Origin: Nonlabens agnitus
Lineage (GTDB): Bacteria > Bacteroidota > Bacteroidia > Flavobacteriales > Flavobacteriaceae
Assembly (NCBI RefSeq): GCF_002994045.1
Contig: NZ_MQUC01000003.1
Coordinates: forward strand, 124,001-188,000
DNA: 64,000 nt
Direction: 5' to 3'
The notes below the pieces were generated by a model. That model was not told the origin of the DNA. It saw nothing but the letters and a program-made list of their open reading frames with translations, and did not search any database. Position numbers and translations under genes: made by a program. This document shows, piece after piece, positions 1 to 64,000 of this stretch (its first letter is position 1; every line of letters begins with the position of its first letter).

Positions 1-700
1 TGGTGTATTTTTCTGGATTTTTAAGGAAGTCAACAATTTCTTGAACTTCTTCTTTGGCACCTTCTAGACCGGCAACGTCCTTAAATGTTGTTTTGACATC
101 AGTTTTCTGGTCAAAAAGCTTAGCCTTGGATTTTCCTATATTGAATATCTGTCCTCCAGCGCCACCACCAGCACCTCCCGACATGCGTCGCATTAAGAAT
201 ATCCAGATACCTATAATGATGATGAAAGGCAGCACGTTGATCAACAAGCTCCATAGACCATCATCTTCCGCATCAAATTTTAAAGTGGTTGATAGATCTT
301 TTTCTGTAATGATTTCATCAATCTTGCGCTCAAAAATTTCAAGATCTCCATATTCTACACTGTATTGTGGAATATCACCACCAGCTAAAACACCATCTTT
401 AATGGCTTTGCTGTGTTTTTGAAGTTTAAGGGCTTCTTGGGTTAGAAAGACTCTAGCAATACTTCTGTTTTTGACAACTACCACCTTGCTCACTTCACCA
501 TTCTCCAGATATTCAAAGAAATCATTAGGAGTAGTTACTTGCGGCGCCGTCAACTGGCTAGAAACAAAATTATAACCTAGAAAAAGCAAAATGATAGGTA
601 CTACGACCCACCATATACTAAACTTAGGTTTTTGATTAAGTGGCGAGCCCATTTTTTTAGGCGCCTTATTTTTTGGGTTACTATTATTATCCTGAGACAT
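1..700 (-). CDS. ftsH: ATP-dependent zinc metalloprotease FtsH, N-terminal part
   Basis: Membrane-anchored AAA+ protease that degrades misfolded membrane proteins and some regulators. The reading frame starts at the CAT of 698-700 and runs off the left edge after about 233 residues. Visible parts are a polar N-terminus, TM1 at about residues 27-46, the periplasmic FtsH_ext domain, TM2 at about 150-171, a Gly-rich linker (GGAGGGAGG) and the start of the AAA domain with the family sequence DVAGLEGAKEEV. The Walker and HEXXH motifs lie outside the window. It follows rsfS by 15 bases on the same strand, so the two are probably co-transcribed. Confidence 0.95.
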   Translation of the reverse strand, partial: MSQDNNSNPKNKAPKKMGSPLNQKPKFSIWWVVVPIILLFLGYNFVSSQLTAPQVTTPNDFFEYLENGEVSKVVVVKNRSIARVFLTQEALKLQKHSKAIKDGVLAGGDIPQYSVEYGDLEIFERKIDEIITEKDLSTTLKFDAEDDGLWSLLINVLPFIIIIGIWIFLMRRMSGGAGGGAGGQIFNIGKSKAKLFDQKTDVKTTFKDVAGLEGAKEEVQEIVDFLKNPEKYT

Positions 701-715
701 TAAGTTTTTTTGAAA

Positions 716-1087
716 TTAGTAAGTACTCTCAATATTTGTGGTAACGGCATCGCCCCACAATCCTTCCAGATCATAGTATTCACGTATCTGTTTTTGAAAA
801 ACATGAACCACTACATCCACATAATCCATAAGCACCCATTCACCTTGAGATGCACCTTCAACATGCCAGGCATTTTCCTGAAGTTGCTTGCTTACCTTTC
901 GTTGTACTGAATTTACTATGGCGTTTACTTGAGTATTTGAGGTACCATTGCAGATAATGAAATAGCTGGTCACCGTATTTTCAATTTCTCTCAAGTCTAG
1001 TATCGTTATATCATTTCCCTTTACATCTTCAATCCCAGCAACGATTTGCGAGATAAGAGCATCGGTAGAAACATTTTCTTTAATCAT
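716..1087 (-). CDS. rsfS: Ribosome silencing factor RsfS
   Basis: A 123-residue DUF143/RsfS/Iojap protein. The family binds ribosomal protein L14 on the 50S subunit and blocks subunit joining under nutrient limitation. The order LDLREIENTVTSYFIICNGTS ... VEGASQGEWVLMDYVDVVVHVF ... YYDLEGLWGD matches the family along its whole length, and the size is normal. It lies immediately upstream of ftsH (15-base gap) and diverges from birA. A TAnnTTTG-type -7 element on the minus strand (1107-1114) is placed to drive rsfS-ftsH. Confidence 0.93.
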   Translation of the reverse strand: MIKENVSTDALISQIVAGIEDVKGNDITILDLREIENTVTSYFIICNGTSNTQVNAIVNSVQRKVSKQLQENAWHVEGASQGEWVLMDYVDVVVHVFQKQIREYYDLEGLWGDAVTTNIESTY

Positions 1088-1106
1088 TAAAAATTTTTTG
1101 TATCCA

Positions 1107-1114
1107 CAAATTTA
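1107..1114 (-). promoter_or_regulatory. Candidate -7 promoter element for rsfS-ftsH
   Basis: On the minus strand it reads TAAATTTG, an exact match to the Bacteroidota -7 consensus TAnnTTTG, ending 19 bases before the rsfS ATG. No convincing TTG -33 element is seen at the usual spacing, so the call is tentative. Confidence 0.4.
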
Positions 1115-1126
1115 TTCTTTTTTTGA

Positions 1127-1879
1127 ATGTCCTTGAAAATAAGGTCCTTCAAACTTATCCTATTTGTGTCCTTTCAATTAGTCAAAATACATGCCACTGA
1201 GTCCACTAATGAGGATTTGAAAGTTCGCTTTCGCGAAAGCGAACTGCCACAACTCACTACACTATATACAGACCACCAGATGGCCGGTAAAGGTCAAATG
1301 GGAGCAAAGTGGCTTTCAGAACCTTATAAGAACTTGACATTCAGCATATTGATATCTGATTTGCTTAATGGTTTAACAGATTTTGAAATCAATAAATGGG
1401 TTGCCGTTACAGTAGTAGAGTGGTTGCGTCAAAAATTACAAATACAGGCAGTTATAAAATGGCCCAACGACATCCTGTCAGTAAATCATAAGCTAGGAGG
1501 TATTCTAATTGAAAACATCATACAAAACGGAAAGCGCCAGGCGACCATCATTGGTATAGGTTTAAACATCAATCAAACAGATTTTCAGGAGCTGCCTAAG
1601 GCAATTTCCCTAAGACAGATCACCGGTAAATCTTGGGATCTGGAAGATTTGCTTATAGACTTTATGACTTTTCTGGAAAAGAGCATTCAATCACCACAGG
1701 AATCTACCGATAGATATGAATCGCTACTTTTCAAGTTGGGTCGCAAGATGACATTTCAATGTCAAAATGAGGTATTCGAAGCACTAGTTCAAGGTGTAAC
1801 CTCAGATGGTAAATTAAGACTATCCGTCAAAGGAATTGAAACAATCTACGGGCTAAAGGAAATCTCCTGGATCTACTAG
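1127..1879 (+). CDS. birA: Biotin--[acetyl-CoA-carboxylase] ligase
   Basis: Attaches biotin to the biotin carboxyl carrier protein. The protein has 250 residues and only the catalytic and C-terminal domains; the N-terminal DNA-binding domain of E. coli BirA is absent, so it should not act as a repressor. Visible motifs are ESTN (about 25-28), AGKGQMG (about 53-59, the biotinyl-AMP loop, with Lys where many members have Arg), KWPNDI (111-116), GGILIE (124-129) and GIGLNIN (143-149). The first about 17 residues before LVKIHATESTN look non-conserved, so the true start may lie downstream of 1127. A copy of the iterated palindrome encodes RFRES at 34-38. It ends 4 bases inside the convergent SRPBCC gene. 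Confidence 0.9.
   Translation: MSLKIRSFKLILFVSFQLVKIHATESTNEDLKVRFRESELPQLTTLYTDHQMAGKGQMGAKWLSEPYKNLTFSILISDLLNGLTDFEINKWVAVTVVEWLRQKLQIQAVIKWPNDILSVNHKLGGILIENIIQNGKRQATIIGIGLNINQTDFQELPKAISLRQITGKSWDLEDLLIDFMTFLEKSIQSPQESTDRYESLLFKLGRKMTFQCQNEVFEALVQGVTSDGKLRLSVKGIETIYGLKEISWIY
1222..1245. repeat. Iterated palindrome copy 1 (24 bp perfect)
   Basis: Core GCTTTCGCGAAAGC with the inverted symmetry extending to 24 bp, the longest copy in the window. It lies inside birA, read as RFRES. Confidence 0.95.
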
Positions 1880-2262
1880 AGTTTCTCGATACCGTTAGCA
1901 AGTTGCTCCAAGAACTTATTGATAGGTCCTTTGATCATCATTGCCATCATGGCATTAAAATCTCCTTGAAAAAACAGTTGTGCTGCGGCACCTTGAGGGT
2001 CTTCTTCAATGTCTGCCGTTAAAGTAAACGACAATTTATCACCTAGTGAACCCAGTACAACCTTAGAATATGGAGTAGATTCCTTAAGCGTCAATTTAAT
2101 TTCTGGCATGCCTTTAAGGCCAAATAGGAATTTATCTTCTCCTAACAGTTCAAATTTTGCATCATCAGGTAAGAGGTGTTTGAAATTCTCTACTTGGGTC
2201 AGAAAATTATAAAGTTCTTCTGGTGATTTTTGTGTTTTGGCAACACGGCTTTCTAGATTCAT
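1876..2262 (-). CDS. SRPBCC (START/Bet v1-like) family protein
   Basis: A 128-residue soluble protein resembling the SRPBCC / polyketide-cyclase-like fold: an N-terminal strand and helix (SPEELYNFLTQVENFKHLLP), a beta-rich middle and a long C-terminal amphipathic helix containing MMAMMIKGPINKFLEQLANGI. There is no signal peptide. Members bind small hydrophobic ligands, but no specific role can be read here. It lies two bases downstream of pyrE on the same strand, so the two are likely one transcript. Function unknown. Confidence 0.75.
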   Translation of the reverse strand: MNLESRVAKTQKSPEELYNFLTQVENFKHLLPDDAKFELLGEDKFLFGLKGMPEIKLTLKESTPYSKVVLGSLGDKLSFTLTADIEEDPQGAAAQLFFQGDFNAMMAMMIKGPINKFLEQLANGIEKL

Positions 2263-2264
2263 AA

Positions 2265-2915
2265 TTAGGAGTTACTGTTGTTCCAGTTGCTGGGATCTTT
2301 TCTCCAGCTGGTAAGCAATTCAAGAGTCTTACTGTCAAAGTGACCTTGTTTGGTAGCTACTTCTATCAAGTGGTTGTAGTCGCTCAAAACCGTGAGTTCC
2401 ATATGGGCATCTTCAAAGTTTTGAACAGCAAAGTCAAATCCATAAGAGAAAAGAGCGACCATGCCTTTAATTTCTGCACCAGCATCTTTTAAAGCGGTGG
2501 CAGCATTAAGGCTGCTCATTCCGGTACTGATCAGATCCTCGACGATCACTACCTTTTGACCTTTATTAAGTTGCCCTTCTACCTGATTTTGACGACCGTG
2601 TTTTTTTGCTTCTGGCCGTACATAGATAAAGGGTAGGTTCATATAATCTGCTACCAGCATACCTATACCTATGGCGCCCGTAGCGACACCAGCGATCACA
2701 TCTGGTTTGCCGTAAAGGTGTTCAATTTGGGAAGCAAGATGTTCTCTAAGATAATTGCGAACGCTAGGATAGGAGAGCGTAATGCGATTGTCACAGTAGA
2801 TAGGAGATTTCCAACCACTGGCCCATGTGAAAGGTTTTTGTGGTTGTAATTTTATTGCCTTTATTTGCAACAGCAATTCAGCAGTTTTTATCCCAACGTT
2901 TTTATCTCTGACCAT
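2265..2915 (-). CDS. pyrE: Orotate phosphoribosyltransferase
   Basis: Converts orotate and PRPP to orotidine 5'-phosphate in UMP synthesis. From the ATG at 2915 the protein has 216 residues. It shows FTWASGWKSPIYCDNR (29-44), the GVATGAIGIG loop (76-85), YVRPEAKKHG with the flexible-loop lysines (99-107), and the PRPP-binding motif VVIVEDLISTG (122-132). A start at 2948 is possible in frame but would add 11 non-conserved residues and run into the divergent NUDIX gene. A TACATTTG element sits exactly four bases upstream of the 2915 ATG, which favours this start and suggests a leaderless mRNA. Confidence 0.95.
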   Translation of the reverse strand: MVRDKNVGIKTAELLLQIKAIKLQPQKPFTWASGWKSPIYCDNRITLSYPSVRNYLREHLASQIEHLYGKPDVIAGVATGAIGIGMLVADYMNLPFIYVRPEAKKHGRQNQVEGQLNKGQKVVIVEDLISTGMSSLNAATALKDAGAEIKGMVALFSYGFDFAVQNFEDAHMELTVLSDYNHLIEVATKQGHFDSKTLELLTSWRKDPSNWNNSNS

Positions 2916-2919
2916 GCCG

Positions 2920-2927
2920 CAAATGTA
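2920..2927 (-). promoter_or_regulatory. -7 promoter element of pyrE, 4 bases before ATG
   Basis: The minus strand reads TACATTTG, then CGGC, then ATG (2915-2913). It matches TAnnTTTG exactly. It overlaps the start codon of the divergent NUDIX gene at 2923. No good -33 element is seen (a TTTG lies only 12 bases upstream). Confidence 0.5.
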
Positions 2928-3513
2928 TAAAGTTTTTGTCAAAGACATCGCGGTTATCGTGACCTCTGACAGGGATCTTTTTCCTGATCATGATGCTTTC
3001 AATCTCAAAACGGTCAATTTCAAAAAGTTGATCAAGGCCATCAAGAAAAATAAAGTGGAGCGACCTTTACTTTACTCTAAAAATGAAGACAAGCTGCTCA
3101 AACGTTTGCACAAAAAAATACCGCTCGTACTGGCCGCAGGTGGTCTGGTAAAAAACCAAAAAGGCGAGTATCTATTCATCCATCGTAACGGAAAATGGGA
3201 CCTGCCCAAAGGAAAGACCGAAAAAAACGAGAGTATGGAAGCCACGGCTCTTCGAGAAGTAGAGGAAGAAACTGGTGTAGAAAATCTCTCCATCAATAAT
3301 TATATAGGTCCTACCTACCATGTGTTTTCACGCAATAACAAATACCGGCTTAAGTTGACTCACTGGTATGCCATGACCACCGATTATACTGGTCAACTGG
3401 TGCCTCAAGACAAAGAAGGTATTGATCAAGCCGTGTGGCTCAATGATGAACAAGCTCGTGAATCACTGGAACAAAGTTATGCCAATATCAAAGACGTATT
3501 TCTCAACGATTAA
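2923..3513 (+). CDS. NUDIX hydrolase
   Basis: Hydrolyses a nucleoside diphosphate linked to some moiety X; the substrate cannot be told. From ATG 2923 the protein has 196 residues (MYKVFVKD..., the usual N-terminus of flavobacterial homologues as I remember them). ATG 2914 (MPQ added) is an alternative. The Nudix box is complete at about 97-119: GKTEKNESMEATALREVEEETGV. An N-terminal domain of about 65 residues precedes the Nudix fold. It is transcribed divergently from pyrE with start codons 7 bases apart (or overlapping, if 2914 is used). Confidence 0.92.
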   Translation: MYKVFVKDIAVIVTSDRDLFPDHDAFNLKTVNFKKLIKAIKKNKVERPLLYSKNEDKLLKRLHKKIPLVLAAGGLVKNQKGEYLFIHRNGKWDLPKGKTEKNESMEATALREVEEETGVENLSINNYIGPTYHVFSRNNKYRLKLTHWYAMTTDYTGQLVPQDKEGIDQAVWLNDEQARESLEQSYANIKDVFLND

Positions 3514-5267
3514 TTCAATCGATAGATAGGATACGTAAGGTGCGCCGGTTCATAATTGGGAGACCTTTTATGAAGCCATGACAACTGTGCACCATTGCTG
3601 GCGGCAAATCCAGCATCGGTACGCTTGAGTGAGTCAAATTCTCTTTTAAGTTCTTTATTTTCATCCAGCATCTTTTTGGCCGTAGCTTCAAAAACATAGG
3701 TAGAATAACCTTCTTTTTGCTGTAGTATCGTGTCGAAGAAATTCCACTTAAAAAAGGAGTCAGACATCGCGGGCTCGAGCGTTTCAAGAATGTACTTGAT
3801 TCCAGGTTGTGCGGTAGGTATGATGATATCGCTTTCGCGAAAGCGAACTTTACCAACCTTCTCACTAACAACAATATTGCTATGCGGGTAGTGACCTTCA
3901 TAGGCGTTGCTGGCCGTGTCATAACTTTCTATTTTGTAGGTTCCTACTGTAAAGGTGCTGTCCTTTTCCAGAGGTTTCATGATCACATTGTTGAGCCTCA
4001 ATAGATCCAACACTTCCCATTGACCTTGTGGGATCACATAATATTCAGGAACGCGAATGGAGTCTGTCGCCTTGAAATAGTTTTGAAAAGCCGTTTTCTT
4101 GCTAAATGGCTGTTTCCTATCATAAGTCTGTAATTTGTTTCCCGTCAAATCACTTTCCTCGTTGATCGCTTCATAGCCCAAAAAGTTAAGCGTATCGGCT
4201 TTAGTTTGATCCAATTCAAAACTGGAAGCATAAAACGGATTCTCTTGAAAATTCTTGAAGTTTGATTTTCTAACTTCTTTGATTTTTTTGATGTCTCTAC
4301 TGCCTATGGCAATCATTTCTTCCATGATCGCCTTGGTTCCCATCACCCTATCTTTATAGGGTTTCAACATGTGTGTTTCTACCATCATTCCCAGCACGTT
4401 CCACAGTGAAGTGTATCCCGTAGAATATCTGGGATAATCCACAAACTGGCTAAAGCCATCTTCTGGCGATTGATTGAAAACGTTTACATAAGGTGTAATG
4501 GGTAGCGATCTTTTTTCAAGCGCTTTTTCCAGTGCTGGTTGTAGACTGTCATGCAAATAATCGCCTGCAGCGCCGCCCAATCGATTGTGCTGTGTAAAAA
4601 GATGAGTCAAAGTATATTGATAGTCTGCACCATTGCTAACATGGTTATCTATAAAAAGATCTGGTTTGATTTTATGGAATGCAGTGGCAAAGGCTCTGGC
4701 ATTGCGACTGTCTGCCTTTATAAAATCACGATTGAGGTCGTAGTTCCTCGCGTTACCTCTAAAACCATAGGATTCTGGGCCGTTTTGGTTGGTTCTTGTG
4801 GTAGAGTTTCGGTTAAGGGAACCACCTATGTTGTAAATCGCAACAGAGCTAAAGATGACGTTGTCGTCTACTTTTAAGGTGCCTGTGGCAAGGTCTCGCA
4901 TCAACATCATGGTGGCATCAATACCATCGCTTTCTCCTGGATGGATACCATTATTGATCATGATCTTGATACGATCCTCATTAGGAGAATCCCAATCTAT
5001 GCTTTTATTGGAGTAGTGTACGACGTGAAGTGGTTTACCGGCATCTGTATTGCCTACTTCTTCTATCGTGATGGTACTAAAACCTGCGGCCAGCTGCTGG
5101 TAAAAATCAATACATTCTTGATAGGTAGCGGTTTGGTTGCCATTACCTTTTTCAAAAGGAGTAAGATATTCTTTATCTGTGGTTGTAGTTGCTGAATTGG
5201 AGTCATTCGACGTGTCCTTACAACTCAAAACTGCAAAAGCGATGGCAAGTAAATAGGTCTTTCTCAT
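3510..5267 (-). CDS. Secreted lipoprotein M14-family zinc carboxypeptidase
   Basis: A 585-residue M14 metallopeptidase. The N-terminus is a lipoprotein signal with lipobox VLSC and the lipidated Cys at 16, so it acts in the periplasm or at the cell surface. Zinc ligands are visible as H109 and E112 (GIHPGES) and H209 (DNHVSNGADYQ), with the substrate-binding NARNYDLNRDF between them (172-182). The C-terminal 250 residues are a beta-rich extension without a recognised catalytic motif. A palindrome copy encodes RFRES in this extension. Peptide or muropeptide trimming is possible. The 3' end overlaps the convergent NUDIX gene by 4 bases, and the start overlaps the end of coaD by 4 bases. Confidence 0.88.
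   Translation of the reverse strand: MRKTYLLAIAFAVLSCKDTSNDSNSATTTTDKEYLTPFEKGNGNQTATYQECIDFYQQLAAGFSTITIEEVGNTDAGKPLHVVHYSNKSIDWDSPNEDRIKIMINNGIHPGESDGIDATMMLMRDLATGTLKVDDNVIFSSVAIYNIGGSLNRNSTTRTNQNGPESYGFRGNARNYDLNRDFIKADSRNARAFATAFHKIKPDLFIDNHVSNGADYQYTLTHLFTQHNRLGGAAGDYLHDSLQPALEKALEKRSLPITPYVNVFNQSPEDGFSQFVDYPRYSTGYTSLWNVLGMMVETHMLKPYKDRVMGTKAIMEEMIAIGSRDIKKIKEVRKSNFKNFQENPFYASSFELDQTKADTLNFLGYEAINEESDLTGNKLQTYDRKQPFSKKTAFQNYFKATDSIRVPEYYVIPQGQWEVLDLLRLNNVIMKPLEKDSTFTVGTYKIESYDTASNAYEGHYPHSNIVVSEKVGKVRFRESDIIIPTAQPGIKYILETLEPAMSDSFFKWNFFDTILQQKEGYSTYVFEATAKKMLDENKELKREFDSLKRTDAGFAASNGAQLSWLHKRSPNYEPAHLTYPIYRLN
3829..3846. repeat. Iterated palindrome copy 2 (18 bp)
   Basis: Perfect inverted symmetry around TCGCGA, inside the M14 peptidase gene; read on the minus strand as RFRES. 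Confidence 0.95.
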
Positions 5268-5719
5268 TTTTTCTCTACGGTATTAGGGACAAGTAGTTTG
5301 TAATCACCATTGTTACGCATCACATCACGTACGATGGAAGATGATATGTAACTGGTACGCACACTGGTGAGCAGAAACACGGTTTCTATCTCGCTTAATA
5401 ATCTATTGGTATGGCCTATAGCTTTTTCAAATTCAAAATCGGCAGGATTGCGGAGGCCTCTTAGAATGAAGTTGGCTTCATGTTTCTTACAAAAGTCCAC
5501 GGTTAGTCCTGAGTAGGTCATGACCTTGATCTTAGGCTCATTTTTATACAGTTCTTTTATAAACGCAACACGTTGATCCAATTCAAACATGTATTTCTTG
5601 TCTGCATTGATACCTATAGCGATGATAATCTCGTCAAAAAGATTCAACCCACGATTGATGATATCGCTATGCCCTAAGGTTATGGGATCAAAACTTCCCG
5701 GGAAAACGGCTCTTCTCAT
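5264..5719 (-). CDS. coaD: Pantetheine-phosphate adenylyltransferase
   Basis: Catalyses the penultimate step of coenzyme A synthesis, 4'-phosphopantetheine plus ATP to dephospho-CoA. The protein has 151 residues, close to the family norm. It shows GSFDPITLGH (8-17, the nucleotidyltransferase TxGH motif), RGLRNPADFEFE (88-98) and ISSSIVRD (125-132, the second ATP motif). The start overlaps the end of ddl by 4 bases and the end overlaps the M14 gene by 4 bases, so ddl-coaD-M14 is a tightly packed operon. Confidence 0.96.
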   Translation of the reverse strand: MRRAVFPGSFDPITLGHSDIINRGLNLFDEIIIAIGINADKKYMFELDQRVAFIKELYKNEPKIKVMTYSGLTVDFCKKHEANFILRGLRNPADFEFEKAIGHTNRLLSEIETVFLLTSVRTSYISSSIVRDVMRNNGDYKLLVPNTVEKK

Positions 5720-6696
5720 TTCTTGTGGTTTTTTATGGTGTCTTCAATAATCGCAGTCAGTACAGTACCCAATTCTTTGCCTGCAGCCCTGATTTGTTGT
5801 GGGATGATGCTCTCGCGACTCATTCCAGGATTGGTATTGATTTCTATAAAATGCGGTGTTCCTTCATGGAATATAAAGTCTGCCCTTGCAATTCCCTTTA
5901 ATTTCAAAATGCTATAAATGCGTTTGCTTAATTCTTGAACCGCCAGTGTGGCAGACTCTGTGAGTCTTGCTGGCGTGATTTCCTGGGCTTTACCCATATA
6001 CTTTGCCTCATAGTCAAAAAAGTCATTTTCGCTCACAATTTCAGTTGGAGGTAAAGAATGAACGGTATCACCTATTTGATATATGCCTACAGATACTTCC
6101 ATTCCATCCAGGAATGATTCAATAATGATTTCATCGTCCACTGCAAATGCGGTTTGTAACGCTTTCGCGAAAGCGGAAACCTCATAGACTTTTGAAACGC
6201 CAAAACTGCTACCACTGCGATTTGCCTTTACAAAACAGGGCAGACCTACCACTTCTACAATATGTTCAAAATTAACGTCTTCACCTTCATTAAGATACAA
6301 ATGCCTGCCGGTATGGATGCTCCAGGGCTTCAACACCGCAATACAATCCCTTTTATTAAAAGTAATGGCAGATTGATAGGAGTCGCAAGAAGTTTGCGGC
6401 ATGTCAAGAAGCTCGAGATAAGCCTGGAAAATACCGTCCTCGCCTGGCGTACCATGTATCGTATTGTAAACCGCATCAAAATTGATACGTTCGCTATCTA
6501 CAGTTACCGTAAAGTCATTTTTATCAATGTCATAGGTGTTGTTTTCGGTCTTGAGAAACCATCTATCTTTTTCAATAATGATGGGAAACCCCTTGAATAA
6601 TTTAGGATCTAGATTTTCCATAATGACGTGACCACTCTTGATGGAAATTTCTTTCTCACTGGAATAGCCGCCCATGATGACTGCGATGTTTCTCAT
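5716..6696 (-). CDS. ddl: D-alanine--D-alanine ligase
   Basis: ATP-grasp enzyme that makes the D-Ala-D-Ala dipeptide for peptidoglycan. 326 residues. The N-terminus IAVIMGGYSSEKEISIKSG is the family's substrate loop; KANRSGSSFGVSK is the ATP-binding segment; the C-terminal third has RADFIFHEGTPHFIEINTNPGM with the metal-binding Glu and Asn. A palindrome copy encodes AFAKA in the middle domain, at a surface helix position by inference. It is the first gene of ddl-coaD-M14, with a -7 element at 6725-6732. Confidence 0.96.
   Translation of the reverse strand: MRNIAVIMGGYSSEKEISIKSGHVIMENLDPKLFKGFPIIIEKDRWFLKTENNTYDIDKNDFTVTVDSERINFDAVYNTIHGTPGEDGIFQAYLELLDMPQTSCDSYQSAITFNKRDCIAVLKPWSIHTGRHLYLNEGEDVNFEHIVEVVGLPCFVKANRSGSSFGVSKVYEVSAFAKALQTAFAVDDEIIIESFLDGMEVSVGIYQIGDTVHSLPPTEIVSENDFFDYEAKYMGKAQEITPARLTESATLAVQELSKRIYSILKLKGIARADFIFHEGTPHFIEINTNPGMSRESIIPQQIRAAGKELGTVLTAIIEDTIKNHKK
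6160..6175. repeat. Iterated palindrome copy 3 (16 bp)
   Basis: CGCTTTCGCGAAAGCG inside ddl, read on the minus strand as AFAKA. Confidence 0.95.
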
Positions 6697-6724
6697 AAAG
6701 TACTCTTGAATTGGAGAGGTACAA

Positions 6725-6732
6725 CAAAGTTA
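6725..6732 (-). promoter_or_regulatory. Candidate -7 promoter element of ddl
   Basis: The minus strand reads TAACTTTG, 28 bases before the ddl ATG. The -33 element is not evident. Confidence 0.45.
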
Positions 6733-6767
6733 CGAAAGGTGTCGTTCTTAGTTAGATCATACATTCT

Positions 6768-6775
6768 TATCTTTG
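6768..6775 (+). promoter_or_regulatory. Candidate -7 promoter element of the PASTA-rluD operon
   Basis: TATCTTTG on the plus strand, 57 bases before the PASTA-protein ATG and back-to-back with the ddl element. No clear TTG at -33. Confidence 0.45.
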
Positions 6776-6832
6776 AGACTTATTTTAATCCCTAATTTGA
6801 AGCCTTGTGCTTCAAGATGAAACGCCTGATTT

Positions 6833-7462
6833 ATGAATTTTTTGCAGTTCATGTTTACCAAGACTTTTTGGGTTCAAATGTTGCTTGCCGTCCTATTGGT
6901 GGTGGTTTTGTGTTTTGGTTATCTCTACTGGCTGGACTGGCATACCAATCACGGTCAACAAATCACGGTTCCAGATCTTTCCCGCAAGAGTTTATCAGAG
7001 GCTGATGAAATATTGGAAGAACTGGATCTGCGCCGTCATATCATTGACAGCGCCAGCTTCAATCCTGATTTTCCACCTAGATCTGTGATCGAACAAAATC
7101 CCAAGGCCGGTTTATTTGTAAAAGAGAATAGACAGATATACATCAAGCTCAATCCTTCTGATTATGGAAAGGTGTTGGTGCCTAACGTAGTTTTCAAAAC
7201 TAAACGTCAAGCCATACCTACACTCGAAGCCCTAGGATTTAAAATAGGTGACATTACCTACAAACAGAACATCGCCAAGGATATGGTGCTTGAAATCAAG
7301 CATAAAGGTGAGAATCTAGAATCTGGAACGCAGCTGCGCAAGGCATCAGTCATTGATCTGGTTTTAGGAGATGGGACTAGAGAAGGTCAGGAATATGAAG
7401 AAGAATCTCAGGATATCGAAGATGAGAATATCGATGTAGAAGCTGTTGAAGATGATGCTTAA
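6833..7462 (+). CDS. PASTA-domain single-pass membrane protein
   Basis: A 209-residue protein with one TM helix (about residues 13-34), then two to three PASTA repeats (ITVPDLSRKSLSEADEILEELDLR..., VLVPNVVFKTKRQAIPTLEALGFKIG...) and a strongly acidic tail. PASTA domains bind muropeptides or D-Ala-D-Ala groups in kinases and penicillin-binding proteins; here no kinase or transpeptidase domain is attached. It sits beside ddl (divergent) and overlaps rluD by 17 bases, an arrangement I recall as common in flavobacteria. A role near the cell wall is inferred. Confidence 0.85.
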   Translation: MNFLQFMFTKTFWVQMLLAVLLVVVLCFGYLYWLDWHTNHGQQITVPDLSRKSLSEADEILEELDLRRHIIDSASFNPDFPPRSVIEQNPKAGLFVKENRQIYIKLNPSDYGKVLVPNVVFKTKRQAIPTLEALGFKIGDITYKQNIAKDMVLEIKHKGENLESGTQLRKASVIDLVLGDGTREGQEYEEESQDIEDENIDVEAVEDDA

Positions 7463-8492
7463 TAGCTATGATGAGGACATGGATGAGGATAATCTCCATG
7501 AACATTACCATTTTGTTGCGAGTGCTGGTCAGGTACCCTTAAGGATTGATAAATTCTTGATGAATTTTATCGAGAATTCCACACGCAATAAAATCCAGAG
7601 TGCGATCAAGGACGGATCTGTTAGAGTCAACGGCGATATCGTAAAATCTAATTACAAGGTAAAACCAGAGGACGATATCAAGGTACTATTGAATCATCCA
7701 CCGCACGAGAACCTGCTGGTGGCAGAAAATATACCGTTAGATATTGTTTATGAAGATGACACACTTGTAGTAGTCAACAAACCAGCTGGAATGGTGGTTC
7801 ATCCAGGTCACGGTAATTATTCAGGTACTTTGATCAATGCACTTATTTATCATTTTGAAAATCTACCCAATAATTCAAGTGAACGTCCAGGTCTAGTCCA
7901 CAGGATTGATAAGGATACCAGTGGTTTGTTAGTGGTTGCAAAGACTGAACACGCCATGTCTTATTTATCAGCCCAGTTTGCTGCCAAAACCAGTGAGCGT
8001 GAATATGTAGCCATCGCTTGGGGAAATTTTGTAGAACCTAAGGGAACCGTAGAAGGCAATATAGGCAGGCATCCTAAAAACAGATTACAGAATACCGTCT
8101 GGGAAGGCGATGATAGCGATAAAGGAAAACCTGCGGTAACGCATTATGAGGTCCTTGAGGATTTGGGGTATGTGTCTGTCATTAAATGTAAACTGGAAAC
8201 GGGTCGTACGCACCAGATTAGGGTGCACCTTAAACATATAGGTCATACCTTGTTTAATGATGAGCGTTATGGCGGTGATCGCATTTTAAAAGGGACCAAC
8301 TTTACTAAGTACAAACAGTTTGTAGATAACTGTTTTAAAGTGCTGCCCAGACAGGCGCTACACGCTAAAACATTAGGCTTTGAACATCCAGTTACTAAGG
8401 AATGGATGAGTTTCTCAAGCGAGATTCCAGAAGATATGGCAGCCTGCATTGAAAAATGGCGCAGTTATGCCAGTCATGCGCACCTAGAGTAA
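7446..8492 (+). CDS. rluD: 23S rRNA pseudouridine synthase, RluD type
   Basis: Isomerises specific uridines in 23S rRNA (1911/1915/1917 in E. coli). 348 residues, with an S4 RNA-binding domain (about 31-90) and a catalytic domain containing GLVHRIDKDTSGLLVVAK, catalytic Asp155. Further motifs are VVNKPAGMVVHPG (109-121) and LETGRTHQIRVHL. The start overlaps the preceding gene by 17 bases; starting later at MDEDNLHEHY would also be possible because the first about 20 residues are acidic and non-conserved. Confidence 0.92.
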   Translation: MKMMLNSYDEDMDEDNLHEHYHFVASAGQVPLRIDKFLMNFIENSTRNKIQSAIKDGSVRVNGDIVKSNYKVKPEDDIKVLLNHPPHENLLVAENIPLDIVYEDDTLVVVNKPAGMVVHPGHGNYSGTLINALIYHFENLPNNSSERPGLVHRIDKDTSGLLVVAKTEHAMSYLSAQFAAKTSEREYVAIAWGNFVEPKGTVEGNIGRHPKNRLQNTVWEGDDSDKGKPAVTHYEVLEDLGYVSVIKCKLETGRTHQIRVHLKHIGHTLFNDERYGGDRILKGTNFTKYKQFVDNCFKVLPRQALHAKTLGFEHPVTKEWMSFSSEIPEDMAACIEKWRSYASHAHLE

Positions 8493-8562
8493 TTCAAACT
8501 AGCAGAATAGTGTAGTTATTTTTTGGCCTTCAATCCTTATTTTAGAGATTTAAAACATTTCT

Positions 8563-9324
8563 ATGAAGATTCTACTTTCGCCAGCAAAAACTTTGGATTA
8601 TGAAACAAAGCTTCCTACAACAAGAGGAACCCAACCTGTTTTTGTAGAAGAAGCGGTACAGATCAACGCCAAGCTGGAGCGTCAGTCCAAAAAGGACATT
8701 CAAGATCTTATGGGTATTTCTGAAAATCTAGCAGATCTCAATTACCAGCGATACAAGGATTTTAAGGAAGAACATGATAAATCTGTTGCGAGGCCTGCTA
8801 TTTATGCCTTTGCAGGTGACGTGTACTCTGGATTTGATGCCTATTCACTAGATACCCAACTCTTAGACGCTGCGCAAGATCGTATCAGAATTCTATCTGG
8901 TATGTATGGAGTGTTGAGACCTTTGGACCTGCTGCAACCTTATCGTTTGGAAATGGGAACCAAGCTTCCCATAGAACGAAATAAAGATCTTTACGAATTT
9001 TGGAAAGACAAAATCACACCACGCCTTAACGATGAGATGGAAGATGATGAATTGCTGGTAAACCTAGCCAGCAATGAATATTTCAAAGCAGTTGATAAGA
9101 AGAATCAGAAAGGCAAGCTTATAAGTCCCATTTTCAAAGATTATAAAAATGGTAAACTTAAAGTGATCGCTTTTTATGCCAAAAAAGCCAGAGGCACGAT
9201 GGCAAGATTTCTAGTGGAGCAAAAGGCCAATAGCCTGGAAGACATTCTGAAATTTAGTGGCGACGATTATAAATACAGCGAGAAGGATACCGTTAAGGAG
9301 AACGAACCAGTCTTCACAAGATAG
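8563..9324 (+). CDS. yaaA: Peroxide stress protein YaaA (DUF328)
   Basis: A 253-residue YaaA/UPF0246 protein. In E. coli YaaA lowers free iron and protects DNA during hydrogen peroxide stress; biochemical action is poorly defined. The N-terminus [12 protein letters not shown] and the segments [42 protein letters not shown] and [11 protein letters not shown] are diagnostic. It heads a run yaaA-radC-deacetylase-like-HAD with gaps of 11 bases or overlaps. Confidence 0.95.
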
Positions 9325-9335
9325 GTCATTAAGAT

Positions 9336-10034
9336 ATGGCGACACCGCGATCTTACATATCCATAAAGGACTGGTCAGAAAGTGATCGCCCTAGAGAAAA
9401 ATTGCTACAACAAGGCAGCAGGAGCTTGACAGATGCAGAGCTTCTTGCGATTCTTTTGGGTAGCGGGACCGTTTCTATGAGTGCTGTGGAGTTGAGCCGA
9501 AACATCTTGAGCGATGCAGGACAGTCCTTGCAACAGTTAGGGAAGAAGACGCTCAAAGAGCTCATGGTTCATAAAGGCATAGGAGAGGCTAAGGCCATTA
9601 CCATCGCTGCAGCCATGGAACTAGGAAGACGTAGGGCTATGGAGATGCCTACTCAAGTAGTCAAGATTACCTGCTCGCAAGACGCGTTCAAGGTATTGCA
9701 GCCCATTATAGGCGAGTTGCCTCATGAAGAGTTCTGGGTATTGTTACTTGACAACAGTAATAAAGTTTTGGAGAAACATCAGGTAAGCAAAGGTGGCATC
9801 ACAGCAACCCATGTAGATCATCGGTTGTTGTTTAAGCAAGCCATAGCTGCTGGTGCCGTGGCCATTATAATCGCACACAATCATCCCAGCGGCACACTCA
9901 AGCCCAGTAAACCAGATCAAGATATCACGCGCAAGATCAAAACAGCTGGTGATACACTCGACATAAAAGTATTGGATCATTTGATCGTTACGCAAGAAAA
10001 CTACTATAGCTTTGCAGACAACCAGCTCCTATGA
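9336..10034 (+). CDS. radC: RadC family JAB-domain protein
   Basis: 232 residues: an N-terminal helix-hairpin-helix-like UPF0758 region (1-100) and a JAB1/MPN domain with HNHPSG (181-186) and the downstream metal-binding Asp (D194). Despite the name, the link to DNA repair is not established for the family; the zinc-binding centre is intact. The end overlaps the next gene by 4 bases. Confidence 0.93.
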   Translation: MATPRSYISIKDWSESDRPREKLLQQGSRSLTDAELLAILLGSGTVSMSAVELSRNILSDAGQSLQQLGKKTLKELMVHKGIGEAKAITIAAAMELGRRRAMEMPTQVVKITCSQDAFKVLQPIIGELPHEEFWVLLLDNSNKVLEKHQVSKGGITATHVDHRLLFKQAIAAGAVAIIIAHNHPSGTLKPSKPDQDITRKIKTAGDTLDIKVLDHLIVTQENYYSFADNQLL

Positions 10035-11338
10035 TACTCATTTACTGTCCTGACCTAACTTCTAGAAAGCAATATATTTTCAAGCACATCTTCCGCAGGA
10101 TGTTGGAAGTGGAGTATGAGATTACTGGAGAGCTCAACGTGTTCGTGGGTCATGAGGGAACTAAATTTTCTTATGGGGACAAACCATTAGGAGAGGAAAC
10201 TTTTATCTGGTCTAACGGTTTATTAAGCGAGCATGGTATTGACGATCATGACATTGACATCATTCAATGGGATGATTTACCGGCATTTTTCCAGGCACCA
10301 GAAAGGAGCGATGTTCCTTTCGATATCTTTGCGGCATCGTTTTACCTTATCACAAGGTATGAGGAATACTTCCCGCAGGTAAAGGATGATTTGGGAAGAT
10401 ACAGTCCGTACGAGAGTATCGCCTACAAGCATGATTTTTTGCGAGAGCCGCTCATAGATCTATGGATTAAAAAATTCTCTCAAGTAGTCTTGAAGCAGGA
10501 TTTTAATTCGCTTTCGCGAAAGCGAACTCCGAAAAGAACTGTCGCCATAGAAGTAGCTACCTTCAATAAATACAGAAAACGTGGACTTATTGTCAATGCG
10601 ACTCTTTTCTCACGTCACGTGCGCAATTTGAGACTCAACCGTGCCTGGAAGCAGATCAAAACCTTACTCAATTTACGCGAAGATCCATATGACAACAGTG
10701 ATGAAATCTTGGTACCTATCAAGAAAATAAGGTTTGATAGGTCTCGAGCTAAAAAAAATCGTGCAGATATGGTTTTCTTCTTCCATTTGGGGAATTACAA
10801 TGATTTCAACACAGGTGTTACCTACAAAAGCAAAAGCTATGTTGAGGCGATCAAACATATTGCTGACTATGTAAAAGTTGGTTTGCGCTTCTCCTCAAAC
10901 ACATCTAGTGATGACGTTTACCAGGAGGAAAAACGCTTTGAGGAACTAGTAAAAAGACCGTTACAGCACACCATGGCGGCAAATTCCAAAATAAGTATGC
11001 CAGGACACTACAAGCTGCTGGTAGATACAAAAACCATGGAGGATTATAGCATGGGTTATGTGGCAGAACCTGGTTTTAGAGCTTCCACAAGCCTGCCTTT
11101 TTATTTCTATGATCTGGATTATGAGGTGCAAACACCTTTGCTTATCCATCCGTATTGTTTGCATTATAACACGATGGCATTGCAAACGCGCAGTGGCCAG
11201 CAATCCATATTGAAAGAAATACAGGAAGTGGTCGACAACGTGCATGGAAACTTTATCGTACAGTTTCATTATGAACATTTTGACCGTGACATCAAGAGTC
11301 ACGCGTTAGAAATATTAGAATCTATAATAGATGAGTAA
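10031..11338 (+). CDS. Polysaccharide deacetylase-like protein (DUF7033 type)
   Basis: 435 residues, no signal peptide. The N-terminal third carries the signature FDIFAASFYLITRYEEY (97-113) followed by DDLGRYSPYESIAY, typical of a Bacteroidota family annotated as polysaccharide deacetylase with an N-terminal DUF7033. The C-terminal half has the expected strand pattern ending in HYEHFD. Where I expect the metal-binding Asp motif, the text is TVAIEVATFNKYRKRG, so catalytic function is doubtful. A palindrome copy encodes LSRKR just before that segment. Translationally coupled to radC (4-base overlap) and to the HAD gene (8-base overlap). Confidence 0.65.
   Translation: MILIYCPDLTSRKQYIFKHIFRRMLEVEYEITGELNVFVGHEGTKFSYGDKPLGEETFIWSNGLLSEHGIDDHDIDIIQWDDLPAFFQAPERSDVPFDIFAASFYLITRYEEYFPQVKDDLGRYSPYESIAYKHDFLREPLIDLWIKKFSQVVLKQDFNSLSRKRTPKRTVAIEVATFNKYRKRGLIVNATLFSRHVRNLRLNRAWKQIKTLLNLREDPYDNSDEILVPIKKIRFDRSRAKKNRADMVFFFHLGNYNDFNTGVTYKSKSYVEAIKHIADYVKVGLRFSSNTSSDDVYQEEKRFEELVKRPLQHTMAANSKISMPGHYKLLVDTKTMEDYSMGYVAEPGFRASTSLPFYFYDLDYEVQTPLLIHPYCLHYNTMALQTRSGQQSILKEIQEVVDNVHGNFIVQFHYEHFDRDIKSHALEILESIIDE
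10507..10526. repeat. Iterated palindrome copy 4 (20 bp)
   Basis: TTCGCTTTCGCGAAAGCGAA inside the deacetylase-like gene, read as LSRKR. Confidence 0.95.
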
Positions 11339-12026
11339 CTTTAAGGGAATCAAGCACGTTTTTTTTGATCTGGATCACACTTTGTGGGATTTTGACCGAA
11401 ACAGCAAAATGGCCTATGCACAGATCTTTGAAGAAGAACAGATAGGCCTGGATCTCGAAAAGTTTATCGAGGTGTACCAGCCTTTGAATTTGCAATATTG
11501 GAAACGCTTTCGCGAAAGCGAGATGTCCAAAGAAGAGTTGAGGTACCGCAGACTCAAGGATACTTTTGATGCCTGTAATTTTAGTGTGGCAGACGATCAC
11601 ATCAACAAAATGGCAGATTTGTATCTGGAGTACTTGCCTAATCATAATCATTTGTTTCCCAATTGTACGCCATTGTTAGACACCCTTAAGGATCAATTTG
11701 AGTTGCACATCATCACCAATGGTTTTGATGAGGTTCAAGCAAGAAAACTGCAGAACTCTGGGCTATCGCCTTATTTTAAATATGTCCTCACAGCGGAAAC
11801 GGCTGGTGTGAAAAAACCAGATCCAGCTATTTTTGAGCGCGCTTTGAAAGATACAGGCGCAACTACGGGCAATAGTGTGATGATAGGAGATAGTCATGAG
11901 GCAGATATTTTAGGCGCTCGCAAGATCGGTTTGCGTACTATCTGGTTCACAGATACCGCTCATCATACCCAAGATGAAATTGTAGTAAGTGATCTTAAGC
12001 AGATTCACTCCTTGTTGCTGCCGTAA
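11331..12026 (+). CDS. HAD-superfamily nucleotidase, YjjG type
   Basis: 231 residues. HAD motif I is FFDLDHTLWD with nucleophile D13 and D15; motif II is in ITNGFDE; the Lys/Asp motifs are in GVKKPDPAIFERAL and MIGDSHEADILGARKIG. This order and length fit YjjG/YfnB-type 5'-nucleotidases that dephosphorylate (noncanonical) pyrimidine nucleotides. A palindrome copy encodes RFRES in the cap domain. The 3' end overlaps the convergent rarA gene by 22 bases. Confidence 0.85.
   Translation: MSNFKGIKHVFFDLDHTLWDFDRNSKMAYAQIFEEEQIGLDLEKFIEVYQPLNLQYWKRFRESEMSKEELRYRRLKDTFDACNFSVADDHINKMADLYLEYLPNHNHLFPNCTPLLDTLKDQFELHIITNGFDEVQARKLQNSGLSPYFKYVLTAETAGVKKPDPAIFERALKDTGATTGNSVMIGDSHEADILGARKIGLRTIWFTDTAHHTQDEIVVSDLKQIHSLLLP
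11505..11520. repeat. Iterated palindrome copy 5 (16 bp)
   Basis: CGCTTTCGCGAAAGCG in the cap domain of the HAD gene, read as RFRES, only about 1 kb from copy 4. Confidence 0.95.
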
Positions 12027-13300
12027 TTGTAATGTTTGCCCCAGCGTTTTTCTAGAAATTCTCGTTGTGATTTCTCTCTTGGATTGTTTCCTGGTTCAAA
12101 TAGGGTAGTGCCGCTTATTTCTTTAGGCAAAAATTCATTGAAAGCAAAGTTGCCATTGAAATCGTGAGCGTATTTGTAGTCATCGCCGTAGCCCAATTCT
12201 TTCATCAATTTAGTTGGTGAATTACGCAAACCTAATGGAACCGATAAATCACCAGTTTGCTTCACTATCTTTTGTGCGTTCCCAATGGCGAGATAGGAGG
12301 CGTTGCTTTTGATGCTAGTCGCAAGATAAATAGCGCATTGACTTAATATGATTCTCGATTCTGGATAGCCTATAGTACTCACCGCTTGAAAGGTATTGTT
12401 AGCCATGATGAGTGCTGTAGGATTGGCATTTCCAATATCCTCACTGGCTAGAATCAACATGCGTCGTGCAATAAATTTGAGATCTTCTCCACCTTCTATC
12501 ATTCTAGCGAGCCAGTAGACAGATGCGTTAGGATCGCTACCTCTTATGCTTTTTATGAATGCACTTATGATATCATAATGTTGCTCGCCGGTTTTGTCAT
12601 ATCTGGCAGGATTGGAACTCACTTGATCCAATACCATTTCGTTGGTAATGGTGATCTTAGGCTCGTTTTGGGAGTTGATGACCAGCTCAAAAATATTCAG
12701 GAGTTTGCGGGCATCACCACCACTAATTCTCAAAAGTGCATCGGTCTCTTGGAGCTCTATTTGTTTTTCCTTTAGGTATTTGTCTGTGGTCAACGCTCGA
12801 TGAAGTAGTTGAACCAGTTCATCTTTGGAGAAAGCATCAAGTACGTAAACCTGACAGCGGCTCAACAGAGCAGGAATCACCTCAAAACTTGGGTTTTCGG
12901 TAGTTGCACCTATTAATGTAATCCAGCCGCGTTCTACAGCACCTAGTAGCGAATCTTGTTGTGATTTACTAAATCTGTGGATCTCGTCTATAAATAAAAT
13001 CGGATTTTTTTGGGTAAATATTCCACCAGCATTTTTAGCTTTATCAATAACCTCTCGTATGTCTTTAACACCACTGTTGATTGCGCTAAGCTTGTAGAAT
13101 GGGCGTTGTGATTCTTGGGCTATTATTTCTGCCAGTGTTGTTTTACCAGTACCAGGTGGTCCCCATAAAATAAAGGAAGGAATGGTACCATTAAGGATAT
13201 GATTTCTTAATGCACCCTTTTCACCCACAAGATGTGATTGACTTAAGTATTCTGTGAGATTAGTAGGTCGTATTCGTTCCGCTAAAGGTATTTGTGTCAT
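12005..13300 (-). CDS. rarA: Replication-associated recombination protein A (MgsA-type AAA ATPase)
   Basis: 431 residues. RarA/MgsA acts at stalled replication forks. Walker A GPPGTGKTT (47-55), Walker B ILFIDEIHRF (101-110), sensor region LIGATTENPSFEV, and the C-terminal oligomerisation domain with GSDPNASVYWLARM and ASEDIGNANPTAL are all present. Length is normal. It is monocistronic as far as can be seen; its start is 88 bases from the divergent rhomboid gene. Confidence 0.95.
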   Translation of the reverse strand: MTQIPLAERIRPTNLTEYLSQSHLVGEKGALRNHILNGTIPSFILWGPPGTGKTTLAEIIAQESQRPFYKLSAINSGVKDIREVIDKAKNAGGIFTQKNPILFIDEIHRFSKSQQDSLLGAVERGWITLIGATTENPSFEVIPALLSRCQVYVLDAFSKDELVQLLHRALTTDKYLKEKQIELQETDALLRISGGDARKLLNIFELVINSQNEPKITITNEMVLDQVSSNPARYDKTGEQHYDIISAFIKSIRGSDPNASVYWLARMIEGGEDLKFIARRMLILASEDIGNANPTALIMANNTFQAVSTIGYPESRIILSQCAIYLATSIKSNASYLAIGNAQKIVKQTGDLSVPLGLRNSPTKLMKELGYGDDYKYAHDFNGNFAFNEFLPKEISGTTLFEPGNNPREKSQREFLEKRWGKHYNYGSNKE

Positions 13301-13388
13301 GATACGAAGGTTTCTTATAATGGTATATATTCCTATGACAATATTACGGCTCTTGTCACAAAGGCTAGGTTATTGATTTCACAGATCC

Positions 13389-14069
13389 ATGAACAACAAT
13401 GTATCCACATTTGAGATGAAGTGGTTGATGAAGCCTATCTTATTCGTCTTCCTGATGTGGTTTGCATTCTGGATCGAGATGCGATTCCATACAGATTTTA
13501 CAAAATATGGTCTTCGGCCTAGAACTCTGGAAGGTATCCTTGGTGTTTTTACAAGTCCGTTTATTCATTCAGGTTTTTCTCATCTATGGAGTAATACTGC
13601 GCCTATTGCCGTACTATTATTTTTCCTGAGTCTATTCTATTATAATTGGAGTTCTAAAGTGCTTATCTACGGGATTTTGATGAGCGGGATATTGACATGG
13701 CTCATTGGTAGAGATTCCTACCATATAGGTGCTAGCGGTATCGTTTACTTTTTAGCCAGTTTCATTTTCTTCAAAGGAATATTTCTCAATAACTACCGCC
13801 AAATTGCCGCCAGTTTGATTGTCGTGTTTTTGTATGGTAGCCTTGTGTGGTATATGCTTCCTATCAAACCCAATATGTCTTGGGAAGGTCATTTAAGCGG
13901 TGCGGTTGCCGGTTTGATACTTGCCATATTTCTAAAGGTAAGCATCCCAAAAGAAAAGCCTTTTGCAAAGGCGAATCAGAAAGTATTATCTGATGAGGAA
14001 GATTGGTTCCTGCAACAATTTGATGAAGATGGAAACTTCTCACCGATTCCTGTTGATGAAGAAGAGTAG
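13389..14069 (+). CDS. Rhomboid family intramembrane serine protease
   Basis: 226 residues, about six TM helices. The catalytic Ser is in GASG (S116) and the His in EGHLSGAVAG (H168); HLWSN (65-69) supplies the conserved His and Asn of the oxyanion site. The cytosolic tail is acidic. A degenerate palindrome-like segment (13969-13983, read as FAKA) lies after the last TM helix. Substrate unknown. It is convergent with the trmH-like gene with a 2-base gap. Confidence 0.88.
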   Translation: MNNNVSTFEMKWLMKPILFVFLMWFAFWIEMRFHTDFTKYGLRPRTLEGILGVFTSPFIHSGFSHLWSNTAPIAVLLFFLSLFYYNWSSKVLIYGILMSGILTWLIGRDSYHIGASGIVYFLASFIFFKGIFLNNYRQIAASLIVVFLYGSLVWYMLPIKPNMSWEGHLSGAVAGLILAIFLKVSIPKEKPFAKANQKVLSDEEDWFLQQFDEDGNFSPIPVDEEE

Positions 14070-14071
14070 GT

Positions 14072-14803
14072 CTATTGTCTTTGACGCACCACTTCATACA
14101 ACATCGCTCCACATGCTACGGATACATTTAGAGACGCTATCTTACCTAACATAGGTAATTTGAAAGTTTCATCTAATGTTTTTAGGGTAGAAGGATTGAT
14201 ACCTCGATCTTCAGAACCCATTACTATGGCAATAGGTTTGTTAAGTTCAGTATCAAAAATCGATTTTTCGGCTTTTTCAGAAGCTCCAATAATGGTTATC
14301 CCATAAGCTTGCATAAGGTATATCGCATCCTTAAGGTGATTTACCTTACACATAGGGATGTTGAAAACTGCCCCAGCGCTTGTTTTTACAACCACTCCAT
14401 TAACAGGAGCTGATCCTTTTTCAGACAAAATAATTGCAGATACACCAGTGCATTCTGCCGTACGAATAATGGCACCAAAATTACCAACGTCTGTAATACC
14501 GTCAAGTAATAGAAATACGGGATTTGTTTCTAGATCGGTAGCTTCTAAAACTTCCTCAAGATTTTGGTAGGAAATAGGGGAAAGGACCGCTACGGCACCT
14601 TGATGATTTTCCTTAGTTAGTTTATAAAGCTTTTCTTCTGGAACAAAGGATGTTGCTATCCCTGCTTTTTTAGCAGCAAACTTCAGCTGATTGAACAATA
14701 CTCCATTTCCTTCCTTCAGAAAGTAAATCTTAGAGATTTCTTCTCCACTTTCTATAGCTTCCAAAATAGGTCTGAGACCGTGAATTTGTTGTTTTGATTC
14801 CAT
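14072..14803 (-). CDS. rlmB: SPOUT RNA 2'-O-ribose methyltransferase (TrmH/RlmB family)
   Basis: 243 residues. An N-terminal substrate-binding domain (IHGLRPILEAIESGEEISKIYFL) precedes the SpoU methylase core with LLLDGITDVGNFGAIIRTAE, IVMGSEDRGI and the C-terminal knot IASLNVSVACGAMLYEVVRQ. This two-domain form fits 23S rRNA Gm2251 methyltransferase RlmB, though tRNA specificity cannot be excluded. A TATCTTTG element sits four bases before the ATG, predicting a leaderless mRNA. Confidence 0.88.
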   Translation of the reverse strand: MESKQQIHGLRPILEAIESGEEISKIYFLKEGNGVLFNQLKFAAKKAGIATSFVPEEKLYKLTKENHQGAVAVLSPISYQNLEEVLEATDLETNPVFLLLDGITDVGNFGAIIRTAECTGVSAIILSEKGSAPVNGVVVKTSAGAVFNIPMCKVNHLKDAIYLMQAYGITIIGASEKAEKSIFDTELNKPIAIVMGSEDRGINPSTLKTLDETFKLPMLGKIASLNVSVACGAMLYEVVRQRQ

Positions 14804-14807
14804 GAGG

Positions 14808-14815
14808 CAAAGATA
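14808..14815 (-). promoter_or_regulatory. -7 promoter element of rlmB, 4 bases before ATG
   Basis: The minus strand reads TATCTTTG, CCTC, ATG. A TTG at 14841-14839 lies 23 bases upstream and may be the -33 element. It also overlaps the region just after the SusCD-operon terminator. Confidence 0.55.
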
Positions 14816-14840
14816 GCATTTGATCGCTGAGTTTTGCGCA

Positions 14841-14873
14841 ATAAAAAACCCGCTTAGAATTTCTAAGCGGGTT
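14841..14873 (-). terminator. Rho-independent terminator of the SusCD operon
   Basis: A perfect 13-bp stem (AACCCGCTTAGAA with its complement, centre at 14860) followed on the minus strand by a run of six T. It closes the operon ending at 14892. Confidence 0.9.
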
Positions 14874-14891
14874 AACTAAAAAACTTTTATA

Positions 14892-15734
14892 CTATCTTTT
14901 TTGTAATACGAATTCTCCTTGCGAAGCACTACCACCGAATGCAGAGTTAACATTTCCTGTGAAGTTGATAATGGCCTCACTATCATCTGATTGGTCATAT
15001 GTTCCGTCTACTTGACCTGGCCCGTACAACAATGGTGGATTTACAGGATCAGCAACATTACCAAGTAAGTTGATGCCATCACATCCAACAGTTAGTGTAA
15101 AAGTACGTGCATTAGCAGAATTAGTTCCTCTAGGAATGGCTCTATAGGTTCTGCTTGTCGGCGAATCCACCTCTAAAGTAACGACTGTAGACGTACCTCC
15201 CGCTGGACCTCTGAAAATAGGAGCGCCGAAGGCACCTGCAGATGCAGTTACAATTAGATTATATTCTCCCACTAGAAATTGGTCATCTAGTGGACAGGCT
15301 AAGAAAACATTAAAGGTAGTTCTCTTATTTGTAATAGCATCACCTGACCCATCTGCCAATTCAACAATAACTGTACTACCAGCTGGTGTTAAAGCAGCAT
15401 CCTCATTTCCAGTAATAATTAACTCTCCTTCATATGAGTTAGCTGGTATAGTAACAGTAGTTGGAACGGAATAAAAAGAGCTCGGAGCTGTAGACTCTTC
15501 GGATACCACACTCACATTAAACGTTCTATCTACATTGGAAATAGTAGACACCTCTACAGTTGCCGAAGCTGTACCAGATCCCTCACCGACATTTACAGGA
15601 ACTTGAACAAACGTATCTTCGAAACTAACTAACTCTGCGCCGCCAACATTGTCAAAAATGACAGGTTCTTCTTCACAGCTAACCATGATACAGGCCAATA
15701 GTATTGCTGTATAATTATATAAATTTTTCATCAT
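14892..15734 (-). CDS. SusCD-associated surface lipoprotein
   Basis: From the ATG at 15734 the protein has 280 residues with a lipoprotein signal and lipobox IMVSC followed by acidic residues (CEEEP), the surface-export pattern of Bacteroidota. The N-terminal half is a Calx-beta-like or DUF4843-like beta domain (SFEDTFVQVPVNVGEGSGTAS...). The longer ORF start at 15773 would overlap the SusD gene and place 13 residues before the signal, so it is rejected. It is the third gene of the SusC-SusD operon, 13 bases after SusD, the usual place of a ligand-binding accessory lipoprotein. Ligand unknown. Confidence 0.75.
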   Translation of the reverse strand: MMKNLYNYTAILLACIMVSCEEEPVIFDNVGGAELVSFEDTFVQVPVNVGEGSGTASATVEVSTISNVDRTFNVSVVSEESTAPSSFYSVPTTVTIPANSYEGELIITGNEDAALTPAGSTVIVELADGSGDAITNKRTTFNVFLACPLDDQFLVGEYNLIVTASAGAFGAPIFRGPAGGTSTVVTLEVDSPTSRTYRAIPRGTNSANARTFTLTVGCDGINLLGNVADPVNPPLLYGPGQVDGTYDQSDDSEAIINFTGNVNSAFGGSASQGEFVLQKR

Positions 15735-15747
15735 GCTTTGTTTTAAA

Positions 15748-17256
15748 TTAATAACCTGGGTTTTGTTGTCCACTTATAGCAGGATTTCCAGTAAATTCAG
15801 CCAATGGAATAGGCAAGTACTGAGTTTCTGTGTCTGTTGCTGGACGGTCACATAGGGGTGACTGGTATAATGTACAGTCTACCGGATTTCTATCATACCC
15901 TATTCCTGCTAGTGCACCTAACCTTCTAACATCAATATAACGATGTCCTTCAACAAACAATTCTAGTCGTCGTTCTAATAGGATATCAGTAAAAGCCTCA
16001 GACGCTGAAGTGTATGCAGGTGTTACTACTGGGGTGGTGTAACGTGCATTTCTCACCAAATCAATTTGTCTTGCCGCTTCAGTAAAGCCTGCTGTTCGAG
16101 CTGCTACTTCTGCTAAAATGAAATGCATTTCGGCCGTTCGTATGATCTTATTATTATTACGTAAACCACCAGCAAGACCACCTAATATTGGGTTGCCAGG
16201 ATATTTGTCTATAACAATCTGATCACTATCTCTTGGGTTTACATCATCCATAGGGGTTGCTGAAATTTCAGAAGAAGGATCAACATAAACGTTACGACGA
16301 ACATCGCCATTACTTTCGAAATTTGACTGAAGGATATTAAATACATCTCTACTCATTTCAAAAATTGGTCCACCATCCAAGTCGCTTGCATTAGTGTTAA
16401 ATAGACTTACTAATGCAGGGCCACTATTCAATGTTACCTCAAGAGTGAAGATAGCTTCATCTCCTCCTGCTCCAGGTACGTCACCGTAAAATTCACTTAA
16501 CTCTTCCTCATCACCTTCTGTAGGTAGCGTGAAATTTGCTAATACTGCATTCGCATTTGATGATGCAAGGCTGTTATCTCCTCTGTAATTAGCAACCCTA
16601 GCTCTCAAAGCTTGAATAAAACTTCTGGAAACTAAAAATTCATTAAACTCGGTATTCGCACTTATCAATAAATTTTCGGCAGTTTCTAAATCATCAAAAA
16701 TAAATTCAAAAGTTTCCCCAACTGTGCTCCTCGGTAGAGAGGTGCTCGCATTTGCCGGGAAATCAATCAATATAACTCCTAATGAACTGTCGTCTAAAAG
16801 ATCTTCGCCATAATAGGCTAACAGTTGACTATATGCATAGGCTCTTAGAGCTATGGCTGTACCAATAGCCTCATCATATGCCTCTTGTTCACCTTCTTCT
16901 GGGACAATGTTTTCTGCAGCTGCCAATAAACTGTTAGCTCGAAAAATAACTCTATAGTTATTTGCCCAAAGAGCCTCTGCATAGCCACTGTTCTCATTAA
17001 GTATTCCCTGGTGAATCGCTATATCTTGTCCTCCATGAGAAGATCCAATGGAAACCTCATCTGTAAAACGTGAAGTGAACGCTATGGATGTATTACTATT
17101 TACCAAAGAATATATACCAAAGTTCCCTATGACTAGGTCGTTGGTGTTTACAAACGCGGCGCTTTCGCCTAATTCCCCAGGTTGGATTATATCAGTTGCG
17201 TCCTCACACGAGTACATAGCAGCAACTAACGTAAATGCTATTATTAATTTTTTCAT
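15748..17256 (-). CDS. SusD/RagB family nutrient-binding lipoprotein
   Basis: 502 residues. Signal peptide with lipobox ending at Cys17 (AAMYSC). SusD-family helical repeats and C-terminal RagB segment are recognisable: EMHFILAEVAARTAGFTEAA, DILLERRLELFVEGHRYIDVRRLG, and the ending YLPIPLAEFTGNPAI. It forms the lid over the SusC transporter and captures the substrate outside the outer membrane. Ten bases downstream of the SusC gene. Confidence 0.93.
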   Translation of the reverse strand: MKKLIIAFTLVAAMYSCEDATDIIQPGELGESAAFVNTNDLVIGNFGIYSLVNSNTSIAFTSRFTDEVSIGSSHGGQDIAIHQGILNENSGYAEALWANNYRVIFRANSLLAAAENIVPEEGEQEAYDEAIGTAIALRAYAYSQLLAYYGEDLLDDSSLGVILIDFPANASTSLPRSTVGETFEFIFDDLETAENLLISANTEFNEFLVSRSFIQALRARVANYRGDNSLASSNANAVLANFTLPTEGDEEELSEFYGDVPGAGGDEAIFTLEVTLNSGPALVSLFNTNASDLDGGPIFEMSRDVFNILQSNFESNGDVRRNVYVDPSSEISATPMDDVNPRDSDQIVIDKYPGNPILGGLAGGLRNNNKIIRTAEMHFILAEVAARTAGFTEAARQIDLVRNARYTTPVVTPAYTSASEAFTDILLERRLELFVEGHRYIDVRRLGALAGIGYDRNPVDCTLYQSPLCDRPATDTETQYLPIPLAEFTGNPAISGQQNPGY

Positions 17257-17266
17257 TTTTTTTATT

Positions 17267-20200
17267 TTAAAAGTTAAGATCTAGACCGAATCCAACTATT
17301 CTACCTTGAGGAAAATCAAAAGCAGTTTGGACTTGTCTTTGTTCAGGGTCACTACCTCTAAACTCTGAGAAAGTTAATAAGTTTTCTCCCGTAACGTAAA
17401 TTCTTGCACTGTTTAAGAAAGAGTTCTCCACGAGAGTTTGTGGTAGATTATATCCTATTTGCGCAAAGCGTAATCTCAAAAAATTAGAGTTTACGAAAAA
17501 GCGATCGCTATTTGCCGCTGGATTTAAATTTGTGGCGTTATTACTAGGTATATCTGTAACACGATTATCAGGAGTCCAAGCTCTTTCAAGATCTGCTGAC
17601 AATGTACCATTACCCGCAAAATTTGTATCTAACAAATTCTCATAATCTCCATCCAAGAAACCTGTACCAGTAACATAACTAAATTGAGATTCAATAAAGA
17701 AGTTTTTATATGCAGCTCTAAATCCAAATCCTCCAAAAAACTCTGGGTTTAAGCTTTTTCCATTGAATCTTCGATCTTCATTATCAATAGTTTCAGTAAT
17801 ATTATCGTCAATATCTCTAAAAAGCAGATTACCATTCGCTGGATTCACACCTACATAAGGTACAAGAAAAAATTCATTGATTCTTTGCCCTTCTTGAAGA
17901 ATTGTTAATCCACCATTGTCAATCCTTCCATCTTCTGGGGCAAGTTCAAGTATTTCATCTTCGTTATAGGTACCGTTAGCAAAAACTGTAAACTCGAAGT
18001 CCCCAGGTTCTTCTGCACGAATCAAGTCATAGTTGACTACTAAAGTCGCACCATTATTTCTCAAGCTTCCCACATTCGTGTTAACATTAGAACTAGGGTT
18101 AACTAATGAGATGTTTTGTGGTGCAAATAAATCTGTAGTTACTCGATTGTACAATTCTAGATTACCGTAAAGACGATTTTTGAATAGAGCATAATCTACA
18201 CCAACATTTATTGTTGAAACAGTTTCCCATGTAAGATCAGCAACCGGAACAGTATTACTAGGCACAAACGTTTGTACATCTCTGTACCCTACTCCAGTAA
18301 CAAATAGCTGTCGTGTATTATTCAAAGCACCATAAAATCCTCCAGATATCCTATCGTTACCTGCTTCACCGTAGGAGACTCTCAACTTAAGAAGGTCTAT
18401 TGCATCACTATCCTTCAAAAAATCTTCTTCACTAATATTCCATCGTAATGCAGCAGAGAAAAAAGTTCCCCAACCATCGTTTTCAATAAATCTAAATGAC
18501 TTGTCTCGTCTCACAGTTACTTCAGCTCCATATTTTTTATCGTAATCATATGCAACGTTTCCGAAGATAGAGAACAGTCCAGTTTCAAGTTTAGTACCAA
18601 AAGCATCAGCACCTACCTCATCACTATTTCCATTATCGTCGATAAAGGATATACCAGAACCAGGAGCGTAGGTCCTAGGATCTAGCCCGACTTGATTGAA
18701 GCCGAAGCTTTCGAAATGACCTTTTACATACTCTAGATAAGCATTTGCATCAACTTTATGCTTCTTTTCTGCTTCGGTTCCGTCTCCAAACTTTTTTGAC
18801 CAACCCAAATTTACGTTTGAGTTAAAACGGATATCTCTCGCAGTCGATTGAGTGGTAGTCCCTTCAAAAGGCTCAAAGTCGTTACTTCCTGCACGTACTC
18901 TTGCAAGGGCAGAGAGTGGGCTTGTTGCATCAAGATCATTTACTTGGGTGTAATCTAGACCTATTCTATATCTAAGAGTAAATTCATCGTTCAAATCATA
19001 TGCCGCGTCACCACCTAGGATAAGTTTTATTTCGTCCTGTTCATCACGATCAAAGTCGATACTATTAAGATTAACATAAGGCGCATTGGCAAAATTAAAT
19101 GCCGCAGCACCTGTTAAAAGTTCGGATGTATTGACATTAGGATCTAAATATGGCAGTCCGTTATATGCAGGCCAGATAGGGTTAAAAAATACTGAACCGC
19201 TACCGTCTGCACCTGCGGTCCTAGAATCTGAAAAACCTAGATAGGTAGTTGTTCCAAATCTAAACCTACCATTATTGGATTTTCCGTTTACATTTGTTCT
19301 AAAGGACATTCTTTGAAGAGTTCTGCCTACAAGAGCAGATTCTGATTCGTTGTAACTTACTGATGTAAATTGAGAAACATTTTGCCCTCCAGATCTTAAA
19401 CTTAGATTGTGATTTTGATTCGTACCTGTTTGGAAAAATATATCTTCCCAATCGGTATTGATATTAAAGTTATCAATCTCTTCTTGAGTTAAAGTTTGTC
19501 CAAGACCGGCACCTAATCGATTCTCTAATCTTAATAATCCTCTTGAATCATATCTATTATAATCGGTATCTATAAATTGGGTAAAACCTGTTTGACCACT
19601 GTAGGAAATTTGCAGTGGAGAATCAAATTTACCCCCTTTAGTTGTTATAAGTATAACACCGTTAGCACCTCGGTTACCATAAATCGCCGTGGCAGCACCG
19701 TCTACCAAAGTGACAATCGTTTCGACGTCATTTGGATTAAAGGTAGCAAATGCATCTTCATCAACCGGGACTCCATCTACTATAATCAAAGGTTCTGTGT
19801 TACCGTTCAAAGATGATGCACCTCTTAATTGAATAAATGCATTTCCTCCTGGTTGCCCTGTACTAGTTTGAACGGTCAAACCTGGTACTTGACCTTGAAG
19901 TCTTTGAATTACAGACGCATTTGGACGATCCACAATTTCTTCTGCATTTAATTGGGATGCTGCAATGTTATTCTCTTTAGTTGTTGTTGTGCGATAAGCT
20001 TGGACCACAACTGCTTCAAGTGAGGTTTTGAGCGAAACATTGATAACAGTTTTGTTTCCTACCACAAAGCTTTGCGGCTCATATCCAGAGAATGAAATAA
20101 CTAACGTATTTTCTGGGCTAGCAGATATAGCATAGTTACCATCGAAATCTGTTGTGGTAGCTTTTGAACTACCTTCTACCAATACGGTTGCACCTAGAAT

Positions 20201-20311
20201 AGGTTGACCCTCTGGATCAGTTACCTTACCGGTAACCGTTTGCTGTGCAAAAGCTACTTGCACAACTAACGCTAGTAAAAGCGTCAAAATTCCATTTAAT
20301 TTTGTTTTCAT
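17267..20311 (-). CDS. SusC/RagA family TonB-dependent outer-membrane transporter
   Basis: 1014 residues. Signal peptide 1-22; a carboxypeptidase-regulatory-like domain (about 26-95: VTGKVTDPEGQPILGATVLVEG); a plug domain (about 115-228) with GLTVQTSTGQPGGNAFIQLRG and ATAIYGNRGANGVILITTKGG; then a 22-strand barrel ending in Phe. TonB-driven import of an oligomer bound by the partner SusD. No glycoside hydrolase, sulfatase or peptidase is adjacent, so the substrate is not predictable from context. Confidence 0.95.
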   Translation of the reverse strand: MKTKLNGILTLLLALVVQVAFAQQTVTGKVTDPEGQPILGATVLVEGSSKATTTDFDGNYAISASPENTLVISFSGYEPQSFVVGNKTVINVSLKTSLEAVVVQAYRTTTTKENNIAASQLNAEEIVDRPNASVIQRLQGQVPGLTVQTSTGQPGGNAFIQLRGASSLNGNTEPLIIVDGVPVDEDAFATFNPNDVETIVTLVDGAATAIYGNRGANGVILITTKGGKFDSPLQISYSGQTGFTQFIDTDYNRYDSRGLLRLENRLGAGLGQTLTQEEIDNFNINTDWEDIFFQTGTNQNHNLSLRSGGQNVSQFTSVSYNESESALVGRTLQRMSFRTNVNGKSNNGRFRFGTTTYLGFSDSRTAGADGSGSVFFNPIWPAYNGLPYLDPNVNTSELLTGAAAFNFANAPYVNLNSIDFDRDEQDEIKLILGGDAAYDLNDEFTLRYRIGLDYTQVNDLDATSPLSALARVRAGSNDFEPFEGTTTQSTARDIRFNSNVNLGWSKKFGDGTEAEKKHKVDANAYLEYVKGHFESFGFNQVGLDPRTYAPGSGISFIDDNGNSDEVGADAFGTKLETGLFSIFGNVAYDYDKKYGAEVTVRRDKSFRFIENDGWGTFFSAALRWNISEEDFLKDSDAIDLLKLRVSYGEAGNDRISGGFYGALNNTRQLFVTGVGYRDVQTFVPSNTVPVADLTWETVSTINVGVDYALFKNRLYGNLELYNRVTTDLFAPQNISLVNPSSNVNTNVGSLRNNGATLVVNYDLIRAEEPGDFEFTVFANGTYNEDEILELAPEDGRIDNGGLTILQEGQRINEFFLVPYVGVNPANGNLLFRDIDDNITETIDNEDRRFNGKSLNPEFFGGFGFRAAYKNFFIESQFSYVTGTGFLDGDYENLLDTNFAGNGTLSADLERAWTPDNRVTDIPSNNATNLNPAANSDRFFVNSNFLRLRFAQIGYNLPQTLVENSFLNSARIYVTGENLLTFSEFRGSDPEQRQVQTAFDFPQGRIVGFGLDLNF

Positions 20312-20428
20312 GTTTAGATTTATTTGAATTAGCCAGAGCCAAAAGTGCCAAAAAACAGTTAATAAAACAACTTTTCAAGACTAATTTATGGAATTATTTA
20401 AGGGCTGCTTAACAATAAGATAACTTTA

Positions 20429-22078
20429 CTAAAATAATATAGTAAAATTTAGATGGGCTATCGTACTGGAAATGCTCTCATTAGAATTTAAAAAGCGCCC
20501 ATTTGCAATCTCTAATCTCAGTATTCCTGCCTGTGTTAATATTCCGAATCCTGCACCAAACGAGTATAAAAATTGAGGTTTTCTCTGTATATATTCTTCA
20601 AAAACGCCACCGTCGTTCAATAAGTTGATGTAAAACCGGTCGTTGAAACTGTATCTAACGTCTGTTTGCAGTAAAGTGTAAGCCGCTGTGTCGATGCTAT
20701 TTTGATTAAATCCTCGAATTGTCTTGATGCCACCGATTTGTGTCAGCTCGTTAAATTGCAATCGTTCCGTTTTCAAAAGATGAGCATTTAGCGTTGTTTT
20801 GAGGTGCAGCTTGTTCAATAGTGGCCAGAGATTTTCAAACGACAAGTCCAGTGAATATTGACCATCGGATTGATTTTCCAAATTTCTATGGTAATAGCCC
20901 ATGCCCAACAAAAAGCTCAGGGTTTCTGGTTGAAGTGCATTTGCGGAATTCCCTCCATAAGTTAATTGTGTTACAACACCACGCGTTTGAAAGTTGTTTA
21001 CATTGATCAGATTGTTTTCCTCAGTAGAGGATTTGCTGTAATAATTCAGTTGCGTGTTCCAGCTGCCCAAAAATTGGTAACTCAATCCTACAACAAAACT
21101 TGAGTTTTGATAAATAGAATCTCTTCTCGTTATGTTGAGGCTACTTGTAATTCCTATTCGTTCAAATAATAATGATGGAACGCTTAGTTGTAACGAGACA
21201 TTAGTTTGATCATTATTATCATTGCGATACTCAAAGTCAAATCGTTCACCACGATTAAAATTGTTGATCAGACTGGCATCTACAAACCCATTTATATTCA
21301 GTTTGCCATCATCATCAGTATTGAAACCAATCAATCCATCGGCTTTATTCGCATTTTTTTTCCTTAAGTAAACGTAAAGTAGGGTGCTGTCTTTTTTAAA
21401 AAGAGCTTCTGGCTCTTTGATGCTTTCCAAGTATTTCAAATTTGCCAACCTCGTCGATAGCCGATCTATATTTTTACTGTTAAGCTTTGTATGGTTGGCT
21501 ACAAGATTTTCGATAACATTTCTTGGGTACTTTGGGTATCCATTCACAATAATTCTGTCAATTTGCCGCTGCTCGATATTTTTCACCTCATAAAATAAAG
21601 TGGCCGTGTCTTGCTTGGTGAAATCCCAACGGTTGATCATGACTTCTGCAAAAGGAGAACCTTGATTGTTGTATTTTTTTTGAACTGCTTCAAGTTCTTC
21701 AAGAAATTTATCTGGTGTTGTTTTTTTAGGTCGCTTTCGCGAAAGCGAACTCTCCATTATTATTCCATTTTCCAGGTTATCATTCTCCTTCATGATGATT
21801 GTCGTGAAAAGATTGTTGAGAACGATGCTTAACTGGTTGGTGTTTTTTCTTAATGTGTCCGCAATGATTAGATTGAGGTAGCCTTTACGGAATAAATTGA
21901 TTTTAATGCTATCTAATTGACGGCTGGAGATCTGATTTTCTGTTTTCTTTAGAAAAATAGTATCCGTCGGCTGTACCGATTGTGTATCTGGGAATAAGAA
22001 TATTTGGGTGTGATCTGTCTGCGCAAAAAGACCTATGCTAAAAAGTATATATATAATAAGGACTGATTTCTTTATCAA
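20429..22078 (-). CDS. BamA/TamA-type outer-membrane protein with POTRA domain
   Basis: 549 residues. Signal peptide 1-19 (IGLFAQ). An N-terminal periplasmic part contains at least one POTRA-like segment (RQIDRIIVNGYPKYPRNVIENL, about 170-190), followed by a 16-strand-type barrel from about 250 with the Omp85 motif as IRGFNQ and a C-terminal Phe. It resembles the Omp85/FhaC superfamily, but is shorter than BamA, so a paralogue of unknown client is likely. A palindrome copy encodes LSRKR in the periplasmic part. It lies alone between the SusCD operon and rpsL. Confidence 0.75.
   Translation of the reverse strand: MIKKSVLIIYILFSIGLFAQTDHTQIFLFPDTQSVQPTDTIFLKKTENQISSRQLDSIKINLFRKGYLNLIIADTLRKNTNQLSIVLNNLFTTIIMKENDNLENGIIMESSLSRKRPKKTTPDKFLEELEAVQKKYNNQGSPFAEVMINRWDFTKQDTATLFYEVKNIEQRQIDRIIVNGYPKYPRNVIENLVANHTKLNSKNIDRLSTRLANLKYLESIKEPEALFKKDSTLLYVYLRKKNANKADGLIGFNTDDDGKLNINGFVDASLINNFNRGERFDFEYRNDNNDQTNVSLQLSVPSLLFERIGITSSLNITRRDSIYQNSSFVVGLSYQFLGSWNTQLNYYSKSSTEENNLINVNNFQTRGVVTQLTYGGNSANALQPETLSFLLGMGYYHRNLENQSDGQYSLDLSFENLWPLLNKLHLKTTLNAHLLKTERLQFNELTQIGGIKTIRGFNQNSIDTAAYTLLQTDVRYSFNDRFYINLLNDGGVFEEYIQRKPQFLYSFGAGFGILTQAGILRLEIANGRFLNSNESISSTIAHLNFTILF
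21731..21748. repeat. Iterated palindrome copy 6 (18 bp)
   Basis: TCGCTTTCGCGAAAGCGA inside the Omp85-like gene, read on the minus strand as LSRKR. Confidence 0.95.
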
Positions 22079-22172
22079 GGGAATCTCTATTTAGCCTATG
22101 CCGCAAAAATGGGATAACGAATCTTTTTAAGATTATGTCAAAAAAAGTTATGGTAAAAACTTGGAAATGAGA

Positions 22173-22203
22173 TTTGAATAAGTAAATATTATTCATACCT
22201 TTG
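22173..22203 (+). promoter_or_regulatory. Promoter of the str-S10-spc-alpha cluster
   Basis: TTTG (22173-22176), 19 bases, then TACCTTTG (22196-22203): an essentially ideal Bacteroidota -33/-7 promoter. Transcription would start near 22208-22210, giving a leader of about 36 bases before the rpsL ATG at 22246. Confidence 0.8.
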
Positions 22204-22245
22204 CCGACCCTAAAATAGGGGATTAATTTATTAGCGTAAAACAAT

Positions 22246-22620
22246 ATGCCAACGATTTCACAATTAGTACGTAAAGGAAGGTCCAAAATAACCAAGAAGA
22301 GCAAATCGGCTGCTTTAGATTCTTGTCCTCAACGTCGTGGAGTTTGTACTCGTGTTTACACTACTACACCTAAGAAACCTAACTCAGCAATGAGAAAGGT
22401 GGCACGTGTAAGACTTACCAACGGTAAGGAAGTGAATGCATACATTCCAGGAGAAGGACACAATCTACAAGAGCACTCGATAGTATTGGTTAGAGGTGGA
22501 AGGGTAAAGGATTTACCAGGAGTTAGATACCACATCGTTCGTGGGGCGCTGGACACCGCAGGTGTTGCAGATCGCACACAACGTAGGTCTAAGTATGGTG
22601 CAAAACGCCCTAAGAAGTAA
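22246..22620 (+). CDS. rpsL: 30S ribosomal protein S12
   Basis: 124 residues, full length. Decoding-centre protein. [12 protein letters not shown] (40-51) and [13 protein letters not shown] are intact, with Lys at the positions where streptomycin-resistance substitutions usually occur (wild-type state). First gene of the cluster behind the promoter at 22173-22203. Confidence 0.98.
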
Positions 22621-22674
22621 TTAACTTTTAGTGTCCACAATGTGGGCATCTAATAACAAACTCAAAGAGAAGAA

Positions 22675-23151
22675 ATGAGAAAAAGACAGGCAAAAAAACG
22701 CCCGATCCTTCCAGATCCGCGTTTCAATGACCAGCTAGTGACTCGATTTGTCAACATGATGATGTTGCATGGTAAGAAGTCGGTAGCATTTAAAATTTTC
22801 TATGATGCGATGGATATCGTTGAAGAGAAAAACCAAGATGAGGAAAAGACTTCACTTGAAATATGGAAAGATGCGTTATCAAACGTAATGCCTCACGTAG
22901 AGGTGCGTAGCCGTCGTGTAGGTGGAGCGACCTTCCAGATTCCAATGCAAATACGTCCAGATAGAAAGATTTCAACCGCAATGAAATGGTTGATAAGCTA
23001 TTCTAGAAAGCGTAATGAGAAATCTTTCTCCCAAAAACTAGCTGCTGAAGTCCTTGCCGCGGCAAAGGAAGAAGGTGCGGCAGTTAAGAAGAAAACAGAT
23101 ACTCATAAAATGGCAGAAGCCAATAAGGCATTCTCACACTTTAGATTCTAA
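22675..23151 (+). CDS. rpsG: 30S ribosomal protein S7
   Basis: 158 residues. Primary binder that nucleates the 30S head and contacts E-site t[20 protein letters not shown] and [16 protein letters not shown] are family hallmarks; the C-terminus ends in [15 protein letters not shown]. The 54-base spacer after rpsL contains a small imperfect hairpin. Confidence 0.98.
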
Positions 23152-23153
23152 AA

Positions 23154-25295
23154 ATGGCACAAAGAGACTTAAAATACACAAGAAATATTGGAATTGCTGC
23201 GCACATTGATGCGGGTAAAACCACTACGACAGAGCGTATTCTTTTTTATACTGGGGTAAGCCATAAAATAGGAGAGGTGCATGATGGTGCAGCTACTATG
23301 GACTGGATGGAGCAAGAGCAGGAGCGTGGTATTACGATCACATCTGCTGCAACAACTTGTACCTGGAAATTCCCTATGGAGAACGCACAGCCGTTACCAG
23401 AAACTAAAGATTATCACTTTAATATTATTGACACTCCTGGACACGTTGACTTTACTGTAGAGGTAAATAGATCATTGCGTGTACTTGATGGGTTGGTATT
23501 CTTGTTTAGTGCGGTTGATGGTGTTGAGCCACAATCAGAAACAAACTGGAGACTAGCTGATAACTATAAAGTGCCACGTATAGGTTTCGTAAACAAAATG
23601 GACCGTCAAGGTTCTAACTTTCTTGCTGTTTGTCAGCAAGTAAAAGATATGTTGAAGTCTAATGCGGTGCCTATCGTATTGAATATTGGTGAGGAAGGTG
23701 ATTTTAAAGGAATTGTGGATCTTGTAAAAAATCGTGCGATTGTATGGCATGATGATACTCAAGGCGCAACCTTTGATGTTATTGAAATCCCAGAAGAACT
23801 TAAGGCTGAGGCTCGTAAATATAGAGGTATGCTTATCGAAGAGGTAGCTACTTATGACGAGACCCTTCTTGAGAAATATATGGAAGATGAAGATTCCATA
23901 ACTGAGGAAGAAGTCCATGCAGCACTACGTGCCGCAGTAATGGATATGGCAATCATTCCAATGATTTGTGGTTCTGCATTTAAGAATAAAGGTGTTCAAT
24001 TCTTATTGGATGCTGTGTGTAGATATTTGCCTGCTCCAACTGATAAGGAAGGAATCGTTGGTGTCAACCCTGATACTGATGAGAAGGAATTACGTAAGCC
24101 TGATGTAACTGCACCATTTGCAGCTCTTGCATTCAAGATTGCTACAGACCCATTTGTAGGTCGTTTGGCGTTCTTCCGTGCTTATTCAGGTCGTTTAGAT
24201 GCTGGTTCTTATATATTGAACAATCGTTCTGGTAAGAAAGAGCGTATCTCGCGTATTTACCAAATGCACTCCAACAAGCAAAACGCTATCGATTATATCG
24301 AGGCTGGAGATATAGGTGCTGCGGTAGGATTTAAAGACATCAAGACTGGTGATACCATGTCTGATGAAAAGCACCCAATCGTATTGGAATCTATGGACTT
24401 CCCTGATCCGGTAATTGGTATTGCTGTTGAGCCTAAAACCAAAGCAGACGTAGATAAATTGGGGATGGCTTTGGCTAAATTGGCTGAAGAAGATCCAACA
24501 TTCCAAGTAAGAACTGACGAGGCTTCTGGCCAGACGATCATTTCAGGAATGGGTGAGCTTCACTTAGATATCATCGTTGATCGTTTGAGACGTGAGTTCA
24601 AGGTAGAGGTAAATCAAGGTGCGCCTCAAGTAGAGTACAAAGAGGCCATCACTAGATCTGCAGATCACCGTGAGACTTACAAAAAGCAATCTGGTGGACG
24701 TGGTAAGTTTGGAGATATCGTATTTACTATGGAGCCTGCTCATGAAGATGCAGAAGGTAAAGTAGCAGAAGGTCTTCAATTTATCAATGAAATCAAAGGT
24801 GGTAACATTCCTAAGGAATTTATCCCAGCGATTGAGAAAGGATTTAGAGAAGCAATGAATAACGGTCCTTTAGCAGGATTTGAGATGGATAGTATGAGAG
24901 TAACTCTTAAGGATGGATCTTTCCACCCGGTAGATTCTGATGCTCTATCATTTGAACTTGCTGCTAGAATGGGTTACAAAGCTGCTTCAAAAGCTGCTGG
25001 TGCCGTAATTCTTGAGCCTATCATGAAAGTAGAGGTCATCACTCCAGAAGAAAACATGGGTGATATCGTTGGTGACTTGAACCGTCGCCGTGGACAAGTA
25101 AATGATATGAGCGATAGAGCTGGTGCAAAAGTGGTAAAGGCAGAAGTTCCTCTTTCAGAGATGTTCGGTTATGTTACAACACTTAGAACGCTTTCTTCAG
25201 GTCGTGCAACATCCACTATGGAATTTGCTCACTATGCAGAAACTCCTTCTAGTATTAGTGAAGAAGTAATCGCAGCAGCAAAAGGTAACAATTAA
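23154..25295 (+). CDS. fusA: Elongation factor G
   Basis: 713 residues. Translocation GTPase. G1 [15 protein letters not shown] (near residue 17), G2 region [13 protein letters not shown]3 [10 protein letters not shown]4 NKMD are all intact, followed by domains II-V ending with the EF-G C-terminal segment [21 protein letters not shown]. It starts 2 bases after rpsG and is followed by rpsJ, with no tuf gene between, as usual in Bacteroidota. Confidence 0.98.
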
Positions 25296-25305
25296 TTTTC
25301 AAGAG

Positions 25306-25611
25306 ATGAGTCAAAAAATCAGAATCAAGTTAAAGTCTTACGATTACATGCTGGTAGATAAATCTGCTGAAAAGATTGTAAAGACCGTGAAAAGTACTGG
25401 AGCAGTCGTAACTGGCCCGATTCCATTGCCTACTCACAAAAAAATATTTACCGTATTGAGATCTCCTCACGTAAACAAGAAGTCACGTGAGCAGTTTGAA
25501 CTTAGTTCCTACAAGAGATTGTTGGATATCTACAGTTCTTCTTCAAAAACGATTGATGCATTGATGAAACTTGAACTTCCTAGTGGGGTTGAAGTAGAAA
25601 TTAAAGTGTGA
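25306..25611 (+). CDS. rpsJ: 30S ribosomal protein S10
   Basis: 101 residues. 30S head protein (NusE), also part of transcription antitermination complexes. [21 protein letters not shown] and [29 protein letters not shown] are diagnostic. The 71-base gap downstream holds a palindrome copy. Confidence 0.98.
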
Positions 25612-25630
25612 TAAATATTTGATCATATTT

Positions 25631-25646
25631 CGCTTTCGCGAAAGCG
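25631..25646. repeat. Iterated palindrome copy 7 (16 bp), rpsJ-rplC spacer
   Basis: CGCTTTCGCGAAAGCG between rpsJ and rplC, inside a polycistronic transcript. It is the only copy in the ribosomal cluster and lies outside coding sequence. In RNA it could form a 7-8 bp stem with a tiny loop; no T run follows, so it is not a standard terminator. Confidence 0.95.
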
Positions 25647-25682
25647 CAACAAACAAAATACAATAACAATTAATTAATAATT

Positions 25683-26300
25683 ATGTCTGGGTTAATAGGA
25701 AAAAAAATAGGGATGACCAGCATCTATGACGAGAATGGTAAGAATATGCCATGTACCGTTATCCAAGCTGGCCCTTGTGTAGTTACCCAAGTCAGAACTG
25801 AAGAAACAGACGGTTATGCCGCGCTGCAATTAGGTTTCGATGACAAATCAGACAAAAATGCTTCTAAAGCTGCTCAAGGGCACTTTAAGAAAGCTGGTAC
25901 TGCTGTCAAGAGAAAAGTTGCTGAATTCAAGAGTTTTGATAAGGAGTACAAATTAGGTGACACTGTAAGTGTTGATATGTTTACTGAAGGTGAATTTGTC
26001 GATATCAGTGGTACTTCAAAAGGAAAAGGATTTCAGGGTGTTGTGAAGCGCCACGGTTTTGGTGGTGTAGGTCAAGCGACACACGGTCAACACAACCGTT
26101 TGAGAGCTCCTGGTTCCATCGGTGCGGCATCTTATCCTGCACGTGTATTCAAAGGAATGCGCATGGCTGGACAGATGGGTAACGAAAAAGTAAAAGTTGA
26201 AAATTTAAGAGTTCTTAAAGTTGTTCCAGAACAAAATATCCTTGTAGTTAAAGGTTGTGTTCCTGGTCACAAGAATGCTTATGTAATCGTACAGAAATAA
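25683..26300 (+). CDS. rplC: 50S ribosomal protein L3
   Basis: 205 residues. Binds 23S rRNA near the peptidyl transferase centre. [17 protein letters not shown] at the start and [30 protein letters not shown] in the central loop are clear. Its TAA overlaps the rplD ATG by one base. Confidence 0.98.
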
Positions 26301-26929
26301 TGAAGGTAGCAGTTATAGACATTAAAGGAAAAGAAACGGGTCGTCAGATAGAGTTATCAGATGATGTTTTTGGAATTGAGCCTAATGATCACGCTATCTA
26401 TCTAGATGTTAAGCAATATCAGGCTAATCAACGCCAGGGTACTCACAAAGCAAAGCAACGTGCAGAGATCGTAGGTAGTACACGTAAGATTAAAAAACAA
26501 AAAGGTACGGGTACTGCTCGTGCTGGATCTATCAAGTCACCAGTGTTTAGAGGTGGTGGTAGAATCTTTGGTCCTGTGCCTAGAGATTATTCTTTCAAAC
26601 TTAATAAAGGACAAAAGCGTCTAGCACGTAAAAGTGCCTTAAGCATGAAGGTTTCTGAAGGTAACTTGCAGGTTGTGGAAGACTTCAATTTTGATGCTCC
26701 TAAAACCAGTGATTTCAAGGAAGTTTTAAGCAGCTTGGGACTTTCAAATAAAAAATCCCTGTTTGTGTTGGGTGAATCAAATAATAATGTATATTTGTCT
26801 TCGCGAAATTTGAAGGGTATCGAAGTGATAACTTACTCAGAATTAAGCACTTACAAGATTATTAACGCCAATAATTTGGTCGTCTTGGAAGGTTCTCTAG
26901 AAGGAATTCAGGAAAATTTAAGTAAATAA
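26300..26929 (+). CDS. rplD: 50S ribosomal protein L4
   Basis: 209 residues from ATG 26300, which overlaps the rplC stop (TAATG). In-frame ATG upstream at 26255 lies inside rplC and adds 15 foreign residues, so it is rejected. The exit-tunnel loop ([21 protein letters not shown]) is intact; this loop contacts the macrolide-binding region. Confidence 0.97.
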
Positions 26930-26932
26930 GCC

Positions 26933-27223
26933 ATGAGCATTTTAATAAAACCCATAATTACAGAAAAGGCGACTAGCGATAGTGAGCTGTTGAATCGATA
27001 TGGTTTTGAGGTGTCTCCCAAGGCTAACAAAGTTCAAATAAAGAAAGAAGTTGAAGAGGTGTACGGTGTGACTGTTCTTAAAGTAAGAACTATGAATACT
27101 AGAATAGCTCGTAAAACTAAACATACTAAAACAGGGACGCAAGTTGGTAAAACATCAGCAGTTAAAAAAGCTTTTGTACAACTCAAGGATGGTGATACCA
27201 TCGATCTTTATAGTAATCTATAA
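26933..27223 (+). CDS. rplW: 50S ribosomal protein L23
   Basis: 96 residues. Sits at the tunnel exit and docks trigger factor and SRP. ILIKPIITEKAT is the family start. Three bases after rplD. Confidence 0.97.
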   Translation: MSILIKPIITEKATSDSELLNRYGFEVSPKANKVQIKKEVEEVYGVTVLKVRTMNTRIARKTKHTKTGTQVGKTSAVKKAFVQLKDGDTIDLYSNL

Positions 27224-27236
27224 ATAAAATACTGTA

Positions 27237-28061
27237 ATGTCAGTAAGAAAATTAAAACCTGTAACTCCAGGACAGCGATTTAGAGTTGTGAATGGCTATG
27301 ATGCCATCACGACTGATAAGCCGGAGAAGAGCTTGCTCGCTCCGAATAAACGTTCTGGTGGTCGTAATGCAAAAGGTCGTATGACTATGCGTTACTTAGG
27401 TGGTGGTCACAAAAGACGCTACCGTATCATTGATTTCAAAAGAAATCGTCATGGTGTGCCAGCAACGGTTGCATCTATTGAATATGATCCTAATAGAACG
27501 GCATTTATCGCTCTTGTAAATTATCAAGATGGAGAAAAGCGTTATGTGATTGCTCAAAACGGACTGCAAGTAGGTCAGAACATTGTTTCTGGTGATAATG
27601 TTGCTCCTGAAGTAGGGAATGCAATGAAGCTTGCAAATATTCCATTGGGCTCGATTGTTAGTTGTATTGAGTTACGACCTGGGCAAGGAGCTGTTATAGC
27701 TCGTAGTGCTGGATCCTTTGCACAATTAATGGCAAGAGATGGTAAGTATGCTACTGTTAAGATGCCTTCTGGTGAAATCAGATTGATCTTACAAGAATGT
27801 CTTGCTACTATCGGTGCGATTTCTAACAGTGATCATCAACTTGTTGTTGGTGGTAAGGCTGGTAGAAGCAGATGGTTAGGTAGAAGACCAAGAACAAGAC
27901 CGGTTGCGATGAACCCAGTCGATCACCCAATGGGTGGTGGTGAAGGTCGCGCTTCAGGTGGTCATCCAAGATCTCGTAATGGTGTACCTGCCAAAGGATA
28001 CCGTACACGTGACTTGAACAAGGCAAGTACTCAATATATTTTAGAACGTAGAAAGAAATAA
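27237..28061 (+). CDS. rplB: 50S ribosomal protein L2
   Basis: 274 residues. Essential for subunit association and peptidyl transfer; the conserved [13 protein letters not shown] near the C-terminus includes the functionally important His. [14 protein letters not shown] region reads [14 protein letters not shown]. Confidence 0.98.
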
Positions 28062-28064
28062 ATT

Positions 28065-28343
28065 ATGGCTCGTTCATTAAAAAAAGGACCTTATGTATTT
28101 CATAAGTTGGAATCTAAGGTGGCTCAAAATGTTGAGTCTGGAAAGAAAACAGTAATTAAGACTTGGTCTCGTGCGTCAATGATCACACCTGACTTTGTTG
28201 GACAAACTATAGCAGTTCATAACGGTAGACAATTTGTTCCCGTTTATGTAACAGAGAATATGGTTGGACACAAGCTTGGAGAATTCTCTCCAACACGTTC
28301 TTACCGTGGTCACGCAGCTGCTAAGAATAAGGGAAAAAAATAA
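28065..28343 (+). CDS. rpsS: 30S ribosomal protein S19
   Basis: 92 residues. Head protein near the A site. [11 protein letters not shown] and [16 protein letters not shown] are diagnostic. Three bases after rplB. Confidence 0.98.
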
Positions 28344-28351
28344 CTTAAGCT

Positions 28352-28759
28352 ATGGGAGTTCGTAAAAGACAAACGGCCGAAAGGTTGAAGGAAGAAAAGA
28401 AGAGCATAGCTTTTGCAAAGTTGAATAATTGCCCAACATCTCCACGTAAAATGAGATTGGTTGCTGATATTATTCGCGGTAAGAAAGTAGAGGATGCACT
28501 TAATATTCTTAAATTTTCCTCTAAAGAGGCAGCTAGACGACTTGACAAGTTAGTCCTGTCTGCTGTATCTAACTGGCAAGCTAAAAATGAAGATGGTGAT
28601 GTTGCAGATGCAGGGTTGTTCATCAAAGAAATTAGAGTTGACGGTGGAACAATGCTTAAGAGATTAAGACCAGCTCCACAAGGTCGTGCTCACAGAATTA
28701 GAAAAAGATCTAACCATGTCACTCTAGTGTTGGGTGAATCCAATACCGAGAAGAAATAG
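28352..28759 (+). CDS. rplV: 50S ribosomal protein L22
   Basis: 135 residues. Its beta-hairpin lines the exit tunnel. [20 protein letters not shown] and [23 protein letters not shown] are the conserved core. Bacteroidota-type N-terminal extension ([17 protein letters not shown]). Confidence 0.98.
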
Positions 28760-28764
28760 TTAAT

Positions 28765-29481
28765 ATGGGACAGAAAACAAATCCAATAGGTAATAGGTTA
28801 GGAATCATCCGTGGATGGGAATCTAACTGGTACGGAGGAAACGATTATGGAGATAAGCTTGCAGAAGATGACAAGCTTAGAAAATATATACATGCTCGTT
28901 TAGCTAAGGCTAGCGTTTCAAGAATCATAATTGAGCGCACTCTTAAATTAGTTACCATAACTATCATGACTGCCAGACCTGGTATTATTATCGGTAAAGG
29001 TGGACAAGAGGTTGATCGTCTTAAGGAAGAGTTGAAGAAAATATCTGGAAAAGATGTTCAAATCAATATTCATGAGATCAAACGACCAGAACTCGATGCT
29101 CATTTAGTTGGAGCTAGTGTTGCTAGACAAATTGAGAATAGAATTTCTTATCGTCGTGCCATCAAAATGGCTATTGCAGCAGCGATGAGAATGAATGCTG
29201 AAGGTATTAAGATACAGATTTCTGGTAGGTTGAACGGTGCTGAAATGGCTCGTAGTGAATCATACAAGGATGGACGTATTCCACTTTCAACTTTTAGAGC
29301 AGATATCGACTATGCATTAGTTGAAGCTCATACTACTTACGGTAGAATCGGTGTAAAGGTTTGGATTATGAAAGGTGAGGTTTATGGAAAACGTGAACTT
29401 TCTCCATTAGCTGGTCTTTCAAAGAAACAAGGTAAACAAGGTGGCGCTGACCGTGGAAACAGTCGTCGTCGTAGAAAATAA
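28765..29481 (+). CDS. rpsC: 30S ribosomal protein S3
   Basis: 238 residues. mRNA entry-channel protein with KH domain ([17 protein letters not shown]) and C-terminal domain ([14 protein letters not shown]...). The basic tail NSRRRRK is normal for the family. Confidence 0.98.
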
Positions 29482-29492
29482 TATAGCTAGAG

Positions 29493-29912
29493 ATGTTACA
29501 ACCTAGAAAAACAAAGTTTAGAAAGCAGCAGAAAGGCCGCATGAAAGGAGATTCTGGTAGAGGTAATCAACTAGCCTATGGTACTTTTGGTATCAAGTCT
29601 TTAGATTCAGAATTTATCAATTCTCGTCAAATAGAGGCAGCTCGTATTGCGGCTACTAGATATATGAAGCGTGAAGGTTCTTTATGGATCAAAATATTCC
29701 CAGACAAGCCTATCACCAAAAAACCTCTTGAGGTTCGTATGGGTAAAGGTAAAGGTGCTGTAGAATATTGGGCAGCTGTTGTGAAGCCGGGTAGAATTCT
29801 CTTTGAAGTTTCCGGTGTACCACTAGCTACTGCACAGGAAGCATTAAGACTAGCTGCACAAAAGTTACCAGTAAAAACCAAGTTTATAGTCGCTCGCGAT
29901 TATCAAGAATAA
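29493..29912 (+). CDS. rplP: 50S ribosomal protein L16
   Basis: 139 residues. Contacts A-site t[22 protein letters not shown] and [22 protein letters not shown] are diagnostic. Confidence 0.98.
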
Positions 29913-29921
29913 AAGCATATC

Positions 29922-30104
29922 ATGAAGCAATCAGAGGTTAAAGGTTATTCTCAGGAAGAATTGAAAGACAGGCTTGCAGAGTCTCAGAAGTCATATGCTG
30001 ACTTGAAGCGTACGCATATTGTTTCGCCATTAGAAAATCCATCACAGATTACTAAGGCACGTAAAACGATTGCTAGACTTAAAACAGCACTTAATAATTC
30101 ATAA
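29922..30104 (+). CDS. rpmC: 50S ribosomal protein L29
   Basis: 60 residues, two helices, at the tunnel exit. Ends [23 protein letters not shown], the family motif. Confidence 0.96.
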
Positions 30105-30115
30105 TACGAATTGTA

Positions 30116-30373
30116 ATGGAAGAAAGAAATTTAAGAAAAGAGCGTATCGGTGTTGTCCGCAGTAGCAAAATGGATAAGTCTATAGTTGTTGCAGAAGTAA
30201 AGAGACAGAAACACCCTATGTACGGAAAATTCGTATTGAATACTAAGAAGTACGTTGCTCACGATGAAAAGAATGAGTGTAATGAAGGTGACACTGTTCG
30301 CATCATGGAAACTCGTCCACTTAGTAAAACCAAGACTTGGAGACTTGTCGAAATTTTAGAAAGAGCTAAATAA
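30116..30373 (+). CDS. rpsQ: 30S ribosomal protein S17
   Basis: 85 residues. Early assembly protein of the 30S body. [19 protein letters not shown] and [19 protein letters not shown] are conserved. Its stop overlaps the rplN ATG by one base. Confidence 0.98.
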
Positions 30374-30741
30374 TGTTACAACAAGAATCAAGATTAAAGG
30401 TCGCAGACAATACTGGAGCCAAAGAGGTTTTGTGTATTCGTGTTTTGGGAGGTACTAAGAGACGTTATGCGTCTGTTGGTGATAAAATTGTTGTTTCTGT
30501 CAAAGAGGCTACACCTAACGGAAATATTAAAAAGGGAGCTGTATCTACTGCTGTTGTAGTACGTACTAAAAAAGAAGTACGTCGTCCTGATGGATCGTAC
30601 ATCAGATTTGATGATAATGCGTGTGTTCTTTTAAACCCTAACTCTGAGATGCGCGGTACGCGTGTATTTGGACCAGTTGCAAGAGAGTTACGTGATCGTC
30701 AATTCATGAAGATTGTATCACTTGCACCAGAAGTATTATAA
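30373..30741 (+). CDS. rplN: 50S ribosomal protein L14
   Basis: 122 residues. Forms an intersubunit bridge and is the docking site of RsfS, which is also encoded in this window. [27 protein letters not shown] and [24 protein letters not shown] are diagnostic. Confidence 0.98.
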
Positions 30742-30748
30742 TTAAGCT

Positions 30749-31060
30749 ATGGGAAAATTGAAAATTAAATCTGGAGATACTGTAAGAGTCATTGCTGGTG
30801 AACACAAAGGCAGCGAAGGAACAGTGACTAAAGTATTCTTGGATAAGAATAAAGCCATCGTTGAAGGTGTGAATATGGTTTCCAAACATGAGAAGCCTAG
30901 TGCAACAAATCCTCAAGGAGGAATAAAGCAAAAGGAAGCTGCTATTCAAGTATCCAACCTTTCGCTTGTGGATGGTAATGGTAAAACTACTCGCGTAGGT
31001 TACAAACTAGAGAATGGTAAAAAAGTACGTATTGCACGTACAACTAAAGAAGAAATATAG
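30749..31060 (+). CDS. rplX: 50S ribosomal protein L24
   Basis: 103 residues. KOW domain ([21 protein letters not shown]) that initiates 50S assembly. Confidence 0.97.
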
Positions 31061-31062
31061 TC

Positions 31063-31614
31063 ATGTCATACATTCCAAGACTTAAGGAAGAATATAAAGA
31101 GCGTGTAGCTGCTTCACTCAAAGAAGAGTTTGGATATTCCAATGTAATGGAAATACCTAAACTTCAGAAGATCGTTTTGAGTAGAGGTGTTGGTGCAGCG
31201 GTTGCTGACAAGAAGCTTATCGACTATGCTGTAGAGGAGCTTACCATGATTACTGGTCAAAAGGCGGTAGCGACATTATCTAAAAAGGATGTAGCTTCTT
31301 TCAAATTGAGAAAAGGTATGCCTATCGGAGCTAAAGTAACTCTTAGAGGTGAACGCATGTATGAGTTTTTGGATCGTTTGATCACTGTAGCATTACCACG
31401 AGTTAGAGATTTCCAAGGGATTAAAGCTACTGGTTTTGATGGTAGAGGAAATTATAATCTTGGTATTACTGAGCAGATCATTTTCCCAGAGATCAATATT
31501 GACAAAGTAAATAAAATTGCAGGGATGGATATTACATTCGTTACTACTGCTAAAACAGATAAAGAGGCTAAATCACTCTTGGGTGAGCTAGGTTTACCTT
31601 TTAAAAAGGACTAA
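31063..31614 (+). CDS. rplE: 50S ribosomal protein L5
   Basis: 183 residues. Binds 5S rRNA and contacts P-site t[23 protein letters not shown] and [18 protein letters not shown] are the conserved segments. Confidence 0.98.
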
Positions 31615-31616
31615 GG

Positions 31617-31886
31617 ATGGCAAAAGAATCAATGAAAGCGCGTGAGCGCAAAAGAGAAGCATTAGTAGAAAAGTACGCTGAAAAGCGTAAAGCTTTGAAG
31701 GAGGCAGGTGATTATGAAGAGCTTCAAAAGTTGCCTAAAAATTCATCTCCAGTAAGATTGCACAACAGATGTAAGTTAACTGGTCGTCCTAAAGGTTATA
31801 TGAGACAATTTGGTTTGTCCAGAGTAATGTTTAGAGAAATGGCGAATAAAGGTTTAATACCTGGTGTTAAAAAAGCTAGTTGGTAA
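31617..31886 (+). CDS. rpsN: 30S ribosomal protein S14 (zinc-independent form)
   Basis: 89 residues, the long form without CxxC pairs, so it needs no zinc. [23 protein letters not shown] and the [11 protein letters not shown] end are diagnostic. Two bases after rplE. Confidence 0.97.
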
Positions 31887-31905
31887 CTAGTCTAAAGATA
31901 AGATT

Positions 31906-32304
31906 ATGAATACAGATCCAATAGCAGATTATTTAACAAGAATTCGTAACGCTATGCGTGCGAATCATAGAGTAGTTGAGATACCAGCATCTAACTTGAA
32001 AAAGGAAATTACAAAAATCCTTTTTGATCAAGGTTATATCTTGAGTTATAAATTCATGGAACAATCTACTCAAGATGTTATCAAAATTGCACTTAAGTAC
32101 GACCGCGACACAAAAGAATCAGTGATTAAGGATATTCAGCGTTTGTCTAAGCCTGGTCTTAGAAAATATGCTGGGTCTACTGAGCTTCCTAGAATTCTAA
32201 ATGGATTAGGTATTGCTATCATCTCTACATCAAAAGGTGTAATGACTGATAAGCAGGCAAGATCTGAGAATGTAGGTGGAGAAGTTCTTTGTTACGTTTA
32301 TTAA
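31906..32304 (+). CDS. rpsH: 30S ribosomal protein S8
   Basis: 132 residues. Central-domain assembly protein and, in many bacteria, translational repressor of the spc operon. DYLTRIRNAMRANH and ILNGLGIAIISTSKGVMTDKQA are conserved. Confidence 0.98.
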   Translation: MNTDPIADYLTRIRNAMRANHRVVEIPASNLKKEITKILFDQGYILSYKFMEQSTQDVIKIALKYDRDTKESVIKDIQRLSKPGLRKYAGSTELPRILNGLGIAIISTSKGVMTDKQARSENVGGEVLCYVY

Positions 32305-32313
32305 AAAAGAGTT

Positions 32314-32856
32314 ATGTCTAGAATAGGAAATAATCCGGTAGCAATACCATCAGGAGTTGAAGTTAAGGTTGCTGACGGTGAGATTAATGTAGAAGGTAAA
32401 CTAGGAAAATTGGTTCAGCCATTTTCTGATGTTGATATTAGAGTTGAGGATAATGAAGTTTTTGTAACTCGTCCTTCAGATTCTAAGGACCACAGGGCTA
32501 AGCACGGTTTATACCGTTCACTCGTGAATAATATGATTCAGGGTGTTTCTGTGGGTTGGACAAAGAAATTAGAGTTGGTTGGAGTAGGTTATAGAGCCTC
32601 TAATCAAGGTCAGAAGTTGGATCTTGCTTTAGGTTTTTCACACAATATCGTTATCGACGTTGCACCTGAAGTTAAGGTTGAAACCATTTCTGAAAAGGGA
32701 AAAAATCCAATCGTGAAGTTGACTTCTTTTGACAAGCAGTTGGTTGGACAAGTTGCCGCAAAAATTAGAGCTTTTAGAAAGCCTGAGCCATACAAAGGAA
32801 AAGGAATCAAGTTCGTAGGAGAAATAATTAGAAGAAAAGCTGGTAAATCAGCATAA
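32314..32856 (+). CDS. rplF: 50S ribosomal protein L6
   Basis: 180 residues with the two L6 half-domains; MSRIGNNPVAIPSGVEV start and EPYKGKGIKFVGEIIRRKAGK end are diagnostic. Confidence 0.98.
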   Translation: MSRIGNNPVAIPSGVEVKVADGEINVEGKLGKLVQPFSDVDIRVEDNEVFVTRPSDSKDHRAKHGLYRSLVNNMIQGVSVGWTKKLELVGVGYRASNQGQKLDLALGFSHNIVIDVAPEVKVETISEKGKNPIVKLTSFDKQLVGQVAAKIRAFRKPEPYKGKGIKFVGEIIRRKAGKSA

Positions 32857-32868
32857 GAATATAGTATT

Positions 32869-33216
32869 ATGGCATTTTCAAAGTCAGTTAGAAGACAAAA
32901 GATCCGTCGTAGTATCAGAAAAACAGTTTCTGGTACTGCAGATCGTCCACGTCTATCAGTATATCGTAGTAACAAGGAGATTTATGCTCAGGTTATTAAT
33001 GATGTAGATGGAATAACAATCGCTTCAGCTAGTTCACGTGAGTTGAAATCTTCTGCACCTAAGAAGGATGCTGCAAAAGAAGTTGGAATGAAGCTAGCCG
33101 AGAAAGCAAAGGCTGCAGGCGTTGAGTCTGTTTCTTTTGACAGAGGTGGTTATCTTTATCACGGTAGAGTTTTATCTCTAGCTGAAGGAGCTCGTGAAGG
33201 CGGTTTGAAATTTTAA
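32869..33216 (+). CDS. rplR: 50S ribosomal protein L18
   Basis: 115 residues. 5S rRNA binder. [20 protein letters not shown] and [23 protein letters not shown] are conserved. Confidence 0.98.
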
Positions 33217-33233
33217 TTAGAAAGATTTACGTA

Positions 33234-33758
33234 ATGTATCAGAAGTATAAAAATATTGAAACTGTAAAGCCAGGTGGTTTAGATCTTAAAGATCGCCTTG
33301 TTGGTGTACAACGTGTTACAAAGGTAACAAAAGGTGGTCGTGCCTTTGGTTTCTCTGCAATTGTAGTAGTTGGTGATGAAAACGGTGTTGTTGGACATGG
33401 TCTAGGAAAGTCTAAAGAGGTTTCTGAAGCTATTTCTAAAGCAGTAGAAGACGCAAAGAAGAATCTAGTCCGCATACCTTTGCAAAAGGGAACTATTCCT
33501 CATGAGCAAAAAGGTAAGTTTGGTGGTGCAAGAGTTTTATTACTTCCTGCAGCAACGGGTACTGGAGTAATCGCAGGTGGTGCTATTCGTGCCGTACTTG
33601 AAGCGGTTGGTGTACACGACGTACTTTCTAAAAACCAAGGTTCTTCAAATCCACATAACGTGGTGAAAGCAACTTTTGATGCTTTGTTACAACTGCGTAA
33701 TGCAGCGACTGTGGCAAAACAAAGAGGTGTTTCAATAGATAAAGTATTTAACGGATAA
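33234..33758 (+). CDS. rpsE: 30S ribosomal protein S5
   Basis: 174 residues. Decoding accuracy protein. Double-stranded RNA-binding part [27 protein letters not shown] and the C-terminal [20 protein letters not shown] are intact. Confidence 0.98.
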
Positions 33759-33763
33759 GCATC

Positions 33764-33943
33764 ATGGCCAAGTTACACGTAAAAAAAGTGCGTAGTGCAA
33801 TCAACCGCACGGCACGTCAGAAAAAAACGCTGCAAGCTTTAGGTTTGCATAAAATGAATCAGGTAGTTGAGCATGATGATTCACCAGCTATTATGGGAAT
33901 GATAGCAAAAGTGTCTCACTTAGTTACCGTAGAAAAAGCATAA
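33764..33943 (+). CDS. rpmD: 50S ribosomal protein L30
   Basis: A 59-residue reading frame between rpsE and rplO: MAKLHVKKVRSAINRTARQ ... ALGLHKMNQVVEHDDSPAIMGMI ... VEKA. The order of genes and the LGLxKMNQ segment identify L30. Spacers are 5 bases on each side. Confidence 0.95.
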   Translation: MAKLHVKKVRSAINRTARQKKTLQALGLHKMNQVVEHDDSPAIMGMIAKVSHLVTVEKA

Positions 33944-33948
33944 GAACA

Positions 33949-34401
33949 ATGGGTCTAAATAATTTAAAACCTGCTGAAGGTTCCGTAAAGAAATCTGCAA
34001 AGATTATTGGTCGTGGACAAGGTTCTGGTAAAGGTGGTACAGCAACAAGAGGTCACAAAGGAGCAAAGTCTCGTTCTGGTTATTCTAAAAAGATCGGTTT
34101 TGAAGGTGGTCAAATGCCTTTACAAAGACGTGTCCCTAAGTTTGGTTTTACCAACATTAACCGCAAGGACTATAAAGGAATTAACTTGGATACTCTTCAA
34201 GCGTACCACGCAGAAGGTAGATTGGGTGATACAATTGTTGTAGAAGATCTAATTAGAGAGCGTTTGGTTGACAAAAACGATCTTGTTAAGATACTAGGTA
34301 GAGGTGAAATCAATTCAGCTATTACCGTTACAGCTCATAAATTTACCGCTTCCGCGAAAGCAGCTATAGAAAAGGCTGGTGGTAAAATAGAAACTGCATA
34401 A
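33949..34401 (+). CDS. rplO: 50S ribosomal protein L15
   Basis: 150 residues. Late 50S assembly protein. NLKPAEGSVKKSAKIIGRGQGSGKGGTATRGHKGAKSR is typical. A degenerate palindrome-like segment (34348-34363) codes for ASAKA near the C-terminus. Confidence 0.98.
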   Translation: MGLNNLKPAEGSVKKSAKIIGRGQGSGKGGTATRGHKGAKSRSGYSKKIGFEGGQMPLQRRVPKFGFTNINRKDYKGINLDTLQAYHAEGRLGDTIVVEDLIRERLVDKNDLVKILGRGEINSAITVTAHKFTASAKAAIEKAGGKIETA

Positions 34402-34410
34402 TCAATCCCA

Positions 34411-35745
34411 ATGAAGTTAATTGATACAATTAAAAATATCTGGAAGATTGAGGAACTGAAAGATCGTATTCTTATGACTTTCAGTTTATTGCTTGTGTAC
34501 CGTTTTGGTGCTCAGGTGGTATTACCTTTTATAGATTCCACTCAGTTAGCGGGATTTGCCTCCAATTTTGAAGGTGGTGGTATAGGTTCCATACTCAATG
34601 CCTTTACGGGTGGAGCGTTTGCGAATGCTTCCGTTTTTGCTTTGGGTATCATGCCATACATTTCTGCAAGTATTGTTGTACAATTAATGGGTATTGCGGT
34701 TCCATATTTACAGAAGTTACAAAAGGAAGGTGAGTCTGGAAGACGTAAAATCAATCAGATCACAAGATGGCTTACCATAGGTATTTGTCTTGTACAAGCT
34801 CCTAGTTATTTATTAAGTCTAGGTTCTTTAGGTGTGCCACCTGAAGCTTACTTGATCGATAATCAAACGTTGATTTTAGTAGTAGGGACGATTATTCTTG
34901 TCACTGGATGTGTGTTTGCCATGTGGTTAGGAGAAAAAATTACTGATAAAGGTATTGGTAATGGAATCTCTCTCTTAATTATGGTAGGTATTATTGCTAC
35001 TTTACCTCAAGCTTTTGCACAAGAATTTGTATCCCGATTTGAGGGCGTAGGTGGTCCTTTTGTTATAATTATTGAAATAGTTATTTGGTTATTAGTCATC
35101 ATGGCATGTATTATGCTTGTAATGGCAGTAAGAAAGATACCAGTACAGTACGCTAGACGAACTGCATCTGGTGGATATGAAAAGAATGTTTTTGGATCAA
35201 GACAATATATTCCATTAAAACTTAACGCTTCTGGTGTTATGCCTATCATCTTTGCACAGGCATTGATGTTTGTACCTCAAGCTTTAGGTCAATTGGAGTC
35301 AGATTGGGCAACTTCTGTCGCTACGGCTTTCGGTGATATTTTCGGGTTCTGGTACAATTTAGTTTTTGCATTGTTGATTATAGTATTTACTTACTTCTAC
35401 ACAGCGATTACGGTTCCTACTAATAAGATGGCAGATGATTTGAAACGCAATGGTGGATTTATTCCTGGTATTAGACCTGGAACTGAAACTTCAGAGTATT
35501 TGGATCGTATTATGTCTCAAATAACATTGCCAGGTTCGATCTTTTTAGCGCTAGTTGCGATTGTTCCCGCTTTTGTATCACTAATGGGCGTCACTCAATC
35601 ATGGGCATTGTTTTATGGAGGTACTTCCATGTTGATTATGGTAGGTGTTGCAATTGATACAATGCAACAAATCAATTCATATTTATTGAATAGACATTAC
35701 GACGGTCTTATAAAGACTGGTAAAAATAGAAAAGCAGTAGCATAA
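34411..35745 (+). CDS. secY: Preprotein translocase subunit SecY
   Basis: 444 residues, ten TM helices. Forms the protein-conducting channel with SecE and SecG in the inner membrane. [17 protein letters not shown] (TM2 plug side), [18 protein letters not shown] cytosolic loop and the [16 protein letters not shown] loop are conserved. Followed directly by infA; adk and map, found here in many bacteria, are absent. Confidence 0.98.
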
Positions 35746-35747
35746 TT

Positions 35748-35963
35748 ATGGCTAAACAATCAGCGATAGAACAAGATGGATCAATAATAGAAGCTTTATC
35801 AAACGCGATGTTTAGGGTAGAGTTGGAAAATGGTCATGTTGTTACAGCGCATATATCAGGAAAGATGCGCATGCATTATATTAAATTACTTCCTGGTGAT
35901 AAAGTTAAATTAGAAATGAGTCCTTACGATTTGACTAAGGCAAGGATTACTTATAGATATTGA
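35748..35963 (+). CDS. infA: Translation initiation factor IF-1
   Basis: 71 residues, OB-fold. [30 protein letters not shown] and [34 protein letters not shown] cover the family end to end. Confidence 0.98.
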
Positions 35964-35964
35964 T

Positions 35965-36081
35965 ATGAAAGTTAGAGCATCGATAAAGAAGAGAAGTGCA
36001 GATTGTAAAATCGTACGCCGTAAGGGTCGCCTTTACGTTATCAACAAAAAGAACCCAAAATTTAAACAAAGACAAGGTTAA
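35965..36081 (+). CDS. rpmJ: 50S ribosomal protein L36
   Basis: A 38-residue frame starting one base after the infA stop: [19 protein letters not shown] ... [18 protein letters not shown]. It has a single Cys rather than the four zinc ligands, so it is the zinc-independent form. Confidence 0.97.
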
Positions 36082-36084
36082 GCT

Positions 36085-36459
36085 ATGGCTAGAATCGCAG
36101 GGGTAGATATACCTAAAAACAAAAGAGGAGAAATAGCACTTACTTACATCTATGGTGTAGGTAGAAGTAGAGCTCAAGAAGTTTTATTGTCGACTGGTGT
36201 TGGTGTAGATAAGAAGGTAAGTGAATGGGATGATGACGAGATCGGTAAGATTCGTAATGCCATCGGTGAATTTACCATTGAAGGTGAATTGCGTTCTGAA
36301 ACTCAAATGAACATCAAGCGTTTGATGGACATCGGTTGTTACAGAGGTATACGTCACAGATCTGGGCTTCCATTAAGAGGTCAGCGTACTAAGAATAACT
36401 CTCGTACTCGTAAAGGAAAACGTAAGACTGTCGCTAACAAGAAGAAAGCAACTAAATAA
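36085..36459 (+). CDS. rpsM: 30S ribosomal protein S13
   Basis: 124 residues. Intersubunit bridge and P-site contact. [26 protein letters not shown] and [21 protein letters not shown] are diagnostic. Confidence 0.98.
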
Positions 36460-36471
36460 TAAGTAACTGAT

Positions 36472-36861
36472 ATGGCAAAGTCTAAAACAGTAGCAAAAAA
36501 GCGTAAGGTAATCGTTGAAAGTGTAGGTGAGGCTCACATTTCATCTTCATTTAACAACATACTTGTTTCGCTTACAAATAAAAAAGGAGAAGTCATTTCA
36601 TGGTCTTCTGCTGGTAAGATGGGCTTTAGAGGTTCAAAAAAGAACACTCCATATGCAGCGCAACTTGCTGCAGAGGATGCTTCTAAAGTTGCTCACGAGG
36701 CAGGACTTAGAAAGGTTAAGGCCTATGTAAAAGGACCAGGGAATGGTCGTGAAAGTGCGATACGTACGATTCACAATGCTGGTATTGAGGTGACTGAAAT
36801 TATCGATGTTACTCCATTGCCACACAATGGATGTCGCCCTCCAAAAAGAAGAAGAGTATAA
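36472..36861 (+). CDS. rpsK: 30S ribosomal protein S11
   Basis: 129 residues. Platform protein. [31 protein letters not shown] and [16 protein letters not shown] are conserved. Confidence 0.98.
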
Positions 36862-36946
36862 TTAATTTAATAATATCTGGTGATTATCAGACTGCTGAAG
36901 GATATAGACCTGAATTCACAGTACATCACTTTTAAACAATTTTATA

Positions 36947-37552
36947 ATGGCAAGATATAGAGGTCCTAAGGCAAAAATTGCTCGTAGGTTCAGAGAACCA
37001 ATTTTTGGCCCTAGTAAAGCACTGGAGAAGAAAAACTATCCTCCAGGCATGCATGGTAACGCAAGAAGACGTGGAAAAGAGTCCGAATATGCGGTACAAC
37101 TTAAGGAAAAGCAAAAAGCTAAGTACACTTATGGAATTCTTGAAAAGCAATTCCGTTTAATGTTTGAAAAAGCAGTTCGTAGTTCTGGTATTACAGGTGA
37201 AGTTTTACTTCAACTAGCAGAGTCTCGTTTGGACAATGTAGTATACAGAATGGGAATGGCTCGTACCAGAAGAGGTGCAAGACAGCTTGTTTCACACAGA
37301 CACATTACCGTAAACGGTCAGTTGGTAAACATTCCATCTTATCAATTGCAGGCAGGTGATGTTGTTGCAGTTAGAGAAAAATCAAAATCACTTACAGCTA
37401 TTGACGATGCACTTTCTTCAAATGAGCATGTATATGATTTCATTACATTCAACAAGGCCAGCATGTCTGGTACATTTGTAGCAGTTCCAGAAAGAATTCA
37501 GATACCTGAAAACATCAAGGAGCAGTTAATTGTTGAATTGTATTCTAAATAA
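36947..37552 (+). CDS. rpsD: 30S ribosomal protein S4
   Basis: 201 residues. 16S rRNA 5'-domain binder with S4 domain ([31 protein letters not shown]). In many bacteria it represses the alpha operon. It is preceded by an 85-base gap, larger than its neighbours, with no promoter match seen. Confidence 0.98.
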
Positions 37553-37572
37553 TTTTTAACCACATTATTCTT

Positions 37573-38565
37573 ATGGCAATATTAAATTTCCAAAAGCCGG
37601 ATAAAGTAATCATGATCGATTCAACCGATTTTGAAGGTAAGTTTGAGTTCAGACCTTTAGAACCAGGATATGGATTGACCGTTGGAAATGCTCTTAGAAG
37701 AGTATTACTTTCTTCCTTGGAAGGATTCGCAATAACATCTATCAGAATTGAAGGCGTTGATCACGAGTTCTCTACCATTGAAGGAGTGGTTGAAGATGTT
37801 ACCGAAATAATCCTAAACTTCAAACAAGTTAGATTTAGACGTCAGATTGACGAGGTAGATAGTGAAGTCGTAAATGTTTCTTTCTCTGGAAAGGATCAAT
37901 TTACCGCTGGTGATATGCAAAAATATATTTCTGGTTTTCAAGTGTTGAATCCAGAAATGGTAATCTGTAATACAGAATCCTCCATAAACCTTAATCTTGA
38001 ATTAACTATCGAGAAAGGAAGAGGATATGTTCCTGCTGAAGAAAACAAGAACAGCAGCGCTGCTCTTGGAACTATAGCAATCGACAGTATTTTTACACCT
38101 ATCAAGAATGTAAAATACAGTATAGAGAACTATCGTGTAGAGCAAAAAACTGACTATGAGAAGTTGGTGTTTGAAATCATCACAGATGGTAGCATTCACC
38201 CAAAGCATGCTCTTACTGAGGCTGCAAAAACTTTGATTCACCACTTCATGTTATTCTCTGATGAGAGAATTACTCTTGAAGCAGATGAAATTGCCCAGAC
38301 TGAAACTTATGATGAAGAAAGTCTTCACATGCGTCAGTTGCTTAAAACTAAACTTGTGGATATGGAACTTTCAGTTCGTGCCCTCAACTGTTTGAAAGCT
38401 GCAGAAGTTGAAACTCTTGGAGATCTTGTTTCTTACAACAAGAATGATCTAATGAAGTTCAGAAACTTCGGTAAGAAGTCTTTGACAGAGTTAGAAGAGT
38501 TGGTAAACGTGAAAGGTTTGAATTTTGGTATGGATCTTTCAAAATATAAATTAGACCGTGACTAG
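37573..38565 (+). CDS. rpoA: RNA polymerase subunit alpha
   Basis: 330 residues. N-terminal dimerisation domain ([25 protein letters not shown]) to about 230, linker, and the C-terminal HhH domain ([40 protein letters not shown]) that contacts upstream DNA and activators. Confidence 0.98.
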
Positions 38566-38595
38566 GTTTTCACCTAGTTGTAGAAATAGAAGACA

Positions 38596-39072
38596 ATGAG
38601 ACACGGAAAAAAAGTAAATCATTTAAGTAGAAAGACAGCACACCGTAAGGCAATGCTTTCTAATATGGCTTGTTCATTAATTGAGCATAAGCGTATTAAC
38701 ACTACTGTTGCAAAAGCAAAAGCTCTTAAACAATTCGTAGAGCCACTTATAACTAAATCAAAGGCAGACACAACTCACAATCGTCGATTGACTTTTGCTC
38801 AATTACGTAGTAAGGAAGCAGTGACAGAATTGTTCAGAGAAGTAGCTGCAAAAGTGGGTGACCGTCCAGGTGGTTACACTAGAATTATAAAGATGGGTAA
38901 TAGACTAGGAGATAATGCAGATATGGCATTAATCGAGTTGGTTGATTACAACGATGTTTACAAAGCAGGCGCCGACACTAAGAAAACTACAAGACGTAGT
39001 CGTCGTGGTGGAAAGGCAAAAACTGAAGCTCCTAAAAAGGAAACTACAGAAGCAACTAATGAGGAAGAGTAA
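38596..39072 (+). CDS. rplQ: 50S ribosomal protein L17
   Basis: 158 residues. [34 protein letters not shown] is diagnostic. The C-terminal about 35 residues are a low-complexity Lys/Glu/Thr tail longer than in E. coli, common in Bacteroidota. Last gene of the ribosomal cluster. Confidence 0.97.
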
Positions 39073-39094
39073 AAAACCCTTCATAAACAATTAT

Positions 39095-39131
39095 AAAAGG
39101 ATTAATGTTTCGGCATTGATCCTTTTTTTTT
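39095..39131 (+). terminator. Terminator of the ribosomal cluster
   Basis: Stem AAAAGGATTAATG / CATTGATCCTTTT (one G-T pair), loop TTTCGG, then a run of T. It ends the transcript after rplQ. Its 3' arm contains the TTG that is the likely -33 element of carA. Confidence 0.88.
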
Positions 39132-39144
39132 ATCATTATTTTTG
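39116..39144 (+). promoter_or_regulatory. Promoter of carA-eno, -7 element 4 bases before ATG
   Basis: TTG (39116-39118), 18 bases, TATTTTTG (39137-39144), then AATT and the carA ATG at 39149. A leaderless mRNA is predicted. The -33 element lies in the 3' arm of the upstream terminator hairpin. Confidence 0.65.
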
Positions 39145-39148
39145 AATT

Positions 39149-41553
<2,405 letters not shown>

Positions 41554-41575
41554 TTGATATTGTCAATTGAAACTA

Positions 41576-41599
41576 AGCCATCCTTCGGGATGGCTTTTT
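41576..41599 (+). terminator. Rho-independent terminator after eno
   Basis: Stem AGCCATCC/GGATGGCT with tetraloop TTCG and five following T. Confidence 0.93.
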
Positions 41600-41655
41600 G
41601 CGTTATGAACTTTTGTTTTCCCGATGGTATTTGATGCGATGATGTTGATGGTTGT

Positions 41656-41677
41656 GTTCGCTTTCGCGAAAGCGAAC
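41656..41677. repeat. Iterated palindrome copy 8 (22 bp), eno-gltA spacer
   Basis: Perfect symmetry over 22 bp around TCGCGA, in the 286-base intergenic region that also holds the eno terminator (41576-41599) and the gltA -7 element (41806-41813). Nothing else was recognised in that region. Confidence 0.95.
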
Positions 41678-41805
41678 TATCTTAAATTAACCTACAATTT
41701 TAGTTTCTTGCATTTAGTGATCTTGATTCACTACGATTATTCCAAAATTTATACTAAAGTCCGAAACATCAATCGATAAAATTTCAATTTGATAAGTTCC
41801 AGTCG

Positions 41806-41813
41806 TATTTTTG
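41806..41813 (+). promoter_or_regulatory. Candidate -7 promoter element of gltA
   Basis: TATTTTTG, 26 bases before the gltA ATG. A TTTG at 41788-41791 lies 14 bases upstream, shorter than the usual 17-23. Confidence 0.5.
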
Positions 41814-41839
41814 AAAGAACGATAATGAAAAAATAAATA

Positions 41840-43126
41840 ATGGCAGATAAAGCAATACTGGATATAGATGGAGAAAAGTTTGAGTTTCCCATTATAACTG
41901 GAACAGAGAACGAAAGAGCAATCGATATAAAATCCTTGCGTGGCGCGACAAACGGTGTTGTAACGATAGACCCTGGATATAAAAATACAGGTAGTTGTAC
42001 GAGCGCGATCACATTTCTAAATGGAGAAGAAGGCATTCTAAGGTATCGTGGATATTCTATTGAAGAATTGGCAGAAAAGGCAAGCTTTTTAGAGGTATCA
42101 TATTTGCTCATTTTTGGAGAATTGCCTACCGCTACTCAGCTAGACAAATTTCATAATGACATTAAAGCAAATTCTCATGTAGATGAGGATGTCAAGAGAA
42201 TACTAGATGGTTTTCCTAAGTCAGCTCACCCAATGGGCGTCTTGTCTTCTTTAACTAGTGCTTTAATTGCTTTTAACCCATCTTCAGTTAACGTAGAAAG
42301 TGAAGGTGACATGTACAAGGCGATCGTAAAAATAATGGGTAAATTTCCAGTTCTAGTCGCTTGGACGTTGCGTAAAAAGACTGGTCAACCCTTGGATTAT
42401 GGCGATGATAACTTAGGTTATGTAGAGAACATTCTAAAAATGATGTTCAAAAAACCTAACTCTGAGTACAAGCAGAATTCTACCTTAGTGGATGCCCTAG
42501 ATAAGTTACTTATTTTGCACGCAGATCATGAGCAGAATTGTTCTACAAGTACCGTGCGTATTGTAGGTTCTTCACACGCAGGATTATTTGCTAGCTTAAG
42601 TGCTGGTATCAACGCTTTGTGGGGACCATTGCATGGCGGTGCCAATCAGGCTGTTCTTGAAATGCTAGAGGCTATCAAAGAAGACGGTGGTGACACTAAA
42701 AAATATATGGGTAAGGCTAAGGATAAGGAAGATCCTTTCCGTTTGATGGGCTTTGGACATAGGGTATATAAAAACTTTGATCCAAGGGCTAAGATCATCA
42801 AAAAATCTGCTGACGAGGTCTTAGGCGATTTAGGTGTAGAAGATCCTATACTAGATATCGCAAAAGGATTAGAGAAAGAAGCCTTAGAAGATTCTTATTT
42901 CGTTGATCGCAAATTATATCCTAATGTAGATTTCTACTCAGGAATTATTTATCGAGCAATGAATATCCCAACTGAGATGTTTACCGTAATGTTTGCATTA
43001 GGTAGATTGCCAGGATGGATCGCGCAATGGAAAGAAATGCGTGAGAATAAAGAGCCTATAGGTCGTCCTCGTCAAATTTATACTGGTGAGGCGCACAGAC
43101 CTTTCAAAGAAGTTTCTGAAAGGTAA
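41840..43126 (+). CDS. gltA: Citrate synthase
   Basis: 428 residues. First step of the TCA cycle. Catalytic His residues are in LHADHEQNCSTSTVR and PLHGGANQAV, with the conserved MGFGHRVYKNFDPRA segment and the Asp region PNVDFYSG. Length and N-terminal beta domain fit the type II hexameric, NADH-sensitive class of Gram-negative bacteria. Confidence 0.97.
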   Translation: MADKAILDIDGEKFEFPIITGTENERAIDIKSLRGATNGVVTIDPGYKNTGSCTSAITFLNGEEGILRYRGYSIEELAEKASFLEVSYLLIFGELPTATQLDKFHNDIKANSHVDEDVKRILDGFPKSAHPMGVLSSLTSALIAFNPSSVNVESEGDMYKAIVKIMGKFPVLVAWTLRKKTGQPLDYGDDNLGYVENILKMMFKKPNSEYKQNSTLVDALDKLLILHADHEQNCSTSTVRIVGSSHAGLFASLSAGINALWGPLHGGANQAVLEMLEAIKEDGGDTKKYMGKAKDKEDPFRLMGFGHRVYKNFDPRAKIIKKSADEVLGDLGVEDPILDIAKGLEKEALEDSYFVDRKLYPNVDFYSGIIYRAMNIPTEMFTVMFALGRLPGWIAQWKEMRENKEPIGRPRQIYTGEAHRPFKEVSER

Positions 43127-43146
43127 TTTTCGGAATCTCAACAATA

Positions 43147-43179
43147 AAACCCAAGCCGCAAAGCTTGGGTTTCTTTTTT
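43147..43179 (+). terminator. Rho-independent terminator after gltA
   Basis: Stem AAACCCAAGC/GCTTGGGTTT, six-base loop, followed by C and six T. Confidence 0.93.
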
Positions 43180-43247
43180 GTGAAAATTTCGTTGAGGTTT
43201 TTAACCAAAATAAATCATTTGATGTGCCGAAATGATAAATTATTTTA

Positions 43248-43261
43248 GCTTTCGCGAAAGC
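43248..43261. repeat. Iterated palindrome copy 9 (14 bp), gltA-hupE spacer
   Basis: GCTTTCGCGAAAGC between the convergent gltA and HupE-like genes; the right side extends as GCGAAA without a left match. Confidence 0.93.
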
Positions 43262-43294
43262 GAAAACTCACCAATAACCTAAAACAAGAAATCG

Positions 43295-43966
43295 TTACGA
43301 AGTAAAATAATGATACAATTGATAAAGGAATAAACCGATTCCAGCGATTACTAAATAAACGTTGGCTGCCTTGTAAAATGAATCGTAGCTTTTAAGATGT
43401 CTTGACCTCGTTATCAAAAATACGATGGGAACCAGCGCCAGAATTTGTCCCAACTCCACACCAATATTGAAGCTTAATATTTTGAGTAGAAATTGGTTAT
43501 TTCCCATATCAAAGGATTGTAGCCTCGTGGATAGCCCAAAACCATGGATGAGTCCAAAAATAAGCACCATGAGCAAAAGATTAGGCGATGGAATACCAGC
43601 CTTTTTAAATCCACCTAGGTTTTCTATCCCTTTATAAAGAACACTTAATGCGATCACAGCATCTACCAGATGCTCGTTTGCCGTGATCTCGAGATAGGTT
43701 GCACCTATAAGGGTGACACAGTGTCCAATGGTAAAAACAGTAATGAATTTTAGGATGTCCTTGAATCCTTTAAGATAAAAAACAACTCCTGCTAGAAATA
43801 ACAAATGGTCATAGCCTGTGAGCATGTGTTTTGCTCCCACGTAGATGTAAGACCATAAGTCGCCGTTGTCTAAGGTAGCCTGGTCAGTAGAGCTCACACC
43901 ATGTGCCATCCCTAGGGCCGGTATTAAAATAAAGAAAAGGACAAAAAGCTTTGATTCTCTTGTCAT
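43295..43966 (-). CDS. HupE/UreJ-like membrane protein
   Basis: 223 residues: signal peptide or first TM (1-22), then about six TM helices. HupE/UreJ_2 motifs are present as HMLTGYDHLLFL, FTIGHCVTL and FGLIHGFGLS, with His and Asp residues that could bind a transition metal. HupE and UreJ relatives are implicated in nickel or cobalt uptake for hydrogenase and urease. It lies 4 bases downstream of the histidine-rich DUF4198 gene, supporting a joint metal-handling role. Which metal is unknown. Confidence 0.82.
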   Translation of the reverse strand: MTRESKLFVLFFILIPALGMAHGVSSTDQATLDNGDLWSYIYVGAKHMLTGYDHLLFLAGVVFYLKGFKDILKFITVFTIGHCVTLIGATYLEITANEHLVDAVIALSVLYKGIENLGGFKKAGIPSPNLLLMVLIFGLIHGFGLSTRLQSFDMGNNQFLLKILSFNIGVELGQILALVPIVFLITRSRHLKSYDSFYKAANVYLVIAGIGLFLYQLYHYFTS

Positions 43967-43970
43967 TACC

Positions 43971-45227
43971 TTATTTCTTCTTGTTGAAGAATATAAATAG
44001 GCCGCCTATCACGATAATACTACCCGCGATAAAGACCCAAGTAGGAATTTCATCACTGCTATCGTCGTGATCGTGGCCGTGACCAACTTGATTATCATGA
44101 CCGTGTGCAACCTCGAAGGTCAGTGTAGCCCAATTGGATTCATGGGTCAATCCTTCCTCTTCACTATTGACTAAATGAATGGTGCGTAAGTACCACACAC
44201 CATCAGCCTCTAGCTGCACCGTCACTTCTCCTTTTTGATTGGTTCTCAATTCTTGACCAGTAGTGTGCGTATGTGGTACTTCATTATCTACTATGCCTTT
44301 TGCGCCCTCGTCCTCATGCTTATGCTCATGGCTAGTGTCATTATCTGCATCGTGCTCATGATCATGACTATGTTTCTTGCCGTCGTCATGTGTATGTGTG
44401 TGCTCGTGATTTTCTATACTGCCTTCCTTGTTATCATGATCATTTTGGGTATCACCGTGAGAATGCTCTTGATTTCCGTGTTGATGTGGATGTTCATGTT
44501 CTTCGGTTGACATTTCATTTTCGTGCTCATTCGTGCCGTGGGAATGAGGTTCACCGCCATCATGAGAGTGCATTTCTTCTTGATCGTCGTGAGTATGACC
44601 ATTCATGGAAGGTTTATAGTCTGCATAAACTAACTGATTTGAAAGCGGTTTTCCATCGCGTAATAATTGTACTACTAGATCATCACCAGTATGCAGATCA
44701 TATGGATTAGTTTTGGGTATGAATTCAATGGGATAACCCAATTCTGCTTGCCAGTCATCACTTAAAGAATCACCTACCTGGAATATCGCCTTTACGTGTT
44801 TTGAGTACTTTTCAATAGCGTCTTCTTTAAGTTGATCGTTTTCTTGTCTTGATAGGAGCATATCTTTAACGCCATCATGTTCCAGATAGTCATTAAAAGC
44901 TTGAGATTCCATTTCAATATTTCTAGCTTTAGTAGAGACGCCTACAACATAGGTTCCTGACTTGCCGGTCTTGAAGTTTAGGAGTGTGATACTATCTTTC
45001 TCTGTCCATTGATCTGCTGTAACTGCAGTACGTTCACCGTTATTTAAAATGCTTGCATCAAGCATGCGGTCACGATCAATAACATTCTCACTTTTATCAA
45101 AAGTCCCATTAAATAATTGAACGGTAGCTTTACTTTCTGGCTGCAGGAAATAGCTGTCTAGTTTTAAATACATATCATGACTGCATAACAGCAGTACTAA
45201 TGCCAATAACAAAAAATTCTTTTTCAT
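43971..45227 (-). CDS. DUF4198 (NikM-like) exported protein with histidine-rich insert and C-terminal TM anchor
   Basis: 418 residues. Signal peptide about 1-15, with the mature end near SHDMYL: the HD pair close to the new N-terminus is typical of DUF4198/NikM-like periplasmic metal proteins. The beta domain is split by an about 105-residue insert (about 209-315) holding roughly 25 His in HxH and HxHxH runs with many Asp and Glu. A second His cluster (HGHDNQVGHGHDHDD) precedes a C-terminal TM helix and KKK stop-transfer. It is the first gene of a two-gene operon with the HupE/UreJ-like permease. Metal buffering or delivery (Ni, Co or Zn) is inferred. Confidence 0.8.
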   Translation of the reverse strand: MKKNFLLLALVLLLCSHDMYLKLDSYFLQPESKATVQLFNGTFDKSENVIDRDRMLDASILNNGERTAVTADQWTEKDSITLLNFKTGKSGTYVVGVSTKARNIEMESQAFNDYLEHDGVKDMLLSRQENDQLKEDAIEKYSKHVKAIFQVGDSLSDDWQAELGYPIEFIPKTNPYDLHTGDDLVVQLLRDGKPLSNQLVYADYKPSMNGHTHDDQEEMHSHDGGEPHSHGTNEHENEMSTEEHEHPHQHGNQEHSHGDTQNDHDNKEGSIENHEHTHTHDDGKKHSHDHEHDADNDTSHEHKHEDEGAKGIVDNEVPHTHTTGQELRTNQKGEVTVQLEADGVWYLRTIHLVNSEEEGLTHESNWATLTFEVAHGHDNQVGHGHDHDDSSDEIPTWVFIAGSIIVIGGLFIFFNKKK

Positions 45228-45261
45228 AAGATTAGATCTTAATAAGGGTAAATAAGTTATT

Positions 45262-45269
45262 CAAAAATA
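45262..45269 (-). promoter_or_regulatory. Candidate -7 element of the DUF4198-hupE operon
   Basis: The minus strand reads TATTTTTG, 34 bases before the ATG. No good -33 match. No metal-regulator operator could be recognised in the 194-base divergent region 45228-45421. Confidence 0.4.
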
Positions 45270-45384
45270 CAACATCAACTTGATCATGTATGGTTTTAGA
45301 AAAGACACTATAATTTATCTGTTCAGGACGGTAGATTATTTATAGGAGTAGTTAAAAAGCTCTTGGAAAATCCTAACGGTCTAC

Positions 45385-45417
45385 TTGCATTATCAACCTG
45401 CTTAAGTGGTAAATTTG
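45385..45417 (+). promoter_or_regulatory. Promoter of the amidinohydrolase pair, -7 element 4 bases before ATG
   Basis: TTG (45385-45387), 22 bases, TAAATTTG (45410-45417), then CGGC and ATG at 45422. A leaderless mRNA is predicted. Confidence 0.6.
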
Positions 45418-45421
45418 CGGC

Positions 45422-46342
45422 ATGAATCGACTGAATTTACATGTTAAGGACGAGACCTCAAGATTAAGAGCCGTAGTGCTGGGAACGGCGCGCAGCAATG
45501 GTCCTGTGCCAGATCTTAAGGACGCTTATGATCCTAAATCTAGACAGCATATCCTTGCAGGTACCTATCCTAAAATTGAGGATATCGTGAGTGAAATGGA
45601 AGCCGTTGCTACAGTTTTTGAAAAGTACGATGTTCAGATTTTTAGGCCCAAACAGATTGAAGACTGCAACCAGATATTTACCAGGGACATAGGCTTTGTC
45701 ATTGATGATGTTTTTGTCAAGGCTAATATTCTACCAGATCGCGAGGAAGAACTCGAGGCGATCAAACACGTCATAGAACTAGTCGACCTAAATAAAGTGA
45801 TTAGACCACCAGAAGAAGTACATATTGAAGGTGGCGACGTGATGCTTTATGGAGAGTACATTTTTGTAGGTACCTATCGCGGTGCCGATTATGCTGATTA
45901 TATCATCGCCCGGACAAATGTAGAAGGAGTTGATTGGCTCAAGGACACGTTCCCACATAAAAAGGTAGTATCCTTCAATCTGCGGAAGGATAACTTAGAT
46001 CCCTATAACAATGCACTACACCTGGATTGCTGCTTTCAACCCGTAGGCAATGGTAAATGCATCATTTATAAAGGCGGTTTTTTACAGGAAGAAGAATATC
46101 AGTTTTTGGTAGACCTTTTTGGTGCAGAAAACTGTTTTGAGATTACTAGAGAAGAAATGTACCACATGAACTCCAATATTTTTTCCATCGCGCCAGATGT
46201 AGTGGTTTCAGAGCGTAATTTTACCAGACTCAATACCTGGCTGCGCAGCCATAACATTACCGTAGAAGAAGTTCCCTATGCCGAAATTTCAAAACAAGAA
46301 GGCCTTTTACGTTGTTCCACATTGCCCCTAATTAGAGATTAA
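45422..46342 (+). CDS. Amidinotransferase/dimethylarginine dimethylaminohydrolase family protein
   Basis: 306 residues of the guanidine-modifying (GME) superfamily. Visible catalytic elements are FTRDIGF (Asp), the EVHIEGGDVML segment, the His in NALHLDCCF, and the nucleophile C298 in LLRCSTLPL near the C-terminus. It could hydrolyse arginine, methylarginine or citrulline-type substrates, or transfer an amidino group; the sequence does not decide. Its TAA overlaps the ATG of the next gene by one base. Confidence 0.82.
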   Translation: MNRLNLHVKDETSRLRAVVLGTARSNGPVPDLKDAYDPKSRQHILAGTYPKIEDIVSEMEAVATVFEKYDVQIFRPKQIEDCNQIFTRDIGFVIDDVFVKANILPDREEELEAIKHVIELVDLNKVIRPPEEVHIEGGDVMLYGEYIFVGTYRGADYADYIIARTNVEGVDWLKDTFPHKKVVSFNLRKDNLDPYNNALHLDCCFQPVGNGKCIIYKGGFLQEEEYQFLVDLFGAENCFEITREEMYHMNSNIFSIAPDVVVSERNFTRLNTWLRSHNITVEEVPYAEISKQEGLLRCSTLPLIRD

Positions 46343-47286
46343 TGAAACAAATTACCGATACCATTCTTATGGTGCGTCCAGTGCAGTTCCGTTTGAACGA
46401 AGAGACTGCAGTAAATAACTATTATCAGGATCAGCAGTTCCATAAGGAGATCAAAAATGCTGATGCTAATCAACGAGCGCAGGAAGAGTTTGACGCTTTC
46501 GCGAAAGCGTTACAAGACCACAACATTAACGTTATCATCGTCCAGGATGACAACAAACATGACACTCCAGATTCTGTTTTCCCAAATAACTGGCTGTCTA
46601 CACACGAGAATGGTACCGCAGTTTTGTATCCCATGTTTGCACCCAACCGCAGGCTGGAACGCAGGCCAGAAGTCCTAGAAGCGCTGGAAGAAAATGACTT
46701 TGTAATAGAAGATGTGATGGACTACACCAGCGCTGAAGATGAAGGGATCTTCCTGGAAGGAACCGGCAGCCTTTTATTGGATCGTGCTAATGACGTCGCT
46801 TACTGCAGCATATCGCCACGAGCTGATGAGGATTTATTCATCGAATTTTGTGAAGATTTTGAATATACACCAGTCGTGTTTACGGCCTATCAAAATGTAG
46901 GCGATGCCAGATTACCCATTTATCATACTAATGTGATGATGGCTCTAGGTGAAGAATATGCTGTGATCTGTCTGGATGCTATCGATAGCAAAGCCGAGGT
47001 CAAAAACGTGCTCCACCATTTAAAGCGCACCAATAAGGAAATCATCAATATTACCGAGGCACAAGTTGAAAGCTTTGCTGGAAATATGATACAAGTGAAG
47101 AACAACGAAGGCAAGAAGTTTCTCGTCATGAGCAACCAGGCCTATGAATCACTTACCGAAGCGCAGATTAACAAACTACGGAAGTACAACGAGATCATCC
47201 ATCCAGACATTAAAACTATTGAGACCTTAGGCGGTGGCAGCGTACGCTGTATGATGGCAGAGGTTTTTTTGCCTAGAAAAGTGTAG
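46342..47286 (+). CDS. ctlX: Citrulline utilization hydrolase CtlX-type amidinohydrolase
   Basis: 314 residues. MVRPVQFRLNEETAVNNYYQ at the start, DSVFPNNWLSTHENG, EGTGSLLLDR, IYHTNVMMALG (catalytic His) and the C-terminal GGGSVRCMMAEVF (catalytic Cys303) match the CtlX branch of the GME superfamily. A palindrome copy encodes AFAKA near residue 53. Co-transcribed with the preceding amidinohydrolase. Confidence 0.83.
   Translation: MKQITDTILMVRPVQFRLNEETAVNNYYQDQQFHKEIKNADANQRAQEEFDAFAKALQDHNINVIIVQDDNKHDTPDSVFPNNWLSTHENGTAVLYPMFAPNRRLERRPEVLEALEENDFVIEDVMDYTSAEDEGIFLEGTGSLLLDRANDVAYCSISPRADEDLFIEFCEDFEYTPVVFTAYQNVGDARLPIYHTNVMMALGEEYAVICLDAIDSKAEVKNVLHHLKRTNKEIINITEAQVESFAGNMIQVKNNEGKKFLVMSNQAYESLTEAQINKLRKYNEIIHPDIKTIETLGGGSVRCMMAEVFLPRKV
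46493..46510. repeat. Iterated palindrome copy 10 (18 bp)
   Basis: ACGCTTTCGCGAAAGCGT inside ctlX, read as AFAKA. Confidence 0.95.
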
Positions 47287-47321
47287 CAGGAAACTTTAGA
47301 GACCAAAATGACTTACTTCAA

Positions 47322-48011
47322 ATGAAAATTAAATCCTTAATTAGTGATTTTAATCTTGACCACGAGAACGAATGTTTAATTGGGAAGGTAGGTCATTGCG
47401 AATTCAATTTAGCAGGTGCAAAGATTGAATCGAAAGGGTTTCCATCATTAGAAGGTTTTGTAGTTGAGTTATTTCAGGTAACTGATTTAAAGGAAGTTTC
47501 ATCTCGTATAAAAAACGTTGATTTTACCGGAGGTGATTGGTACGTAAGAATTAATATTGATTCTGGTTGGAAATATTTTGAGAATGATGAAATAATTGAA
47601 TTCTATATTGTAGAAAGAACGAATGTTGAGAACGTAAATTTTGACAAGGCAAAATTAAATGCCAATTCCATTTTACTACAACTTAAAAATATGAGTGCTA
47701 GAATTTTTTCAAAATTCTATTTGGATATTCGAGGTGGCGAAACATCGGGAGCTGGTAGGAATGAGCACGGACCTGCACATTTCCATGTTATAGAAAATGG
47801 AACAAATAAGGATTTGGGAAAAGTTTATTTTCCGACCATAACTGACTTCGCTTCAAATGAAAATACTAAGTTGAGATTTGACTTAAATTGTAAGTTTAAA
47901 AAAAAGGAAAAAAGAAGGATTTCCGAATGGGTCTTTGCCTCGAACTGCCAAAATTTAAAGGCGATCAATCAAGAATGGATATTGCGGAATGAACATAACA
48001 ATAGGACTTAA
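47322..48011 (+). CDS. Hypothetical protein with DUF4160-like C-terminus
   Basis: 229 residues, not recognised as a whole. No signal peptide or TM segment. The C-terminal half has GRNEHGPAHFHVIENG followed by a basic stretch and ISEWVFASNCQNLKAINQEW. This resembles the short DUF4160 family (HxPHFHV ... W ... EL...W), a small protein class found near toxin-antitoxin and accessory genes. The gene is visibly richer in A and T than its neighbours and uses AAA/AAT/GAA heavily, so recent acquisition is possible. It starts 35 bases after ctlX. Function unknown. Confidence 0.7.
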   Translation: MKIKSLISDFNLDHENECLIGKVGHCEFNLAGAKIESKGFPSLEGFVVELFQVTDLKEVSSRIKNVDFTGGDWYVRINIDSGWKYFENDEIIEFYIVERTNVENVNFDKAKLNANSILLQLKNMSARIFSKFYLDIRGGETSGAGRNEHGPAHFHVIENGTNKDLGKVYFPTITDFASNENTKLRFDLNCKFKKKEKRRISEWVFASNCQNLKAINQEWILRNEHNNRT

Positions 48012-48177
48012 CTTTTATCTTCATCAATCAAAAGTGGATTTATTATAAAATCTCTCTGAATGAATTTAAACTTAATTTTCAATGTGTATCTACAATAAAA
48101 AATACAAATCTTATTTGAAGACTGAACTTCAAACTGGATTTTGCTGAAGCACACAATATCCAATCAGAAAAGAGAAA

Positions 48178-49605
48178 CTACTTCCCAGTCGCAATATGTT
48201 TGATCATACCCGCAAAAATAAAATAGTGAAAGGGTAGCATACTGTACCAGTACAACCTGCCCCAAAGACCTAGCGGTCTAAAAGTAGCCGTCTGGTGAAC
48301 GACATTATCTTCATCGATCTCAAACTCCAACCAGGCTTCTCCAGGGACACGCATTTCGGCAAAAAGTAATAGGCGTCTTTCTTGACGGTCTGCTACGATC
48401 ACACGCCAGAAGTCTAGGGAATCACCAGAATAGATTTTATCTTGATTGGTACGTCCACGGCGCAGACCAACACCACCAAAAAGCTTGTCCAGATAACCGC
48501 GTATCTTCCATAAGAAGTCGGCATAATAATATCCATTGTTGCCGCCTATCGCCCATATGCGATTGAGCGCCTCTTCAGGTTCTTCTGTCTTGTACGTTTG
48601 AGCATCTCGCAAACAACCAAATCTAGGTACTTGTTTAAACTTGTTGATGTTGTATTTGAACCTACCGCTCACCATACTGTCCTTCCAACTACTGGCAACG
48701 TTGTTTTGCTCGATTTTGGCAAAAGCCATATTCAAGGCTTCTTTATAGGTGTAGAGCTCGATGCCTAGATCTTCCGCAAGTGAGTTTTCTTTGGCTACCA
48801 CTTCGACAGACATGCTGTTTACCAGATTGCGAGCTAATTTGTAAGACGTACTCGTCACAAAGTACAACCAATAGGAACTTAGTTTAGGAGTCATGACCGG
48901 TACCGTCAGGATGGTCAGGTGCAAGTTTCTGTTTTCAGAATATTGCTGCATCATCTGTTTGTAGGTGAGTACATTCTTACCACCTATATCATAGGATTGA
49001 TTATAACTCACCTCGCGACCCAATACACCTATCAGGAAACTCATCACGTTGCGTATGGCAATAGGATGTGTCTTGGTGTTGACCCATTTAGGTGTGATCA
49101 TGATAGGTAGCTTCTCGCATAGATCCCGTATGATCTCAAAGGAAGAACTACCGCTGCCCACGATGATTCCAGCACGTAAAACCGTCGTAGGAATGTCACT
49201 TGCACTAAGAATTTCTTCAACTCGCTTTCGCGAAAGCAAGTGTTTGCTCAAAACATCTTGGTTCACAATTCCAGATAGGTAGATGATCTGTTTGCAACTT
49301 GTGTGAGCCAGCTGTTCCAAAAAATTAGTCGCACTATCGGCTTCCATTTTGTCAAAACTCTCTGTACTACTGGTCATGGAATGGATCAGGTAATACGCGA
49401 CATCAATATCTGCTGGTATGGGATTGACCTCTGGTAAGTCTAGAAAATCGATCTCGATAATCTCGACCTGCGATCGCACCTCATCAGGCACGGATAATCG
49501 ACTCGCACTACGCACGGCACAAACGACCTCGTGGTCTTCTTTGAGTAGTTCGTAGAGTAGGCGCACGCCTATGTAACCGTTTGCTCCTGTAAGTAGTACC
49601 TTCAT
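48178..49605 (-). CDS. SDR-type oxidoreductase with C-terminal DUF2867
   Basis: 475 residues. N-terminal NAD(P)-binding atypical SDR domain with GANGYIG (7-13) and IIYLSGIV, then a DUF2867 domain from about 330 (GYYYADFLWKIRGYLDKLFGG..., SLDFWRVIVADRQERRLLLFAEMRVPGEAWLEFEI). The fusion is widespread but its substrate is unknown. A palindrome copy encodes LSRKR near residue 125. The 166 bases between this gene and the 47322 gene are AT-rich with nothing recognisable. Confidence 0.85.
   Translation of the reverse strand: MKVLLTGANGYIGVRLLYELLKEDHEVVCAVRSASRLSVPDEVRSQVEIIEIDFLDLPEVNPIPADIDVAYYLIHSMTSSTESFDKMEADSATNFLEQLAHTSCKQIIYLSGIVNQDVLSKHLLSRKRVEEILSASDIPTTVLRAGIIVGSGSSSFEIIRDLCEKLPIMITPKWVNTKTHPIAIRNVMSFLIGVLGREVSYNQSYDIGGKNVLTYKQMMQQYSENRNLHLTILTVPVMTPKLSSYWLYFVTSTSYKLARNLVNSMSVEVVAKENSLAEDLGIELYTYKEALNMAFAKIEQNNVASSWKDSMVSGRFKYNINKFKQVPRFGCLRDAQTYKTEEPEEALNRIWAIGGNNGYYYADFLWKIRGYLDKLFGGVGLRRGRTNQDKIYSGDSLDFWRVIVADRQERRLLLFAEMRVPGEAWLEFEIDEDNVVHQTATFRPLGLWGRLYWYSMLPFHYFIFAGMIKHIATGK
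49224..49237. repeat. Iterated palindrome copy 11 (14 bp)
   Basis: GCTTTCGCGAAAGC inside the SDR/DUF2867 gene, read on the minus strand as LSRKR. Confidence 0.93.
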
Positions 49606-49609
49606 ATCA

Positions 49610-49617
49610 TAAAGATA
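49610..49617 (-). promoter_or_regulatory. Near-consensus -7 element 4 bases before the SDR gene
   Basis: The minus strand reads TATCTTTA (last base A instead of G), TGAT, ATG. Same geometry as pyrE, rlmB, carA and the 45422 gene. Confidence 0.4.
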
Positions 49618-49658
49618 GGTGGTGGCAGCTCGTGGTTGTGATACGATGGTGTTAAAAC

Positions 49659-49689
49659 AACAAACGCCGCTCCTGGGAGCGACGTTTGT
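49659..49689 (-). terminator. Terminator hairpin after the ABC/M1 peptidase gene
   Basis: ACAAACG...GCTCC tg GGAGC...CGTTTGT forms a long stem with one small internal mismatch; on the minus strand it is followed by TTGTTTTAA. It ends the transcript of the gene stopping at 49710 and could also work on the other strand. Confidence 0.75.
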
Positions 49690-49709
49690 ATAATTAGTGG
49701 AATAAAGGC

Positions 49710-52700
49710 TTATTCCTTTTTTTCAGATATATTCCTGCGATTGTCTTGAGTGTTGCGATCAATCAATTTGTTGAACGGGTCGATACCTACTTCTACTGGT
49801 TTCTCATCTACCTTGATTTTGAAATCATTATTGATGTCGGTTATCTTCAGTTTTTGAAGGTACAGCACTTTAGGCTGATCGTTTTCCTCGTCATTCTCGC
49901 CAAAGACGCCAACCTCTATGTAATCTGCCAGCGGTAGAGATTCCAGAGCTTTTTTCTTGCCTTCTGGAGTGAATGTGATGCTGTCGTTCATCTCGTTTTT
50001 GTAACGTAGTTTTCCTTTGGCATTACTTCTCGCTTTTATCACTTGTGCATTGATGTCGACCTCATAGGTGCCATCGTGAAGTTGCTTGTAGCTACCATCA
50101 TTTATCTGATTGTCATAGAGCGTAATGGTTTCAAACATGTCCTTAATCAAATATTGCAGGCTGTCTGGTGTCGCTGCTCTTATATCATCGACAAATTCTG
50201 TAGCGGTAGGATAAGGAGCTCCTTTGAATTGGTACTTTTCTGCAAAACGCTTTGCCACGTTATTAAAGTTCTTCTCACCTATGTAATCACTAATTGCGTA
50301 AAGAATAAGCGATCCCTTTTGATAGTGAATGTATTGCTGGTTCTCGTTGTACATCAAAGGATTCTCACCTATGCTTTCTGTTGTTCTTCCTAGTAGATAG
50401 CCGTCCATGGCATCTTTTAAGAAATTACGCATTTGGTATTTTCCATTGGTCTTTTCAAGAACCTTGAGCGAACTATATTCTGACATACTTTCTGATAGGA
50501 GTGTAGCACCTTTTGCATTAGCTCCTATCACTTGATGCGCCCACCACTGGTGTGCAAGCTCATGGGCCGTGATGCTAAATGGATAATCCACATTGTCATT
50601 GGACTCATCATCTACATCTGCAATAAATCCTATCGCTTCGCTAAATGGGATCGTATTGGGAAACGCCTGTGCAAAACCACCACCAGTTCTAGGGAACTCG
50701 ATAATGCGAGCTTGTCTATGCTGGTAAGGCGTATAATTATCATTATAATAATCCAGTCCTTTCTTGAGACCTTTCATCATCCTGTCGATGTTGTAGTCAT
50801 GCTGTGGATGATAATAAATCTCAAGCGCTACACCTTTATGGTTGTCCTTGAGCACTGCATAGCGACCACTCAAGAATGCATAGAAATTGAGCATTTTGGA
50901 ATCCATCTTATAGTGGAAGTATCTGCGGCCATCTTCTTCCCATTCCTTGATCAAATAACCAGGAGCTATTGCGATCTGGTCAGGTGATGTGCTTACGGTC
51001 GCCTCAAAATCAATCCAATGAGCGTTGGGACCTAAATAGTTACGATCTCTAGCGCCAGGAGCTTCTGGAGCTGGTAGACGATCTTTAGGCGGTAGATTGT
51101 ACTTTTCACGTACTTGAGTATTGCGTATTTCAAATTGCTCGTTGTAACCTATCGCGGGAAAAATCCCGTTATTGATGAATGTACCATTATCCAAAACCGG
51201 TGAATTGTTCTTGAGTAAGGTATTGGGTTCATTTTCTGTGGTAAATGAAAATTGAAGTGTATCACCTGGCATGAGTGGCGATTCAAATTGATACATGCGA
51301 TAATCATAATCCTCGTTGTCATAAACAATTTCGCTCTTGCGATCCATTTCAATTGTTGTGGGACGATCAGGATAATTCACGTGCAGGGTATCAATGGGAT
51401 ACTGCGTCTGATTGACCATGGTATACGTAGCGCCAGCCTTGAAATCTCTGGTTTCTGGATAGATATCCATATAAGTGTTGATGGCGACCGTAATAGGTTG
51501 CGGCACGCCAGCAAACTTGCCCAACTCTTTTTCAAAGTTGACCTGTAGCTCTTCACGTTCCTTGCCTGTCATTTGCTCATCTAGGACATTGTTGAGGTAC
51601 CACAAATAGCCACCTATACCTAGAAATACGATTAATGAAACTGCGATGGTTGCAGTAGTGGTTGTTGTGGTTCTCGCTTTCGCGAAAGCGAATCTCTCCT
51701 TCATACTGCTTCCCATGCCACGACGGTAAAACAAGACGGCCAGTGTAAATAAGGCTATTCCCAAAGCAATCCAATAGATGCGATACGTGTAGAAACTAGG
51801 TAGTCCAACGCCATAACCGTTCATGTCGCTAGGCGATGGAGAACTGCCACCTTGATTAAAGATGAATTGACCTTGCTCAACGCCTATCGCACTCATCAAT
51901 AATGGTACGCCTACCGCAAAAACTAATAAGGTCAATAATCCTAGCCATTTGTTTTTGATCAATGTGTGAACCAATAGGGTAAGTAGGATCCATGGGATGA
52001 AATTCCAGGAATTGATTACGTATAAGTCAAAAAGGTATAGCGGTATCTCAAAATCAAAGAAGCCGTTGTAACCTTGGATGATCATACCGCTTATCATGAC
52101 TATTAGCAATAAGGTCAATGTCATGAGGAATAACGCGATAAACTTGGATATCAGGATGGTCCAGTTTTGTGTAGGTGTCGCATCAATCATTTGCTTAAGA
52201 TGTGACGAGTTGGCTCTATCCATAATCAAACCACCATAAAGAAAAATCAACAAGTAGATGAATATGGTGAAGAGTCCCGTGACAATACTGAGCATTAACC
52301 AGGTTTTAGGCAAGATACCTGTGCCATAAATCTCTCCAGACACGAGCATGGTCACCAGAGAAAATGCAAACGCGATGACGACAATAATGATAAAGGGCCA
52401 ACCGGTCACGATATATTTCAAGTCTGATTTTGCCAGAACCCAAGCTGTTTTGAGCTGTCCTATAAAGGTAAAGTCTGCAGTGACTTTAGGCATTTTAATG
52501 GACTGAATGGTGCCAAAATTGCGCTTGATGGCGCGTTGGGCTTTTTTAGGCTTTAGCCTTAGATTGGTTGGATTTTGCGAAAAATTAAAACCAAATAGAA
52601 CCGCAAAGAAAATGATGAGTGAGATACCCAACCATAACAAACGATTATACAACAAAGTGCCCTCTACTGGGATGAGTTGATTGCTCTGCTCTTCTGGAGA

Positions 52701-53381
52701 CCAGTATCTTATTTTGATGTAGGTAGCGGCATCACCAGTAGGTTCCAGCAATTCTACCCAGTAGGTATCATCCATGGATTGTAGACTCGAACTTGCCGTT
52801 AGCTGCAGAATAATCATTACCAACACAAACATGAAGCCTATGTTGATGTTGCGTAAGAAGGCTGTAATGGAAAATACAATAATCCCGTAGAAAAATACAT
52901 TAGGAATGATGTACAACAGGAATGGTTGCAAATAATTCATGATCTCAAAAGGACCTACCAATGCTTCATTAGCACCTGGCAGATAGAAACCTAACGTGGT
53001 ACCTAAAACGCTGGCGAAGATGACTAACAAAGTGATCGTCATTCCAGCGCTGAATTTTGCGACCAGATAGGTAAACTTAGTTAGCGGATATGAATACAGG
53101 ACATTATGCATGTTATTGTCAAAATCACGCTGTATGGTGCCACCCATGATCGAAGGAATCAATAGGTAGGTGAGCAACGCAAAAAAACCAAGCATGCTAT
53201 AAATTCCCACCGCACTGTTGAGTTCGATGGATGAGGTTACCGTTACATTATCGCTATCAAATACGCCTACAGCGATAGCAGACAGCAACATGGCGAGTAT
53301 AAATAGGGCACCTGCGTAGATGTAAAACAATGGTTTTTTGAACCAGGTTTTTATCTCGTGTGTATAAATAGTTGTAAACAT
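49710..53381 (-). CDS. ABC transporter permease fused to M1-family metallopeptidase
   Basis: 1223 residues. The N-terminal half (to about 590) holds two sets of ABC-2-type TM helices; a further TM near 600 is followed by an extracytoplasmic M1 aminopeptidase domain. The zinc site is HELAHQWW (His at about 940) with the third ligand Glu in SESMSEYSS about 23 residues later. The usual GAMEN exopeptidase motif is replaced by GGGFAQAFPN. A palindrome copy encodes FAFAKA just before the last TM segment. The partner ATPase gene lies 3 bases upstream. The natural substrate is unknown; export coupled to peptide cleavage is inferred. Confidence 0.88.
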   Translation of the reverse strand: MFTTIYTHEIKTWFKKPLFYIYAGALFILAMLLSAIAVGVFDSDNVTVTSSIELNSAVGIYSMLGFFALLTYLLIPSIMGGTIQRDFDNNMHNVLYSYPLTKFTYLVAKFSAGMTITLLVIFASVLGTTLGFYLPGANEALVGPFEIMNYLQPFLLYIIPNVFFYGIIVFSITAFLRNINIGFMFVLVMIILQLTASSSLQSMDDTYWVELLEPTGDAATYIKIRYWSPEEQSNQLIPVEGTLLYNRLLWLGISLIIFFAVLFGFNFSQNPTNLRLKPKKAQRAIKRNFGTIQSIKMPKVTADFTFIGQLKTAWVLAKSDLKYIVTGWPFIIIVVIAFAFSLVTMLVSGEIYGTGILPKTWLMLSIVTGLFTIFIYLLIFLYGGLIMDRANSSHLKQMIDATPTQNWTILISKFIALFLMTLTLLLIVMISGMIIQGYNGFFDFEIPLYLFDLYVINSWNFIPWILLTLLVHTLIKNKWLGLLTLLVFAVGVPLLMSAIGVEQGQFIFNQGGSSPSPSDMNGYGVGLPSFYTYRIYWIALGIALFTLAVLFYRRGMGSSMKERFAFAKARTTTTTTATIAVSLIVFLGIGGYLWYLNNVLDEQMTGKEREELQVNFEKELGKFAGVPQPITVAINTYMDIYPETRDFKAGATYTMVNQTQYPIDTLHVNYPDRPTTIEMDRKSEIVYDNEDYDYRMYQFESPLMPGDTLQFSFTTENEPNTLLKNNSPVLDNGTFINNGIFPAIGYNEQFEIRNTQVREKYNLPPKDRLPAPEAPGARDRNYLGPNAHWIDFEATVSTSPDQIAIAPGYLIKEWEEDGRRYFHYKMDSKMLNFYAFLSGRYAVLKDNHKGVALEIYYHPQHDYNIDRMMKGLKKGLDYYNDNYTPYQHRQARIIEFPRTGGGFAQAFPNTIPFSEAIGFIADVDDESNDNVDYPFSITAHELAHQWWAHQVIGANAKGATLLSESMSEYSSLKVLEKTNGKYQMRNFLKDAMDGYLLGRTTESIGENPLMYNENQQYIHYQKGSLILYAISDYIGEKNFNNVAKRFAEKYQFKGAPYPTATEFVDDIRAATPDSLQYLIKDMFETITLYDNQINDGSYKQLHDGTYEVDINAQVIKARSNAKGKLRYKNEMNDSITFTPEGKKKALESLPLADYIEVGVFGENDEENDQPKVLYLQKLKITDINNDFKIKVDEKPVEVGIDPFNKLIDRNTQDNRRNISEKKE
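51674..51691. repeat. Iterated palindrome copy 12 (18 bp)
   Basis: TCGCTTTCGCGAAAGCGA inside the ABC/M1 fusion gene, read on the minus strand as AFAKA in the loop between permease and peptidase halves. Confidence 0.95.
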
Positions 53382-53384
53382 CGA

Positions 53385-54284
53385 CTATAGGGTTTCAGGT
53401 TGTGCGACCAAATCGTCGTTGCTCAATGTGGTGAAATAAACATCTTCCAATGTAGGAGCGCCAGCTATAAATTGATCGCTGGGTTGGGTTACGGCAAGCA
53501 CTCGAACCTTGAGGTTGTTGTTCTCGTCAAAACTGGAAGAAATAACATTGTATTGTTTTTGAAGCTCTTCAATATTTTCTCGATCTACAACAGTGGTCCA
53601 AATCTTCCCTTGTAAACTTGCAACAAGTTCTTTAGGAGTTGCGTGAGCTAATATTTTACCGCCATTAAGGATTGCCATATCCGTACAAAGCTCCTTGACA
53701 TCATCCACGATGTGCGTTGAGAAAATTACAATGTGATTGGTTCCTATCTCTCGCAGGACATTTAGGAAACGGTGTCTTTCTGCTGGGTCCAGACCTGCGG
53801 TAGGTTCATCTACAATGATAAGCTTAGGATCATTGAGCAGTAATTGGGCAATACCAAAACGTTGCTTCATACCACCAGAATAACCAGCAACATGCTTATG
53901 CTTGACATCACTTAGATTAGTTACCTCCAATGCTTTTTCTACAATAGCGTTGCGCTCTGATTTATTGGTGATGCCTTTAAGACTGGCGAAGTAATGCAAG
54001 AGATCCTCGGCACTCATTTTAGGATACACACCAAACTCTTGAGGTAAATACCCCAATGTTTTGCGAAATTCAATTTTCTCTTCCAGAACATTCAAGTCTT
54101 CTAGATGTATTTCTCCGCTATCAGGACTTTGCAAGGTCGCGATGGTACGCATTAGAGAGGATTTCCCGGCACCGTTGGGTCCCAGTAGGCCGAACATGCC
54201 GTTGTGTATATCTATAGTAACTCCATCCAGCGCCTTGACGCCGTTGTTGTATGTTTTGGAAACGTTTTTTAAACTTAGTATCAT
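53385..54284 (-). CDS. ABC transporter ATP-binding protein
   Basis: 299 residues. Walker A GPNGAGKS (35-42), Q-loop in LGYLPQEFG, signature YSGGMKQR (135-142), Walker B LIIVDEP (155-161) and the switch His in IFSTHIV. It belongs to the ABC-2 export class and pairs with the permease/M1 peptidase gene 3 bases downstream. Confidence 0.93.
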   Translation of the reverse strand: MILSLKNVSKTYNNGVKALDGVTIDIHNGMFGLLGPNGAGKSSLMRTIATLQSPDSGEIHLEDLNVLEEKIEFRKTLGYLPQEFGVYPKMSAEDLLHYFASLKGITNKSERNAIVEKALEVTNLSDVKHKHVAGYSGGMKQRFGIAQLLLNDPKLIIVDEPTAGLDPAERHRFLNVLREIGTNHIVIFSTHIVDDVKELCTDMAILNGGKILAHATPKELVASLQGKIWTTVVDRENIEELQKQYNVISSSFDENNNLKVRVLAVTQPSDQFIAGAPTLEDVYFTTLSNDDLVAQPETL

Positions 54285-54462
54285 TCCAGTCTTTTTAGTT
54301 TGCAGTTGGACTGCCCAAAGTACAAAACGTTACAGAAATGTTAGGGAAATGGAGGTGAACCGCTCTTAGAAATTCAAACAACTTCTGTTTAAGCGCAGTG
54401 CGAGTGATGAACTCAAAATATCCTAGTATTGTAGCAGCTTTTGATTTAAAGAAGTCCTAACT

Positions 54463-56139
54463 GTGATTGTATTGCTGCTGTATTTTATTTTTTTAATTGG
54501 CGTCACCGTACCCTGCGGATTGCTCATTCAAAAAATCATGAGAATCCAGGCGTTATCACTGCTCGATCTATTCTGGTTAGGTATGGCCCTAATTACCGTC
54601 ATGGCTGGCGTCTGGTGCTTGTTTCTGCCTTTGGATTTCAAGTTTGTGATCGTATTGATAATTTGTGTTATTCTCGCCATATGGGTGTGTCACGACCTGA
54701 TTAAATTACACTGCTCCAGCGCGAAGCATTTTATATCAACGATTGCAACTAAGAACTTGGTTTGGGTCGTGATATGCACGGTATTGGTATTGGCAGCTGG
54801 AACGCTCTCTGGTTATGTACTCGATAACGACAGTTATTATTTGCAAACCATTCAATGGTTGGATAATTATGGATTGGTTCCTGGAATTGCGAACTGGCAT
54901 CTGTTTCTGGCGCAACAAAGCGGTTTTCATATTTTGGAGTCGGCCTTAAATCTGGAATTTTTAGACCTAGAATTTAATGATCTTGGACTTTTCATGACCC
55001 TAGCGATGATTTTGTGGTCCACACTTCCCAGCAGCATTGAGGAAACAGTCTTTCAAAAGGCCTTTAGAAACTTGCTTGCTATGACATTCCCATTAATACT
55101 CTTATTGGGAACTGCTCCGTCGCCAGACGTTCTCGTCATATTGTTGTCTTATTATGTGATATATAAATTTTTGTTTGGAGCTAGCGAGTGGACCAATGTG
55201 TTTATGATTAGTGTGCTAACTGCTATGGCTTGCTATTTCAAGATAACATCTGTTTTACTCGGTGTTTTTCCATTGCTCATGATATTTAGGCTTAAAGAGG
55301 ATCGATGGCGATCTACGTTGCATTTCTGTGGATTAGGTCTCCTATTTGGCGGATTGTTTATGGCAAAAAATATCCTTGCGAGTGCCTATCCCTTATTTCC
55401 GTTGACGTCTGTTTCTCTGGATGTCGACTGGCTGGTGCCTGTGGAAATGATTCGATTTTATAAGGATGCGACAATCGCGCAGGCTTATGGAATTTCCTTT
55501 ACAGAATTGAATCAGCTGAATGGATGGCAGTGCTTTTTGCTCTGGATCCAGCAAGCTGGAATGGAAGGTTTGATGAATAAAGGGATTTTTCTACTGGTCA
55601 TCTCTAGCGTATGTGGAGCCTTTTTTTACAGGCATAAGCCCAAAATCGTTACCGTGCTTTTGGTATTTGTGTCGTTTGCTTTGATCATGGCGTTAAGCTC
55701 GCCGCAAGCGCGATTTTTTCTTCCTTTTTTGATTCCCGCAACCATGGTGTTGTTGCTTTCGACCTTCAGCATGGCAAGGAACTATAGTTTGGGAATTGCA
55801 AGGTTCGCGGTGATTTCTGGTGTCTGTATTTTGTTGCTGCCATCCATCATTCGGCTATCAACAGATAATGAGCGCATGAAAAATGTACCTGAGTTTGAAC
55901 ACAGCAACTTGCTGTTTCCATTGCAGAGAAGTAGGTATAGTGACGCTTTCGCGAAAGCGAACATCAACAACATCCAGTACAACGATCCCACAGGTGATGA
56001 TTTCTTTTATGGGACCTATGACGTGCCCTTGCCGGCAGCCCAGAAAGAATATCTGGATTATTTCAAAACCTATTATCAGGTCTCGCCAGAGTATCGTGGC
56101 GATACACCAGTAGAAGGTTTTAGAGCGGTGAAAAACTAG
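54463..56139 (+). CDS. Polytopic inner-membrane protein, possibly GT-C-like
   Basis: 558 residues from a GTG start, with about 12 hydrophobic segments spread over residues 1-450 and a soluble C-terminal tail. The first periplasmic loop after TM4 has LDNDSYYLQTIQWLDNYGLVPG, which resembles the Asp-containing loop of lipid-linked-sugar glycosyltransferases and of an uncharacterised Bacteroidota/Leptospira membrane family (LIC_10190 type, from memory). A palindrome copy encodes AFAKA in the tail. It diverges from the ABC gene, and its end overlaps the convergent 56136 gene by 4 bases. Function unknown. Confidence 0.65.
   Translation: MIVLLLYFIFLIGVTVPCGLLIQKIMRIQALSLLDLFWLGMALITVMAGVWCLFLPLDFKFVIVLIICVILAIWVCHDLIKLHCSSAKHFISTIATKNLVWVVICTVLVLAAGTLSGYVLDNDSYYLQTIQWLDNYGLVPGIANWHLFLAQQSGFHILESALNLEFLDLEFNDLGLFMTLAMILWSTLPSSIEETVFQKAFRNLLAMTFPLILLLGTAPSPDVLVILLSYYVIYKFLFGASEWTNVFMISVLTAMACYFKITSVLLGVFPLLMIFRLKEDRWRSTLHFCGLGLLFGGLFMAKNILASAYPLFPLTSVSLDVDWLVPVEMIRFYKDATIAQAYGISFTELNQLNGWQCFLLWIQQAGMEGLMNKGIFLLVISSVCGAFFYRHKPKIVTVLLVFVSFALIMALSSPQARFFLPFLIPATMVLLLSTFSMARNYSLGIARFAVISGVCILLLPSIIRLSTDNERMKNVPEFEHSNLLFPLQRSRYSDAFAKANINNIQYNDPTGDDFFYGTYDVPLPAAQKEYLDYFKTYYQVSPEYRGDTPVEGFRAVKN
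55944..55959. repeat. Iterated palindrome copy 13 (16 bp)
   Basis: CGCTTTCGCGAAAGCG in the soluble tail of the polytopic membrane protein, read as AFAKA. Confidence 0.95.
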
Positions 56140-56561
56140 AGATCGTCCACGTAGGTAAAGCCTTGATCATTTTTGATATCCTGAAGCTTATTGAAATATT
56201 TATGTATGCTCTTGCGGTCGGCTTTTATCTTGACAAAATAATTATCCATGTAGACACTATATTCTTCTGCCTGGCCTTTGTACAGTGTCAATTTGTAGAA
56301 CGGTATAGGTAGCGCATAGGTTTCCAACAAAGACCTGAATCTTAGAATTATCCCTTTTTCTCTTATCTCAATATTGCAGGTATTGGCATTATTGTCCAGT
56401 ACCATCAGGTTATGGATCTGTATGCTGCAGCTGGTCATGATCAATTTGGGCGATCCAGAACCCTTGATTTTCCAGCGTTCTTTTAAAGTAAGCATATTGC
56501 CCACTTTTTCACGTATTTCTCTATCGATCTTTGGGTTGTTGTAGGAGACGTTGTGCAGCAT
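56136..56561 (-). CDS. Conserved hypothetical protein
   Basis: 141 residues, soluble, no signal peptide. Predicted as a beta-rich PH-like fold from its strand pattern (PKLIMTSCSIQIHNLMVLD, CNIEIREKGIILRFRS, VYMDNYFVKIKA), with a final helix. No family recognised. Near-consensus TAACTTTA lies four bases before the ATG (56566-56573). Confidence 0.6.
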   Translation of the reverse strand: MLHNVSYNNPKIDREIREKVGNMLTLKERWKIKGSGSPKLIMTSCSIQIHNLMVLDNNANTCNIEIREKGIILRFRSLLETYALPIPFYKLTLYKGQAEEYSVYMDNYFVKIKADRKSIHKYFNKLQDIKNDQGFTYVDDL

Positions 56562-56565
56562 AGCG

Positions 56566-56573
56566 TAAAGTTA
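56566..56573 (-). promoter_or_regulatory. Near-consensus -7 element 4 bases before the 56561 start
   Basis: The minus strand reads TAACTTTA, CGCT, ATG. One mismatch (final A for G) from TAnnTTTG. Confidence 0.35.
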
Positions 56574-56614
56574 CAATCTTAGTCTGTGCTTAGGGACAAG
56601 CCTTTCATAATAGT

Positions 56615-56622
56615 TATATTTG
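56615..56622 (+). promoter_or_regulatory. Candidate -7 promoter element of argS
   Basis: TATATTTG, 18 bases before the argS ATG at 56641. No TTG at the -33 position. Confidence 0.45.
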
Positions 56623-56640
56623 TGCGTTTACAAATTACCT

Positions 56641-58425
56641 ATGACACTGCCGGAACAACTGGAAAAAAGTACGATTGAAATTGTTTATTCGCTGTTTGAT
56701 GTAACGCTGGATAAAGTAGATATATCGCTCACCCGTAAAGATCAACAAGGCGATTATACCGTCATGGTTTTCCCTATGTTGCGCCATATCAAAGGCAATC
56801 CAGCGGTGATAGGCAAGCAGATAGGTGAACGCCTGCGAGCGGAGAGTGATCTGGTTTCTGATATTGAAGTAATTAAGGGTTTCCTTAACCTGACGCTTTC
56901 TTATAAAGCATTCCTTAAAGATTTTAATTCCATTTTACTCAATGCTAATTATGGCACTACGCCTGTAAATAGTGATGTACCTGGAATGATGGTAGAGTAT
57001 AGCTCGCCTAACACCAATAAACCATTACACCTAGGACACATTAGAAATATTGTGCTGGGGTATTCTACTGCATTGATCATAGAAGCTACCGGTAAGTACG
57101 TAGTCAAAACGCAGATCATCAATGATCGAGGCATCCACATTTGTAAGTCCATGCTGGCATGGCTCAAGTATGGTGAAGGAGTGACTCCAGAATCTGCCGG
57201 TGTCAAAGGCGATAAGCTGGTAGGTGACTTTTACGTAAAATTTGATCAGGAATACAAGAAGGAAGTTGCTGCCTTGATACGCAACGGTATTCCAGAAGAA
57301 GAGGCTAAAAAACGAGCGCCGTCCATTCTTGAAGCGCAGGAAATGTTGCGTAAATGGGAAAATGGCGATGATGAGGTAGTGCGATTATGGAAAATGATGA
57401 ACGGCTGGGTATATGCTGGTTTTGATACGACCTATCGCAGTCTAGGCGTCACTTTTGATAGTTTGTATTATGAAAGTGACACCTATCTATTAGGAAAGGA
57501 TGTGATTGCCCACGGACTTAACACCGGTGTATTTTATAGAAAGGAAGATGGATCTGTATGGATCGATCTGACTGACGATGGTCTGGATGAAAAAATTGTA
57601 TTGCGCAGCGATGGTACTGCCGTCTATATGACGCAAGATATAGGTACCGCGATCCAGCGTGTACGTGATCATGATGTGGATGGAATGGTCTACACCGTGG
57701 GTAATGAGCAGGATTACCACTTCAAAGTGTTGTTCCTGATCATGAAAAAACTGGGCTATGAATGGGCAGATAACCTGTACCACTTAAGTTACGGAATGAT
57801 TGAATTGCCGTCTGGTAAAATGAAATCCCGTGAAGGTACCGTCGTCGATGCTGATGATATGATTCAAGAGATGACTGATACCGCTCGCGAAATCGCCCAA
57901 GAGCAAGGCAAGTTGGAAGGTCTGTCCAATGACGAGAAAGAAGAGTTATACCATATGATAGGTTTGGGCGCCTTGAAATATTTCATGCTCAAGATTGATC
58001 CTAAAAAGAGCATGGTGTTTGACCCTAAGGAATCTGTAGATTTTCAGGGTAATACAGGTCCTTTTATCCAATATGCACATGCTAGGATTCAGTCGATTCT
58101 TAAGAAGGCCAACTTTAATGATCAAGCCCTACAGGCCGCTATAAATTTACCGCTCATTGAGAAAGATCTTGCCGTCATTAAGTTGATCCAGCAATATCCA
58201 GAAACAGTAGCTTCAGCAGCTCGCAATTATAGTCCGGCATTGATAGCCAACTATTTATTTGATTTGGTGAAGGAGTTCAATAGTTTTTATCAAAACGTGC
58301 CTAAGATTGTTGAGGAAGAAAATGCCGACCTCAAACACTTTAGACTTTTGTTGTGCTACAAAACAGCTCGCATTATTAAGAGCGGTTGCGCCCTTCTAGG
58401 CATCCAGGTGCCAGATCAGATGTAA
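56641..58425 (+). CDS. argS: Arginyl-tRNA synthetase
   Basis: 594 residues from ATG 56641 (MTLPEQLEKSTIEIVYSLF). The in-frame TTG at 56620 overlaps the -7 element and is rejected. N-terminal Add-1 domain, HIGH motif as HLGH (130-133), KMSKS equivalent as KMKSREG (about 393-399), DALR anticodon-binding domain with FVQYAHARI-type FIQYAHARIQSI and the C-terminal LLCYKTARIIKSGCALLGI. Confidence 0.97.
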   Translation: MTLPEQLEKSTIEIVYSLFDVTLDKVDISLTRKDQQGDYTVMVFPMLRHIKGNPAVIGKQIGERLRAESDLVSDIEVIKGFLNLTLSYKAFLKDFNSILLNANYGTTPVNSDVPGMMVEYSSPNTNKPLHLGHIRNIVLGYSTALIIEATGKYVVKTQIINDRGIHICKSMLAWLKYGEGVTPESAGVKGDKLVGDFYVKFDQEYKKEVAALIRNGIPEEEAKKRAPSILEAQEMLRKWENGDDEVVRLWKMMNGWVYAGFDTTYRSLGVTFDSLYYESDTYLLGKDVIAHGLNTGVFYRKEDGSVWIDLTDDGLDEKIVLRSDGTAVYMTQDIGTAIQRVRDHDVDGMVYTVGNEQDYHFKVLFLIMKKLGYEWADNLYHLSYGMIELPSGKMKSREGTVVDADDMIQEMTDTAREIAQEQGKLEGLSNDEKEELYHMIGLGALKYFMLKIDPKKSMVFDPKESVDFQGNTGPFIQYAHARIQSILKKANFNDQALQAAINLPLIEKDLAVIKLIQQYPETVASAARNYSPALIANYLFDLVKEFNSFYQNVPKIVEEENADLKHFRLLLCYKTARIIKSGCALLGIQVPDQM

Positions 58426-58481
58426 GGCATCGATAGGCTTTTGGTTTTACTAGGTTATATTCACAATTCAATTTTCTGAAT

Positions 58482-59408
58482 TTGCAAATCACCCTTTACA
58501 CACCACAATTTAAAGACCAATGGGATCAATGCGTCCGCGAGTCTCATAGTGGTTGTTTCTTGCATGAGCGTGATTTTATGGAATATCACGCACATCGATT
58601 TGAAGATCATAGCCTAATGTTTTTTGATAACGATACACTTGTTGCTTGCTTTCCCGCGCACATCATTGACAACAATTTGAAAAGCCATCGCGGCTTGACT
58701 TATGGTGGATTCTTCGCTTCTGCGAAAGCGAATTTATTTTCAGATTTCTTGCAAGAGTTGATCGATTACTCCAAAAACCAAGGTTTTGACAGATTAGACC
58801 TAAAATTGCCACCACAGTATTATAATCCAAATTTTAATGCGGAATGGTCCGTTCTCAAAAACAACAGTTTTGAAACGAGCCAGGAATCTGTAGATCTAGT
58901 AGTGGATTTGACCCAAGAATGGCAACCTAGTCCCAAAAAAACAATTGGTTATCGCAACGGAAAGTTTGAAAAGTTGAAGTTGATTAAGGACGTTCATCTT
59001 AAAGATTTCTGGAGTGATTTGTTAGAACCTCAATTAATGGCCAGACATCAAGCGAGACCGGTCCACAGCATTGAGGAAATTGAATTGTTGCAAAAGTTGT
59101 TTCCTGATCAAATTCTACAATATGGTGTTGAGGTTGATGATATGTTAGTCGCTGGTATCACTTTGTTTGATTTTGGAAACATTCTTAAGGTTCAATATGC
59201 CGCCGCAAATAAGCAAGGCTTTGAGCACAATGCGATGGACTTTTTATACCTAGAAATCATAAAGGAAGCTAAAGAGCAGAAGAAAGAATTCGTCGACTTG
59301 GGAACTGTCAATCATCCAGATGGCAGTGTCAATGAAGGCCTTAAGAGATTCAAACAGCAATTAGGCGCCACAACCACCTCAGTTTTTGAACTAACTTTAA
59401 GCTTATGA
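58482..59408 (+). CDS. GNAT/FemAB-like acyltransferase-type protein
   Basis: 308 residues from a TTG start (MQITLYTPQFKDQWDQCVRESHSGCFLHERDFMEYHAHRFEDHSL); no in-frame ATG or GTG lies between the upstream stop and this conserved N-terminus. The sequence resembles FemAB/GNAT-like proteins of glycan clusters, with the C-terminal acetyl-CoA-type fold around NAMDFLYLEIIKEAKEQKKEFVDLGTVN. It is followed by a small membrane protein, an aminotransferase and a flippase, so acylation of an amino sugar is a reasonable inference. A damaged palindrome copy lies at 58713-58732. Confidence 0.7.
   Translation: MQITLYTPQFKDQWDQCVRESHSGCFLHERDFMEYHAHRFEDHSLMFFDNDTLVACFPAHIIDNNLKSHRGLTYGGFFASAKANLFSDFLQELIDYSKNQGFDRLDLKLPPQYYNPNFNAEWSVLKNNSFETSQESVDLVVDLTQEWQPSPKKTIGYRNGKFEKLKLIKDVHLKDFWSDLLEPQLMARHQARPVHSIEEIELLQKLFPDQILQYGVEVDDMLVAGITLFDFGNILKVQYAAANKQGFEHNAMDFLYLEIIKEAKEQKKEFVDLGTVNHPDGSVNEGLKRFKQQLGATTTSVFELTLSL
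58713..58732. repeat. Degenerate palindrome copy
   Basis: TTCGCTTCTGCGAAAGCGAA: identical to the 20-bp form except for a TC-to-CT change at the centre, which removes the TCGCGA. Read as ASAKA in the acyltransferase-like gene. Confidence 0.8.
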
Positions 59409-59704
59409 ATTTTTCCAAACGCAGTTTTCACTTCTCGGTATTTTCTATCGTTCTGATGGTGGCCTTTCTCATTTTGTCCATGAGTAACAGGAATGGAAGT
59501 ACCGCTTTGGATAGTGTGGTGGGTTATCTGATCACCCTATTTTTTGTAACCGTGATCATCGGTTTTGTACTGGCTCTACTCAGCATTAAGGAAAAAGCGA
59601 GTTTGAAAAAGCACATAGCCCTGGTAGTGAACATAGGCCTGGCGTTGTTGCTCACTTACCACACGCTCCAAAATCTATCCACCATCTCAAAGGCATTTTC
59701 CTAA
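59405..59704 (+). CDS. Small two- to three-TM membrane protein
   Basis: 99 residues: hydrophobic segments at about 13-27, 37-60 and 70-90, separated by basic loops. The start overlaps the previous stop by 4 bases, so it is translationally coupled to the acyltransferase-like gene. No family recognised. Confidence 0.6.
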   Translation: MNFSKRSFHFSVFSIVLMVAFLILSMSNRNGSTALDSVVGYLITLFFVTVIIGFVLALLSIKEKASLKKHIALVVNIGLALLLTYHTLQNLSTISKAFS

Positions 59705-59742
59705 TTACTTGATTACTTTTACGATAACCTAATCTAGAACCT

Positions 59743-60843
59743 ATCGACTTTCACATTCCATATCTGGATATCAAAGCACTACAGCGTCGTTTTTCCCAAC
59801 GAGATAGCGAGGCCCTGCAAGAATTGCAGGATCTGGGTATTTACATTGGTGGTGAGCCTGTTACAAGGTTTGAAATGGATTATGCCCAATATTGTGGCAC
59901 TCAATTTTGTATAGGAACCGGTAACGGACTCGATGCACTGACGATCATTCTACGTGCCGAAAAGCAGTTGGGAAGACTACCTGAAAATGCTCGTATACTC
60001 GTGCCAGCGCATACCTACATCGCCACTTTTTTAAGCATTACAGAGGCTGGCATGCATCCTATTCCCGTGGATGTCCACCATCTATTGATCACAAAGGATG
60101 TGGTAGAGAAACACCTTGAAAATGTGGATGCGATAGTGGCCGTAGATATTTATGGAAAACTGGTGGATGATGAGGTGTACGCTTTCGCGAAAGCGAACCA
60201 CAAACCCATCTATACAGACGCGGCACAATCCCATGGAGCTAAAACCAGCAACGGTGATCGATCTGGAAGTCGTGGTATGGCCAGCGCATTTTCATTTTAT
60301 CCCACAAAGAATCTGGGCGCTCTAGGAGATGCCGGTGCGATCACGACCAATGACGAAGAACTTGCCGTAATGGCACGTCGTATGGCTAATTATGGTAGGA
60401 CCTCACGGTTTGTCAATGATATGAAAGGTGTTAACAGCAGGCTGGATCCCTTGCAGGCGTCATTTCTCAATAACAGGTTGCTGTTTCTGGATAACGACAA
60501 TAAAAAACGGAAAAAGATCGCGCAGGTTTACATGGAGCAGATTGAGAATCCCAAAGTCAAACTACCTCCAGCTGATTTTCTAGAGTCTAATTCCATTCAT
60601 GTGTTTCCAATTTTTCTGGAAGAAAGAGATCAATTTGTGGCCTATCTGGAAGATCGCGGCATTCAAACCAATAGGCATTATGCCATACCACCGCACCAGC
60701 AACTGGCATTTAAGGAATTCAATGACATGAGCTTCCCACAAACGGAATATCTTCATGATAGTGAGGTAAGTTTGCCCTGCCATCCTTTACTGGAAGATCA
60801 TGAAGTCCAGGAAATTGTGATTGCCATAAACGAGTATTCATGA
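59743..60843 (+). CDS. DegT/DnrJ/EryC1/StrS-family sugar aminotransferase, start codon unclear
   Basis: PLP-dependent aminotransferase that makes amino sugars on nucleotide carriers. From 59743 the frame reads IDFHIPYLDIKALQRRF..., the family's conserved N-terminus. The first possible ordinary start is TTG 59824, which would delete about 27 conserved residues; between the in-frame stop at 59725 and this region there is no ATG, GTG or TTG. The PLP lysine is in SFYPTKNLGALGDAGAI, and GTGNGLDAL and TYIATFLSI are typical. The SFYPxKNLGALGD form is closest to 3-keto sugar aminotransferases (QdtB/FdtB type). A palindrome copy encodes AFAKA. Overlaps the flippase gene by 4 bases. Confidence 0.82.
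   Translation: MDFHIPYLDIKALQRRFSQRDSEALQELQDLGIYIGGEPVTRFEMDYAQYCGTQFCIGTGNGLDALTIILRAEKQLGRLPENARILVPAHTYIATFLSITEAGMHPIPVDVHHLLITKDVVEKHLENVDAIVAVDIYGKLVDDEVYAFAKANHKPIYTDAAQSHGAKTSNGDRSGSRGMASAFSFYPTKNLGALGDAGAITTNDEELAVMARRMANYGRTSRFVNDMKGVNSRLDPLQASFLNNRLLFLDNDNKKRKKIAQVYMEQIENPKVKLPPADFLESNSIHVFPIFLEERDQFVAYLEDRGIQTNRHYAIPPHQQLAFKEFNDMSFPQTEYLHDSEVSLPCHPLLEDHEVQEIVIAINEYS
60180..60195. repeat. Iterated palindrome copy 14 (16 bp)
   Basis: CGCTTTCGCGAAAGCG inside the sugar aminotransferase gene, read as AFAKA. Confidence 0.95.
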
Positions 60844-62129
60844 GACAATTGCTGCGATACTTCAATCGCAATTTGTTGCTTAAAGTTGCCGGTTTCAATT
60901 CCATTCATATTGTTATACGCATCGCTACTGGTGCGGTCATGTCTTGGGTAGTGGCTAATTTTCTGGGGACAACAGGAATGGCTGTGATGGGTAATTTCCG
61001 CAATTTTTTTCAAGGGCTGCAAACCTTTAGTGTTTTGGGAATGGAAAACGGATTGGTGCGCTATGCTGCCCAACATAAAGACAATACTCAAGAACTTAAA
61101 TCCATTTTCTCTACCGCATGGATCGCTGCGCTTTCGGCATCTTTATTTATTGGAGTAACCATTTTTTTTTCGGCCACATTTCTAGATGCTTATCTCATAG
61201 GCTTAGAACGCAGCTACGCCTTCATTTTTAGAGGTCTTGCGATCACCATGCCGTTCTATATTCTATTCATTGTGGTCAGTTCCATATTACAGGGTTTCGA
61301 ATGGTATAAGACCTATGTTTCGGTCAATATTGTGATCAATTTGATCGCTTTTGGGACTAGCGTATTATTGATTTACAATTATTTATTGGATGGAGCAATG
61401 ATTGCCATTGTTGCGACTCCAGTACTACAGTGTGTGATCGCGGTGATTATCTGGTGGCGTTTGAAAAAAACTTTTACCTTGAAGACGTTGCTATCCAGTG
61501 GTTTTTCTCAAGATAAATTCAAGCCGTTGATGAGTTACAGCAGCATGGCACTGATCAGTGCTTTGTTGATACCCGTAACTTTCATTGCGATACGACAGGA
61601 TGTGCGCGGCGTTTTGGGCGATAGTACCGCAGGCAATTGGGAAGGTTTACAACGTATTTCTGGATACTACATGATGTTCGTAACGACCCTAGTGAGTTTG
61701 TATGTATTACCTAATTTAAGTAAAGACGCATCTTATCAGAATTACAGATCTACCGTTTTCCATTTTTATAAAACGATATTGATTCCTATCAGCTTAGGTT
61801 TGGTCGCTATTTACTTGAGTAGAGATCTTATTGTCAGCTATCTCTTTTCTGAAGAGTTTACAGGAATGTTGCCTTTATTCAAGTGGCAGCTCGCTGGTGA
61901 TTTCATCAAAGCAATCACCACGGTTCTTGCCTTTAGATTCATTGCGGTGAATGACTTGAAGCGTTATGCGATCGCTGAGGTGGTCAGTCTAGCCTCTTTT
62001 TTTATCGCAAACTACTTTTTGATCAGGATCTATGGCAGTGAAGGCGTCGTCATGGCGCACCTCGCCAGTTACTTGATTTATCTGGTAGTGATTGTGGTGA
62101 TGTTGCGTAAGGAATTATTCCACAATTAA
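60840..62129 (+). CDS. Polysaccharide/O-antigen flippase (Wzx type)
   Basis: 429 residues, about 12 TM helices, of the MOP/polysaccharide biosynthesis family. N-terminus LLKVAGFNSIHIVIRIATGAVMSWVVANFLGTTGMAVMGNFRNF resembles WzxE-like lipid III flippases. It would move a lipid-linked oligosaccharide across the inner membrane. The aminotransferase-flippase order recalls wecE-wzxE of enterobacteria. Coupled by a 4-base overlap to the aminotransferase. Confidence 0.83.
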   Translation: MRQLLRYFNRNLLLKVAGFNSIHIVIRIATGAVMSWVVANFLGTTGMAVMGNFRNFFQGLQTFSVLGMENGLVRYAAQHKDNTQELKSIFSTAWIAALSASLFIGVTIFFSATFLDAYLIGLERSYAFIFRGLAITMPFYILFIVVSSILQGFEWYKTYVSVNIVINLIAFGTSVLLIYNYLLDGAMIAIVATPVLQCVIAVIIWWRLKKTFTLKTLLSSGFSQDKFKPLMSYSSMALISALLIPVTFIAIRQDVRGVLGDSTAGNWEGLQRISGYYMMFVTTLVSLYVLPNLSKDASYQNYRSTVFHFYKTILIPISLGLVAIYLSRDLIVSYLFSEEFTGMLPLFKWQLAGDFIKAITTVLAFRFIAVNDLKRYAIAEVVSLASFFIANYFLIRIYGSEGVVMAHLASYLIYLVVIVVMLRKELFHN

Positions 62130-62512
62130 CGACTGCGAACGCTATCTGTATCGATGCGTCGAATCTCGCGTCCCAGACTATCGGTTTTTCTTATCTGGAT
62201 ATTATCCTGTGGTTTAGTCACTACCGCCACATAGGTATGTGTGGTATCTGCGTCCTTTTTCGGGATAAGCGTCAGTAGATCTTTGGAGGATTTTGCAGGA
62301 ATGCTGGTAATGATGGGACGATCTGCCCGTCGACGGAAACCATCGCTCTCCACTTTAAAGAACAGGCTCAAAGGCTTGTCTGTTACATTAGTGGCTACAT
62401 AAACAATTTTCTTATGTTCTTTTCTGACGCTAATCTCGATGCCTTCCGGTTCTTGACTTGCAGTATGAAACAGAAAGATGGGAATCCATAAGAGGTACTT
62501 CAACATGGTCAT
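62126..62512 (-). CDS. Small exported hypothetical protein
   Basis: 128 residues. N-terminal hydrophobic signal (MLKYLLWIPIFLFHTAS) and a beta-sandwich-like remainder (KKIVYVATNVTDKPLSLFFKVESDGF...). Ends with a charged tail. No family recognised. It overlaps the upstream gene by 4 bases and the convergent flippase gene by 4 bases. Confidence 0.6.
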   Translation of the reverse strand: MTMLKYLLWIPIFLFHTASQEPEGIEISVRKEHKKIVYVATNVTDKPLSLFFKVESDGFRRRADRPIITSIPAKSSKDLLTLIPKKDADTTHTYVAVVTKPQDNIQIRKTDSLGREIRRIDTDSVRSR

Positions 62513-62919
62513 GCTTTTTTATTGAATAATTCTTTGGCTTTCTCTCGTTGTGTGGCAATGAAGTCTTCGCCAAATGCGTCCGTCAATTCTTTGTTCCTTT
62601 TATTCATGTAAGCCAGTTCAGGTCCCATCAAATTACAACCGTAGAACTCATAGCCTACATTGTAATTCTGGATAAGATATTGTCTAAAAAAGACTTCAAA
62701 TTTACTAAGCTGTCCCGTCAAACTTCCCAAGGTAACATATATCAGACCAGAACTGGTGCCTTGCTGGCCTATGGGTTGTAAAACCGAAGCATTGGAATTA
62801 GCGACAAGAACTTCTAGATTTTCAGGTTGTTGCTCTGACTTTTTACCGGTGGTGATGACGACTTGTGCCACGCAAAGCTGTGCCGTAAGGAAGAGAAGAA
62901 GTAGTAAAGAATATTTCAT
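62509..62919 (-). CDS. Small exported hypothetical protein
   Basis: 136 residues with a cleavable signal peptide (MKYSLLLLLFLTAQLCVAQ). The mature part has one Cys (GCNLMGPELAY) and a C-terminal basic helix. No family recognised. First gene of a two-gene operon with the 62126 gene; both products should be periplasmic or outer-membrane associated. Confidence 0.6.
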   Translation of the reverse strand: MKYSLLLLLFLTAQLCVAQVVITTGKKSEQQPENLEVLVANSNASVLQPIGQQGTSSGLIYVTLGSLTGQLSKFEVFFRQYLIQNYNVGYEFYGCNLMGPELAYMNKRNKELTDAFGEDFIATQREKAKELFNKKA

Positions 62920-62965
62920 AGTGTTTCTTATCGATGGAAGTAAGGCTTATCCTGTTTTGACCAGC

Positions 62966-62973
62966 TATCTTTG
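62966..62973 (+). promoter_or_regulatory. Candidate -7 promoter element upstream of the exonuclease gene
   Basis: TATCTTTG, 126 bases before the ATG at 63100. The -33 element is not evident. If used, the leader would contain palindrome copy 15. Confidence 0.35.
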
Positions 62974-63019
62974 TAAAAGTATAAAATTGAGGGTAAATAA
63001 GTTACTGGCTTTAGTTAAG

Positions 63020-63039
63020 TTCGCTTTCGCGAAAGCGAA
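63020..63039. repeat. Iterated palindrome copy 15 (20 bp), upstream of the exonuclease gene
   Basis: TTCGCTTTCGCGAAAGCGAA in the 180-base divergent region between the exported-protein gene and the exonuclease gene. Confidence 0.95.
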
Positions 63040-63099
63040 ACATCAAAACATCCTCAACGTCAAATACTGACCTGAATCCATTTTAAATAACCAATACCC

Positions 63100-63867
63100 A
63101 TGAAGCTCAACCTACATCGTCCCATCTGTTTTTTTGATCTGGAAACCACTGGAACCAATATTTCCAAGGATAGAATTGTTGAGATTTCCATACACAAGGT
63201 ATTTCCTGATGGTAGTGAAAAGACGTATACCTACAGGGTTAATCCAACAGTCCCAATTCCAGCAGAAACCACCGCAGTCCATGGTATTACAGATGATATG
63301 GTGGCTAATGAGCCCACTTTTAAAGAGCTTGCCCGCGAGATCAATAACATTATAAAGGATTCTGATCTGGCTGGGTTCAACTCCAACCGTTTTGATATCC
63401 CATTGTTAGCCGAGGAAATGTTACGTGCCGATGTGGATTTTGATATGGGCAATAGAAATGCGATCGATGTGCAGAATATCTTCCACAAAATGGAACAGCG
63501 CACACTAGTGGCGGCCTATAAATTCTATTGTGATAAGGACCTCACTGACGCGCACAGCGCAGAGGCAGATACCATCGCGACCTATGAGGTGCTCAAGGGC
63601 CAGTTGGAACGTTATCCAGAGCTTGATAATGACATGAAATCCCTAGCAGAATTTTCTACCAGACGCAAACCTGTGGATTTTGCAGGTATGTTAGCTTATA
63701 ACGAGAAAGGTGAGGAGTGCTTTAACTTTGGTAAGCACAAAGGCAAACGTGTCGTGGATGTGCTTGAAAACGAGCCAGGTTATTATAGCTGGATTCAGAA
63801 CGCTGATTTCCCACTTTATACTAAAAAGGTCTTGACGGCGATCAAACTGCGCGGATTTAACCAGTAG
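63100..63867 (+). CDS. DEDDh 3'-5' exonuclease (DNA polymerase III epsilon-like)
   Basis: 255 residues. Exo I CFFDLETTGTN (D13, E15), Exo II in LAGFNSNRFDIPLLAEEM, and Exo III with HSAEADT (DEDDh His and Asp) are intact. The C-terminal about 50 residues (NFGKHKGKRVVDVLENEPGYYSWI) are a DUF3820-like element that accompanies some exonucleases. It lacks a polymerase-binding segment that I can identify, so repair or RNA/DNA trimming is as likely as proofreading. Confidence 0.88.
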   Translation: MKLNLHRPICFFDLETTGTNISKDRIVEISIHKVFPDGSEKTYTYRVNPTVPIPAETTAVHGITDDMVANEPTFKELAREINNIIKDSDLAGFNSNRFDIPLLAEEMLRADVDFDMGNRNAIDVQNIFHKMEQRTLVAAYKFYCDKDLTDAHSAEADTIATYEVLKGQLERYPELDNDMKSLAEFSTRRKPVDFAGMLAYNEKGEECFNFGKHKGKRVVDVLENEPGYYSWIQNADFPLYTKKVLTAIKLRGFNQ

Positions 63868-63925
63868 AGTAATCTAATTCCCTAAAATTATTGAGATTTA
63901 TCTTAGCTTTAGGCAAAACTCTTGC

Positions 63926-64000
63926 TTGAAGGTATTTCTATTTATTGCTAGCTTTTTCTTTAGTTTTCTCTTGGTGCAGGCGCAAGAGTTGCCACCGGTG
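63926..64000 (+). CDS. Exported protein, N-terminal fragment
   Basis: A frame running off the right edge from a TTG start: a signal peptide (MKVFLFIASFFFSFLLVQAQ) followed by ELPPV. Only 25 residues are visible, so no family can be named. A near-consensus TAGCTTTA at 63904-63911 could be its -7 element. Confidence 0.45.
   Translation, partial: MKVFLFIASFFFSFLLVQAQELPPV

Follow-up and report, generated by a model that had tools for sequence, protein, structure and literature searches.

Chromosome-organising palindromes such as parS, NBS, SBS and matS are long symmetric sites of the protein-binding type; their copy numbers run from a few to tens, with a bias toward ori or ter. HIP1 and the alternate HIPs of cyanobacteria are highly iterated palindromes found in both genes and spacers. 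The uptake sequences of Neisseria (DUS) and of Haemophilus and other Pasteurellaceae (USS) are non-palindromic in the examples compared; they comprise hundreds of near-perfect copies with non-random spacing and conserved positions, they lie in permissive locations, and they originated in steps exceeding one mutation (PMC2397512; PMC7811141). The portions of the literature drawn on here describe uptake sequences for Neisseriaceae and Pasteurellaceae only, two proteobacterial families, and our literature search found no DNA-uptake sequence for Bacteroidota, no paper on natural transformation or DNA uptake in Dokdonia and none on uptake in the genera considered here. Within the family of Nonlabens and Dokdonia, two Riemerella species are competent and reportedly favour their own DNA; the transformation apparatus of R. 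anatipestifer is unusual (PMC7965970; PMC8459023). The palindrome GCTTTCGCGAAAGC of the marine genus Nonlabens shared all of the listed features of DUS and USS but was palindromic; it resembled the HIPs in iteration and placement, although it was longer, sparser and without an enriched hexamer core; and it resembled the parS-type sites in symmetry, yet numbered 762 copies spread along the chromosome.

In the window, that is, the whole 64-kb stretch of Nonlabens agnitus DNA analysed, GCTTTCGCGAAAGC was present 15 times, compared with 0 in 100 dinucleotide shuffles. The 15 perfect copies listed in the earlier note were all found where given, an observation that proved understated, and the palindrome of 14-24 bp described there was borne out by measured arms of 7-12 bases each. 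Eleven copies were intragenic, as had been counted previously, and the ORF table returned the same peptides: AFAKA five times, RFRES three times and LSRK three times. AFAKA was encoded in a D-Ala-D-Ala ligase-type gene (6161-6174), a DDAH-type gene (46495-46508), a 1223-aa ABC2-membrane/peptidase M1 gene (51676-51689), a 558-aa ORF without a Pfam match (55945-55958) and a DegT/DnrJ aminotransferase gene (60181-60194). RFRES was encoded in a biotin/lipoate ligase-family gene (1227-1240), a 585-aa ORF at 3510-5267 on the minus strand (3831-3844) and a HAD hydrolase gene (11506-11519), and LSRK in a DUF7033 gene (10510-10523), a 549-aa ORF at 20429-22078 on the minus strand (21733-21746) and an epimerase/DUF2867 gene (49224-49237). 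The remaining four, at 25632-25645, 41660-41673 (downstream of enolase), 43248-43261 and 63023-63036, were taken as intergenic, the last being overlapped only by a weak 104-aa ORF. The motif-free stretch reported between 25.6 and 41.6 kb was real, with SecY, RpoA and enolase identified among its genes. Eight further TCGCGA hexamers were present in the window, all outside the 14-mer.

The motif was both abundant and specific. The 3,215,882-base genome contained 762 perfect copies (237 per Mb), compared with 0 of the reversed pattern used as a control; with up to one mismatch allowed, there were 851 copies (89 with exactly one mismatch) versus 1 in the control. All 23 Nonlabens genomes searched carried 288-857 copies each, and hundreds of copies were also present in Dokdonia and in one more genus, G226, a weaker carrier, whereas the other Flavobacteriaceae (391 genomes sampled) had 19 copies at most. 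A related genus, g159, probably retains relics of the motif.

The copies behaved as a signal in the DNA rather than in the encoded proteins. Outside-ORF copies were enriched in Nonlabens (45/107, with a non-coding share of 12%) and in Dokdonia (25/48, 16%), and the enrichment was not clear in G226 (4/33, with 8.5% non-coding). At the four genic sites followed in Nonlabens orthologues, the core was kept at the homologous position in 8 of 16 for the DDAH-type gene, 13 of 15 for the epimerase/DUF2867 gene, 10 of 13 for the ABC2-membrane/peptidase M1 gene and 3 of 4 for the 558-aa ORF, giving 34/48 compared with 1.5-6.6% for ordinary 14-mers. Among the 14 orthologues without the core, 4 differed by one base and 10 by three or more, a split resembling that described for Neisseria uptake sequences in the part of the source drawn on. 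On the question of insertion versus substitution raised earlier, the alignments at these four sites showed motif-free versions that differed by substitution, and no gaps stood opposite the core. Together with the use of all codon phases and the outside-ORF enrichment, this substitution origin supported the previous claim that the signal is independent of the residues. Conservation of those residues without the motif, which would count against that claim, was found only at 49224 and there in part (SRK in motif-free genera), with different codons.

Gaps below 1-1.5 kb were strongly avoided in three lineages, gaps shorter than 1 kb numbering 5, 2 and 0 versus 18.2, 20.3 and 9.9 expected, respectively, and the median gap was ~3.6 kb in Nonlabens and Dokdonia. 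In genome G000, short gaps alone were avoided; long empty stretches kept the overall gap variation from falling below random (CV 0.92, P 0.25). Along the chromosome, 17 of 20 sampled chunks held 4-6 copies, the low ones being L159 (0, picked as lying in a gap), L140 (2) and L158 (2). Over all 23 20-kb chunks of G000 the variance/mean was 0.62 (P 0.08), and it reached 0.11 only once the 4 chunks holding 2 sites or fewer were removed; since the over-even counts depend on dropping chunks, the spacing claim rests on the short-gap tests. Around the core, the flanks were symmetric, C-poor and T-rich to ~20 bp either side of the centre, and the half-sites varied nearly independently in G000. Pairing of the flanks as a stem was not above chance in G000, without covariation; in an 18-genome sample it was above chance at position 11 (47 vs 34.1, sd 4.4), and at the named loci, which had been selected for the 20-mer, at position 9 (145 vs 113.7). 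The motif was absent from two Nonlabens phages and from a 29.6-kb gap with defence genes (Wadjet) in its first 20 kb, and some genuine phage contigs held several copies, one contig of 37 kb having 7 within the 31 kb inspected.

From these sequence patterns, we proposed, at little better than even confidence, that naturally competent Nonlabens and Dokdonia use the palindrome as a DNA uptake (self-recognition) sequence. A dimeric or two-site receptor of the uptake apparatus would recognise the symmetric core, approximately GCTTTCGCGAAAGC within TTCGCTTTCGCGAAAGCGAA, together with C-poor, T-rich flanks over ~20 bp per side. Copy-bearing fragments would preferentially be taken up and recombined, so that copies would spread and be repaired by biased transformation. 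About one copy per transformation fragment would suffice and a second within ~1-2 kb would add nothing, which would account for the even spacing; a toy drive model with 4-6 kb fragments gave similar spacing, as an illustration and not as evidence. Several observations weigh against an uptake role: the palindromic form, which the uptake sequences compared do not have, the phage contigs with several copies, the failure to find another palindrome in samples of 20 related genera, the unclear outside-ORF enrichment in G226 and the overall gap variation in G000. Among the functions suggested in the earlier note, an uptake sequence is the best-fitting candidate; a mini-element was rejected at the four aligned sites, and a HIP or methylation site and an ori- or ter-limited segregation site were disfavoured.

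Alternatively, the palindrome may bind a cytoplasmic protein that organises the chromosome (nucleoid-associated, Noc/SlmA/MatP-like or a condensin loader) and would have to be anchored at intervals of about 4 kb. A symmetric double-stranded site with nearly independent half-sites in G000, the avoidance of short gaps, the conservation of sites and the occurrence of the motif in some phage genomes are all compatible with such a protein. However, the motif is abundant in few genera only, the 20 sampled chunks showed no density trend along the contig (by contig position, not by distance from ori), which disfavours the ori- or ter-limited form in particular, and an unsystematic search met no candidate protein; we therefore regard this explanation as possible but rather unlikely. 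Less probable still is a Chi-like site or self-marker that shields the chromosome, and the DNA of adapted phages, from a recombination nuclease, despite the frequency of the motif in the chromosome, its absence from the defence stretch and the two phages, and its presence in other phages. Known Chi sites are short, non-palindromic and oriented, unlike this 14-mer palindrome without orientation, and no replacement palindrome appeared when over-represented words were sought in 20 other related genera (23 genomes, samples of 10-57 kb each), a search in which oriented words were inspected by eye only and which might overlook a dialect if it were sparser, degenerate or non-palindromic. Two dialect candidates from that search, AGCTTTTAA (G364) and CCAGGATATC (G196), were dropped because their contexts were non-palindromic.

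We consider it improbable that the motif is a HIP1-type palindrome which owes its origin or upkeep to a DNA methyltransferase together with mismatch repair (the Elhai model), even though, like HIP1 (PMC4390886), it is highly iterated both inside and outside coding sequence. Outside the 14-mer, TCGCGA was observed 88 times versus 85.8 expected and CTTTCGCGAAAG 3 times versus 3.0, so no short methylase core acts as the driver; only the rare TTCGCGAA exceeded expectation (9 vs 3.4). The density of 237 per Mb also contrasts with 1000-2000 per Mb for HIPs, and to our knowledge 14-20 bp exceeds the length of known methylase sites. Finally, a dispersing mini-element or terminator-like RNA hairpin is very hard to credit, for all the perfect palindrome and the 45/107 copies outside ORFs, since the core-less homologous sites were gap-free substitutions (at the four genic sites aligned), short-gap avoidance would need target immunity, the flanks lacked stem covariation in G000, and only 12 of 43 intergenic copies lay between convergent genes.

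For the uptake reading, a candidate receptor may be a family-wide pair of an outer-membrane receptor and a DUF5689 lipoprotein. In Nonlabens, a CarboxypepD_reg protein adjoins a DUF5689/choice-of-anchor J lipoprotein, whose NCBIfam match is under the cut-off, as in the Riemerella apparatus when compared by domain pair only (PMC8459023); unlike that apparatus, which has no known sequence specificity, the Nonlabens pair is flanked by two related genes, one an EEP-family nuclease. ComEC was found in 23/23 genomes searched and DUF5689 in 30/30, but neither is diagnostic because ComEC was also present in 10/14 control genomes and DUF5689 with its neighbour in motif-free genera. Neither the DUF5689 lipoprotein tree (30 genomes) nor that of the neighbouring receptor (20 genomes) separated motif carriers. 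The receptors of G226 and G364 shared a long branch. We tentatively suggest, as a doubtful extension, that these Bacteroidota have their own sequence-specific uptake through a non-pilus TonB-type outer-membrane machine, which would read the palindrome via two equivalent half-sites; a tag common to Nonlabens and Dokdonia would then define a cross-genus gene-exchange community and would have been acquired by some host phages. If true, a palindromic uptake sequence in Bacteroidota would represent an independent origin of self-DNA recognition with another uptake machine, and the presence within one family of strong carriers, the weaker G226 and the probable relics of g159 would make it possible to test directly how such motifs are maintained. 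Whatever the function, several hundred mutually avoiding palindromes of 14-20 bp point to a strong, unexplained DNA-binding system.

The motif also serves to mark gene flow from the carrier genera. When plasmids and phages were searched by BLAST with a 32-mer, the matches were all short and in unrelated organisms. Copies in some other genera sat within horizontally spread metal-efflux genes, where they resemble a donor watermark. A parS or centromere cluster, suggested by the constant 933-bp interval of clustered copies in other genera, was dropped because at the loci examined both copies fell in the same gene, which encodes 405 aa and belongs to a metal-efflux type cluster; the G372 homologue is an outer-membrane efflux protein.

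The 14-mer GCTTTCGCGAAAGC, with TCGCGA at its centre, had been described in the earlier note as the core of palindromes of 14–24 bp occurring 15 times. All 15 copies were present where it had placed them, none appeared in 100 shuffles of the window, and the perfectly complementary arms measured 7–12 bases, in agreement with the described lengths. Counted genome-wide, as the earlier note had suggested, the 3.2-Mb genome contained 762 copies (reversed control, 0) and 851 with up to one mismatch, that is, 762 perfect versus 89 one-mismatch copies. In a 464-kb sample of this genome, made up of the window and 20 chunks of the source genome (G000), 111 copies were perfect, 10 had one mismatch, and 9 had two, compared with 0, 0.10, and 1.05 for shuffled palindromes. 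The palindrome is a real and strong DNA signal, and it belongs to a few genera.

All 22 other Nonlabens genomes searched carried 288–857 copies each, and none was found in the 16 genomes searched from other genera of the order. Among named genomes, the matches listed for the 20-mer TTCGCTTTCGCGAAAGCGAA were mostly from Nonlabens and Dokdonia; named-genome counts reached 857 in Dokdonia sinensis and 570–878 in four uncultured Dokdonia, and low counts were recorded in Flagellimonas oceanensis (2), Euzebyella marina (1), and one gammaproteobacterial MAG (1). At least 400 copies were present in 6 of 397 family genomes, namely four Nonlabens, D. sinensis, and G226 of a further genus (408 copies); of the remaining 391, 74 had 1–19 copies and the rest had none. 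The proposed count in related genera yielded hundreds of copies in Dokdonia and G226 and 19 or fewer in the other family genomes sampled. Class-wide (395 genomes), no genome outside Flavobacteriaceae had more than 4. A tree built on 12 proteins of 19 genomes (FastTree, midpoint root, some nodes weak) did not place Nonlabens and the Dokdonia/G226 group as sisters. Open-literature searches on the motif itself, and on uptake sequences in Riemerella, Bacteroidetes, Flavobacteria, Nonlabens, or Dokdonia, listed no earlier report of this motif.

Counting flank positions outward from the centre, position 8 was C/G in 95% of copies in the G000 sample and positions 9–10 were T/A in approximately 70%; on the 5' side, C was scarce at positions 10–19 (1–9%) and T was favoured at positions 17–20. 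The Dokdonia flanks likewise avoided C and had T at positions 10 and 17, with A (57%) and not T at position 9, and the pattern in G226 was weaker than in either. Position 9 might represent a dialect, with T in Nonlabens, A in Dokdonia, and no preference in G226. The two half-site flanks were nearly independent of each other in G000, which fits recognition of double-stranded DNA by a pair of protein half-sites but not a stem; some pairing was seen at positions 9 and 11 in other samples. Outside the 14-mer, TCGCGA showed no excess (88 vs. 85.8 expected), and TTCGCGAA (9 vs. 3.4) and the half-site CGCTTTCG (20 vs. 10.1) showed a mild one, in counts that include near-miss copies. Separately, the one-mismatch copies of G226 differed by transversions in 10 of 12 cases.

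Among 107 scorable copies in G000 (ORFs called crudely by length, four chunk-edge copies dropped), 62 were in ORFs, in codon phases 40/11/11, and 45 were outside, with noncoding DNA amounting to 12% of the sequence. In Dokdonia, 25 of 48 copies were outside ORFs (noncoding 16%, three copies dropped), and in G226 no clear enrichment outside ORFs was seen (4 of 33 copies vs. 8.5% noncoding). Close neighbours were strongly depleted. For 94 consecutive sites on one G000 contig (median gap 3,671 bp), 5 gaps were <1 kb versus 18.2 expected and 6 were <1.5 kb versus 26.0 expected, with none of 20,000 simulations as low; the overall variation was not below random (CV 0.92, P 0.25) because of long empty stretches. 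Gaps <1 kb numbered 2 versus 20.3 expected in D. sinensis (100 sites, median 3,562, CV 0.65) and 0 versus 9.9 in G226 (81 sites, median 6,140, CV 0.69). Along the G000 chromosome, 17 of 20 chunks had 4–6 copies. One chunk, L159 (C4:298001-318000), chosen as lying in a 29.6-kb gap of sites, had none; it carries a Wadjet-type operon (JetD, SMC-like, DUF4194, DUF3375), an ATPase of AAA/STAND type that matched Mrr weakly, and an OmpH-like gene, the operon and the ATPase being defence genes.

To follow the origin of the sites, a 20-kb region was aligned with 16 other Nonlabens and four outgroups, in which four of seven sites were traceable in conserved ORFs. The core was retained in 34 of 48 Nonlabens orthologues, in 28 of 42 once pairs of ≥90% identity were removed, and in 22 of 35 pairs below 82% identity, where 1.5% of ordinary 14-mers of the same genes were identical. 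Core-less homologous sites at these four places were gap-free, one base off in 4 and 3–9 bases off in 10, which answers the earlier question of insertion or substitution in favour of substitution. The related genus g159, which grouped with Dokdonia at a support of only 0.57, had 9 and 6 perfect and 20 and 17 one-mismatch copies in its members G180 and G364, spread over many contigs; the mismatches of G364, read from the list by eye, were transitions in 14 of 17. We take most of these copies to be decayed relics, although those outside the efflux cluster may instead have been transferred from Dokdonia. At least 3 of the 29 copies in G180, on contig C15 (L383, L385; intervals 2,446 and 933 bp), are not relics, because they are sited in a transferred efflux cluster.

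Copies in other genera were often clustered. In clusters fetched from 12 genomes of 11 genera, most picked for their clustered look, 42 of 44 copies were inside ORFs, and 22 were in four gene types assigned by reading peptides: outer-membrane efflux protein, RND pump, FUR-family regulator, and P-type ATPase (as scanned in G372 only). Such efflux-type copies occurred in 8 of the 12 genomes and not in G385, G129, G212, or G386. In the metal-efflux cluster (L120-L135; G180 C15) the motif occupied conserved places across several Flavobacteriaceae genera: a 933-bp interval recurred in G114, G123, G137, G251, and G196, and the spacing of 933, 10754, and 3991 bp was identical in G196 and G251, indicating recent transfer between genera. 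We read these copies as a probable watermark of the donor, left by horizontal transfer out of motif-rich lineages.

Two isolated Nonlabens phages (one genus, 35 kb each) had no copies even with two mismatches. Low-GC IMG/VR contigs with several copies exist among the 14-mer matches listed, and a 16-mer scan returned 41 stretches. The 37.4-kb contig IMGVR_UViG_3300040781_000495 (L242, L299, L424, and L427; four stretches totalling 31.2 kb and sharing no 40-mer) carried 7 copies, about as dense as in a host genome; its genes include those for terminase, portal, tail sheath, and baseplate hub proteins. Other motif-bearing contigs, including phages or proviruses with several copies (L218, L231), have genes for a head maturation protease and an endolysin, or for tail proteins. 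Such phages make it harder to regard the motif as simply absent from foreign DNA.

Neisseria uptake sequences are described as stringently conserved, spaced to match conversion fragments, permissive in location, and showing steps too big for point mutation (PMC2397512); Haemophilus uptake sequences are reported to be rare in rRNA genes, in genes under constraint, and in new segments (PMC7811141). The present motif shares several of these features, but differs in its palindromic form and in a density lower by a factor of about three to four. Among the functions offered in the earlier note, the uptake sequence fitted best, and we consider a palindromic sequence of this kind the likeliest single interpretation, a putative function with roughly even chances. 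A nucleoid or segregation-protein site, at which a chromosome-organising protein would bind, ranked behind it and seems rather unlikely.

Two Riemerella species of Flavobacteriaceae are reported to be competent and to prefer their own DNA, with a search of words of ≤10 bases yielding A/T-rich words only (PMC7965970); among the proteins that a transposon screen showed to be essential were one with a CarboxypepD domain (predicted outer membrane), the adjoining DUF5689 protein, ComEC, DprA, ComF, and RecA (PMC8459023); and TonB mutants were affected, one probably via iron (PMC8383284). In the Nonlabens genome, two neighbouring genes encode proteins with CarboxypepD and DUF5689 domains (957 and 477 aa; locus L332:1909-8533). 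The genes on either side of this pair belong to a single blast cluster; one was scanned and encodes an EEP-family nuclease, and the other begins with codons for AFAKA, the residues of the palindrome in one frame. The pair occurred in 20 of 20 fetched loci, from motif carriers and noncarriers. All 23 genomes searched had ComEC, as did 10 of 14 controls; these genes would make uptake possible, not specific. In the Nonlabens genome G022, the putative receptor of the pair grouped with Nonlabens and DUF5689 fell with Dokdonia and other genera (neighbouring nodes weakly supported, 0.45–0.47); possibly, the lipoprotein alone was swapped.
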